64,000 nt of DNA, taken from Paramacrobiotus metropolitanus. Lineage: Eukaryota; Tardigrada; Eutardigrada; Parachela; Macrobiotidae. The position numbers and the translations under genes were made by a program. Below the pieces are notes generated by a model that searched no databases, was not told where the DNA came from, and saw nothing but the letters and a program-made list of their open reading frames with translations. Location of the stretch: assembly GCF_019649055.1 (NCBI RefSeq), contig NW_026570265.1:62001-126000 (forward strand). The letters are read 5' to 3'. Positions within the stretch are counted from its first letter, which is position 1, and every line of letters begins with the position of its first letter. This document shows positions 1 through 64,000 of the stretch, piece after piece.

Positions 1-2354
1 ACGTTAAAAAAATCTTCTCAAAAACAGTATGTATACTTCCGGACTTTTCAATTGCTCTGTGCATTTACAATGTTAACGTCCGTGTGGAAAACACAATTAA
101 GAAATGTGTTTATCTGAATTTTGAAGTCTAAAAAATTACAAAACCAGTCAGATCCAATGAAGCAGAAATTTCGGCCTTTCTACAAGTTTGAAATTTCGCA
201 TACACTCGTTCTCGTTGGAATGCAGAGAGCCAGAACGAAAAATAAGTACTGTAATGTCACGGTACTCACGTAATGAACAAAATAATGGACAAAATACGAA
301 CATTCTATTCTCAAATAAAATATTGTATAATTGTGAAAACACGATCAATGCTAGAGCGAAAAATTTTTCTAAAAATTTTCCACGATAGAACCTGCTGCAA
401 AAATATCAGCCTAACAATTTTAACCTACCTATAATCAATTAAAATGCGGTTTAAACAATCAACAACAAATCAAAGCCGATAAAAAACTATAACACACTGG
501 TCACAACTCACAAGTCTCAAAGATTCAGAAATAACGGTAGCATTCATGTGATGGTGCGCGGCGTATTTGTACCGTATAATAATGATAAGCCACATGTGGA
601 AAGGAAACTGCAGTATCGAAATTCCGCAAGCATATTTTACACTTACCTTAATGGTATTCCAAAAATATAAAATTATTAATCAATATGAGTAATCCAATAC
701 AGATGACACGTCCTTATAATTAGCCCAATCCGACAGGCTTGTCTTTCAGAAAGCCATATTCCGTGGATTTGATAAGAATGAAGATCTTCAATTAAAGCTC
801 AAAGGAACGCACAGCAAATTACGGCGCCTTTACTTCTGTTAAGAACCCATATCCTGCATTTGGAGTTATCATATTTTTGCAGTAAGTATTTATTGCAATA
901 AATACAAATCTGCACGTAGAGCAAAACCTGTTTCAGTTTACAATCGTATTACAACTATCGTCACTGCATTTTACGCAGTCACACTGCACTGCCACATCGT
1001 TTTCACTCTGTAGATCATGCCAGGGTTGGACAGTTGCGTGCTATGATTTCCGCAGCCGATTCGTAGTGCGGTGTAAAGCTCGTACGGAATACAGACAAAA
1101 CGTGATGTGGTTGGTTTGTGTTCGCACAAATTACCGCCCACTGCAGTTTTCGGTTCTAAAGCTACAGTAGAGAGAATTATGTGGTGGTCAGTTGTACCGG
1201 TAGTCCTGGTAAAGCAAAATTCGAGCAAGATCTGGTTTTGTGCAATGCGTATAAATGCGGGGGAAAAATGCATTCCACAGGATTGATAGGCGGGCCAATT
1301 AACTATGGAAAACAAAAGAATGCCACAAAAGCATTATGGCAGCTGCTGTTATTAATACGCCGCAAGCCGAAAAAGCGACATCTCGGAGTTTTACTCACTA
1401 CTCTATTGAGAGCGTGCTATGTGTATTTCGATATTATTCTAATTAAAACGGTCGTAAATTGGTACGTACTAAATGGACAAAAAGAAGTGCAATGTTCAAG
1501 TTTAACCACGCGATTTACTTGCAGTGATTTCACGAAAAAGAAATCATTGCTGTTTGTATTCAGATTTCAGGATATTAACTGCTATACTCGTAGTAAGAAG
1601 TAAGATTAGTAAGATACTGCAGTAGAATAGGATTCCAGTACTTAATAAGTAGTAGAGCATTATTATAAAATTAATGTAAGCACATACAAACGATAAAACG
1701 GTACACAGCGAACTCTGAACAATCAAGGAGTAGGACCCGAGAACAGTACATACTACATACCTAATATCTACGAGTATATTTTATTTAAGTACAGTATTTT
1801 ATATTTTTAAGCTACGCAAAGGTAACAAAGTACAAAACTCTGTATTTACGAGTAAGTACAATAACATGGCCGTAGACTGGAGACCATTAAACTAAATTAG
1901 CGAAGAACATAAACCCTGCACCTGCACTAAATTCAGTGAATCAGTACTGACGGACAAAAGCTTAACACAAATCTGACCATTTTGATGTGACAATTAACAA
2001 AAATAAAATTTGGATATTACCATAAAGTTAAAATTAGACCAAACGAAACCCGAAAACCGGCAGGGAATTGGGAAATAATTAAGTAATGGTAAGTACTCGT
2101 ACAAATGCCAGTGCATCGGTTTATACTACAAACTGTCTCTTAGAGGCGATTGTCAGCCCTATAAAATTTGGAAATCAGAAAAATTGAAAATACGCGTTTT
2201 AACTTTTGAGCCTTCACAAGTCAAGTTGTGGAAGTTCTTTTGTCCACAAAATTTGCAATATTCATTGTGTGTAACAGCGAAGATTCTTTTCTTAGTCTTT
2301 AATGATTGTTATTGATCCACTATTTTGCGGGCGTATTTAACCAGTGGAAGCCCC
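1..2354. other. No recognisable gene
   Basis: About 2.3 kb of AT-rich sequence without a frame I can assign to a family. Open stretches at 971-1315 (-) and 1181-1603 (+) overlap on opposite strands, show no domain or conserved motif, and are probably chance. Three copies of the octamer TACTCGTA/TACGAGTA occur between 1580 and 1860 and a fourth at 2094. The end of this stretch should hold the promoter and 5' UTR of the bL36m gene. Confidence 0.5.
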
Positions 2355-2745
2355 AATGGCTTTGCTAATGAAAAACAGCAGCAGCGTCCTACAGCGGATA
2401 TCAACCATTGGAAAGGATGTTTGGCCATCTTTGAGTTCTCGCTTGTTTGGTTTGCTGTCTAGGAACTTGGACCCATTTCCCTCCAGTGCAGCCATTTGTG
2501 GAACGATGTATAATGCAAGACCGTCCACAGCGCCGTCCACCACTCCGTTCTCTTTGACGACCTACAGAGGGCTGAAACATGTGGATAGATTGAAGCTGCG
2601 GTGCAGTGCATGCTATTTTGCAAAACGACAAGGTGTGAGTTATGTTTATTGCCGTCTCCGTCCTAGGCACAATCAAGTGAAATCAGGTTACCTGCGGGCT
2701 AGACACTGGTGCTGGTCTGTTTATCATCTTCGAAATATGCGGTAG
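2355..2745 (+). CDS. MRPL36: Mitochondrial ribosomal protein bL36m
   Basis: Predicted bL36 protein of the mitochondrial large ribosomal subunit. The N-terminal ~75 residues are rich in Ser, Arg and Lys and poor in acidic residues, as in a mitochondrial targeting region. The bL36 core follows, from KLRCSACYFAKRQG to YVYCRLRPRHNQ. Its C-x2-C...C...H pattern is the zinc-binding set of the family, and RxGxxYVYC..PRH matches animal mitochondrial L36. The ATG at 2355 is the first in frame. The frame runs about 20 residues past the usual C terminus, so the end may be longer than usual or an intron may begin near 2685 (TCAG/GTTACC). PAM16 lies tail to tail about 700 bp away. The family call is firm; the exact 3' end is not. 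Confidence 0.8.
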
Positions 2746-3458
2746 AAACTGATTGACTTTGGCATTTTTTCCTAATCAGTGCTTGGGTTCCCTGCTACTG
2801 GTTCCCAGAGTTCTCGCACCATATTGACTTTTTAAGAATCGTTACATCACCCGAAAATGATAATTTCTGTTGCAATTATTGATTGGAGTTTCACGTAAAG
2901 CAATGAATAAGATGCGAACTTCCGCTGCTTATGATGCAGCAGTGGCATGTTAAAAAGATTTGAGATGGCAGTTTGTTACTGCTAATTGCGAGGCTGGATG
3001 CCGGTTCTTGAAATGTACAAAGTTGTCATTAAAAGTATTAAAACGGAAATTTCTTCATTCTTTCTGTTTTTATACACATTTTCTGGGCTGATTCTTGATT
3101 GCGCGGAGTGTGAACGTGAATCTGTTCAAGCACAAGTCAAAGCAAAATACGAAAGCCAGATCGCATCACTTTGAAGGCAAGCAAACATCGGATGATAGCT
3201 TGCGTTAGGTATCACAAAACCTGCCACAAAAAGGCCAATCCGCAGTACATAAATATGGCATCGGTGTCTTTTGCAGATTTCCAATTCGCCATGGAGTGGG
3301 GCGTATCAGTCACCAGCAGCTACACACTAGCATCCAGTAACCCTTAAGCTACTAGCTACTAGGGAAGTACATTAGGTAATAAAACAGGTAAAATAGTAGT
3401 TCAGAAACTAAATTCAACAACACCACACCATAACTTCTGAAGATGTAGGAAACAATGA
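2746..3458. other. Intergenic gap between convergent genes
   Basis: About 700 bp between the 3' ends of bL36m (+) and PAM16 (-). No conserved frame was seen. It probably holds the two 3' UTRs. Confidence 0.5.
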
Positions 3459-4380
3459 TCACGACGGAGAATCTGACGGTGTCTTTTCTTGGGAGGTTCT
3501 ACCGGGCCTCTCCTTGGGCGCTTCTGCAAGGGATTTCAGTTCCTCTTCTAGGCGCTCCTTCGCTCGCACAACTTTCGATTGCAAGTAAAATGAACCACCA
3601 ACTGCTTTGTCGTTGACTTTGAATAAGTGGTCGTACTTTTCTGTCAGCTCTTTTGGATCTATTCGTTTTCCTGGAAGGTTTAGGATCTGACACGCTTCCT
3701 GCAAAAACCGAAAGGCCCTTCGGTCATTAAAGATTAGTATCCGTTCTCAGCGCAATTGCTGGTAATTTAATTTGATTTTTTTCCATACATCTAGGGCCAA
3801 TTTTATGAAATTATGAAATTTATCCTAAACTGTTTACTAATACCGCAGCTGGTGCAATTTACAGCTGCTACAATTAAGTAATAATGGTCATAAAAGTGAC
3901 AAAACTAGTAATTTTTCATGTGTTTTCTTACTTGCACTGTCATGCCTAATCTGCTGGATACTGCGGCTGCTCTGGATGAATCCCCCGCTCGAGTACCGCC
4001 TCCGCCGCGTGAAGCTGCGGCTTGCTGGCTTCCTAAAAAATGCAACAGGGCTAAAAGAGTGGATAATCATTTCTACAAAGCATTTTCGAAGAAATTCTTG
4101 CATAAACGCGATAAAGCGCCTCTTCCTGATTTGGCCTACTGATCACTGATTAACTCGTGACTCTGCCAACAGTACGCGCTGATTTCTCTTTCACAGCAAA
4201 AAACTGGACTTTAAATAAAAGCGCAGAACACATTCAGTGCAGATGTAGGTATTCGCATTCTGCGGTTTAACCGTTAAACGGCGCCGGGAACTCACTTTGT
4301 ATTTCTTCTTTTAGTGCCCTGGCGAAAGCTCTCCCCACAATTTGCGCCCCGGCGAGAACCAACTGAGCTATATACTTCGC
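3459..4380 (-). CDS. PAM16: PAM16/Magmas, TIM23 import motor subunit
   Basis: Pam16 (Magmas) is the J-like partner of Pam14/Pam18 in the presequence-translocase motor at the matrix face of the inner mitochondrial membrane. Three exons are visible: 4380-4296 encodes [23 protein letters not shown], here split for length as [13 protein letters not shown] and [10 protein letters not shown]; 4032-3932 encodes the Ala/Ser/Gly linker; 3698-3459 encodes the degenerate J domain with [18 protein letters not shown] and [17 protein letters not shown], then a short acidic/Ser tail and TGA. Splice signals are TTGCAG/GCG, AAA/GTGAGT, TTTTAG/GA, CAA/GTAAGA and TTGCAG/GAA, and the phases join. HPD is absent, as usual for Pam16. 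The initiator Met must lie in a tiny upstream exon that I could not place, so the start given is the beginning of the second exon. Length is about 142 residues, close to animal homologues. Confidence 0.88.
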
Positions 4381-4965
4381 CTGCAAAAATGCACAATAAA
4401 GTAAAACTCAAACAGTCACGTTTCCCGATTTCCGGTTCGTAAAGGTAAGTTAGTAAAGCACAGCAAATATTCCTAAAGCTAACTGCAAGCATAGCAATTA
4501 ACTCTTAAACAGAGAGGCAAAAAGCAACCTCGAACTAATCACTTATTTTTCTACCTTAAAATTTCTAATCATAAGTTATAGAAGCTGCGCTTAAAAGTTT
4601 AAAGAGCCAAACTGGAATACGCACAGGCCCCGACATGTTCGCCTTCAAATTCTTCGATATGATTTGTGGTTCTCCACTTCTTCAGAAGAAACGATTTGGA
4701 TCACAATACTCAACTCCACCAAAACTGTTACACCTTGTAGACGATCCGCGAGCCCAGGCCTCGAAAAATTCAGCGTTTCATGTGGCGAAATGGAATTTGA
4801 AGAACTTGATCAATTACATTGTCGCTACTGGCTTCTCGTAAACATAAATAACACAACGTGACAACTCTACGACTGTACGACATATACGTACAATAGTATC
4901 AGCGTCAAGTTTACAAACAGTTATCAATCTACCTTCGAAGTAGATATAAAGTAGACAATAAAGAA
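4381..4965. other. Upstream region of PAM16, no gene identified
   Basis: Should contain the missing first exon (at least the ATG) and promoter of PAM16. I found no unambiguous ATG followed by a donor. Short frames on both strands have no family signature. Confidence 0.4.
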
Positions 4966-5466
4966 ATGAACAGCATCGCGAAAAACTGTTGTGAAAGCGC
5001 TGGTTTTCCTTGTGAGATGGAACCAAACGGCTTGTCATCAACCACCGCACAAAGACCGGATGGGATGACACTGATACCAGTAAGACAAGGAAAACCGATC
5101 GTTTGGGATGTAACCAGCTGGTGTACGGTTGCTGACTCTCATGTCACTGGAAGCTTCAAGAAATGTGGCAGCGTGGCCCAGCTGGCTGAAAATGCGAAGC
5201 GTGGGAAGTATTCGTTTTTGGAATACGGATACCTTTTTTACCCTCTAGTAATGGAAACCCTTGGAGTTTTTGGTCCGGCTTTAAGTGAATTTTTACATTT
5301 TATGGGTCGTAAAATTCGGGATTTGACTGGAGAAGCACGTTCTACTGCTTTTCTTAAGCAGCGATTCAGCCTTGCTGTTGTTAAGGGAAATGCTACGGCT
5401 GTTTTGAGCACGTTACCTTTTAACCCGAGGGAGGACCGGGAATTTGGTTGTTTTTTTAATGTTTAA
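4966..5466 (+). mobile_element. Retroelement-derived C-terminal open frame
   Basis: An uninterrupted 166-codon frame. Motifs in order are QRPDGMTLIPVRQGKP, VWDVTSWCTVADSH, an Ala/Lys-rich stretch, YGYLFYPLVMETLGVFGP, RDLTGEARSTAFLKQRFSLA and a GNATAVL end. This pattern (RPDGLTL...WDVT..DT...PLxxETxGxxG...TGD.R...FL.QR.S.A.QRGNA) resembles the C-terminal region of many animal retrotransposon polyproteins; I recall it from such proteins and could not search. No reverse transcriptase core is present, so this is a fragment. A weaker fragment with the same ending (FLRQRLSIEIQRGNAVSVLGT without its last residue) lies at 25400-25520. It could be an exapted gene because it is still open, but nothing shows a promoter or splice signals. 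Confidence 0.6.
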
Positions 5467-7332
5467 ATTCTAACGATTACGTAGGGTGTCAGCGCGTGCA
5501 TTTTTTGATATAAAGTATAAACTATCTCTCTATAGTTAACAACTTTACTCAAAAGACTGAAAAGAACCTAAAACAGTAAAACTGTTGTAGTCAGCTGGAT
5601 GCTGCTAAATCTGCGATGATGCAATCACACGGTAGCAGATCAGCCGCAGATGTACGAGTATTGCTGATCTGCGCCGGGATGGCAACCGCCGTAGACGTTG
5701 TTTCGCACGTCACCAATTACAGGAATTACGCAGTGCGCCAAAATGGGAACTACGCATACGCTACGTATCACGTACAGATTGGCGCATGGTAGGCGCACTG
5801 TATTACGGGGGCCACTAACTGACCGCAGATTTTACCGAGCACACAACTCTTTTTTATCATGCATGTGTCTTTCCCTTTGTAGACCTTGGTTTTCTGTTAA
5901 TTTTCATGTGCCACCCGTATTTGCAGACAGCACAGTTTGCAAACGCGCCCCAATTAAAAATTACAGTAGGAGCACGCGTTGCTATGGAGCAACCACGACT
6001 TCCCGGCTACTCGAAGGCTACGGCTTTCAACCGCCCTCGGGCGGCGTGGCGGCGCAGATCAGAAATAGTCGCAAGGCGGTTCAATGTAAGTATATTTTCC
6101 GATTCACCAGTAGTACAGTACTCGTACGTACGATTTCTTGTACCGACACATTCCCTTTTCCCGGCTAACTTGTAAAATGGTAAGAAGTTAATAAAATTCA
6201 ACAACCACAGCTTTGTCCTCCACAGAATTTTTAGCTAAAAAAAACCCAAAGTGATACACTGCTTACAGTTAGAAAGGGCGACGGATTACTTTCTTTTTAC
6301 TTTTCCCGGATCAAATGTCCAGCGGCCCAAGAAACTATCAGCTTCGTTTAATGTTCCTTCATCAAGGAACATTAAGGTTTAAGTATTAGACAGCGTGGGA
6401 TAAAAAGCCAGACGAGCATACGTTTATGTCATCATATTGTAGCGATAGAAATTAGATGTACCGCCAGTAGGAGCGTTAATTGCCTTTCTCTACTCGTACT
6501 GTTTATTGGTTGTTGTGTTATGAAGATCAGAATCCTTATTTCCATACATTTTACCGACCGCATCTCACGGTCAGAAACACCTTGAAATTAGTCCTGCTGC
6601 AGCTTCCTCCGAATCTTGCTCCGCGCCTTCCGCGCTTCTTGCCCACGCTTATGCGTTCTTGCTCCTCAGTTTGCAACTTTGCATAGCTCGCTGAATCTTG
6701 CTTTGTGTACTTGCTAATAAACACCTGGGATGACCTTGAGTTGTATGGGATGATCGTGCATCTCCCACCTAGTCCGCTTCCGGTCAGCATCGCTGCCGAC
6801 CGTGCCAGCCTTTCCCAAACTAACAGCCGACAGATCGTGGTAAGGTGGATTAACCGACCCACTAGAACAGCAGTCAAACTCGATAATTTATGGCAAGTAA
6901 CAGCGGGTCGAACTCGATATTAAATTGATAATACTAACCAGAATTCTGAACGTGCTAAATTCATTCGTTCGTAAGAAGTGTTGTCATTGTTAATACGCAT
7001 ACATTACATTCGACGCTTAAAAACGTATTGTTGCCTCACCAAATAGTCACCATGAATCGAAGTAAGTAGAATAACTGTACCTATCTGTATCGGTCAGAAA
7101 TTTTCAGGATTCTTCGTGAATTATGAGAAAGACCACATAATATAATTTTATTCTGCAATCATAAATTCCATCCTTATTAATGTTAAATGTTAATCACACT
7201 CAGACAATGTCACAAATTACGGAGAGACACAAAGGCATCAGGTATAAACATCAGACGTAGAAATCAAGGAACATTATGTAGCATAGTAAAGTCAAACTAC
7301 AGATACACAGACTATTCGGAAAACACAATGAA
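5467..7332. other. Intergenic region, no gene recognised
   Basis: No frame with a family signature. It contains a perfect short hairpin (6348-6375), an imperfect inverted repeat around 5634-5673 (GCAGATCAGC / GCTGATCTGC) and three TACTCGTA-type octamers. A donor-like GTAAGC just before the EXOC4 stop leaves open that a last EXOC4 exon lies here, but no convincing continuation was seen. Confidence 0.4.
6348..6375. repeat. Perfect 12-bp hairpin
   Basis: TTAATGTTCCTT at 6348-6359, a 4-base loop CATC, then AAGGAACATTAA at 6364-6375. The arms are perfectly complementary. No T-run or gene end is adjacent, so it is not an obvious processing signal; it could be part of a degraded element. Confidence 0.7.
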
Positions 7333-10300
7333 TCATATTCTGCTTACATCTCCATTATTTATCACTTTCTTTAATTGGTCAACCTCCTCCTCTGCAGTCC
7401 AAGAAGCAACGGTATGACTTTTCGATGGCGAAGGCATCAGGTTCTGTGCGCGTAATTCGTTTTGGTACGTGCGATGGACTAAACGAATCGCAATTTCATA
7501 TTCGTGCTCCGAAAACGGCCGTCTTTGGTCCATTACATGGGTTACAACATCCTAAAATACAATAAAGTATACGGATTTTTTATGAAATTTCAAATTCGAA
7601 ACACTATAAGATGTCAACTTATTTCACAAAAGGTGCTCGGCAACGTTAAAACTATACCCTGTTCACGTCAAAATGCTTATTTTTCCACCAGAAGTCGAAT
7701 GCGTCATGCACTTACACCGGGTTTAGATGCGGATGCGAACATATCAAAATACTGTCGTATTTCCTCAAAGGCAGGCTCCTTAAAGCCAGTGATTTGGGTT
7801 AAGGCTTCCTCCAAGTGGAATACACACCGCTGCACACACTTAACAGCTCTCATGTTGATTTTGACCATCTGGTCGGCACTTCGTATGAAGATATCACGTA
7901 GAAGCTGGGCTAGGCTTCGATAAAAAAAATTAAATTTCTTCTCTTGTACAATATGCGAAATAATTCGGGATATATTCCACAGATCATTCACCAGCAAGCC
8001 AACGCGTCGCTCTGTTTCTTCGCAGACGTCCTGTAGCGTCAAATCCAGCCGGCTTGCAATGAATGATTTGTGTAAGTAATGCAAACAACGAATACGAATC
8101 TCCCAATGTATCACTAGAAAACACTTTTCCGCGAATTCCATCAGAGCTGTTGCGGCAAACCGCAGTGGATCCAAATGGACAGTGGGAATGGGATAGAGGA
8201 CATTCGATGTTCCAATTAGATTTAACGGCCGCGCCAATTCAGCGCATGCTGAACTCGATAACTCAGTAACAGGTAAGCTTCTGACCATACGGTCCAACAT
8301 ATGCGACAGCCACTCACAGTTTTCCATAAATAAGGCTACAATTCTCATCACTTTGGGTTCATTCATGATCTCCGCCAAAGAACCGTCGTACATTTTTAGC
8401 AGCGTATCCAGTTCAGTAGCGCTGCTTTGCAAAACTGATGCTTCGATGGATCCGCGATAAAACCAACCAGGAAGAGCTCGGTAAAATAGACAAAACTGAT
8501 CGTCCTCTGTCCAACGAACACTTTCCGGAAATTCCTTTTCAGGAAGGTAGGCTGCTATCTTACGGAAAGTAAACTTCGTTCCATCAATAAATTCGTTGAC
8601 GCAAATGGCTGTCACAGCCAAAATTTTTTCTGAGTGGAGTGGCATAGTGTACAATAAATTGCAAAGATCTTCGATCTGACGATAGAACTGATATACATTT
8701 AGTAGAATTTTCACGTTGTGTTCCTTTAGCGCTTTGAGGACACCAGGAGGTGCCAACTTGATGGTATCGTCTGGAAAATTACGCAAAACACATGAGCATT
8801 AACACACCTCTCATATCAGCAAAACAAAAAGGGTGTAAACATCCGCCAATACACCAAGGGAAATCGGACATACGGTAACACGAATATACGGTAACACAAA
8901 GTACAAACAAAACTTCAGAGTACAAATGTAAAAACAAACTTTTCAGTTTCAGACATGGATGCGTAATATTATCTTGTATCATTACCTCTGCTAATATGGC
9001 GAACTTTCTCTCCGACGACATGCTCCACAGAAGGAAGATAGGTGTCTGCCACAAACCGATTCACATAAATGGACAAAACACATGATTTTCCGCTAGCCGA
9101 CGATGAGGAGTCAATTTTATCACATAGGCGCATCATAGAAGGATACAGCGCTGAAAAACAGTAGCGAATTAGCGATCAACTGAATGACACAAGCGACTTC
9201 AGAAATGTAAAGGAAAACTTTAGATACTCCGCAACTTTTTAGTCTGTCTGTCAAAACTATAACTCAGTCGTTCCATGTTACAGAACCGAATCTTACTGGT
9301 AATGTTTTTCATTGCGGGAGTGCAAATCTTTTTCAACTCCAGCTCTTCCTGTTCCGATAACAAAAGAGCTCCATCCACAAATTTTCTTCGACGTTCTTCG
9401 GCGGCGTATTCATTGAGAACTTGCGTTGATGTAGAGTTTTCAAATCGGAAATCGATCTAAAACAAGGCGAAAGTGGTTAAACTTGAATTTCTGTATCAAA
9501 AAAATAGAAACACTCACGCCCTGGATTTTTTTAGGGCGTCTTCTAGCCCAAGCCGCTTTAACTCGTTCAGCAAACAACTGTTCGCGTTTATCCACTGCTT
9601 CCTTTATTTGCTCGTTCTTCTGATCCAGATAGTGTGCTAAAATCCGCTGCATAATTCCTTCAATGGCCAACCAAACGTCCGACATGTCGTATACCATGAG
9701 AGCCTTTCCAGCAATCGGGTCCATATCAGCTGAAAACCTGATGGTTGTAACGGCCTCCAACAGCGCACTGTGCGCTTCCGCGATGGCTATGAACTGATCA
9801 ACCAGAAGCTTGATTAACTGATCCAATAATTCTGGTCGATCCTTGCTCTGCAACAGCTCCACGTAATTAATGGCGTGAATAGTTTCCGTTGTGTGGAGAA
9901 ACACTTGTTGCAGCTTGTCACCCAACGCCAGCAAACTGTTCTTCAGAGCGTCCACCAGGCGGTCCATATCGTGCAGACACCGCACCACGATTTCGATTGG
10001 CACATCCGGCTCATCATCCTCCGTGACTTCGGCTTTGCGCAAAGATGTTTTCTTGAAAACATTGGACGTGTTTCGAACATATAGAAACAATTCCAACTGG
10101 CGCAACATTAAATCCTTCAGATTGTCTCGCTCTTGCAGCAATTCGCTGCGAACATTGGCAACTGCTTCCACCTGTGAAAAGTCGAAAAAAACTTTTATAA
10201 AAAAGAATTCTAGTGACTGAGGAATTCAAGAACCGTTTTTGCCTAAAAAGTTGTCAGTGGTAACTGGGAAGTGCAAATGTGCTTCGAAATCTTTTAAGCT

Positions 10301-10977
10301 TTTAAGCATTCACACAAAGTAAATCACAACTGCGTCAAAATACAAAGAAAACTCGGAAGTCACTCCAGAGCCTAATAATAACTAATGAGTAATGACCATT
10401 GCAGCTATTTTTGCTTTGCCTTCGATTTCTCCTCAATCAAAACACTTACATCATGCAGTTTGCCGTTAACAATCTGCAAGCCATCCATGATTTTTTGAGT
10501 GGCTTCCAAATATTTTTGTTGCGCTACAGATTCCCGAATGGCAGCAGGCAAATCCTTGATGGTATCGATGGAGTGCAACAACTTCAACTCCTCCTGCAAT
10601 TCCACAGATTGCAACCACAAAGTTTTCAAATCCTCCTGCTTGCCTCGTAAATGGTCTTTGGCTGATAGGAGCCAACTGCGCACCGCTGTCGAACTCTCTT
10701 TCATGGCATTAAGACGTCCGACCACCTGTGTAAAAGTCTGTGCCGAAGTGGTTAGCTCTTCGCGTTTCTGTTCAATCAGTCCCGACAACTGTTCGTCGCA
10801 GCGACGATATTCCCGTTCAATGCGATTGCGTTCTTTTTCCTTCTTCTCCGGTCCTTCGAATGCTGCAATAGTGGCGACACTGCGCATGAAATCATGCAGA
10901 AGATGAGCAGATTTGCCCCGCTGTGTCTCCCTTTCGTTAAGTCCCCCCAACATTGGGGTTTCTCTAGATCGCGCCAT
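7333..10977 (-). CDS. EXOC4: Exocyst complex component 4 (Sec8)
   Basis: Sec8 is a subunit of the octameric exocyst, which tethers secretory vesicles to the plasma membrane. Six exons read on the minus strand: 10977-10450, 10171-9518, 9456-9297, 9150-8986, 8770-7716 and 7551-7333. Their lengths sum to 2781 bases, an open frame of 926 residues plus stop; Sec8 is usually 950-1000. The N terminus carries the family's coiled-coil block (REYRRCDEQLSGLIEQ, then AKDHLRGKQEDLKTLWLQS and LPAAIRESVAQQKYLEAT). Exon 2 continues with ELFLYVRNTSNVF, and exons 4-5 with FVADTYLP and the helical domain up to IRQYFDMFASASKPG. Donors are all GT and acceptors AG, with consistent phases. The ATG at 10977 gives MARSRETP; one 24 bases further upstream is in frame but less likely. 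The last residues are uncertain because GAT/GTAAGC could be a donor. The gene is divergent from the semaphorin. Confidence 0.9.
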
Positions 10978-12335
10978 CTCAAGGCAAAAGGCATACGTCA
11001 CATAAACAACGGTAACTGATGAACACTATTTTCAGGACTTATAGTCACTTGTGAGTTGTGACTTCTTCCAAACAATTCAAATCCGCAGAGCAGTTTGGTG
11101 CCAACACTGAATGACAATAATAGTATTTAAAATACTTTTATCATTATGATTCCAGATTTTTGTGTTTTATATTTATCACACAAAACAGACAAAAAGTTAA
11201 ATTTCAGTCAGTAATTATTAGATTAAAATCAACAGAGGCTTACAGAGTCAAAACAAAAACGTCTGAATAACTGAAAGAATAAAACTTGTACAGTACAAAA
11301 TTTGTTTTCAATAAACTTTGGACCGCAAAGTGACAAAGTCTGTTGTTTACGTTGCGGCCTTGTGGGCGTTAACAAGGCGTGCCATAGGACGTAGACCAGT
11401 ACTGATGATGCCGGTGATCACTAAACCGGTACGAGTACGGTTTGATGCACACAACTACAGAAACGATTCGAAATGAACAAGTGGTTAGCTTGTATTCCAC
11501 TCTTTCTTGTGTTCCATTCTCCACTGATAAGAATGATGAATTCTCTATTCTTTTAAATGATTTTTGATAAATATTATTTTCAAAAGCAGGCGCTGTCAAG
11601 TTCAGGGATGCTGGAATGAAGATAACTGAAGCAGTAACTACGAGTCTGTGACCACTGGTGAGTGGTGACGCTGTTTCCGATTATTATCGTGTGATCACGT
11701 TGAGTTTGATAGTGCTGGGATAACTACGGTGGATTTGGAAACGACGCATACCGGCATACGACACTTGAAAGTTTTTTTTTAAACGTGTCTAGATCTCGCT
11801 CTGGATTAGTTATCATAAGGCACGCATCTGGATGAGGTGTTATGAAGAGCGCCTATTTGCAATTACACATAGGTTAGTGTATTGAAGTTATGTGGGTAAA
11901 TTTTGTTATGCTAACTGTGATAATGTGGCAGCAATTGCAGCACTCTATTAGTAAATTGTGCAATAGTTAAATTTGTTAAATGACAAATGGATGCATAGTT
12001 AAGATAGTTTTATGGTCCCAACTCCCATGTTGTTTTTAAATTAAGCTGATACAATCCATTTTCGTGCAAACCGTTCATTCGAATTCGAGATTCGCTAAAT
12101 TAGGTGAAGTTTATTATAGCCATAATAATATCGTGATAGTAACTCCACTGAATTCTCTGCAGCCACAACGAAGGCACAGGCGAAGTGCAACATAACATCA
12201 CCGGTGATGCGTGCCGTATGTTCCGGAAGTGTTTGCATGGACTATGTTCTTTGTGGCGGATATGGAAATTGAGTCGCTGTTTTATTACTCAATATAAAAT
12301 TTATGGTTCCTGCGTATCATGCTTCCTCCATAACA
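10978..12335. promoter_or_regulatory. Divergent intergenic region EXOC4 / semaphorin
   Basis: About 1.36 kb between the start codons of EXOC4 (-) and the semaphorin (+), so both 5' UTRs and promoters are expected here. No TATA box is clearly placed. One TACGAGTA octamer lies near 11430. Short frames have no family signature. Confidence 0.45.
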
Positions 12336-15300
12336 ATGGCGGAATTACCATGGAAAAACTTTGTATGGGCATGGGGTGATGTGCCGTTTATAATTCTTCT
12401 ATTTGCGATAAAGTTATCGCTGCTGGAGTGCTCACATGATTCGAACATAACAGGTACAGATTTATCGCTGTGCCAAGGTGGCTGTACATTTTACAAGATA
12501 CTGATATACAATAGTTAATTACTCAAGCATCGATATAGGTATAATAATTTGTGAAGTGCTTACACTATCTCCTGTAGCGGTGTCATCCGAATACGTGTGC
12601 CGGTTACACGTCCATTAATTAATCTTTTGCCACTGTACTGTTTACAAATTCGCTTTTGTGTCGATTATATTCGGCCGCAAGATGGTGCATCGCGAAAAAG
12701 ATTTAAGCCGCAACATTGTCGCAGCGGCTTTTTTCTGTCTCTCCACGTGTCTATACAACTGTCGATAGCACAGCGATGATAACCGCTCTGTCCCATCAGA
12801 CCACGACTCCTTTTGCTGCACAACAACTAACAAATTCGACGCCTTTGTCAAGCGAAATTGCTTTTTAATGGATTCTTGTGGGCATTCTGGCGTCCACTTG
12901 GAATTGTTTCTCGAGCAAGTCGTGCAAATTATGCTACTTCAGACCACTGTGTACAGACACATTTAGGTTGTCAGTGCATACGATTTTGTAACATATCATC
13001 AGATCTCCAAATTAATTACTTTACTTTTGCTCTGGTTCTCGATCTGTCTAAATTTTGGGTAACGAGGGAGAAAAGTTCCACCACGGGCACGGTGTAAAGG
13101 GTTTCACTCGTAATAAAGCATTTGCATCCTAATTATTACTGTATTCGTACAAAGTTTATTTTATGGAAATACAGTTAGGATTGGGAAGTTATGATGGGTC
13201 AGGTGCCTTTGGTGATCTTGAATGCTGCCGATGTATACTGTTTTATCTGTAAGCAAATTCAATCCGGCTCCATTAACACTATTAAATTTACATAATACTG
13301 TTTTCTATGCTGTTACATTTTTTAGCAAAACGATCCACTTTCCGCACTTATTATGGGAAAAGTGTCCCTTCGGTGATCACTAATTCCAAAAACAATGAAA
13401 AAGTGGTATTGGTTTTAAATCTGATAGCCTTGGATCTTGTTGTAGACAAGGATAATCTTGGCACTGTAGTAACTCATTACATATTTACACCGTAAAAACA
13501 AAAATATCTGAAAGCAGTTATTTTTTATGTTTTTAAATTTTTGGTTTTATGATTTTATCTAACGAATTGATGCACTCGTGTACGTAAAAGTTTCAAAATT
13601 AACCATATATACAGTAGTTACAGACTTTATACAGCAAATATAATTATGACTTCCGCTGTAAAATGAATATTTTCTATCGTCCGCACTTGTGAAATGTGGT
13701 TATTGCGAGGTAAATTAAATTTGCCAATAAATATGATGTAAAAATCTTTGATATAATATTGCGAATTGGCGATTAGTGCGGCAAGCTAATTCAAAAACGC
13801 CGGCATACTTTGTAAAGCATGTTTTATATGCATATTTTGAAAATACACCACCAGAATCACTGAAAATATGCATACGTACTTCACGTTTCTAACAATAATA
13901 GACGTCACTACGATTTACAGGAGACGTTTTGAGGACATTTTCTTTGGAAAATGGCTCTGACTTCCGTCAGATATTGTACGATCCCGTTTTGGCAACGAAT
14001 ATTTTACATGTTGGAGGCCGTGAAGCCCTGTACAAACTGCGAGCCGACAATCTAGATATCATCAATTTAATTCCATGGGAAGCCAATGAAACCGATCGAG
14101 AAAACTGTAGAATAAAAGGCTATGCCGATCAAGAGGGATGCCTTAATTATGTCACTGTGTTGCTCAAAAGTGGCGATGGAAATAAGTTATTTGTTTGTGG
14201 AAACAATGCATTTAATCCGGTCTGCACTTGGCGAAAGGTTTGATCAAGCTGACAATTTCGATTATTTAACTGGGATGGCGCAAAGTGCTTTTTCTTGTAT
14301 ATTAGGCCGACGACTTGAATCAAGAATTATCGCGGGAAGATGGTGCGCTTTCCGCACTTATGAGTCCATTTCCCGCTAATGTGTCAATAGCCACATATAC
14401 AGCGAGAAGTGGCGATCTCTACTTTGGAAGCCGGTTTGCTTGGAATGGCTTAGACCCGGGATTTCATCGCTACTCGCCGCAGTCTGCAGTGCCTATAATA
14501 AGGACACCAAAAAACAGCGCTTTATGGGTGGACGGTGAGGAAACTACATAATTCGTGCAAAGTAATTTTAACAATAATTATTGATAAAGCGCAGATTTTT
14601 AACTTTGGCGCTTCTTCTTTTCTTGCTACTTCCGAACTTGTCGTATTAATGATGTGCGAGCTGTTATAATTACATACGCCATTAATTTTGTTATGCTGGT
14701 CAGCGGTTAAAGAGTTTAAATTTGTTTTGGCTGATTACGCATGTGTGCTTTTGTGGTGGGTCGTGAATATTATCGTTTTAAGGATAAGAAGCGGCTCATG
14801 AGATACGTGACGATCTAGGTCTTTCTATATGTACATAAGCAAAACGAAAGCTGATAGCGTTGGGAAAATGGGTTGGTTTTCGCTCATTTATACGTGTTAT
14901 TTTAGACGCATACTTTGTGGAGATATTTGAGAAAGGACCGTTTGCGTATGTGTTTTTTCGTGAGACCGCTCGGGAATTTTTCAGTAAATCCAACGAAAAG
15001 AAGCCGGTTTACAGTCGTATTGCACGAGTGTGCCAGGTATGACGAAACTTGACAACGGACATAAAAATTTATTACTCGAAGACTGTGGTTATATCAGAAA
15101 AATAAAACTGAGATATATCGATTCATTAGAAAACGCATCAGTAATTTACGTTTTCCATCGATTTAACATTATAAATTCAACCTTATGGATTACTTGTTGC
15201 AGAACGATATAGGAACCTCAAAAGTTACCGGTGTGCAGGTATGTCCTTATTTCGCAGTTTTGGTCAGTATATTATAAATTTTTGTGCGTTTTATAGTGGA

Positions 15301-18300
15301 CAACGTTCCAGAAAGCGCGAATCGAATGCCCACTACGTTTTGGAAGTTCCTTTGATCGGTCGGCGAGTAATGACGATTCGTTCGACCAAGTACAACAGAT
15401 TGCCATTCTGAATGACAATGCCGAACAGCTTGTTACTCCAAGAACCGTCTTCGCCGGCATTTTCAACACGCCTGGGTATGTGCTAGTCTAGATTCTTGTT
15501 TGTAAACACAACGTTGACAACGTAGTATTATGCAGGTAGTGCGTGCGATGATTATGGGTTGTATTGACTTACTGTATTTTTCTGGCTCTTTATTATGCTG
15601 GCCATAGTGAATTGACCGCATGGTTTAGCTGATGATGGCATTCTGACGGTATCTTTCTTAAAAGTGCCACTTGTATAAGGTTTTATAATTTGATCGTAAT
15701 GTGTGCGTAAAGTCTAGGCTAAACGAGAAATCAGCGAGTCCTCCGCTGACATTAAGCAGACTGTTTGACCCTCTCGATCATGACACCTGCCATCTTTTGT
15801 ACACAATGTTGTTTGTGTTACCGGCTTGAATGAAACCTTGACGATTTTCTGCTGTCTTTAACATTCAGAGGGCGTTGAAAATTATGCCTAGCTACCGGTA
15901 ACGTTTTATTCTGCTACGCAGTATGCCATACTACATATCTTGCGTTCAGTGCATTAAAATGCTTGTTTGTACATGATTATATGTATACTTGAAGCATGTA
16001 AGATATGTTTCTTTCATGGAAGGCAGATTTACATTGATTCATTACAAAAATAACCATAATCATCATCAGAAATTTAGATGGCTAAACAATTTTCAGATTG
16101 TTCGTGCACATAAAAACAATTGCAGTACTGGGTAGTTTTTTAGGCTTACCTTTCCTTCTGTAGGGATACGAATGTTACTGGTACACAGTGCAAAAGTGTG
16201 CTAAATCCTTACTTGTTATTGTTAATAAACGAAAACAAACTCTTACTCGTGACAGTCGTAAGTGGTAATGTTTGGAAAACTGTTATGGGTCCATGGGTTT
16301 AGAACAACAGAATTAATATTTGTTGGTGTTCCCTTTTATAGCGTAATACTTAATTCTTGCTGAATAATACCTATTTACCATTAGGCAGATGTGGAAAATA
16401 AATTGCTAATTAATAATGCCTTCGTACAGTATGTTATACTTGGATAATTTGATTTTGTGAAATTTTGTTACAGCCACAGCCTTTTTGGGGCTGCCCTCTG
16501 CGTCTACGAGATGCGAACTATTGAGCGGGTTTTCGACGGAAGTTACCAGGAGCAGCCTAATACTGCTTCGATGTGGCAGAAACTCGATACGCCTGAATAC
16601 CGAAACTTCAACGTGAGTCGAGCGGCAGAACAGTAGATCGGGATTATCGACGTCGTTTGGCCAATCATCAGTTTAATCTTTCATTTGATGGTTTTTTGTT
16701 TGCAGTGTTCAGTGCGGAAGGACAGTCAAGGCAGAAATGTGACGGTGCTTGATCTGAAATTTGCAAGTGACCCTCGGTTAATGTTTGAAAGCGTTGGACC
16801 AGGAATTGGGCCACTGTTTGACAAGCCAGTTGTCATCGAGGAAATGACGCAGTAAGTATTACGGAATTTGCACCAGATAGCAGTCAGTGATTGATAGATT
16901 TTAGCGACTTGCTAGGTGCTAGGTACGAATACATTCAGTTGAATGCCGACAAGTAAAATTACAACAGATTTAGATGGCATTAGCAAAATAACGGGACGAT
17001 TAACGGGCGATATCTCAATCGGTTTGTGAGATACAGTACTACAATTTACTAATATTTATCAGAATTTTCGTCACAGTTCCGGATCGATAATAATCTATTG
17101 AATAATTGTATACGGTAAAGGTCTGCCAGAATCAAACAGCAAATAAATTAATGCCCTTTGTTGGATTTCGTTTTGCATTGACTACGAAGTACAAATAAAA
17201 TGATCGAATTAACGGAAAAGATATTTGTACGATCAAATCAGTTAAGGCAGAGCGTAAAGAAATTTGGTACGAATAGTCGGTGAAAGCAATACTACCATTA
17301 TTTCATGGTACGACTTCAAGAAACTTGTAAATAGAACGACTTGCTTGATTTGCGCTCGAATTACTACCAACGTATTTATCCCTATAATATAAAAACTTGT
17401 TTTACCGAACTGAACCTGTAAAGTGTTTTGCTCTCTGCAACTTTTCAGTGGCTTCCTTTTCAAACAGTAGATACCATAATTAAACGCAATTAAGCAGCGC
17501 GTTACTGCGTTTAAGCTGGCTACGGGCATCAAATTATACATCTATAAGTGTCAAAAGTGCAGATAATGTTACCTGAACCGGCGCCGCAATTTTGCGGTTA
17601 GCGTTTTCATCCGTTTGTGGCTTGTGTCAGAATTTGCTGAAATGGTATTATGGAGGTTCGTTGACTCTCGTCAAAATTTGCGCCGTCGATTGATTAGTTG
17701 ACAGATGGGCCTTATTTGTTGTCTCTGACTTAATTTTTACAGCTGAATAAGTTCAAACTATTTGATTCCACCAAACAGTTGCGTAACATTTGATTAATCA
17801 AGTGCTGAATAAGGAAATAAACTCGCTCAGGCTCACTTGCCGCATCCTTTCGGCTTTCACTGCCAATGACGCGTTAAACCCTCATTTACAAAATTCGAAT
17901 CCACAAAAACCAACCGCTTCTTTTTCTGGTAGCGCCTGTTTTTTAGTGCATTTGTATAATATAATGCAGAATACACATAGTCATATGTTACAAATATGTT
18001 GTAAAAAACCATGTTAGAAATTATAAAAACGAGTTTACAGTTATTAAAAACATCTCTCGTTTTAGGTTCCATTTTTTACAAGCGGAACGCATTTCCATAG
18101 GGAATGATCACTTTGTCTATGTCTTCTACGTAATAACGAGCCATAAAGATATCCGCAAATATGTTCTTGATCCGGCGGATACCCGTTCCGGGCGAGCCTG
18201 TATCGTGGCAGCATGGACCAGTTTATTTAAGCCACTTGAGAGCATTTTAACGATGAAGCTGTTAACGAAGCAGCAAGCGCTGATTATTGGGACATCTCAA

Positions 18301-20303
18301 CGGGTTATTCGGTTGAGTAACCACGCTTGTTATGAGCACTCTAACGAAAGGTAAACTAAGACCACTTGTGGTTTTTATCGTGCGTATGGACGCGTAGAAA
18401 AAACGTGTTATGCTCTTTTTTTCTCCGTGCAGATCCTGTATTGACTCGGGTGATCCACACTGCGGCTGGGATAGTCTTCGCCAGATGTGTCGAGCTCAAC
18501 CGGAAGGTGACAAGCAACACAACACCGGATGGACGCGTTCCCGTCTGGACAATTGTCACAGTAATACGATCTTTCCGGCATGGGACGAGCAGGCGTGGTA
18601 TCCGTGTAAAGAGGATGGCAGTCATGAATCGTGTCAGTGCCGGTCAAGAAAATGCATCGGCAGTCAGTGTCATGCAAGACAATTCCAAATGACCAATTGT
18701 ACGCGGCACGGTGGATGGACAGATTATTCTTCTTGGAGTGAATGTTCACGGGCCAACCGCTGCCAGCAAAACCGTACCCGCAGTTGTACAAAGCCTCTAC
18801 CACAATTTGGCGGTAACGACTGCGAAGGCAGTGCACTGGACAGCAGATCGTGCGATGTGGGCGAATGCGAGGCAAAAGCCGATCTGCGCATGGCTGTACC
18901 ATTGGCGGCGCCGGTGATGTCGGGGGCGCGATTTCAGGATTGGGGTCCGTGGAGCGAATGTTCACGCTCTTGTGGACGGGGAACGCAGCGGCGTACACGA
19001 TCCTGTATGTTAGGGTCACCCACGGGGAAGTGCGATGGACCCCAGGTGGAAAGCAAAGACTGCAACGTGGAAGACTGTCCACCCATGACAAAGATTGGTA
19101 GCTGGTCCATATGGATTAGTGATCCTCACAAAGGATCGGCCGAAGCGTTTGATGAACACAGATTTCAGTGTGTGGCGATTATGAATGGAACCGAACTGGA
19201 AGTTAATTTGAAGCATAACAAACGAGAATGTCCAAATGCCCGAGCGTGTCACACTGGCCGGTAATCGAGAAACTATTTTTAAAAGTTTTTGCCATGTTTT
19301 GAAGTTTTTATCTCCCTTATTGCATGGATATTGTGGTGCTTTTTGTCGACGAATCTGTCGAGAAATGGTAAATTTCTTTTGTTCTACAGTGTATACGATG
19401 CCCGTGTGGAAGCTTCCTGGAGCCCCTGGATGGAGTGCAACCATATCGGAGTACAGGAGCGTTTTTATGATTGTAAAGGTGCTGAACAACGTCCTTGTCC
19501 AGCATTTGAACAACAAGGTAGGGTATCCAAGTGGTAATTTGCTTGGATGTAAATAGTGTGGTTTTGCCTGATTCAGTCGTCCTGATCAGCAAATTTCTTA
19601 CTTTAGCCACCGAGGACACTTCATGGGGATGCTGGTCCGATTGGTCACCGTGCACGAATAACGAACAGTCCAGACATCGGATCTGCATAAAAGATAGCAA
19701 GGCGTGTCGCCATGGGGAATCGACAGTTGAGGCCAGAGTGTGCAAATTGTATGGTGAGTACGATATGTTATTTTACAGAAGAGTGACCTTTGTAAAACAG
19801 CAATGCTACGTGTGCTAAGTCTGAACGAATAACATATAGATGAGAACAATATAGAGACTGCCAGCTCCATCAACCAAGCCGCTGCTTACGGCTCCCTGGG
19901 TTATACGGGATATTTGATTGTCGGATGCGTTCTATCATTCCTGGCTGGTACCATTTTAACACTTTCGATTGTCACATATCGCCAAAAGCGGAAAAGTAAT
20001 CCGCACAACGAAGCCCCGCAGTATCCCATGGCGCCCTACATGGAGCGGCAACCAGTCCAGCTGAATACGTATGCCATCCCGCCGGGCCATCACATACCGA
20101 ACGGGGAGAGCAAAGATCATGACACTGACCATGACGACTACCCGGAAACGCAGGCCTTCGTCCCGAGCGAACCGGTCACGCCGAAAAACTTTGAACGGGG
20201 AGCACCCATGAAAGCGTCTTTCAGGGGTGACAATTTTGGCGGGAAGCCGGCGGCACAACGGCAGTTTTCCACAAGCCAGAAAAGCGATCAGTATTTTGCG
20301 TGA
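12336..20303 (+). CDS. SEMA5: Transmembrane semaphorin with TSP1 repeats (class 5 type)
   Basis: Axon-guidance type cell-surface ligand or receptor for plexins. Thirteen exons: 12336-12453, 13921-14237, 14306-14534, 14906-15036, 15203-15238, 15297-15475, 16474-16612, 16706-16851, 18066-18350, 18433-19260, 19390-19517, 19607-19753, 19840-20303. The sum is 3147 bases, 1048 residues plus stop, with all phases matching. Order: signal peptide (PFIILLFAIKLSLLECS), Sema domain (residues ~45-525; FRQILYDPVLATN, GGREALYKL, KLFVCGNNAFNPVCTWRK, YSRIARVCQ, WTTFQKARIECP, LFGAALCVYEM), PSI (CIDSGDPHCGWD), then TSP1 repeats (GGWTDYSSWSECS, WGPWSECSRSCGRGTQRRTR, SWSPWMECN, CWSDWSPC). A helix near GYLIVGCVLSFLAGTILTLS is followed by a basic stop-transfer and a ~110-residue tail. 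The region 3' of 18185 is duplicated at 38823. This is the only copy with a full Sema domain. Class 5 is inferred from Sema-PSI-TSP1-TM order. Confidence 0.9.
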
Positions 20304-21088
20304 AGTATTGTACGAAGATGAGCACAGCATAAGGTGATGGGCATACTACAGTGTAACGCTGGTGTGGATGTGGTTATGAACTGATGCTCAGATGCAGATT
20401 GTGATTGTTACGGCAGTTTAGCTGGTTTTAGACTAACGTGTCCTTGGACTTGTCTGTCTTTCATGCACCGCGGGATGCTGAGCTGGATTTGCTGTAGAGG
20501 TATTCTCGGAAAGTTTCGGTTGAGTTTTTGTATTTATGAAATCTTTCTTTGTTGTGGCTCGTTGAATTTTGTTTGGCTTTGTTGTACAAATCAAATTATT
20601 GAAGTGAGAAATTGATGTTAAATTTGCGATATGATATCTGCAACGAGTTGAAGTATTTGCGGCGTTGCACGACAGCACATTTGATGTAAGCCAAAGAAAG
20701 CCGTCGTTACAGACAATCACCTCTTACCGAACCCGTTATCGTAAACACTCTGTTTATTACAGGCATCCATTTTACGAAGTCATTGTGTTTTATGAAATTT
20801 ACGTGGTTTAGGAGTACATTGGTATACCCACATCAACGTGTGAAATGCAAATAATTACTATAAATCTGGTAAGAGAGGCCAAAAGAGTAATATAAAAACA
20901 AATTTGTTTGCAATTCAGTGCTCGAGCCAAGTGCCGTGCATATTAACAGTTTTCGGTAACCTTTCAAAGGAAACAAGCCACAATGATTATAAGTAGAAAA
21001 ATTTATTGAAGCGAATATAGAAATTGTAGATACTTAATCAACAATGAAAAATCTTAGGATGGTGGACCTATTGCAATGGGAAATATCG
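20304..21088. other. 3' gap between convergent semaphorin and DSL gene
   Basis: About 800 bp that should hold both 3' UTRs. No gene was seen. It is almost identical to 40939-41724 in the other copy, apart from small indels near 20515-20650. Confidence 0.5.
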
Positions 21089-24000
21089 TTACAAAGTCCC
21101 GCCATTAGTAAGCTGCTTAAATGTGCTGGTCGTCCGGATGCGTGCAATGGGCGGATGACTTCCTGATCTGTGCGACAGATCCGAAGAGCGGACGGTACTG
21201 TATACACGTTCACTGGACGCGGCATTGTCCGTCACCGCGCATGTGGAAGGTTGCAGGGAAACGATATCGTCAGCCGGACACAGTTCGGAACTACTGTCCT
21301 GAAACATGGGATTGTCGAAGGCCGATACCATCAGGCTGCAGTTGTGCGAAGTCGAAGGGGGTCCGTCGGAGAAAGGACTATCCAACCGATACCGTGAATG
21401 GGAACTTCTAGCTAGGATGATTACAATCCCCAAAAGTATTACGACGATAACGCAGAGTGCCGCTATGAACATAATTATACCCGGGGAATGCGGAATATAT
21501 CCCTGCAACAAAACAATCAATTACGGGTTGTGACCGGTGCGATGACCTTTCGTTTCAACATTTTTTCGGCCTCTACCGAAGACGGGTGCCTACACTATGA
21601 ATTACGAAAACGCAAACCTGCGCACCAGACGGACTGATTTGTTTGTAATTGTTCATTATAAAATGTTTCAACAAAATTTTGTTATTAGGTTTACGCACGG
21701 TAGAATTAAGGATGGCAATGTTAGTGACAAACTTACTGCATACAACGTAGCCGCATTGTGGGCGTCCAGCAAGTGCAGCGCAGCTTGAATTATGACGCGG
21801 AACTCCGATGGAGTGAAGACGGCGGTTTGATTGGCTAAGGCGTACACGGTAATAGTTGGTTGCATAGATTGGTTGGAGCTACAAGATCACAGTCACTTTT
21901 TCAAAATTCTGCACGATCTGAAATTGCAATAGTCAAAATTCACTCACATTGACAGACCGGTCAGCTCTACAGATGTCGTCAAAGCCGCAGTGGTTCCGCT
22001 GGTTTCGCTGCGCTCTTGAAGCCGCTCGCGGGCTACCTGGTAGATGGTCCAGTTCAGTTTGTCCAGGAATGAACTATCGTGAATGGAGCTCGCCGTCAGT
22101 CCCGTTCCAAGCGGTACATCATAATGAACAAAAGCGACACCTTGACGAAAAACATTGTATTTATTATCCTGGAGTCTTAAATCGGATGCTGTACCCAGAG
22201 ACTCTGGCAAAGCGTGGCGGGTATTCTGGGTCGCTTGTTTAGTATATGTGCAATAAAAGTACAACTTACGACTTTCTGTCAGCGAGTTCGCATGCTTTGG
22301 CCCGAGTGTCGTATTATTATGATCTGCAGTTAAAAAAGATGTGGACGAACTGGACTACGAATCGCTGACCTTCTGGGGATGGCCTGTCGTCACCGGTGAA
22401 ACTGTTACTGCGCTGGCTTCCTCTATCGTGTCAGTGCTGTGTGTTGCAGCTGAGATTTCCGGCAAAATTGTTTCCGGTGGAATGCTGGTAGTCAGTACAG
22501 TTCCGTTCAGGTTATTCAGCAAATGTGGGCCAGTCATTTCTGGGCTCGGATGGTCTGTTCCTGCTCTTGTGGTGTCAGTTGTCGTAGATCCTGTTGTCTG
22601 CGAGGGTTCGGAGGTGCCGGTCGTGATAGTACTAACAAGTGTGGTTCCTGTTGGAGCGCCGGTTGTCACGGATTCTTTAATAAGCACCGGTTCAGTAACC
22701 TGTGAGGTTTTAAAAATTATCGTGAACATTCATTCGAAAAACAAACCTGGAGCGGAAAACATTACCGGGGTTTCAGGTTGAGTAGCGTACACGATCTGCA
22801 CAATGTCATACGCGCTGGAGTCAGTGACTGTTGACGGACCGGCAACCGTCGAAAGCTCCACAATCTCCAATTCGTCGAAATCTTTGACTTTGCCAAATTG
22901 TTCCTTTTCGGACAATGCAGTTGGTGCACCAGTTTTGGAGGAGACAGTTGTTTCCGTTACAGTGGTAAGGTTGACGGAAGTTTGTACAATAAGAAGGTTT
23001 GGTATCGCTATACTATTTTCAGTTACTGTATGATTTTCGGCCAATGATATAACGGCAGCAGTCGCTTCGCTTGTGGAGGAGGAGCCGGTCTCCAAATCTG
23101 CAAGTGCAGATAACGTTGTTGCTGGGACGTGCGTCGCATTGTCCGACGTTGACGTAACCGTGGTCTTTTTTTCGGTGGTCGAGCTTTCGGTAGACGGGGA
23201 CGTTGTCGCCAGGTAAGTCAAGCTGCCCATAAGTAGCGATACGGTTAACGGCCACACTGTCGAAGACGGTGTTGGATGGACAGTGGCCATCCCGCCGCTG
23301 GTGACGGCTTCGGCCGATACATTGCTGGAATGCTTTTCAAAATACGGTTCATGACCTTCTTCTTCGTGGATGGTCGTGCCTTCCATTCGTACCACCTGAA
23401 CGTGTATAGGATTGATACCGCCATCGGGATCCGTGTGAAGTGTTTCGGCGGCCAATGTGATGTTGCCGGTAGTTGGCAGTGCGTCGCCGATGGGCTCGCT
23501 GCTGTTGGTCACCTCCATTTCGTATGCCACCACGTCATCGGTTTGCGAGCCAAACGTTAAAGGATGAATGTTGAGATTCTCCGACAGCATCTTTGCATTA
23601 CAGAAGTCGCCGGTCCAGCCCGGTTCACAGACACTTTGTCCGGTTCGGGAGTCGCATGTGAAATGGTCGTCTGGACGCGGCACACAATATGTGGAACATT
23701 CCGAATCGTAGTAATGGGGCAGGCACTGAATTCGAGATTCCAGTTGCAGGCTGAAATTGTCAAACCACTATGAATTAAAAAAATTTTCAGTTTCACTAAA
23801 TAAACTAATAAATAAAAGAAACAAATAATAAATAAAAATATTAATATAGATATTAAAATACTATGTAACTTGCACATTATGATACTACATTGATACATAT
23901 CGGCATGCAAACAACTGACAAATTATATGCCCGGTGCAGGTGGTGGCGTTGTTTATTAATGAAAGTACCAATAGATTAAGAATAGACGTGTTTAGACGTA

Positions 24001-24171
24001 CTTTTATAATAAATTTGTATGTGTGGAACTGTATTTAAGCCAATAATTTTTAAGCGCGCATGATAAGAATGCATTTCGCCATACCTGGTGTTGGCCGCTG
24101 TGGAACCGGTCATCCGTAAGCGCAGCATGCCTCCGGATGGAGGCTGTTGAAGAAGTATGTATGTGAAGTTA

Positions 24172-24802
24172 AATAGCCTGTAATGAATATTTTAGCTTTA
24201 AATCTAATATGTCATTGTAAATAAATTTTTAAACACACTAAAAATAAACATCTGAATATGTAAGATGATTTTGTTGTATCGATTGAGAATAGCCACCAAA
24301 GTTATTTTCTATGGTACGTAGGGCGATTCGGCAAACCCGGATCCAACAGTGGATCCGGATGCGCAACTCTGGTTCCGTGTCCATTGTTCTTCGCCGGGCG
24401 ATTCAACAACCCTTTGGGGCGATTCAGCAAACTTTATTTTCGACAAATAGTTAACTTTTACAACGCAGCATCTGTTATTTATGTATTTGCATGTAATAAA
24501 TAAGTGTTGTCTATCTCCATGGCATGCAGTAAGTTGTTGGTCTGTCTGTCAATATAATGCTTTAAATTGGACGAAGGGTTCACATTCACCACAACGGAGC
24601 GTAATCAAACGGCGATTTTTTATAACTTTGGTGGCTATTTCTATTTCGTTAATAGGCGCCTCAAATAGTAATCATTTTATTACCTCAAATAATAATTTAG
24701 CTCACCCCTCATTTTCAAATCCATTCTTCATATCATTTGAGTATAGACGATAAAATCAACTTCAAGGAGCGCTAGGCAGTACTATCAGTACGTGAGCTTT
24801 CT
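24172..24802. mobile_element. ~620-bp insertion with an internal inverted repeat
   Basis: Present in the left DSL copy and absent at the matching place (about 44794-44800) in the right copy. The exact edges are blurred by small changes. Inside is an 18-bp inverted repeat: AATAGCCACCAAAGTTAT at 24288-24305 and its complement at 24622-24639. Between the arms are three copies of a short motif close to GGGCGATTCRRCAAMC (near 24321, 24398 and 24418). No coding frame resembling a transposase is visible, so it may be a non-autonomous DNA transposon or a nested composite. Confidence 0.65.
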
Positions 24803-25389
24803 AATCCTATTACCGGTCCTTTTGCCGTATTAGCTCCAAGGAAACTGCCACGCTCCCTCTCATTGATGCGGATGCGCATTTCCACCCCACGCCAGGCGTG
24901 TGTGATGTTAAAGACGAAAGGGTTTTTAAGAGTGTTCAGTTGTTCACCGAAGGTTACTTCTGCGGTATTATCATACGGTCCAAATGTGAAAGGTCCAGCG
25001 AAATCACACGTGGCCAACGGATCAACAGTGTCGTTCCTGCATAAAACATTTTATGGTTAACAACCACTTTTCGTATAATAAACACTATCCCCAGTCTTTA
25101 CATGTTATAAAACCAATACAAAAGAAATCAAAACTTATTTAATTTACCATAAGATATTGTCGAAAATAGGATTTTGAAACAACCAGACAGGCTGCACAGA
25201 GTGCGTCCTGTGTAGTGTTGTTTTGTGAGTGCGGCAGTGTGCCGGTAAGCAAATGTTTCTTGGCAGTCATTACAGGAAATTAGCAGTGCAGCTTTAATAC
25301 ATGTTAAAATTAATTTGAACTGAACAAAAATGTGATCAAACAAATTACTTTCCTTCTATGGCAGTTGGGAAGACTATTGCTAATAGTAC

Positions 25390-25620
25390 ATACTACTAAT
25401 AGGAAACTAATTCACGAATTCTTACGCCAGCGTCTATCGATTGAAATTCAAAGAGGCAATGCAGTTTCTGTTCTTGGCACTATCGATGGAACAGACAATT
25501 TAAGTGAAATTTTTCTGTTGTAATTAATCCCGTTTTTGTTACAAACTTGTGAAGCGACTGGCTTGAGCTAATAAGAATATAGATTGTAACCCTTCGCATA
25601 GGAAACCGGTTCAATTTTTT
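25390..25620 (+). mobile_element. Retroelement C-terminal fragment in left DSL intron
   Basis: About 200 bp present only in the left copy. It encodes a stretch with LRQRLSIEIQRGNAVSVLGT, matching the ending of the open frame at 4966-5466 (LKQRFSLAVVKGNATAVLST). It is too short for a full domain, so it is a remnant of the same element family. Edges are approximate because the flanking intron has diverged. Confidence 0.5.
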
Positions 25621-25840
25621 AGTACTCTCATTTTCCTAATCTAAATCATACTTAAACCCTGGCGATTGCAAGTTATTGTAGTAATTGTAGTGCAGTATTT
25701 GTGACTAACCAGGTCGCATCGGTGGTAGTAAAGCAGACGGTGAAATGGGGATCACATTTGTTGGACGAAAACCATCCCGAGTCGCATCTTTGCCCGTCAG
25801 ACATCATATGCCGAGTATTAGAAAATTTAACAAATCGTAC

Positions 25841-26717
25841 GCGAAATTGAACAGTGGACTAGTGCGCGTCGGCCAAGCACTGGAAGAAAATTTGTTGCAG
25901 GTAAACCCAAAGAAATGCCAAGCGATGTATTTATGTTCTGACCGAAATACAGAACCGGATCCGGAAGTTGTCATTAATGGGTCGGTAATTGGCATAGCGA
26001 AATGTGTACGATATCTTGGTGTCGAAATTGATAATCACCTGAAGTGGAATGAGCAGTTCAGAAAGGTACAGCGGAAAGGGAATTTTGGCATTGCCATGAT
26101 TAAACGGGCACAGCAAGGGCTCAGCATGTCACAGCGCAAAGGTCTCTATCACGCCTGCTTCGGTTGCCATATCGCACACCAGTCGCCGGTATGGTCTGCA
26201 GCGTCTTCGACTGAGCGCGACAAGCTAGCCGGACTACAACGTAAAGCTCTGAAAACCATCACTGATTACAAGATGCCGGTTACTCCGGAACTGTATCAGA
26301 AGCTGGGTATTCCTCACATATTCGACCGATGGCGGCAGAGCGATGCGGTGTGGTTGTTCAAGTTCTGGAACAAAGATCAGTTCCCGCTTCCGCTTCCGGC
26401 CTACCTCCTGGACATGATCCAAGTAAAAGATAACACCACGCGCTACAACTTGCGGAAGCCGGCCCGGATCGATGTTACGCGGGCAAAGAAAGTTATCGGA
26501 GGGTGGACTATGGAAATGCGGCTAAAGCGTCTTCTTGATAAACTTCTTGCTGTTAATCCTAAAATTCTCGAAGCCAGTTCTGTACCTTCTTTCAAATTTC
26601 TACTCAGATCTGTTAAACTCTCCTAAACATTTTTGTTAGCGGAAAATTGTTTTTGTTCGACCAGACTCGAAGTCCCTTCGGGGTTGTCTGCTCTTGTGCC
26701 GTAATAATAATAATAAT
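25841..26717 (+). mobile_element. 5'-truncated LINE with (TAA)n tail
   Basis: A continuous + strand frame runs through the insert to a stop at 26624-26626. It reads like the end of a non-LTR retrotransposon reverse transcriptase and its downstream region: LQVNPKKCQAMYL, VRYLGVEIDNHLKW, RKGLYHACFGCHIAHQSPVW, LAGLQRKALKTIT and NTTRYNLRKPAR. Catalytic RT motifs are missing, so the copy is 5' truncated. It ends in six TAA units at about 26701-26717, a tail type known from I/CR1-like LINEs. The right DSL copy shows the empty site (CGTAC/AGTTAATG), so the insertion can be placed to the base and post-dates the duplication. No clear target-site duplication is seen. It interrupts the MNNL exon of the left DSL gene. 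Confidence 0.85.
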
Positions 26718-27442
26718 AGTTAATGTTGCGACGATTTCATTTTCATGCGTAGTGCGTGGCATAATTTGCCCATGAGCTCCAAGAAGTAAGTAGTACGCAA
26801 GAAAAATTAGGGAATACATGTTTGCGACACACTAGAATCTTTTATCAACGGCATCCAGAAATTATACATGCACAGCAGACCGATGCCAATTGCAATCTTC
26901 GTGGGAAAGTTAGTTTTCTTGAACACTAAAATGACTACAATTATCGGCGTTTACAATGGAACTTCTCCTGCAGCACTTAAACACCGACCGGACTGACCAG
27001 TGGGCGTTGCCAATTTGACCATTTCAAACAAGATAACGCTTAAAGAGATGGCCATAACAGCTTTCACTTTCCCTTTCCTCTATGGCGCGGCGCACAGACG
27101 AAACGACGAAGAAAACAACGACGACGTGGAAATACGGCTGGGAAAGGCAGCAGCAGATCGCTCAAGTACCCTGTCTAGTGTCTACCTCCAGCTTGTCAGG
27201 AATGCTCTGCGCACACTGTGCAGTGTGTACCATTCAACGCTCTGACAAATCACATAGCATGCTCCGAAATCTCTTCCTTCTTCAATTTTCGTGTAAACAC
27301 ATAATTGTCAAACACATACATCATAACCACGTTCAGGTACGAAAATTGTCTACTATTAAGCCAAACCATAGCACGAATGAATGGCCAAACAAATCTCATA
27401 AATGATCTGACAAAACTGGTTAAGAAAATTTCACACGCGAGG

Positions 27443-30148
27443 TTAAACGAAAAACAGGAAATCTCTCTTGCTCATTTCTGTACAAAAATCACCATCACAA
27501 ATCATTGGGAGGACTGGCCAACTTTTGGCCATCGGAAGCCGGGTCGGAATGGAAGAGCGAGAATAGTATCGGGCAATGAGTACCGCCACAATAACAACAC
27601 CAATGCCGGCTGCCATACCAAATTTCATTTACAAACGGTCATGTTGAGGTGCGATCACCGGTGGCTTTTTCGTTGGTCTTGTAAATTTGTTTTCGCGAGC
27701 CTCTTCCTGAAGCTGTCTAACCAAAACGAACGAAAACGTTACTGTACTGGAAAATAAAATATAAAGGCAAATCTACAAAAAAAAACTTCCATCGCCGAAA
27801 TGGATCAAATTCTAAAAGAAATATGTTACAAAATTTAAGAAATCCATGTTTACGCTTTCTATAAAAGAATCACAGCGAGCGAACTTTTTGAATTAATTTA
27901 AAGTTAATCAATAAACTGTCGTAAAAAACTGTCGTGCACTGTCGTAAAAGCACTCCACTCCATGAAAATGCAGCAGAACGATATTTTCAGAATTTAAAAG
28001 CAGCAATAAGGGTTCAACAATTGTTCTGTAATCACGATAATAGCATCTAATCAGCCCTGGACTTTAAGCAGAATCGGCCATTACGAAAGCCCAGATAGCA
28101 GATACGTACGGTACACGTTCAGCCTCCGGGGCAATCGTGGCAGGAGGGAATTGAAGGTAAAGATCCCGGGCGTCTTTGATTAACGTTTCCCATGATAGAG
28201 TGGTGGGGAGATAATTGAGAAATCCGTGAACTTCGGCCTGATCCTCAGGCAACGACAGGATCCGATGCGACAGGCTGTTCACTATCTGTTTTAAGAAAAT
28301 CCTTTTAAACTGATTAAATCCTTCACGTGCTTAGCATGAAACTCACAGCAGCGCCCAAGTAAATCGGCATGTGTGGATCGGAGGCAATAAACAGATCGCA
28401 CAGGCGAACAACCAATGTTAGGGGAACATTTTCTTGTATGTTGTGACTGTACCAAGTAATAAGCCATGGCAAAGCAAACATTGTGCCAATGTCTGACCTA
28501 AAAAACGTCAGAACGGTTAAAAGGATGATTATAATTATCCGTAAATATACCAATACAAACAAATAAGCACACATATTCAATTGTGCACTGGATTTTCTGA
28601 AATACAAGCTTAGCGATTGAATAAAAATATTAACGCTCAACCCTGCCATTAATATCTAATATTTAACACCTGCTAGGTTGCTCATAATTTTTACGGTCGA
28701 CTGAAAAACACAAAATTTAAAAAAACGTTCCGTAAAGCGATCGTACGTCACACAACCACCATTACGCATCCACACTGTAAGTCACGCGTGACCCCAAAGC
28801 AGCCTGCACCATGAGTCCATGACTAATTAAAAAAATAATAATACAAACACACGGTACAAGTAACTATCCATGCAAATTTGGTGATACAGTACACATCGAA
28901 CCAATAATACCCATAACACAGGAATTCCAAAAATTATCATCTGCAAGCTTTCAGATAGAGCCATAAAGGCAACGACCTACGGTGTTAAAAAATCATGGAG
29001 ATGGGGGTTACATCTGCGGATCAGTGGATAAATGAACTGCAGCATAGTAACCGTATCTAATAACGTCGGCGTCATGAAAACGCGGAAATGAGTCTGGCAC
29101 AGTTTTCGAAGAACGGCAACCGTCACTACAAAGCAAAAACACTAAGTAATTCAAGCTGTGTAACAACGAGCAAATTTTAACACTAAGTAGTACTTATTAG
29201 TAGTTATTACTAATGATAAGTAGTTCTACACTTCCCGAAACACACACATCCAACAATACTTATAATATTATCCATATGTCCATGGTAAAAGTACTGCATA
29301 ATACACCGTTATTATTGCAGAAGCAGCTGAAAATTATTCCATGCCGCATGTGAACTGGTACGACCACAGTTAAGTTGTTAAATAAAAATACAAGAAAGCG
29401 CATCGGTTATAAATCTGATAAAACTTACGGTTCCCATCGCGAAGCACCAAATGCACGGTAATGGCGATGTCACGGAATCCTTTGTAGTAATGATAGTCTG
29501 TTCCGTGCAATGTCCTCATAATGACACGCTTCAACACATCCTGCATTTCATCGCGGACTTCCGCATCCAAATCAGGCGGATATCTTTTGAGCAGTCTCTC
29601 GACATCCAAGTCCACAACACGCGCATCTCGGTGCTCCTTCATGTCCTCTTCGGCTGCGAAAACCCATAGAAATTTTAGTAACTAATTCTAAGCAGAAACC
29701 AATAACTAACAAAATACCAACCAAAAATTTACAAAAAATAGCTCTTTTAAACACTTCACAAAAATTACGAATTAGACACCGCATAATTTAGACACTGTAA
29801 CAAGATCAATTGAAGCGGACTGTCGTACTTGGTTCGTCATGTTTTGCAAAGGGAGTGATATCCAGAATTTTAGGCCACGCTTGCTGACGAATTTTATTCG
29901 TCAAAAGTCCGCCTGGTAGAACGGCCATCTGGCGCAGTCGCTCTGTGTTCGCAGAGTTGGCACTGGCCAGCAGTGCATGGATTTCGCGCACTTTTCCGGG
30001 GATATCGTCTACAACACAAACTCTGGGATTCCAGCGGCTGAAAGGTACGGTCTGATACAGTGTATTTTAAGACCAAATTAACATGAGTTATGAAAATTTT
30101 ACCTTCTTCAGACATCGTGGTTCTGGAAGTTGCTACATCGATTCGCAT
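27443..30148 (-). pseudogene. Degenerate TBC1D20-like Rab GAP (left copy)
   Basis: Left duplicate of the TBC1D20 gene at 46410-49153. Exons are recognisable in order: 30115-30103 (start MSEE), 30008-29829, 29653-29429, 29125-28981, about 28500-28347, about 28290-28110 and the last exon near 27720-27443. Three changes argue against function. The glutamine finger YYQGFHD reads YYKGFRD (AAA at 29483-29481 instead of CAA). The codon before the anchor-proximal Met has become TAA (27629-27631; the right copy has TCG TGG, this one TTG TAA), which removes the C-terminal membrane helix. One base is also missing in the tail after the helix relative to the right copy. The Arg of the VxLDVER finger is kept. 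A truncated cytosolic, catalytically dead product cannot be excluded, so the pseudogene call is an inference. Confidence 0.82.
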
Positions 30149-30549
30149 AATGCCCCTTCGTCGCAGCAATTTTTTAATGGATAATCGACGGAATATGCCA
30201 GCGGCCTGGAGTCGCGGAAGATGCGGAATGTTTACCGATTTAGGAAAGCAATCCGAAATTTACTCCGCGATACACTGTCAGGGAAAAACCTTGGGTGTAA
30301 ATTGTGCGATATCAACAGGAATGAGCAGATGCACAACCAACAGTCAGTCAAATTGTTTACATCACTGGCTCAAACTGGAAGCGGAAACAATTAACTAGAG
30401 TAAAACAAGGAAAGAGAAAAATGTAAGAGCAGACTCTTTTCTGGTCAGAATGTCAGATTAAACTATTTTTGGAATATTACAATTCACAAACTGACACAAA
30501 TAACAAGTACAGTAATAACCAACTGTAACCCATTAGAACACCAACCTGA

Positions 30550-30909
30550 TTATGCCGGAGGCAAACCCCGCCGCCGCTGGGCAAGGTTCGCAAAGGTACT
30601 TCGCCGACGTATTACCGTACGCTCTTTGAAACCTCCGTCTTCCTTGTCGTCTTCTATGGGAGTGCCCCGGCGAAATTGATAGATGCAGACGCAGAGGTCC
30701 ACGAACAGAATGAACAAAACTATGCCCAAACCTCCATAGCAACCTAATCTGAAATAATAACAATTCGATCCGCTTGCTTGACAATCCGTCTGAATGAACG
30801 CTACGGATACACCAATAAGGAATGGTATAATAACTGACAGAAACCAGTGCTTCTTCAAAATCCTTCGGACTTTTCGCCTCAAATTTAAGAAGCCCTTGAT
30901 TCTTGACAT
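30550..30909 (-). CDS. Small two-helix membrane protein, unknown function
   Basis: A 119-residue intronless frame starting MSRIKGFLNLRRKVRRILKK. Two hydrophobic segments (about residues 22-40, FLSVIIPFLIGVSVAFIQ, and 55-76, GCYGGLGIVLFILFVDLCVC) flank a short loop with two Cys (TDCQASGSNC). The basic N terminus (RRKVRR) and the charged, Arg-rich tail (TVIRRRSTF, AQRRRG) suggest both ends are cytosolic, a hairpin topology. I do not recognise a family. The stop lies only 20 bp from the edge of the segmental duplication, so the duplicated block ended just outside this gene. A hidden intron is possible (TTATTTCAG/ATTAGG occurs in frame). Confidence 0.6.
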   Translation of the reverse strand: MSRIKGFLNLRRKVRRILKKHWFLSVIIPFLIGVSVAFIQTDCQASGSNCYYFRLGCYGGLGIVLFILFVDLCVCIYQFRRGTPIEDDKEDGGFKERTVIRRRSTFANLAQRRRGLPPA

Positions 30910-31406
30910 GACATTATTTGGACGTAGTGCTAGAAACGGGAAAGCGGGAAAGCCCAACTGCAATTTTAGTTTACGGAGTCCAAGGTTTCATTTCTCACGC
31001 AAACGGATTGCAGATTCTGAGAATCAAAATCAGTGATGAGTTTCACGAGCGCAACATACTGACAGTAGAGATGCACAATAGTGCACCAACTTGCACCTTA
31101 CTGCCTTCTCAGTAGGGAAGCCTTACATATACATTACTAGCCATGAGGCATGAGGCTTGCAGCCATGCATCTGCAGTGCTGCACTTTTTATTTGCGTTTA
31201 GTTTTGGTTCTCGGTTTGTTATCATTGTGATGAAATTTTAAGGCGGTAATTTACGGATATTGTTGTCATTCCTCCCTGTTTCGTTTGGCTAGCGGTTAGT
31301 TTTTCCTGCACAAAACGTCTGGACGTTTTTCTTCTACTAGAACTTTTTCTGTTATGGATGTCTGATCCCTGTGTTTGAGTTCAAGTGCAGCGATTCGTTA
31401 ACGGTC

Positions 31407-34400
31407 ATGTCGTCAGAGGAGGACGAGTACGTTCCTGGTGGTTCAGGTTCTCCAAAGAAGACTAAGGCTACCAAAAAGAAGAAGGCTGCAGCATCATCCG
31501 AAGATGAAGGAGATACTGACAATCAACCAACAAAGATGGCCCGCACCCCCAAAGAGAAGAAAGCCATTAAGAAGATCTACCAGAAGAAATCGCAGCTGGA
31601 GCACATTCTCATTCGTCCCGATACATACATTGGCTCGACGGAACTCGTGTCGCAAAAGATGTGGGTCTACGATACCGAGGAGAAGAAGATGGTTTTTCGC
31701 GAAATAAAATTCGTTCCCGGACTGTACAAAATTTTCGACGAGATATTGGTAAATGCGGCGGATAACAAGCAGCGCGATCCAAAAATGTCCATGATCAAGG
31801 TTGGCATTGACGCGTAAGTTTCAAGTTTGCGATTTAACGCAGGAACTCGAAACAGTGATTGGTTCTTATTTGGGGTTTTTTGGTTTTATAGAGAGCAGAA
31901 CCAGATCTCTGTTTGGAATAACGGGCACGGTATTCCGGTCGTGGAACATAAAGAAGAAAAAATGTTAGTTCCCACAATGATCTTCGGTCATTTGCTGACT
32001 TGGTCCAATTATGATGACGACGAGAAGAAAGTGACCGGCGGACGAAATGGATACGGAGCCAAGCTGTGCAATATCTTCAGTAATAGATTCGTTGTGGAAA
32101 CCGCTTCGAAGGAGTACAAGAAGAAATTCAAGCAGGTATTGCGTTGGATTTACCGTAACCGAAATTTTGTTTGTAATTATTTATACCGTTATGTTCTGAT
32201 TCAAACTCGCCTTGCGCTAGAAATGATTACGATTACCTTGTGTTTTTGTCTATGTTTATTTCAATATTGCAGGAATGGTCGAAAAATATGGGAAAGGCAG
32301 GTGAGCCAAAAGTGGATTCGTTCAGTGGCGAAGATTACACCAAAGTCACTTTCGAGCCCGATCTCAGCAAATTCAAAATGGCAGTACTGGAAAAGGACAC
32401 TGTGGACCTGTTATCAAGGCGAGCGTACGATGTTGCTGGAACCAGTGGAGGCGTTAAAGTGTACCTCAAGGGAGAGAAGCTACCGGTACGCGTACATTAT
32501 ACGAATTACGAAATGCGTAATATTCCTCGATTTTTGTTACTGACGGTTTTCCCAAACCAGTCTGTAGAATGTGTTTTAACCGGGTGGGTCGTCCGTTCAT
32601 TTAGTACGTATTTCTTGTTGCCAGTGGTTAGTACTGCAGTTAGTCAGGTTTATGTGAAATTCATAATAAGCCTTCCAATAAGTAGATGTTGCCGTCTCTC
32701 CCTGGTCATAAACTAAAAAGAGTGAATCCCTAAGTAGATCTACTCTAGGCTAACATCAGTTTTCCCTGAACCACATACCCTCATCGGAGTTGATCGATGT
32801 CACTTGGTTTAATTGCTGTATTCCCTTCTGTTTGTCCTTTTTTTAGATCTCTAATTTCAAGCAGTATGTTGAGCTATATACGGCCAATAACTCCGACGAA
32901 ATGGGAAATCCCTTGAAAGTTGTAACTGAGAAGGCTAACGAAAGGTGGGAGTTTGCGGTCACTTCGAGCGACACTGGATTTAGTCAAGTCAGCTTCGTCA
33001 ACAGCATCGCTACTACAAAGGTAATCGATAGATTTTTTTAACAGTTTTGTAGAATTATTTCCTAATGTGTTGTTCTGATTCATTGTAAATTGGTGAAGTA
33101 TTCAGGGTGGGCGCCATGTGGAATACATCACTGACCAGATTACCAAGGCAATGAACGAGGTCATCAAGGAAAAGAACAAGAGCGGTGCAGAGATTAAACC
33201 ATTTCAGGTGTGACAGTGAAACTTTGTTTTTGTCTTTCAGTTCGAGTATACTTTGGAGTTTTACCTCTATGGCTTAGTCTTTTAAGACATGTTTTTCTTG
33301 AAGAATTTAGCACTCTACTCTTTTGCGAATGGATATTCTGGTCACTTTGACGCGAGTCCGCAGTACCGTACGGAGCGTAAGACTCACTGTTATTGTTTTA
33401 GGCGATCAAGGGGAACGTAAGGGAATGCTTTTACAGCCTACCAGAACTGGAAGAATGGAAAGCGAATCTCACGGAGAGTGAGTTGAAAAAATACAAGATC
33501 AAATATTATAAAGGATTGGGTACTAGTACCTCAGAGGAAGCCAAAGAGTACTTTACAAACATTACGCGGCATCGGATTGCGTTCCGATACGGTGGAAAGG
33601 ACGACGACGATGCTGTTGATTTGGTAAACCGTCGGTTCATCGTTTTATTTTAATTACGTATTAGCTGTTTACTGTAAAATACCCGGGTATTTTTCTGTTA
33701 TATTTGATAATTTTGTTTGTCGTACTTATGCCTAAATTTACTTTTCGTTAGGCGTTTGCGAAAAATAAAGCAGATGCCAGGAAAGATTGGCTGACGAAAG
33801 GAATGGAAGAACGTAAGCAGCGCAGACTGGAGGGTCTTGGCGAGGTTAGCAAAAGCGCACTGTCGTGTTACTACGCATATAGTTTCCTTTTCGTGATCGG
33901 TATTGTTTTACGCAGGTCTACCTCTACACGAAAACCACAAAGTCTGTGACGTTTAGAAAGTTCGTGGACGAGGAGCTGATTCTGTTTAGTAACATGGATA
34001 ATGAGCGATCCATCGCTTCGCTTGTTGATGGTGAGAAATCCGACTTGACAGGATCCCATGAATATATCTTATGTGCTTGCTATCAATTCACTTATTTGCG
34101 GGATAATTACACCTGCATTCAGGTTTGAAGCCTGGCCAGCGGAAAGTGCTTTTTACGTGTTTCACGCGGAAGAAAAAAGGTGAAGCGAAGGTGGCCCAGT
34201 TAGTCGGTTCCGTCGCTGAAAAGTCCGCTTACCATCATGGCGAAGTAAATCTCATGCACGAACTGTTTTGGGATTTTTTATCAGTTTGTATTATTTTTGG
34301 TAGCAGTCACTTATGTCAACAATTGTTGGATTGGCTCAAAATTTTGTTGGGTCGAACAACATCAATCTCCTCCTGCCACTCGGACAGTTCGGTACTCGAC

Positions 34401-36889
34401 TGCTTGGTGGAAAGGATGCTGCCAGTGCTCGATACATCTTCACCAATTTGAGGTATTTCGTGGTTATCCATCTTCGCGTCAATATTAATGTCAGAGTGTC
34501 GTTTGGATAACAGTCATATGGCCAGAGCCGTATTCCATCCGCACGATGATCCGCTGTTAAATTATTTAAACGAAGATAACCAGAAAATTGAGCCAGAGTG
34601 GTATATTCCCGTTGTGCCTATGGTGTCAATGAATGGCGCCGAGGGAATTGGAACCGGATGGATGACGAAAATTCCGAATTATAATCCACTGGATATTGTC
34701 GCGAATTTAAGAGCTTTGATCCGTGGAGATGAAATAAAACCAACGGTAAATGCTTTCAAGTTTACATGCAAACTTTTTAGCTAACTGTGCACATATCTTT
34801 GATCATCAACATTGTTGCAGAAACCATGGTACAAAGGATATCACGGTGAAATTTTGCCAGTAGATTCAACTCGTTACTTAACTAACGGGGAAGTGGCAGT
34901 TCATGATCAGGAGAATTCGATTGAAATAACGGAACTGCCTATTCGGACTTGGACTCAAAACTACAAAGAAGTGGTTGTTGAGCCTTTGCTTTTAGGCTCT
35001 GAATCCAAAGATGGTAAAGGAAAGCCTCCCCAGATTCAGTAAGTCCATATGTACTTACTCGTATATATGGTTTTTGTGTTTATACAAGCACGGCTATTCC
35101 GACGTTTTACATGCAGAGATTACAAGGAGTACCATACGGATACTACCGTCCGTTTCGTGATTCGAATGTCAGGGCAGAAGTTTGTGGAATTCCAAAGGGA
35201 AGGATTTCATAAGACATTTAAACTCCAGCAGACCATCTCTATGAGCAGTATGGTAGGTGCGAAGGATCTTTGCATTAATTACTACATTACCGGCATTTTT
35301 TTTCGGCAGTCTCTTTTGTGTAGAATGTGTGTCAAAAGTCCTAAAACTTACGATCTTGATTTTTACATTTCATGGATTCGTACAACTTGCCTACTTCGAA
35401 TTTCCTTCTGAGTAATATATCTGTACTTACAATTAGATGTGTTGCTTGTTGAAGTGTGGGTTCAGTTCATGTGGCCTGCTTGCTTCAGGTTCTGTTCGAT
35501 TCCAATGGAGTGATTCGCAAATACGATAATGTCAGCGACATCTTGCGTGAGTTTTTTGAAGTTCGAATGACATTCTATGGAAAAAGAAAAGATTTTCTCG
35601 TGGCGCGTCTGTCGGCTGAGGCTTTGAACCTTGAGAATCAAGCCCGGTTTATCGACGAGAAAATTAACGGGAAAATTACAATAGGTAAAACTGGCAGTCC
35701 TGTTTAGTCCTCTTTTATATAATTCGTTCTTTTTTATACTGACAGAGAACGTCAAAAAGAAAGACTTTATCAATAAATTAAAGAAAGCTCAGCCACCTTA
35801 TGACTCGGATCCGGCCAAGACTTGGAAAAAGAAATTTGGATTGCCGGAATACGAAACTCCTACCGCGGATGACGATGATGTCAAGAAGAAAACGGATGAA
35901 GCAGAAGCCGGATCAGATTTTGACTACATTCTTAAAATGCCTCTTTGGAGTTTAACGAATGAACGATTTATGGATCTCATAGAGAGACGGGATGATGAGG
36001 TAATGCAAATTATCAAGGATCACTTGAATGTACTAATGTAGTGTTTGCGCTTGGATTCCTTCGGGTATTGCAGTTCTGACGCTTTGTTATTATTAAAGAA
36101 TAAAGAGTTATCAGCTCTTCGGATGAAAACACCCTCGGATTTGTACACGGGTGATTTGGACGAGTTCGAATCCCGTCTGGAAGTATACATTTCCGATTTT
36201 CTTCATGATTATTGTAGTTTGATTAGGGTTTCTTGCTGTAGAAAGTGGAAGCTGAAGAAGCCTTTGTGTCACCTACCAAAAAACCTGCTGGCAGGGTAGC
36301 GGCCAGGGCTAAAGGCCAGAAAGGACGAGGAGCTGTTGCGAGCTACGCAGATACGCTCCCTTCTGTGTACGGGACACGGGTTGAGCCAGTTGTTGATACT
36401 GCCACTATTGCGAAGTTTGAGAAAGCCAAAGAATTAAAAGATCGAAAAGTGGATGTAAGAAAGTCTGTCGCCATGTTATTATCGGGTTCTTCACATTTTT
36501 CCGCAATGTGTTAGGGCATAAAGGTACCCCGAGCTCGGGCCAAGAAACCCGCTGAGAATGGCGAAAATCCCGCCTCATCTGAAGCGCCGAGCTCTAACAG
36601 GCCGGCAGGAGACGACAGTCGTCGGGTGGATACTAAGCGCCGTCGTATACACATTACGCTGGAAATAAGTCGGGCAGGTCAGCCGTTTAAAGGCATCCTG
36701 TTGTGCTTTTTTCTCCTGTGGATGTTGAACTTTGCTGTGGGTTCCCTTCCTATGCTACCAACGGATACTTGCGCTATCCGAAATGACACGTGCCCTCTTC
36801 CGGGAAAAAATTATTATGTTCCCAACGTCTCAGATCCCAAAGCGACGATCGTAAGAACATAACACTTAATTTCAGAAATTAAGTTCTAG
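31407..36889 (+). CDS. TOP2: DNA topoisomerase II without TOPRIM core
   Basis: Type IIA topoisomerase: ATP-driven passage of one DNA duplex through another. Nineteen exons from ATG 31407 to a proposed stop at 36889 give about 1105 residues with consistent phases. Order: Lys/Ser-rich N terminus; GHKL ATPase (residues ~50-260; [53 protein letters not shown]); start of the transducer ([12 protein letters not shown]). The model then jumps from KPFQ (33207) to [19 protein letters not shown] (33402) across a 194-bp intron. About 270-280 residues usual in the family are missing, including the rest of the transducer and the TOPRIM EGDSA and DxDxDG metal sites. After that come [18 protein letters not shown], the DNA-gate region with [11 protein letters not shown] and the active-site Tyr in [10 protein letters not shown], the tower/coiled coil, and a Lys-rich tail with DTKRR. 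The last exon (36876-36889) is tentative. Confidence 0.82.
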
Positions 36890-38138
36890 TGCTTGGCAAA
36901 TCTTTTGTCAGGCTAACATGATTTGACTGAGAACTGACGGCTAGAATTAATATTGATGCATGTGCCAGTAGTTGCTGGCTAGCAGACTGCCCGTATTTTC
37001 GATCCATAAGTCGATTCGTTTCAAATATTGAATTTGTTTTCAGGTGGAAAGGGTCGCATGGTACTTTTTCGGATTTTTCACGGGTCTTATTGTTATGTAT
37101 TTCTGTATCTTGTTTTCGTCTAAAGTTGAGGTAAGCATTAACAGCTGCTATTTCCTGTAATTCGAAGTACATTAGGTTATTTTATCTGGATGATGAAAAT
37201 TTTATAGTACTTGCTCTTTCCAGTTTGTCGCAGGGCAGATTGACTTACTTACAGAAATCTCTGCGTCGTTTTCCAAGAAAATTAACCTCAGTTTGAGATT
37301 CAGCTTAATACGTTAAAAATCACTGTTATATGTTGATTTTCAAGAAGTTGCTTAAACAAAGATACGAACCTTCTGCTTATGTTATCGATATTTTCATCAC
37401 AGCCTAATTTATTTTGTGCTCACAGGAAAATGTGACAGCTAACGGAAGAATTTGTAAGCGACATAATCTGAATATTACAATTATGGTGGCGCGCTTTTCT
37501 GGGTTTCTAATTACTTTTATTTCTTTTCTAGCAAAACGTGAAAATGGACGCGGATCCGATCAAAATGCCATTCTAGCATCCAGAGCTCAACGGGCGTTAG
37601 AAGAATACGCAGAAAGCCAGGAAATGCCATTTGAAGTAAAGGAGTATTGAGAATCGTATTTTTTAAGCTTACTTGTATGCATTTGCAGCCAACGTGTCCA
37701 TATTGTAATTATCTTTGCGACGAGGATTTGTCGACCATACACAGGAGAACAGTTACAGTAGAAAACACGCGAGATTATGGGTTCGGGTTCAATTGCAAGA
37801 AGTTCCCTGGGACTGACGGTACGAAATGGATTGTAATTTCGGATGTCATGGATATGCAGATTGCCGTTTACAAGGGTGACTTTATCCGGGAAATTAACAA
37901 AATAGTAAGATCAAAGTTTTTTTTTCAAGCCACTAACTATGACACTGGCGAATGAATTTCGGCTGTGATAATTCTCTTGGTCAATCGTCTGTAGTCAACG
38001 CAAGAACCTAACCAGCGATCCGCTTTGAAAGAATTGTTCAAAAAGACTGGCAAAGCCTTCTCAGTGACTTTGGTACTGGAATACCGCCATGATTTGTCGC
38101 CACATATCGACGCTAGTTCCGGCGGTTTTTCTGGATAG
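36645..38138 (+). CDS. Unrecognised membrane protein downstream of TOP2
   Basis: Start not fixed. A frame continuous with the TOP2 tail runs to about 36850 and encodes a hydrophobic segment ([20 protein letters not shown]) and a luminal-type stretch with possible N-glycosylation sites (NDT, NVS). Further exons join in phase: about 37044-37131 with a second helix (VAWYFFGFFTGLIVMYFCILF), about 37430-37453, 37532-37641, about 37689-37905 and 38020-38138. The C-terminal part has CPYCNYLCDED, then DYGFGFNCKKFPGTDGTKW, IAVYKGDFIREINKI and LSPHIDASSGGFSG before TAG. CxxC...C could bind a metal. I do not recognise the family. The only in-frame ATGs near the start lie within or after the first hydrophobic segment (36722 and 36752), so the true first exon may be shared with, or overlap, the TOP2 3' end. 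Confidence 0.5.
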
Positions 38139-38551
38139 CCGCCCGATTCCATGGGACTAATTGATGGATCATGAGCAGTGCTAGCACGACCTTACTGTTG
38201 CTGCATGTTAAGCTTCAAAATTGTGATATTGTACTACTTTGGCAAAACTTTTTAACCCAGTGTTCTCTTTAAATGTTCCCCGCAAAGGCGCAGATAAAAT
38301 TGAATTTCATGTGGAATATTCGTATTGCTTTTTATTATGTTAAGGCATTTTGAAATCATTGCATACTTTTTTTGTTAAATAACTTTTGCCTTCATTACCA
38401 TGTTGGTCATCGTATCCTATTAGGTGATGCAGTCGAAAAAAATACAGATAAAGTTTGTGTTAAGATGCAGTTGTGTGTGAAGATGCAATGTGTCTCTCCA
38501 TAATCGCTTCATGCGCGTTCAGAATGAAATGTACCGGTAAATGGCCGTAGT

Positions 38552-38797
38552 TCATGGTGAGTGGTTAATCAGCGCGATAAATTCGATAAACCATCGCGCT
38601 GTCGGGCGGCAACACTGGAAACCAAAGAACATGAACAGCGGAAAGGTTGATTGAACAAAACGCATAATATGCGCGAACGTGAGCTGGTAGGCAGTTAATA
38701 TCATCAGTCCAATTAGCCCAGCTGTAGCTCCCCATGGGCCATAGCCCGTTGCATCAGCATCTTGCCGTATCCGATTTTCGATCTCGTTCCAGCTCAA
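38552..38797 (-). CDS. Partial hydrophobic protein at duplication edge
   Basis: An 80-codon frame with two likely membrane segments (GATAGLIGLMILTAYQLTFA and STFPLFMFFGF) and a polar start (WNEIENRIRQDADATGYG). There is no ATG at its start, so it looks like the 3' exon of a gene whose upstream part should lie to the right. The right copy of the duplication begins 26 bp away at 38823. It may therefore be a gene cut by the insertion of the duplicated block, or a chance frame. No family recognised. Confidence 0.35.
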   Translation of the reverse strand: MSWNEIENRIRQDADATGYGPWGATAGLIGLMILTAYQLTFAHIMRFVQSTFPLFMFFGFQCCRPTARWFIEFIALINHSP

Positions 38798-38822
38798 AAT
38801 TCAAATGCCATCAGTTACATCT

Positions 38823-40938
38823 GTTCCGGGCGAGCCTGTATCGTGGCAGCATGGACCAGTTTATTTAAGCCACTTGAGAGTATTTTAACGATGAAGCTGT
38901 TAACCAAGCAGTAAGCGCTGATTATTGGGACATCTCAACGGGTTATTCGGTTGAGTAATCACGCTTGTATGAGCACTCTAACGAAAGGTAAACTAAGACC
39001 ACCTGTGGTTTTCATCGTGCGTATGGACGTGTAGAAAAAACGTGTTATGCTCTTTTTTCTCCGTGCAGATCCTGTATCGACTCGGGTGATCCACATTGCG
39101 GCTGGGATGTCTCCGCCAGATGTGTCGAGCCCAACCGGAAGGTGACAAGCAACACAATACCGGATGGACGCGTTCCCGTCTGGACAAATGCCACAGTAAT
39201 ACGATCTTTCCGGCATGGGACGAGCAGGCGTGGTATCCGTTTAAAGAGGATGGCAGCCATGAATCGTGTCAGTGCCGGTCAAGAAAATGCATCGGCAGTC
39301 GGTGTCATGCAAGACAGTTCCAAATGACCAACTGTACGCGGCACGGTGGATGGACAGATTATTCCCCGTGGAGTGAATGTTCACGGGCCAACCGCTGCCA
39401 GCAAAATCGTACCCGCAGCTGTACAAATCCTCTACCACAATTTGGCGGTAACGACTGCGAAGGCAGTGCACTGGACAGCAGATCGTGTAATGTGGGCGAA
39501 TCCGAGGCAAAAGCCGATCTGCGCATGGCTGTACCATTGGCGGCGCCGGTGATGTCGGGGGCGCGATTTCAGGATTGGGGTCCGTGGAGCGAATGTTCAC
39601 GCTCTTGTGGACGCGGAACGCAGCGGCGTACACGATCCTGTATGTTAGGGTCACCCACGGGGAAGTGCGATGGACCCCAGGTGGAAAGCAAAGACTGCAA
39701 CGTGGAAGACTGTCCACCCATGACAAAGATTGGTAGCTGGTCCATATGGATTAGTGATCCTCGCAAAGGATCGGCCGAAGCGTTTGATGAACATCGGTTT
39801 CAATGTGTGGCGGTTATGAATGGAACCGAACTGGAAGTCAATTTGAAGCATAACAAACGAGAATGTCCAAATGCCCGAGCGTGTCACACTGGCCGGTAAT
39901 CGAGAAACTATTTTTAAAAGTTTTTGCCATGTTTTGAAGTTTTTATCTCCCTTATTGCATGGATATTGTGGTGCTTTTTGTCGACGAATCTGTCGAGAAA
40001 TGGTAAATTTCTTTTGTTCTACAGTGTATACGATGCCCGTGTGGAAGCTTCCTGGAGCCCCTGGATGGAGTGCAACCATATCGGAGTACAGGAGCGTTTT
40101 TATGATTGTAAAGGTGCTGAACAACGTCCTTGTCCAGCATTTGAACAACAAGGTAGGGTATCCAAGTGGTAATTTGCTTGGATGTAAATAGTGTGGTTTT
40201 GCCTGATTCAGTCGTCCTGATCAGCAAATTTCTTACTTTAGCCACCGAGGACACTTCATGGGGATGCTGGTCCGATTGGTCACCGTGCACGAATAACGAA
40301 CAGTCCAGACATCGGATCTGCATAAAAGATAGCAAGGCGTGTCGCCATGGGGAATCGACAGTTGAGGCCAGAGTGTGCAAATTGTATGGTGAGTACGATA
40401 TGTTATTTTACAGAAGAGTGACCTTTTGTAAAACAGCAATGCTACGTGTGCTAATTCTGAACGAATAACATATAGATGAGAACAATATAGAGACTGCCAG
40501 CTCCATCAACCAAGCCGCTGCTTACGGCTCCCTGGGTTATACGGGATATTTGATTGTCGGATGCGTTCTATCATTCCTGGCTGGTACCATTTTAACACTT
40601 TCGATTGTCACATATCGCCAAAAGCGGAAAAGTAATCCGCACAACGAAGCCCCGCAGTATCCCATGGCGCCCTACATGGAGCGGCAACCAGTCCAGCTGA
40701 ATACGTATGCCATCCCGCCGGGCCATCACATACCGAACGGGAGAGCAAAGATCATGACATTGACCATGACGACTACCCGGAAACGCAGGCCTTCGTCCCG
40801 AGCGAACCGGTCACGCCGAAAAACTTTGAACGGGGAGCACCCATGAAAGCGTCTTTCAGGGGTGACAATTTTGGCGGGAAGCCGGCGGCACAACGGCAGT
40901 TTTCCACAAGCCAGAAAAGCGATCAGTATTTTGCGTGA
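38823..40938 (+). pseudogene. Truncated semaphorin pseudogene (right copy)
   Basis: Copy of the semaphorin from the middle of its last Sema exon to the stop. The signal peptide and nearly all of the Sema domain were not duplicated. Lesions against the left copy: CAG CAA became CAG TAA in the Sema remnant (near 38912); one base was lost in CACGCTTGTTATGAG (near 38968); one base was lost after GCTGGGAT in the PSI region (near 39109), shifting the frame; and one base was lost in the tail at AACGGGAGAGC (near 40739). The TSP1 exon is still open downstream with WGPWSECSRSCGRG. With no promoter, no start and several frame breaks, this is a non-processed pseudogene. Confidence 0.92.
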
Positions 40939-41724
40939 AGTATTGTACGAAGATGAGCACAGCATAAGGTGATGGGCATACTACAGTGTAATGTTGGTGT
41001 GGATGTGGTTATGAACTGATGCTCAGATGCAGATTGTGATTGTTACGGCAGTTTAGCTGGTTTTAGACTAACGTGTCCTTGGACTTGTCTGTCTTTCATG
41101 CACCGCGGGATGCTGAGCTGGATTTGCTGTGGAGGTATTCTCGGAAAGTTTCGGTTAAGAGTTTTTGTATTTATGAAATCTTTGTTTGTTGTGGCTCGTT
41201 GAATTTTGTTTGCCTTTGTTGTACAAATCAAATATTGCAGTGAGAAACTGATGTTAAATTTGCGATTTGATTTTTGCTACAAGTTGAAGTATTTGCGGCG
41301 TTGCACGACAGCACATTTGATGTAAGCCAAAGAAAGCCGTCGTTACAGACAATCACCTCTTACCGAACCCGTTATCGTAAACACTCTGTTTATTACAGGC
41401 ATCCATTTTACGAAGTCATTGTGTTTTATGAAATTTACGTGGTTTAGGAGTACATTGGTATACCCACATCAACATGTGAAATGCAAATAATTACTATAAA
41501 TCTGGTAAGAGAGGCCAAAAGAGTAATATAAAAACAAACTTGCTTACAATTCAGTGCTCGAGCCAAGTGCCGTGCATATCAGCAGTTTTCGGTAACCTTT
41601 CAAAGGAAACAAGCCACAATGATTATAAGTAGAAAAATTTATTGAAGCGAATATAGAAATTGTAGATACTCAATCAACAATGAAAAATCCCAGGATGGTG
41701 GACCTATTGCAATGGGAAATATCG

Positions 41725-44700
41725 TTACAAAGTCCCGCCATTAGTAAGCTGCTTAAATGTGCTGGTCGTCCGGATGCGTGCAATGGACGGATGACTTCCT
41801 GATCTGTGCGACAGATCCGAAGAGCGGACGGTACTGTATACACGTTCACTGGACGCGGCATTGTCCGTCACCGCGCATGTGGAAGGTTGCAGGGAAACGA
41901 TATCGTCAGCCGGACACAGTTCGGAACTACTGTCCTGAAACATGGGATTGTCGAAGGCCGATACCATCAGGCTGCAGTTGTGCGAAGTCGAAGGGGGTCC
42001 GTCGGAGAAAGGACTATCCAACCGATACCGTGAATGGGAACTTCTAGCTAGGATGATTACAATCCCCAAAAGTATTACGACGATAACGCAGAGTGCCGCT
42101 ATGAACATAATTATACCCGGGGAATGCGGAATATATCCCTGCAACAAAACAATCAATTACGGGTTGTGACCGGTGCGATGACCTTTCGTTTCAACATTTT
42201 TTCGGCCTCTACCGAAGACGGGTGCCTACACTATGAATTACGAAAACGCAAACCTGCGCACCAGACGGACTGATTTGTTTGTAATTGTTCATTATAAAAT
42301 GTTTCAACAAAATTTTTGTTATTAGGTTTACGCACGGTAGAATTAAGGATGGCAATGTTAGTGACAAACTTACTGCATACAACGTAGCCGCATTGTGGGC
42401 GTCCAGCAAGTGCAGCGCAGCTTGAATTATGACGCGGAACTCCGATGGAGTGAAGACGGCGGTTTGATTGGCTAAGGCGTACACGGTAATAGTTGGTTGC
42501 ATAGATTGGTTGGAGCTACAAGATCACAGTCACTTTTTCAAAATTCTGCACGATCTGAAATTGCAATAGTCAAAATTCACTCACATTGACAGACCGGTCA
42601 GCTCTACAGATGTCGTCAAAGCGGCAGTGGTCCCGTTGGTTTCGCTGCGCTCCTGAAGCCGCTCGCGGGCTACCTGGTAGATGGTCCAGTTCAGTTTGTC
42701 CAGGAATGAACTATCGTGAATGGAGCTCGCCGTCAGTCCGGTTCCAAGTGGTACATCATAATGAACGAAAGCGACACCTTGACAAAAAACATTGTATTTA
42801 TTATTCTGGAGTAGTTAAATCTATTACTGTACACAGAAACTCTGGCAAAGCGTGGCGGGTATTCTGGATCGCTTGTCTAGTACCTATATTGTACTTACAA
42901 TAAAAGTATAACTTACGACTTTCTGTCAGCGAGTTCGCATGCTTTGGCCCGAGTGTCGTATTATTACGATCTGCAGTGAAAAAAGGTGTGGGCGAACTGG
43001 ATTGCGAATCGCTGACCTTCTGGCCATGGGCTGTCGTGGCCGGTGAATCCGTAACTGCGCTAGATTCCACTACCGCGTCAGTGCTGTGTGTTGCAGCTGA
43101 GATTTCCGGCAGAATTGTTTCCGGTGGAATGCTGGTAGTCAGTACAGTTCCGTTCAGGTTATTCAGCAAATGTGGGCCAGTCATTTCTGGGCTCGGATGG
43201 TCTGTTCCTGCTCTTGTGGTGTCAGTTGTCGTAGATCCTGTTGTCTGCGAGGGTTCGGAGGTGCCGGTCGTGATAGTACTAACAAGTGTGGTTCCTGTTG
43301 GAGCGCCGGTTGTCACGGATTCTTTAATAAGCACCGGTTCAGTAACCTGTGAGGTTTTAAAAATTATCGTGAACATTCATTCGAAAAACAAACCTGGAGC
43401 GGAAAACATTACCGGGGTTTCAGGTTGAGTAGCGTACACGATCTGCACAATGTCATACGCGCTGGAGTCAGTGACTGCTGACGGACCGGCAACCGTCGAA
43501 AGCTCCACAATCTCCAGTTCGTCGAAATCTTTGACTTTGCCAAACTGTTCATTTTCGGACAAAGCAGTTGGTGCAACAGTCTCAGAGGAGATAGTTGTTT
43601 CCGTTACAGGAACAAAATCAATGGAAGTATGTACATCGGGAAGGCTCGGTGTCGTTAGAACAGTTTCGGTTACTGTATGATTTTCGGCCAATGATATAGT
43701 GGCAGCAGTCGTTTCGATTGGGGAGGAGGAGCTGGTCTCTAAATCTGTGATAACAGGTAACGTTGTTGCTGGAACGTGCGTCACATTGTCCGACGTCGAC
43801 GTAACCGTGGTCTTTTTTTCGGTGGTCGAGCTTTCCGTTGACGGCGATGTTGTCGCCAGGTAAGTCAAGCTGCCCATGAGCAGCGACACCGTTAACGGCC
43901 ACACTGTCGAATACGGTGTTGGATGGACAGTGGCAATCCCGCCGCTGGTGACGGCTTCGGCCGATACATTGCTGGAATGCTTTTCAAAATACGGTTCATG
44001 GCCTTCTTCTTCGTGGATGGTCGTACCTTCCATTTGTACCACCTGAACGTGTATAGGATTGATGCCGCCATCGGGATCCGTGTGGAGTGTTTCGGCAGTT
44101 AATGTGACGTTGCCGGTAGTTGGCAGTGCGTCGCCGATGGGCTCGCTGCTGTTGGTCACCTCCATTTCGTATGCCACCACGTCATCGGTTTGCGAGCCAA
44201 ATGTTAAAGGATGAATATTGAGATTCTCCGACAGCATCTTTGCATTACAGAAGTCGCCGGTCCAGCCCGGTTCACAGACAATTTGTCCGGTTCGGGAATC
44301 GCATGTGAAGTGGTCGTCTGGACGCGGCACACAGTATGTGGAACATTCCGAGTCGTAGTAATGGGGCATGCACTGAATTCGAGATTCCAGTTGCAGGCTG
44401 AAATTGTCAAACCACTTTGAATTAGAAAATTTTCAGTTTCACTAAATAAACTAATAAATAAGAGAAACGAATATTAAATAAAAATATTAATACAGATATT
44501 AAAATACTATGTGACTTGCACATTATGATACATATCGGCATGCAAACAACTGACAATTTATATGCCCGGTGCAGGTGGTGGCGTTGTTTATTAATGAAAG
44601 TACCAACAGATTAAGAACAGACGTCTTTAGACGTATAACAAATTTGTATGTGTGGAACTGTATTTAAGCCAATAAATTTTAAGCGCGCATGATAAGAATG

Positions 44701-45773
44701 CATTTCGCCATACCTGGTGTTGGCCGCTGTGGAACCGGTCATCCGTAAGCGCAGCATGCCTCCGGATGGACGGCTGTTAAAGTAGTATGTGAAATTATCT
44801 ATTACCGGTCCTTTTGCCGTATTAGCTCCAAGGAAGCTGCCACGCTCCATCTCATTGATGCGGATGCGCATTTCCACCCCACGCCAGGCGTGTGTGATGT
44901 TAAAGACGAAAGGGTTTTTAAAACTGTTCAATTGTTCACCAAAGGTTACTTCTGCGGTATTATCATACGGTCCAAATGTGAAAGGTCCAGCGAAATCACA
45001 CGTGGCCAACGGATCGACAGTGTCGTTCCTGCATAAAACATTTTATAAACAACCGCTTTTCGTATCATAACCAAACTTATAAAATCGTTATAAAAGAAAT
45101 CAAAACTTACTTGTTAGTAAATTTACCGTAACATACTCGTATTATCGGCAATAGGATTTTGAAGCAACTGGGACAAGCTGCACAGGGCACAGAGTGCGTA
45201 GGACTGTTTTGTGTGTGCGGCAGTGTGCCGGTAAGCAAACTTTTCCAGGCAGTTATTACAGGAAATTAGGAGTACCGCTTTAATCCATACTTGTTAAAAT
45301 TAATTTAAAATGACTTGTGAATAAACATTCGATCAAATAAACGACTCTGCTTCTGCTGCAGTTGAGAAAATGATTACCAATAGCAAAACAGGAAGTAAGT
45401 AATAGGAAGAAAAAATAGAAACACTAACAATAAGAGGAAAACGGTTGAATCTTTATTTCCCTCATTTTCCTAATCTAAATAATTACCTAAATCCTGGCGA
45501 TTGGAAGTTATTGTAGTAACTAGTAATATTTGTGACTAACCAGGTCGCATCGGTGGTAGTAAAGCAGACGGTGAAATGGGGATCGCATTTGTTGGACGAA
45601 AACCATCCCGAGTCGCATCTTTGCCCGTCAGACATCATATGCCGAGTATTAGAAAATTTCACAAATCGTACAGTTAATGTTGCGACGATTTCATTTTCAT
45701 GCGTAGTACGTGGCATAATTTGCCCATGAGCTCCAAGAAGTAAGTTGTAAGCAAGAAAAATTAGGGAATACAT
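41725..45773 (-). CDS. DSL-domain Notch-ligand-like protein with Ser/Thr-rich stalk
   Basis: Single-pass protein with a Delta/Serrate/LAG-2 signature. Exons: 45773-45485 (signal peptide MYSLIFLAYNLLLGAHG, then an MNNL-like C2 region with RFVKFSNTRHMMSDGQRC and PHFTVCF); about 45028-44716 (NDTVDPLATCDFAGPF...FVFNITHAWRG); 44397-43394 (DSL: HYYDSECSTYCVPRPDDHF, then CDSRTGQIVCEPGWTGDFC); Ser/Thr-rich stalk to about 42915; 42783-42584 and 42517-42372 (membrane-proximal region with FLDKLNWTIYQVARERLQ and SEFRVIIQAALHLLDAHNA); about 42243-42195; 42142-41725 (helix IIMFIAALCVIVVILLGIVII and a ~100-residue tail ending in STFKQLTNGGTL). No EGF repeat is visible after the DSL domain. Donor and acceptor phases agree except one join before the helix, which needs a weak donor. 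DSL ligands activate Notch on neighbouring cells; that role is inferred. The left copy is broken, so this appears to be the only complete one. Confidence 0.8.
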
Positions 45774-46409
45774 GTTTGCGACACACCAGAATCTTTTATC
45801 AATGGCATCCAGAAAATTATACTTGCACAGCAGATCGATGCCAATTGCAATCTTCGTAGGAAAGTTCGTTTTCATGAACACTAAAATGACTACAATTACC
45901 GGCGTTTACAATGGAATTTCTCCTGCAGCACTTAAACACCGACCAGACTGACCAGTGGGCGTTGCCAATTTGACCATTTCAAACAAGATAACGCTTAAAG
46001 AGATGGCCATCACAGCTTTCACTTTCCCTTTCCTCTGTGGCGCGGCGCACAGGCGAAACGACGAAGAAAACAACGACAACGTGGAAATACGGCTGGGAAA
46101 GGCAGCAGCAGATCGCTCAAGTGCCTGTCTACCTCCAACTTGTCAGGAATGCTCTGCGCGCACTGTGCACCATTCAACACTATGACAAATCACACAGCAT
46201 TCTGCGAAATCTCTTCCTTCTTTGCAGTTTTCGTGTAAACACAGAATCGTCAAACACATACATCATAACCACGTTCAGGTACGAAAATTGTCAACTATGC
46301 CAAACAAATCTCATAAATGATCTGACAAAACTGGTTAATAAAACTTCATACGCGAGGTTAAACGAAAAACAGGAAATCTCTCTTGTTCATTCCTGTACAA
46401 AAATCACCA

Positions 46410-49153
46410 TCACAAATCATTGGGAGGACTGGCCAACTTCTGGCCATCGGAAGCCGGGTCGGAAATGGAAGAGCGCGAATAGTATCGGGCAATGAGTATC
46501 GCCACAATAACAACACCAATGCCGGCTGCCATACCAAATTTCATCCACGAACGGTCATGTTGGGGTGCGATCGCCGGTGGCTTTTTCGTTGGTCTGGTAA
46601 ATTTGTTTTCGCGAGCCTCTTCCTGAAGCTGTCTAACCAAAATGAACGAAAACATTACTGGAAAATGAAATACATAAAGGCAAATCTATAAAAAACTTCC
46701 ATCGCCAAAATGGATCAAATTACAAAAGAAATATGTTAATAAATTTAAGGACTTCATGTTTACGCTTTCTATAAAAGAACCACAGAGAGCGAGCTTTTTT
46801 AAATTAATTTAAAGGAAAATCAATAAACTAATTGTGCACTGCCGTAAAAGTGCAACAGAACTGTACTCCGTGAAAATGCAACGGAACGATATTTTCAGAA
46901 TTCAAAGCAGCACTAAGGGTTCAACAATTGTTCTGTAATCATGATAATAGCATCTAATCAGCCTTGGACTTTAAGCAGAATCGGCCATTACGAAAGCCCA
47001 GATAGCAAATACGTACGGTACACGTTCAGCCTCCGGGGCAATCGTGGCAGGAGGGAATTGAAGGTAAAGATCCAGGGCGTCTTTGATTAACGTTTCCCAT
47101 GAAAGAGTGGTGGGGAGATAATTGAGAAATCCGTGAACTTCGGCCTGATCCTCAGGCAACGACAGGATCCGATGCGACAGGCTGTTCACTATCTGTTTTA
47201 AGAAAAGCCTTTAAACTGATTAAATCCTTCACGTGCTTGGCATGATAACTTACAGCAGCGCCCAGGTAGATCGGCATGTGGGGATCGGAGGCAATAAACA
47301 GATCGCACAGGCGAACAACCAGTGTTAGGGGAACATTTTCTTGTATGTTGTGACTGTACCAAGTGATAAGCCATGGCAAAGCAAACATTGTGCCAATGTC
47401 TGACCTAAAAAACGTCAGAACGGTTAAAAGGATAATTATATTAATTTTATGCATTAATGTACCAATACAAACAAATAAGCACACAAATTCAATTATGCAC
47501 ATTCTCACGAGCTCAGTGATTGAATAAAAATACTAACACTCGCTCACTGCAATTAACATTTAATAACACCTGCTCATTTACGGTCGAATGGAAAACCCCA
47601 TATTAAAAAAGGTCTGTAAAATAATCGTACGTCACACAACTACAGTACTACCACCATTACGCATCCACACTATGCATCACGCATGACCCCAAAGCAATCC
47701 AGTTCATGACTAATCCAAAAAAGTGATAATACAAACACATTGTACATGTATCTCATGCAGATTTGGTGATACACGTTGAAGCGGTAATACTCATAAAACG
47801 GGAATTAAAAAAATTTCCAAAATTATCATTTACAATCTTTCAGATAAAGTCATAAAGGCAACGACCTACCGTATTAAAAAATCATGGAGATGGGGGTTAC
47901 ATCTGCGGATCAGTGGATAAATGAACTGCAGCATAGTAACCGTATCTAATAACGTTGGCGTCATGAAAACGCGGAAATGAGTCTGGCAAAGTTTTCGAAG
48001 AACGGCCACCGTCACTACAAAACAAAAACACTGTGTATTTTAGGCTATGAAACAATGAGCAGATTACTAAACTAAGTAGCAAATAAGTAAAATTATAGTT
48101 CCAACCTAAGTAGAAGTACTTATTACTAATGATAAGTTTAAGTAAGTAGTTCTAAACTTCCCGAAACGTATACTACCAACAATATATCCACATGACTATG
48201 ATAAAAGTACTGTATAATAATACATGTACACCCATTATATGTTTATTCAGGCAACAGCCAATTAACATAACAAGCAAGCCCGCGCCGATAGACGCTAATA
48301 AAAAAACCGAGGTTTATTTACACCCATTATTACTGCAGAGGCAGCTGAAAACTATTGCGTGATGCGTGTGAACTGGTATGAACACAGTTAACTAAAAATA
48401 CAGTGCAGATCGCAATAAAGCGTATCGGATATAAATCTGGTAAAGCTTACGGTTTTCATCGCGAAGCACCAAATGCACGGTGATGGCGATATCATGGAAT
48501 CCTTGGTAGTAATGATAATCTGTGCCGTGTAGTGTCCTCATAATTACGCGCTTCAACACATCCTGCATTTCATCGCGGACTTCCGAATCCAAATCAGGCG
48601 GATATCTTTTGAGCAATCTCTCGACATCCAAGTCCACCACACGCGCATCTCGGTGCTCCTTCATGTCCTCTTCAGCTGCGAAAACCCATACAAATTTTAA
48701 TGACTTATCATCATGAACAGAAACCATGAACTAACGAAACACCAACCAAAAATAGTATTTTAAACACCTATTAAAATCTGCACCGCAAAATTTGTACCAC
48801 TGTAACAAGGTCAATTAAAGCGGACTGCCTTACTTGGTTCGTCATGTTTTGCAAAGGGATTTATATCGAGAATTCTAGGCCACGCTTGCTGACGAATTTT
48901 ATTCGTCAAAAGTCCGCCAGGTAGAACGGCCATCTGGCGCAGTCGCTCTGTGTTCGCAGAGCTGGCACTGGCCAGCAATGCATGGATTTCGCGAACCTTC
49001 CCGGGGATATCGTCTACAACAAAAACTCTAGGATTCCAGTGGCTGAAAGGTACGGTCTTATACAGTCTGTTTTAAGACCAAATTAGCAAGAGTTATGAAA
49101 ATTTTACCTTCTTCAGACATCGTGGTTCTGGAAGTTGCTACATCGACCCGCAT
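46410..49153 (-). CDS. TBC1D20: TBC1D20-type Rab GTPase-activating protein
   Basis: TBC1D20 is an ER-anchored GAP for Rab1/Rab18-type GTPases. Exons: 49120-49108 (MSEE), 49013-48834 (LRQMAVLPGGLLTNKIRQQAWP), 48675-48451, 48014-47870 (THFRVFMTPTLLDTV), about 47404-47254 (GTMFALPWLITWYSHNIQ), about 47192-47010 (LIKDALDLYLQFPP) and the last exon about 46650-46410. Both catalytic fingers are present: Arg in VVDLDVERLLKRYP and Gln in HYYQGFHD. A C-terminal helix (FGMAAGIGVVIVAILIARYY) is the expected tail anchor. An in-frame ATG at 49153 would add 11 residues; the start at 49120 fits the family less ambiguously. The first intron uses GAAG/GTAAAA and TTGTAG/ACGAT, joining as SEEDDIPGKVREIH. The left copy has lost the Gln finger and anchor, so this is probably the functional gene. 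Confidence 0.87.
48227..48330. repeat. ~80-bp insertion between 12-bp direct repeats
   Basis: TACACCCATTAT occurs at 48227-48238 and again at 48319-48330. The ~80 bp between them has no counterpart in the left copy of this intron (near 29300-29325). It ends in an A-run and ACCGAGGTTTATT. The pattern fits a short retroposed insert with a target-site duplication, in a TBC1D20 intron. Confidence 0.55.
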
Positions 49154-49561
49154 AATGCCCCTTCGTCGACAGGCTCTTCGCAGCAATTTTTTAACGGATA
49201 ATCGACGGAATATGCCAGCGACCTGGAGTCGCGGAAGATGCGGAATGTTTACCGATGTAGGAAAGCAATCCGAAATTTACTCCGCGATCACTTTGCTGTC
49301 AGGGAAAAACCTTGGGTGTAAATCGTGCGATATCAACAGGAATGAGCAGATGCACAACCAACAGTCAGTCAAATAGTTTACATCACTGGAAGCGGAAACA
49401 GTAAACGGTAAACCGACAGAAATTAACTAGAGTAAAACAAGGAAAGAGGAAAACGTAAGCGCATGACTCTTTTCTGGTCAGATTAAACTATTTTGGAATA
49501 TTACAATTCACAAACTGACACAAATAACAAGTACAGTAATAAAAATAAACCAACTGTAACC

Positions 49562-50264
49562 GCGTTACCGCTTTTGTGCCTGTATTTGTGGTTTACGTAA
49601 TTTGACCGGATTTCACGCTTGTCACGGCTTGTGACTAATTTAAAGCATGTAAAATTAAGTATATCAGCATTCAGCAATCAGCATAATTATTTAACCCCAA
49701 ATTTTGATTTCATACTCATATAAATTAATATGCTGAGGGGTTTATCCATCTGTAAACAATGTCGCATCTTATAAAATTCACGAGATTTTAGCACTCTTAT
49801 CTGCCTTTATTACAAACTCACTTCCGCCACCGAGCCTTCGACATCATTATGTAAAATCAATGGCATAACAGTGTAACACTACAGAAATCCTGACCTTCTG
49901 ATGACGTTCGCCGTACCTACTATGTAAATAAATTTCATTTAATATTAAATTACCCTTTGTACCGTTATTACTTTAGTGCACAGCAACTTTTATAAAAACG
50001 TGGTACGTGTGAAAACATACGTATAGCAGCTAAGAAAAACGATGCTGATTTTCATACAGAAATTGGTTTCTTTTGTGGTCAGGAGTTGTGAAGATAGCAG
50101 AAGTATGTTACTCTATTCCAAGTCCCTTTTAATAGTTTTTGTGTACCATAGTAAAAGATTCGTACAGATACTAATCATACTATAATGTCATATATTTCAT
50201 TAAATCTATGTCACCAAATAAAATTTCAAGTTGGTTCTCACTACACTGGCAAAGAAAGACAGCT
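49562..50264. other. Intergenic, no gene seen
   Basis: About 700 bp of AT-rich single-copy sequence between the right edge of the duplication and the 3' end of the JmjC-like gene. I see no supported frame. It probably holds the 3' UTR of the JmjC-like gene and the 5' region of TBC1D20. Confidence 0.45.
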
Positions 50265-52046
50265 TCAGAGTTCTACGTGAACCGGGTGCTCATTCGGATT
50301 CGGCGTAGGCGTTCTGGATACTCCTGGTACTTCTCCAAGTTCATCGTCATCTTCCGCCAAAATCTCTTCTTCATAATTTTCTCTATTGTTTGTCCTTGTG
50401 TCACTTCCAGCCGTGTCCTCCATAATCACATCATCGCGAATTTCCTCGGGACATTGTACTTTGGGCCGGTCGGGACGTTTTCTGGATGAATTCTGTGCAT
50501 CCGTGGATGCTTTTGCATCCGGTTGCTGCTCACCTTTTTCTTGCTTTTCTTTTTCTGCCACAGCGTCCGCAATGAGTTTCTTCATATCTTGGTTATATTT
50601 CTCCAGATATTCTTTTATTTCCGGGCTAAGTTTAGCGCCGCCGGCTCCGGCCTTGCCAGTGAACGGTGCCAAGTCAGCTTGTTGGTCAGTCATAATATCC
50701 ATGAAATCCTGCATGCGATCGTGAAGGCGGCCCAGGAACAAAGCCTGTGCTGCTGGCTGTAATAAATCCAAATCATCGGCCGAGAAAACAGCATCACGGT
50801 TCAAATCCAGCAGCAAAAACAGTTCCCCGGCAATTGCTTCATATTCATCATTCCATTCGGTCATTTTCTGTAGTAGTTTCTTATCCTTCTTTAACCAGTT
50901 TTGCATCTGGTCGAATGTGAAATTTTTCTGCCCAACGGCGTTCAGAATGAGCTGCAGTGGAGAAATGGTCATGATTTTGTTGAGATCAATCTCCGGTTCT
51001 TTCGCCAGTTTCAGCAGTCCCAGTGTCATTTTGCCGGTTGGAACGGCGCCGCAAATCTTATCGGACGAATCAATTGTTTTTCGAATCCAGTTCGTTTCCG
51101 CCTCAATGAAATTAGAAGAGATTTTCACAAATTGTGTCCATTTTGCTGGGATGTACAGACAGTCCGTTGCTGCTAGTTCCGCTTTATAAAATTTTGCAAA
51201 ACGCAGCCCGGGAATTTTTCGCAGGTCAACCGAATCGAAATCGAAGGTTTCCGCTGCATCGATCTCGAGTGTAACAGTAAAGTTGCTATCCCGGTGAACT
51301 TGATTCCCATTGACCAAAAAAACATTTTTCTTTCCCTTTGCCACGCAGACTAACCGATCCAGATTGCTGACAGCGGGAATTACATTGGTCTTCTTCGAAG
51401 CAGACATCCGCAGCTTCGCTTCTTGCAGTTCTTCGATAATCGCTTTGCACTGCACCGATACCGGAATACTGAAATCTATGCGCATAAAATCTGGAATAGT
51501 CGTCTCCATCTCTATAGCGGTATCCCAGGACTTTCGCAGGAAAAACTCTCGAAGCGACAATTCCTCGGTGTTTTTTGATGGCCCAGTCGCGTTTACCCGG
51601 TGCAGTGCGGCAAAGGCATTCGTTGTGAAAAAGGAATCTCTCGGCCAGTTTTTCTCAATATTCGTATCCTTGAATGCCCCGGCCACAACCAATGGCATCG
51701 CCGGAATGGCATAATCGTCAATAAATGTCTTTCGCGGCGGGAAGGATTTGACGCGGTCTACGCTGAACGACGGCGCGGTTTGACCCAGCGGTTGACCGTT
51801 GCCCGGCCAATCGTTAGGATCCGCGCTGAAGTGTGCCTGCGTTGGCCATTGCTCTTCCGGTTCCAGTTCTGGTAAAATATCTAAATCTGCGTGTTCGTCC
51901 ACACTTTCCGAAACCACAGTTTCGGTGGGTTGCGACAAATCCTCATCATGATCAACTGCAGGAATTCCTCTGCTTAGAAAGAGGAAGAGCAGAATGCAGC
52001 TGCTCACTAAAACTTTCGATGGGAGCATATGCTTCCTAAGAACCAT
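50265..52046 (-). CDS. Secreted JmjC/cupin-8-like protein with EF-hand
   Basis: A 593-residue single-exon frame. The ATG at 52046 (MVLRKHMLPSK) places a strong signal sequence (VLVSSCILLFLFLSRGIPA) close to the N terminus; in-frame ATGs at 52133 and 52082 would bury it. An acidic spacer follows, then a cupin-8/JmjC-like fold: FIDDYAIPAMPLVVAGAFKD, SNLDRLVCVAKGKKNVFLV, and DCLYIPAKWTQFVKI where active enzymes have IPxxWxHxV. The HxD and distal His positions appear replaced (A-V-S and Gln), so Fe(II)/2-oxoglutarate binding is doubtful. Further on is an EF-hand-like loop (DLNRDAVFSADDLDLL) and a C terminus of Glu/Lys-rich coil and acidic Asp/Glu clusters. There is no KDEL-type ending. It probably acts in the secretory pathway or outside the cell. 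Lack of introns, unlike its neighbours, hints at retroposition or intron loss. Confidence 0.72.
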   Translation of the reverse strand: MVLRKHMLPSKVLVSSCILLFLFLSRGIPAVDHDEDLSQPTETVVSESVDEHADLDILPELEPEEQWPTQAHFSADPNDWPGNGQPLGQTAPSFSVDRVKSFPPRKTFIDDYAIPAMPLVVAGAFKDTNIEKNWPRDSFFTTNAFAALHRVNATGPSKNTEELSLREFFLRKSWDTAIEMETTIPDFMRIDFSIPVSVQCKAIIEELQEAKLRMSASKKTNVIPAVSNLDRLVCVAKGKKNVFLVNGNQVHRDSNFTVTLEIDAAETFDFDSVDLRKIPGLRFAKFYKAELAATDCLYIPAKWTQFVKISSNFIEAETNWIRKTIDSSDKICGAVPTGKMTLGLLKLAKEPEIDLNKIMTISPLQLILNAVGQKNFTFDQMQNWLKKDKKLLQKMTEWNDEYEAIAGELFLLLDLNRDAVFSADDLDLLQPAAQALFLGRLHDRMQDFMDIMTDQQADLAPFTGKAGAGGAKLSPEIKEYLEKYNQDMKKLIADAVAEKEKQEKGEQQPDAKASTDAQNSSRKRPDRPKVQCPEEIRDDVIMEDTAGSDTRTNNRENYEEEILAEDDDELGEVPGVSRTPTPNPNEHPVHVEL

Positions 52047-52640
52047 GGTTTGTGAGGAACGTGGTTTCGGCTTTATCAACATTTCACGTAATCGGTATTT
52101 GGTTGCAACGTTAACACGATTCGCAGTTTTCATACTTAGTCTTCCGCATAGTTGCACATAGGTTGCATTTGCACTGATAAGCGCTCATAAATTTCGATAA
52201 ATTGTGCTTGTGCTCGACTCCTTCATAATGCAATTTGCATTATCGCATTGTGCACCTCGATCGCTCCCACACAGATAGCGCCAGCTTTGAGCTAATTTAT
52301 TTACGTGCGACAACACATAAGAACTTTTCTTACGACGTCTGGACTCAAACTTCCACAAATGAAGTTTAGGTGTGGTGGTTTTCTGAAAATTTTTGAGTTG
52401 GTGATACCAAAAAAAAATAAATAAAAAGAAATTGTTATTTAATGAGCATGATTGTAAGAAATGAAGACTAAACAGGCAGAATTTGCTGAGCTAGGCTTAA
52501 CTTATAAGCCATAATTTAAACATTTTAATCTTAAACAAGAGCAGAATTGAAGAAGCACGTCCGATAATCAGTTATAATCCATGTAAACGTATGTCCAAGG
52601 ACGTCGTTTAATACGGTAATTCTTTATTGGCACAAATCAT
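52047..52640. other. Intergenic between JmjC-like gene and GILT gene 1
   Basis: About 590 bp, the 5' flank of the JmjC-like gene and 3' flank of GILT gene 1. No coding frame recognised. Confidence 0.45.
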
Positions 52641-54132
52641 TCATTGCAAGCTGCCGGCTTTGGTCCCTGTTAAGAACAAACGATTTGCAAAATTCTCATG
52701 GGTACGAGTACTGTAATAGCGCATCAGTATTGGGTATTTAGAAGTGTTTAAAACTTACAGTGTACGTATCACAGATGAGTCCCAAAAGGTCATACAAAGC
52801 GCGCGATTGCATGCTGGCGGTATGAATCTGCAATTAATATTCCACATAATGCTAAATTATTGAAAAACTGATAATCTAAATAGTTACAACTTACAAAGTC
52901 AAAACAAAACTGGTCACAGTTTACTGTAAGAAAACATCACAAATTATGATCCGCTTGTATACTTGTACATAGCGTACTTCTAAAGCTATACGTGTTCTGC
53001 TTCCACAACTAGCTTCTAATAATTTAAAATTTTATAAAGTTATCATTTTAACTTAATTATTTCACTCTTACGCCATTGATGACCATCCAGGGCACAAAAG
53101 TCAGTTTGGGATCCAGAGATTCCGTTCGCACTCCCATAGTGTGTTCCAACTGGTTTCCTTCTGAACTTTTCGAGCACTTGTCAATAGGTGCAAAGTCAAT
53201 GCTTTGCTGGCTCGCACACTGTTAAGCAGTTGCAGGTATAATTATCCTATTACAGATGTAGGTATCCATAATTCAAAACAGCAAAGTTTTTGTGCAACAT
53301 ACATCAGGTCCAGCGGATGAGGGATCTTTTGCGGCTTCCATGCAGTTAATTAGGGTAAAAACGCGAGAAATTTTTGTAGCGGGGTCAGTGTTGTTCAGCG
53401 GCAAATATTTCAGAGCACAAGACTGCAAAAGCAAAATTCAAAATCTGCCGCTTTCTGAAGAACATTGCAGTTTCAGGATTCTAATTGTTTCTGCTGTAGA
53501 AATACTGCATATTACCGTTTACACAAATGACACACTGGGTGTTAGTTAAGTACCTTAATAATTTAAGCGTACAATTTGTCGCGATTCAAGAGTTGTTTAC
53601 GACAGCCGGTAACGGCATTAAAGGAATTCGTGAGTGCTTACTTGAATTACGTTTCCAACACATTCCCTTGGTCCATGTTGGCAGGTGAAAACCCAGTTAT
53701 CGCCATCCTGTTTTTGCTACATTAGCAAAAAGCCTACTTATAGTCGCACTTTATATACATCAGACAACCAAACTTTGCAAATCGATATAAAAAATTAATT
53801 TTGTTATGCTGCCAGTTATAGTGTCGAATATATGCATAAAAACTTCTCCTCGTATAATACTTTTGTGCTCGTACCGTTGCTTTGCCGTAAGGAATCATGG
53901 ACACGTTCATAATGCTGTTGATCTGCTGCAAAGTTGGATACAGCTGGTTTGTGATAAATGCACGACTGTCCGGGCATAGTGTTTCATAATAAACTTCTAA
54001 AAGTACTGGCGCTGCATCCCGAATTCTTCGATGGGAATGGTGATTCTTCTTGTGATGAAGCTTCGATGAGGCGCACGCAAACACAATCGTTAAGCTAGTC
54101 AGCACCAGCATATATTTACCGGAAGTCAGCAT
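52641..54132 (-). CDS. GILT-family thiol reductase 1
   Basis: Gamma-interferon-inducible lysosomal thiol reductase family: reduces disulfides in endo-lysosomes. Exons: 54132-53875 (signal peptide MLTSGKYMLVLTSLTIVFAC, then VLLEVYYETLCPDSRAFI and MIPYGKAT); 53707-53642 (DGDNWVFTCQHGPRECVGN, the CQHGxxxCxxN signature); about 53429-53310 (SCALKYLPLNNTDP, INCMEAAKD); about 53221-53074 (KCSKSSEGNQL, TFVPWMVING); a short exon near 52896 is doubtful; 52828-52762 (IHTASMQSRALYDLLGLIC); and the end to TGA 52641 (GPKPAACNE). The active site is CPDS rather than the CxxC of mammalian GILT, so it keeps only the nucleophilic Cys. It is a tandem neighbour of a second GILT gene on the same strand with the same exon plan. 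Confidence 0.85.
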
Positions 54133-54824
54133 TTTTGAGTTGGTTGCAGGTGCAGTTCCAGTTGCCGGTACTTTAGATATTCGTGCACACTTGCAAGACT
54201 TTGTGTGCGAGTTGTTTTTATACAAAACTTAGGAAGTTTAAAAACACTGTAACAAAATGCACTGGTGGTGTTAATTCGATCAGGTGAACGTCAGATGACC
54301 TAAGCGCATTGCTGGTGCAAGGTGCAACAGGTTTGCGATGATGTCGTTATCATTTTGCAGCTCTTTATCAATATTTCTGCACAAATAACTATTTGATAAA
54401 CTTGCCATAGCATAACAGCTAAAGCATTTGCATGAACTTGTGGTCAAGATTTACTGTGATCACAAGATGTGTACGTTATTAAACTGCTGATGCTGATGTA
54501 GTTCATTGCCACATTCCATTTTTTACGGGACTTGGTGCGGTAACGTAATGCATATTCTACTTTGTAGTATAAATTTTTACAACTGTATCGACAACCGCAA
54601 TGCTTCCATTGCCGCACTTTGTAACAAGTACGCAACAATGTGGTGCAAAATTGTACAGTTCGTGCAGGTACTGTAAAGACGTAACGTTTATAGAGTATAG
54701 ATACACTGCCAACCATTATTTAAGTATTTGTAACTGTTTTATTTGTTTCCATTTACTGATAATCATTATATGCTGCGCTCAAAAACAGTCCACTAAAAAC
54801 CATTCCACTAAAACAGTGAAGGGG
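54133..54824. other. Gap between the two GILT genes
   Basis: About 690 bp, the promoter side of GILT gene 1 and 3' flank of GILT gene 2. No supported gene. Confidence 0.45.
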
Positions 54825-56939
54825 CTAGTAATTGATCCTGTGCCGGCAAGCTGACGGTAAGTGACCCTGAAAATCAGTACCATTCAGAAAATTAATTAAC
54901 GTCATAACCGTTAACTTTTTAACAAAAATACTCACGTACACGTTTTCAAACGTGCTAAACCAGTAATAATTCTGGTTCCTTACCTTGTACATGGAACACA
55001 ACAAATGAAGCAAGTTGCTGGTTCCCAGACGTTGTATGTGATCATTATGCACCTACGATACTTTAAAATCAAGACACCACAAGTATATATCATCTAAATG
55101 GTTACTTTTTAATATAAACCGTATAAATATTAGGCCACCTTTAGAATTATTCATAGACTCGTAGTCATTTAGTGACAGTCTAAAGTCTATTTAGGTGTGC
55201 AATTATGTATTATTGCAAAAATTATAAACTGCATAACGTATTATAACAAATAGCGATCCCAATTTCCAAAATTTCCTTTTTTTCCCAATTTCCAAAAGTT
55301 TTCCACGAAATAAAGACCCCATCCCAAACGGGCCAAACCCTTACGAAAAAATAGTGACCCCGGGTTACTAAGTGGTAAAATACGCTAATGGAAAACGTAC
55401 ACCATCAATAACAAGCCATGGAACCCATGTCAGTTTCGGCTTTAAAGCTTCGGTTTTCAGAGCCATTTTGTGCTGTAGATGGCTTCCGGCTGAGTTTCTA
55501 GTGCAATCCAGTAAGGCTTTTCCACTGAAACCAGATTTCTTGGCACACTAGAAACAGAATTCGAATTCTGAACACTGAAGTACGAGTAGCACGAATTCTG
55601 CACAAGAGTGAATATGAATACATATTGCTATGATTCTGCACGCAAGTCGACGACATAAAGGTCACCGACAGTTTTGGAATACGTTGTTGCAAAATGGTAA
55701 GCGACATTTACTCTTTCGGCAACTGTGGACGGATCGTAAGCCTGCATTGTGCAGTAAACGAATTCCAATGCTGCAGTTTCGTTTTGCTGCTTTAGAAAAT
55801 GATATCCACATGTCTGAAAGGAAGAAGGTCGAACTAGGTAACAGAAACTTTTTGTTGACACTACAAATCTGATTTGCCAACAATTCAGCATTTGTTCGCA
55901 GGAGAGCAAATCGCGACACTGAAGGAAAATACGAGCAATTGTTTCGAACAAGTGATAATTAATACACAGTTGCAAGCGAGGGCACTCTTCTACATGAGTG
56001 TTGCAGTTTAACACTAAAAAAGCAACCAAAATCGCAATCTTCTCTTGAGAGTTGAGCTTTCAACTGGAGTTTGGCCTTATAGATGAATCTACTTTGTACT
56101 CTAACGCACCTGTATGCGATTGCCCTTGCATTCTGGAGGCCCATGGTGGCACCGGAAAATGTATTCTGCCCCTAATCGATGCCACTGTAATGTGCACGCC
56201 AAAATTAATTTAGGACAATGAAGAAAAGTGCGAGATATAACGGTTTTATAACTTTATAGGTTTTCTATTTGTTTAAAAAAGATATAACAAACAACTTGGA
56301 AAAAAGTACGTAAATATACGACCAAAATGCTACAAATTACGAAATACTTCATACTGCAATGCTTAAGGCGCGATTCAAGTATTACGTAACGAAAATTTTC
56401 CACTTTTTCGACCACCCCCCCACCCTTTTGTGACCTTTATCCATGTATTACTTATGAGCGGGTAACGCCAGCCGGACCCACCCCCCACCCCCTGAGCCGT
56501 TACGTAATACTTGAATCGCGCCTAATGCTAGCTTTCCGAAATAATACCTTCTCTTCAATCAGATGTTTATAGCAGTTTGCAACTTTACGACTGGCCTTTA
56601 GCCATTCTAAAAAATTGTTAATATGTATGAGACAGCGTATACTTGAGTTACCGTTGCTTTTCCAAATGGTATCAGCTCAACCCGAACGATGTTGCCGATC
56701 TTCCGCGTAACTGGCAGCAGCTGCCGCAACAGGAAGTCCACGCTATCAGGACACAAGGATTCGTAATACACCTCCAACAGCAGTGGTGCGCTTTCGTTTC
56801 TTTCGACCGAAACTTCAGATTTTCCTGGATACGCCTGTGGACGTGGGTAAGAATCCACCATGTTCACCGAGATCATCGCTAGTGCCATGAAGAGCGCTAC
56901 CGCCCATTTCGCTAATACAACTGCATCTTTTCCAGTCAT
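54825..56939 (-). CDS. GILT-family thiol reductase 2
   Basis: Second GILT paralogue. Exons: 56939-about 56653 (MTGKDAVVLAKWAVALFMAL, LLLEVYYESLCPDSVDFLL, ELIPFGKAT); about 56190-56112 (WHRLGAEYIFRCHHGPPEC, KGNRIQ); about 55818-55715 (TCGYHFLKQQNE, FVYCTMQAYDPSTVAER); about 55551-55410 (CAKKSGFSGKALLDC, LKPKLTWVPWLVIDG); about 55049-54983 (VHNDHIQRLGTSNLLHLLC); last exon to TAG at 54825 (GHLPSACRHRINY). The signature is CHHGxxxC instead of CQHG, and the active site is CPDS, as in the neighbour. An open stretch with several Cys at 56029-55870 lies in the second intron and is probably read-through, because the flanking exons join in phase without it. The first intron contains a MITE (56367-56522). 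Confidence 0.83.
56367..56522. mobile_element. MITE, PIF/Harbinger type
   Basis: A 156-bp element with near-perfect terminal inverted repeats of about 25 bp: GGCGCGATTCAAGTATTACG at 56367 and its complement ending at 56522. It is flanked by TAA on both sides (56364-56366 and 56523-56525), the 3-bp TWA target duplication typical of PIF/Harbinger. The middle has two C-rich runs and no coding capacity. It sits in intron 1 of GILT gene 2. Confidence 0.88.
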
Positions 56940-57613
56940 ACTGAAGATTCGGTTTCAAATTGGGAAATTCGTAAATAAATCTATAAAAGTTGCTGTGATA
57001 ATGTGGAATTGTTGCACGAACATTTTGCTGCTCCAACGGACGAGTGTGCTGCACAAAATAAACCGCTAGTTTCGACACATATTACTACTACACGTATTAA
57101 ACGAGTAGTGCCGTAATAGGAATACCGAATGTGCATAAAGTAAAAATGGCCAACAAATCTGGAACACCACTTGTGAAAGATTGCACTACCACTTAAACGA
57201 TGTCAAAAATTGTCAATAAGATGCAAGGCTGATCAGTGCACTTTGCCACCATATCACCATATTCACACGTAACCAGGCCTGATGGCTTCGTCAAAAATGT
57301 CGCCACAGTAATCGAAAAAACAGCCTTTATTTCGCGATAATACAAAGATTTCCAGTGCTAAAATAATAAGAATCACGTAATTACAACGTTACGAGTAAGA
57401 ACCGGAAAAACATTGTTATCTTTAATCGGAAACTGCTGCAAAATGTTATGAACTAAATAGTCAAAACTAATTAACAGGAATCGACGTCCAAAAACAAAAC
57501 CCAACAATAAACGCAAGTATGCAAGTAGTAACATGCGTAATTTTAATCTTTTTAATTTTTACGAAAAATGTACAACTAGTAAACAGCCTGCACGCATCTT
57601 TTTCAGATCCATG
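56940..57613. other. Intergenic, no gene seen
   Basis: About 670 bp upstream of GILT gene 2 and downstream of the membrane protein gene. It contains one TACGAGTA octamer near 57390 and no supported frame. Confidence 0.45.
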
Positions 57614-60600
57614 TTACTCGATTCCGTTCCGTAAATCATTTTGCAGTTCATTCCTGAACATGCAGATATCGGAACTATTAGCCAACTGGCCTTGCAGATG
57701 GCGATTTGTGTGCTTTCGTGATGGACGGTGTTTGCGTTGACCACCGGCATCCATAGTATGCACGCGTTCACCACGTTGGTAGGGATCGCGCAGATTGTTC
57801 GGCAGCACAAGATACTGATTCAAATACTGGGGCAGGCGTTCCGCCGTGGTATCCGCTGCAAATTAGGCAGAAGTTAGTTACTTGCAATTATCGCCCCACC
57901 CTATTCATATGCAAAGGTTAATAAAGGAATAAGAGCGGTAATTTCTTGTACGAAGTTAACTCGTAAATAAACGGTACGTGCTTTTGCGCAAAAATGTCTT
58001 TAGCCTAATATTTGCCTAGCCATAAAGAATACCCATTACGTGCCAAGCACGTAGCCACGTACCATCCGATAAATTAGTGGGATGCAGTTGGTATGGCCTG
58101 GTGCGTTGGCGACGCTTGCCGGTCCGGCTGCTTGTAAGCTGCTCCACGGGATTAATCGTAATGTGGCCAAACTCCGTTGGCATATCGATTCGTGGATATG
58201 AATCCCTGGGCAAACTTGGATAGTAGCAATTGGGGCACGCAGACGCCGCTGTCTTATTTCCATCATCATACAGATTAAACGTGGTCTCAAGGCATGGTGG
58301 ACGCTGCAGTAAATCCAGCCATGATTGACGTTGGATGAAAGCTTGTTGTGCCAGTGTCGTGCCATCTTTGCAACTCAGCGTATAGTGGGCATGATGATGC
58401 GGCTGGACCGGGCCGTGATAGTAGCCGGCTGTTGTTGTCAAGCATGCCGGATAGTTATTAGCGATCTCTTCGTAGATGTGCCCATCCACATGGGGTTGGC
58501 GCTGCTGCGACTGTAATGTGGATGTTGGTGCATAGCGGATGGCGCTGTCTGTCAAGAAGTTTACTCCTGACGGCTGCAATAATCAAACACAAAAATTACG
58601 AATCAATTTCCATTAGAATTGTTAGCGGCACTTGGGTGTCACTAAAGCTGTTATCGTACCGGACTGACAGCATTCAGCAGTGATATCTTTTTGTAATCTA
58701 AGTTATCCGAGTAGGCCGCTGCACCGGATCCTTCCGATCCGTCGGAGGTGGAAACCGAGGCAGGTGAATGCTTCCGCACGGAACTGGGGGATCCAGATAA
58801 GCAGGACAGAAGTCGGCGAATGTGTTTCTTGTTCCTAAAATATTACAACAAACTGATTTTCTTGCCCACCGTATATTGCGTATAAATTTTACTGTTAGGG
58901 TTTTTTCGAAAACTAACAGCAAAACGAGTTTTCCGTATGCGGTGGATTATTTACAAATTACAAGCTAAGTGAATTCAGCGAACACAATATTCTAGTACAG
59001 TAAAATAATGGACTTAAAGTACTCATACTTGCACGAGTATGTAACAAGTCACAACATGGTATAGTATTTTATGGTGACATGTCGATAGGCTAGTTCATTA
59101 TATTCATGGAACAGTCCCGAATTTGATGATTAGCTATAATCGGCCACGAATGCATTGCTGTACGAGTACTGAAAATCTCAGAGATAGGTATTATTATCCT
59201 TTGTCCACATGCTTCCCAATTTACTAGCGTTTCCTTAATCCGGTGCTTAATATCTACAGATTTCCCATGAGGCTTCAAAAAGGAATTCGTCATGAACTCG
59301 ATCTAGTCTATCCAGTAGGGAGAACGCATTATCCGTAGTTAATAAGCCCTTTTACGTGCGAATGCGAGACCGAAAATCTGTTTGTACGTGGATGCGAATC
59401 TGACAGATGTTTAAAATGCGAGATTAGAGGAGAAAGTATGCTGTTTATTCCATTAACGCATTTAAATCCGAGTTAACTTTCGACAAATACTATCTAATCA
59501 AAGTGTTTACGCCTATTAGAGCGAAACGCACAGACGTAGCGCCACCCAATTATCACAAAAACTGGATGCATTCCAGACTGAAAATGTAGTAACCGATTGG
59601 ACACTCCACTCGTATCGCCATGATTTAGAATCAGGCTACAGGCAACATCTGGTCAAACCTACAGTACTCATGCTGATCCAGAAAGCGATTACCAAACTGC
59701 GGCAATGGGCATCACATAATGCGCATGTTACAAATATGTAGATTTCGGAATTACATTGCATTATCTTGTTGCCTCCGACAACGCAATGAACGCCCGAAAA
59801 CGCCCAGATTCCCGTTGATCTGATATTAACCAACACGTAGTGGCACTGCGGGAATGTGCAGAGGAAACTGTATCTGTCATGCGGGGGGTAAAGGAAGGGC
59901 GGTAACCCAAAGCGAACAGGAGATGTGAAATAAATAACAGAGTGCAGCAGCCGTGCTGGGCAGTGCCCGGCCGCAGTATAATGTGTCCGTCCAACTGCAT
60001 AATTATGGCCGGACAAAAGAAAATGCATTAGACAGCAGGTTCCTTCAGTGCCGCATCGCATTTCAGAATAATAACACACAGGGCAAAATACAATTTCCTC
60101 AGGCAACACTTTTCTGAGCGAGATGACCTCTTTAAGCAAACATTAAGGATTCAAGAGGCTTTACTAGAAATGGCAGGAGAAATGCAGTTCCAAACGGCGC
60201 GAACAAGAATCCATTTAAATAAACGCCACATTTAACGTCGTAGCAAGATTGTGTAGCCGCTATTTTTAATCCCGAAAATGGATCGCCAGCACAGCTACGG
60301 CAGTTTAGTAATCTGTCTCCAAAGTTTAACACAAAGTGCAACATACAGTTACCAAATAATTTTTATTAAAAATATTAGTTTTCATTATCCCGCACAAAAG
60401 AATTTTAGCAATATTACTGTAATCATTTCTGCAAGCTTCTGTATTGGTAATGGCATGGTAATGGTTCTTATACATTGTCCGTGTTCCTTTTCGTGCCGGT
60501 GACCATAAAACGAAATTTCGAAAGAAAATGAGATCGTTAGCGCAAACTTGTAGCCGGTGAAATTTATCATTACTTGTTCTGAACTCCTCCGCTAATGATT

Positions 60601-61758
60601 GCGCTAGCTGGTAGAATTAAAGAAAAGAGCGCTTGCCGAGCGGATAATGATTTCTTTTGTCAACCAGGCTGGCTCAACTTATCCGTCTTGGTAAAGAAAA
60701 CTCCGACCGGGCGAAAAAGTGCGTGCCATTCTTTGAGCTGACAGGTGCCAGACTGCACCGATCATCTTTGGCGAGTAATTACCTAGGCAGGGGATGTGTG
60801 TAGGATCCTATTTTCTTGATGAATAAAAACAACATCTGACGCATAACAAAAGACCGTCCAATAGAATATAAGGAATGGATTGAGATCCCATCGAAAGTAC
60901 TTAGAAAAAGAAAAATACTGGCCCAGTGCTGTCCTCGTGGACTGACTCACAGTGACTTGAACCACACTTCCTTTCAGGTTTCAAGTATCGTAGGAAAAGA
61001 CTTACGAACAAAGAAACTACTTGAGGTGAGAGGCAAAAACATCAACATAACATACATGATCATTTCAATGCTGTGTTTGTTTAAAGCCATGCCATTCTCA
61101 CTATGTTTTCTTTTGTAAATCGGGAAACGACAGAGACCTAGCCAGAAAGCACTGCGATATACGAATCGGCTTAATACCGAAAATAATAGGTTAATTTCAA
61201 TAGCGCAAACTATAGAAATTTTCAAAAAAAGCGATGAAAAACTTATTTCATAGTTTTGAAAAAACAAAATAGACAAGTTCACAAAATTAATAAAATGTCA
61301 TGAAATGTGCTTTTCGCAGACTTATTTCAGTTTTGCCAAATACCACCAAGCATCATACCCAGTTGTTTTTTACCCTTGGTTTTACGGTCACTTTTACAGT
61401 TTTACCAGTATCAAGTATGTAAACCGATCGGCAAAATTACTCACCTCCAAGCGCATACACCGGAAACGGTCAGTGCCACACTGAACAACACAACGCATAC
61501 AACAATAATGGCCAGGGTCGGCTCATTTTGCACGCCGTCGGTATTAATGGAAAATGGATAAGGAATACCATTGCTGCAAGTGAATTGTTCCTCGAAGGAG
61601 CCATCACAAAACAGCAGCGGGGGAGGCCGAATAAAATCAGGTGGATCATCCACCAACAGACATTCCACATCGTCCCACGAATCGCATCCCATGATTACGG
61701 CGAAGACTTGATCGGTTAAGAATTCAGAAAACGTTTCTCCAGCATCCAGAAAATCAGA
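57614..61758 (-). CDS. Single-pass membrane protein with long tail, 5' end not found
   Basis: I do not recognise the family. Exons that join in phase: 61758-about 61447 (extracellular part SDFLDAGETFSEFLTDQ, GCDSWDDVECLLVDDPPDF, LLFCDGSFEEQFTCSNG; helix PTLAIIVVCVVLFSVALTVS; then VCAW); about 58842-58669 (RNKKHIRRLLSCLSGSPSS, Ser-rich, SDNLDYKKISLLNAVSP); about 58574-58064 (PSGVNFLTDSAIRYAP, His/Tyr-rich, ending HPTNLSD); about 57858-57614 (LPQYLNQYLVLPNNLRDPYQ, basic, end NDLRNGIE). The five Cys of the extracellular piece suggest the end of a disulfide-rich ectodomain whose upstream exons I could not find; no ATG begins the first visible exon. The tail contains HIYEEI, a consensus Src-family SH2 site, and several other Tyr, so it could be a phosphorylated receptor. 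The intron from 61447 to 58842 is about 2.6 kb. Confidence 0.6.
58843..61446. other. Long intron of the membrane protein gene
   Basis: About 2.6 kb. A 168-codon open stretch on the minus strand (59636-60139) with many Cys and His, and another at 60132-60344, have no start context, no splice partner in phase that I can defend, and no family signature. I treat them as intronic. Confidence 0.4.
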
Positions 61759-64000
61759 CTACAGAAAAGGGAGGTTAGATTCACCACGAAGTCCACAACA
61801 ACCCCATATATCGCTCGTTTGACGCGTTACATAAAAGCTTTCATTACGCGATAATATGTGCAGGCGATGAACTGATCGATCCTGTTCGTTTCCCAGTGGC
61901 TGCCAAACAGCGGAATTCTCGGGATGCATATGAATTCACCACTGCATATAACGCTGGTGATTTAGTCAACATGAACGACGCTGCTACATTGTTACCGATC
62001 GATCACAAAAATATCGATTAGCTTTGAAGCTTACAAACAAGTGCTTTGGCTCCTACTCGTACATACCCAAAACTGTGGCAAGTCTTATTGGTCCAGTTTT
62101 CCCCTTTATTCACAATCGATTGGCAGCAGGCGTGATAAAAGAGATTATAAACATCCAGGCACTCTGCCGCTCCGGTATTCGAGATTCTGCAGACTGCTCG
62201 GTGAACATAGATTCTGGACTGTGGTCCACGAGGAAATCGTGTTTATTGGCTGTTTATTATTGCTTTCTCCTTCCACTTCACATTTTGCCACTGTTCATCT
62301 CCTTTCTCTACATTTGTGGTTAAATATGTCTACCGTATACGCAGCTTTCCGGTTCTATTAGCTATGATTTCATACAGCTTCGGCACTAAAAGCTGGAAAT
62401 AGTTTCAACGTTGTATTTCTCTTTTCACATCAGGGCCACTCGTTGCATTTGAGATGAAGTGGACACTCCTCTCCGTTCTACTCTACTCTAGACTTTTTGA
62501 CTTGTACTGTATGTGCGTACTGTGTACAGGTTTAACTACTACTAACTAGTAAGTACTATGTGACCGTGCATGCGAATGCGATAGACCGACTGCGGCGATA
62601 TCGAATGACCACACCACCGTGCTTTCGAATCGCCTAAAATATGCGATAGAGCAAGCAATACGATGAAACCCATTCTGAATTTCTTCAGTTTTTAAATTTC
62701 AATTTTCATTCCTGCATAGTGCCTAGTACAGAGTCAGACTACAGAGTACAGATACAACAACTGCGGCAAAATGAACCAGCTCAAATCTGACGGTCGACTA
62801 AATATAAAAATGTAATGAAAAGGATTTATTCGTGAAGTAACACTACTTAAAAACCGAGAAGAAATTCTTTTGAATTAGTTTATTAATTTTAAATACTAAG
62901 CCTGAACTTCGTCCGACTTATTTAAACAAATGGCCAAGATGCTAAGGGTGGGTCTCACATTCAAAGCGAATCTAGTTGCGATACAGCAACTCCACCTCGC
63001 GAGGTGGCTTCGCGTACCGTATCTGTAGGCGTGGCCACTGCAAACAACCACCTCGTGCGGTTGAGCAACCGTACCATAACGAGATTCGCTTTGAATGTGA
63101 GACCCACCCTAAGAGTGCCGCTAAGACATCTAAATAAAAAATCCCCTTCAATTCGAGGACAGGAGAAGGACCGTTCCCCAATCGAAACACGTTCTGATGG
63201 TGAACATTTTCACAACAAATTAATCAAAAAACACGGGCCCGGCACCGCGGCGTTTTACCTCACCGCGATAGTTATCGTTGATAATTTTTGTGACCAAAAA
63301 GTTTAGTCCTTATTTTTTACGATAATGTTGATTGTTCGTGGTTCTGAGTTTTTCGACCAGACTCAAATCAAATTAAGTTCCTAGTGCGATGTATGGAGAC
63401 TATCTGTAGTGACCTTTTAGGCTGTTCTTTTGTCGTAATCGTAATGATAGTAACAATAAAAGCATTTCCTGGGTTGCATTACGTGCCAATTGCCATACTG
63501 CTACACTGATGAGGCAAGCAATATCCACACCGATTGTGAGACGACTCAGACGAGTCACCAGCGTGAACAGTAGCGCCGGAACGGCCCGGAAGCCAAGCAG
63601 AATCATGGACTAGCGAAACGTTATCAGAGCTTATCGACGTGTTTTGTCCCATTCCCTTCGAATCTCAAAACCCTCATGCAGAATCTTCGGACCGGAACTT
63701 CGCCCGATTACAGAGCCGAGACTTCAGAAGTAGTCTTTAAGTTCAAGTCATCATGACACCCTAACCTTTTCTCTGATCAGGCCGCTTGAGCTGCTCAAAA
63801 ATAATGATATTGCTCCTTTTTATGCATATTTGTATTATACATGAAAACTGATAGGTGCTTGATTTTGAATAAAATAATGCTTTTTCAACTTTCAGGAATT
63901 TAAGCGCGAGTCCAGCACCAGTAGAGATGATTATCGTACCGTATCTGCACAAACAGCACTATGCAGACTTCTGTCCATGCTTCTTTATTGAAAGTTTGAA
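61759..64000. other. No gene supported; contains a MITE
   Basis: A 68-codon hydrophobic minus-strand frame (63400-63606, RAVPALLFTLVTRLSRLTIG) could be a signal or membrane exon of the gene ending at 57614, but nothing links them. One TACTCGTA octamer lies at 62055. Otherwise nothing is recognised apart from the MITE at 62946-63109. Confidence 0.4.
62946..63109. mobile_element. MITE, PIF/Harbinger type
   Basis: A 164-bp element with perfect ~28-bp terminal inverted repeats beginning GGGTGGGTCTCACATTCAAA (62946) and ending with the complement at 63109. TAA flanks both ends (62943-62945 and 63110-63112), a PIF/Harbinger-type target duplication. It has no coding capacity. Its repeats differ from those of the MITE at 56367, so two families are present. 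Confidence 0.9.

Follow-up and report, generated by a model that had tools for sequence, protein, structure and literature searches.

How did two copies of one small gene neighbourhood, lying in the same orientation on one contig, come to carry their open and broken reading frames in opposite places? The question is raised by the window, the 64,000-nucleotide stretch analyzed here (C45:62001-126000, 42.0% GC), in which a first-pass annotation had seen a three-gene block of semaphorin, DSL-ligand and TBC1D20 genes in two copies that had decayed in complementary ways. We built gene models from homology and splice sites, and the genome searched comprised 169,799,020 bases in 533 contigs. Self-BLAST of the window confirmed the block as a pair of direct repeats, since the left copy (18185-30518) matched the right copy (38823-49542) in five collinear direct pieces with 84-96% identity. 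A search with the right flank prolonged the match to 49561 (62 bases, 89%), and the letters of both copies agree up to about 30531 and 49561. The left copy (18185..30531) begins within semaphorin exon 9 and ends upstream of TBC1D20, and the right copy (38823..49561) lies on the same, forward strand. Across the whole alignment there are 614 differences in 10,462 paired bases. Two copies of one multi-gene segment, as expected of reciprocal gene loss, are thus present.

The semaphorin gene is complete on the left, as had been annotated, with 13 exons on the forward strand (12336..20303) that encode 1048 aa without an internal stop and with AG/GT at all internal exon edges. Class 5 semaphorins combine a Sema domain, a PSI domain, thrombospondin repeats and a membrane anchor. 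In the whole left protein Pfam reported Sema (E 5.4e-16) and TSP_1 (E 7.1e-8); PSI was detected only when the exon-10 reading frame was scanned alone, and the count of thrombospondin repeats did not match the usual class 5 number. The right copy (38823..40938, forward strand) is a broken fragment that comprises a portion of exon 9 and exons 10-13, and it proved to be both dead and 5'-less as described. It lacks exons 1-8 as well as the beginning of exon 9, a change from CAA to TAA (38912-38914) places a nonsense codon in the first remaining exon, and there are three exonic 1-bp deletions.

The cut in the right semaphorin coincides with the block edge (18185/38823, inside exon 9), and its loss may be due as much to the breakpoint of the duplication, or to a subsequent deletion, as to decay. 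It is quite possible, if short of probable, that this copy was born truncated. Only DSL and TBC1D20, both dead on the left, would then ever have been truly redundant, and the complementarity would amount to a truncated end plus one-sided decay. Besides the position of the edge, this is favoured by the flanking piece up to 38823 (38486..38823, reverse strand), which belongs to another family, matches C14:1015682-1016008 with 83% identity and ends exactly where the right copy starts. The base changes in the two copies speak against it. When 1333 sites were polarized with a third semaphorin copy on contig C147 as outgroup, 19 changes were assigned to the left branch, 16 to the right branch and 130 to the side of C147; by codon there were 13 silent and 4 amino-acid-changing changes on the left, and 9 silent and 6 changing on the right. 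Under neutrality 73% of changes are expected to alter the amino acid, against 6 of 15 on the right branch (P 0.007). The right fragment looks constrained and was therefore once longer, or else was overwritten from a working gene, as conversion from the left gene could also explain the pattern. At the level of sequence, the polarized changes argue weakly against a right semaphorin that was free of selection from birth.

For the DSL gene it is the right copy that is open (41725..45773, reverse strand), with seven exons encoding 921 aa, no internal stop and AG/GT at all internal exon edges. Pfam found the DSL domain in the spliced protein (E 1.2e-9), and at a threshold of E 0.001 reported neither EGF repeats after it nor an MNNL domain before it; we therefore regard the product as a DSL-domain protein and not as a canonical Notch ligand. 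The left DSL gene (21089..26819, reverse strand) is disabled, in agreement with the first reading. Its exon 1 holds an 877-bp 3' piece of a LINE (non-LTR retrotransposon) on the forward strand, antisense to the gene (25841..26717), its exon 2 holds a 635-bp insert (24172..24806), and in exon 4 a CAA codon has become TAG (22355..22357, reverse strand); there is also a frame change close to the end of exon 1. The LINE piece has a weak reverse-transcriptase match (E 0.0068), and its nearest genome copies, among the 40 of 366 candidates that were scored, are 96-98% identical, which indicates that it arrived late relative to the divergence of the blocks. For the 635-bp insert the genome search reported no other copy. 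A genome search with the DSL exon gave two matches, both in the window, and DSL domains were reported at four places genome-wide, namely on C4, on C2 and in the left and right window copies.

TBC1D20 is likewise open on the right (46410..49153, reverse strand), where seven exons encode 381 aa with no internal stop and AG/GT at all internal exon edges, so that the right DSL and TBC1D20 genes both appear as intact as had been proposed. The right protein contains a RabGAP-TBC domain (Pfam, E 1.7e-21), and its closest solved relative is the human TBC1D20 structure 4hl4 (E 2.9e-61). The left copy (27495..30148, reverse strand) keeps all seven exons and differs from the right at 15 residues in all. 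One of these is critical, since the glutamine of the YxQ motif, which serves TBC domains as a catalytic "glutamine finger" (PMC8636488), is kept in the right copy and is absent from the left (Gln133Lys). Furthermore, codon 337 of the left copy has changed from TGG (Trp) to TAA (27629-27631), ahead of the predicted membrane anchor, and the last exon carries a 1-bp deletion, all of which bears out the view that this copy is disabled. A genome search with the TBC1D20 exons gave 12 matches, all 12 on C45 and six per copy.

Either the anchorless TBC1D20 on the left or the semaphorin fragment on the right might still yield a useful shorter product, and the copies would then have divided their labour. 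The left TBC1D20 is indeed open through codon 336 with its GT-AG sites intact in the alignment, and its dN/dS against the right copy is low (0.12). We nevertheless consider such a division very unlikely, as the left TBC1D20 combines the loss of the catalytic glutamine with a stop ahead of the anchor, and the right semaphorin lacks its start exons and meets a nonsense codon in the first exon that remains.

The sequence between the copies had been read as topoisomerase II (TOP2) and a membrane-protein gene, separating the surviving functions. It holds an open frame (30550..30987, reverse strand) whose 145 aa include hydrophobic stretches and for which a Pfam search gave no match. TOP2 as an intact neighbour had to be rejected. 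Compared with the copy on C147, the window TOP2 (31407..36622, forward strand) retains 18 exons that are complete or almost complete; of exon 8 a remnant is left, and exons 6, 7 and 22-24 are missing. Exons 6, 7 and most of exon 8 hold the TOPRIM region, so the window copy is a relic without TOPRIM and without the C-terminal exons, one of the losers of the neighbourhood itself. In the genome search the TOPRIM exon-8 peptide was found on C147 and C5, and none on C45; the window TOP2 matches C147 with 89-90% and C5 with 75% identity. The C147 gene gives a 24-exon model of 1592 aa with no stop and lies inverted relative to the window TOP2; of these two closely related sequences it alone is complete. 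A mis-assembly could conceivably have produced the deletion in the window. As TOP2 is broken at 36622 and the piece matching C14 ends exactly at 38823, the interval between the block copies has evidently been patched together itself.

Contig C147 also holds the third copy of the semaphorin, which is partial and dead. Exon 1 and the greater part of exon 2 are missing, exon 3 has a net gain of 20 bp and exon 4 one of 5 bp, and there is a nonsense codon. The copy stops after exon 11, beyond which lies a relic of DSL exon 7. Judged from these gene models, TOP2 is thus the fourth gene whose fate was complementary. The proposal that each function survives once, split between two loci, holds in that open DSL and TBC1D20 genes are found only at the right copy, and has to be extended in that the partial copy on C147 makes three loci.

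To what extent the dead copies were once functional can be judged from coding divergence, a comparison named as a check in the first-pass annotation. Between the left and right TBC1D20, dS was 0.135 and dN/dS as low as 0.12, with 15% divergence in the introns, and between the window and C147 TOP2, dS was 0.145 and dN/dS 0.17. The DSL count, from which exons 1 and 2 were left out because the large inserts misplaced the exon alignment, gave a dN/dS of 0.38 for exons 3-7 (exon 3 0.33, exon 4 0.94, exons 5-7 0.11), with a dS of 0.167 in exon 3. TBC1D20 and TOP2 are thus in favour of both copies having once been functional and DSL is not, as constraint on the dead left copy is not evident from its value. 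The low dN/dS suggests that the dead copies of TBC1D20 and TOP2 spent most of their history under constraint. Assuming that the open copy took no amino-acid change, simple arithmetic from dN/dS, which conversion would blur, leaves the dead TBC1D20 free of constraint for at most about one quarter of the time and the dead TOP2 for about one third.

Gene conversion between segmental duplicates leaves identical and diverged tracts that alternate sharply. Sharp alternation of this kind is shared by the two block copies, where conversion is inferred from run lengths. The left and right copies are identical over 614 aligned bases (19205..19818) and over 834 aligned bases (21152..21986, a 1-bp gap inside not being counted), whereas by chance the longest run averaged 176 bases and never exceeded 466 when the first 6 kb were shuffled 1000 times, with coding and non-coding sites handled alike. 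A third identical run of 365 bases lies inside the shuffle range. Moreover, dS between the C147 and left semaphorins is uneven: exons 3-9 give 0.079, exons 10-11 as much as 0.419. Long identical runs amid diverged sequence together with this unevenness suggest conversion between the copies, which makes dS a poor clock. The identical tracts may also be the product of consensus homogenization during assembly.

This leads to the question of whether the copies are real. The left and right blocks could be two haplotypes, or the sides of a chimeric join, that the assembler or the haplotype merger placed one after the other. The likely source is the assembly of Paramacrobiotus sp. TYO, for which the published description (PMC8277472) reports Canu with heterozygosity-preserving options on Nanopore reads, polishing with nanopolish and Pilon, and merging with HaploMerger2. 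This history lends weight to an artefact, as does the 96-100% identity of the copies in parts. A dS of 0.135-0.167 and the TBC1D20 intron divergence are high for alleles, however, and the sequence between the copies lacks an allelic partner, the TOP2 partner on C147 being inverted and complete. The left flank, queried with the Sec8 gene alone since repeats dominated the matches to 4000-12500 (40 of 624 candidates scored), had one match in the genome, itself, and is thus single copy; for the right flank, where 40 of 65 candidates were scored, a second copy was not seen. The published redundancy of BUSCO genes is also low, at 1.05 (PMC8277472). With these flanks and this copy number, a genome-wide doubling of haplotypes was set aside, and we regard a local artefact as unlikely. 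The divergence and the single-copy left flank favour block copies that are separate loci in the animal, presumably not alleles. The Nanopore origin does affect the smallest lesions. Four exonic 1-bp deletions were seen, three in the right semaphorin and one in the left TBC1D20, and three of the four are located in short homopolymers (2-4 bases), so that they could be sequencing errors and are weak evidence. Single-base frameshifts were for this reason dropped as main evidence, and the main lesions are independent of them.

Taken together, our results are best explained by segmental duplication followed by random loss at different copies, i.e. divergent resolution, across three loci, and we hold this to be probable. 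A segment with the 3' half of the semaphorin, the DSL gene and TBC1D20 would have been duplicated, with the copy placed about 8 kb downstream, beyond the TOP2 sequence; the right block may have been inserted there or may be what is left of a tandem duplication that was once longer. The copies may then have been under selection for much of their history, with redundant working genes, while exchanging sequence by gene conversion. Genes would subsequently have been lost one by one, the losses hitting different copies, which would leave the semaphorin at the left, DSL and TBC1D20 at the right and the TOP2 of the close pair on C147. The order of duplication, conversion and loss is our reconstruction, and the open frames are presumed to be expressed and functional. 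As far as the gene models go, each gene is disabled in one copy and the survivors lie on different sides, which is the pattern of reciprocal gene loss. With three genes, each of which loses either of its copies by chance, the survivors end up on both sides in 3/4 of cases, so the complementarity needs no cause or coordination. Several points were counted against duplication with later loss: constraint is not evident on the dead DSL copy, the right semaphorin fragment is constrained on its own branch, unlike what is expected of a fragment cut at birth, conversion makes dS unreliable as a clock, and the likely source assembly passed through a haplotype merger. The first-pass observation is right and its interpretation partly so; duplication followed by reciprocal loss fits the sequence, and calling it a clear case was too strong.

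In fractionation after polyploidy, duplicated blocks lose neighbouring genes, some from the first copy and some from the second. The block shares this loss from either copy with fractionation, but a published BUSCO copy number near 1 (PMC8277472) and the single-copy left flank speak against a genome-wide event. Closer in kind are divergent resolution and reciprocal gene loss as reported for polyploids (PMC9157103) and for the rice DGS1/DGS2 pair (PMC5555463), in which a function is lost at alternative copies and the working genes end at different positions. Here, by contrast with the cases so described, a local multi-gene block on one contig with a third copy elsewhere is involved, instead of a whole-genome duplication or a single pair, and it is known from one assembly instead of from a comparison between populations or species. 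A literature search, not made by gene names for this species, brought no description of this gene cluster to our notice. The case is an example of a known process, to which the third locus adds interest.

If the copies were an artefact after all, the locus would serve as a warning about haplotype-merged Nanopore assemblies. As separate loci, they would show that a small segment of several genes can decay in a complementary manner in the absence of a genome duplication, with the dead copies still readable. Duplication and decay would in effect have moved working genes to new positions, which warns that gene order comparisons can shift by duplication and loss and not by movement. A bolder reading is that each gene of a triplicated neighbourhood kept one working copy at a different locus, that the survivors were patched by conversion from the decaying copies and that the losses are recent enough for differences between populations; we think it improbable. 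Should the losses be recent and still variable between populations, the locus would offer a test of hybrid incompatibility by duplicate loss in a tardigrade. If populations have kept different copies, some offspring of crosses would be without TBC1D20, TOP2 or semaphorin function.

The open DSL gene of the right copy (41725-45773, minus strand) was modelled with 7 exons, and its predicted protein of 921 aa combines a DSL domain, identified by Pfam, with a long Ser/Thr-rich stretch. Neither EGF repeats nor an MNNL domain was reported by Pfam at an E-value of 0.001 for the spliced protein.

Past the end of the broken topoisomerase II gene (TOP2), parts of window 36622-38200 are open and may encode a signal or membrane segment; Pfam gave no match for them. 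A short element with inverted ends was observed at 56366-56523, and a genome search showed copies at 87-99% on many contigs (among the best 40 of 65 candidates); the element looks like a small transposon. The repeat of ~560 bp at 4953-5511 has 99% copies on several contigs (among the best 40 of 624 candidates).

Window 62945-63095 is 98% identical to a repeat, C147:225379-225529, which directly adjoins the TOP2 copy of that contig. A few kb past the dead C147 semaphorin there are long reading frames (L006:7548-9634), which we take to be reverse-transcriptase-like.

At the left edge of the right copy, window 38486-38823 (minus strand) resembles C14:1015682-1016008, on another contig, with 83% identity. 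By sequence match this piece stops exactly where the right copy starts, at 38823, and thus two duplicated pieces meet at the junction.
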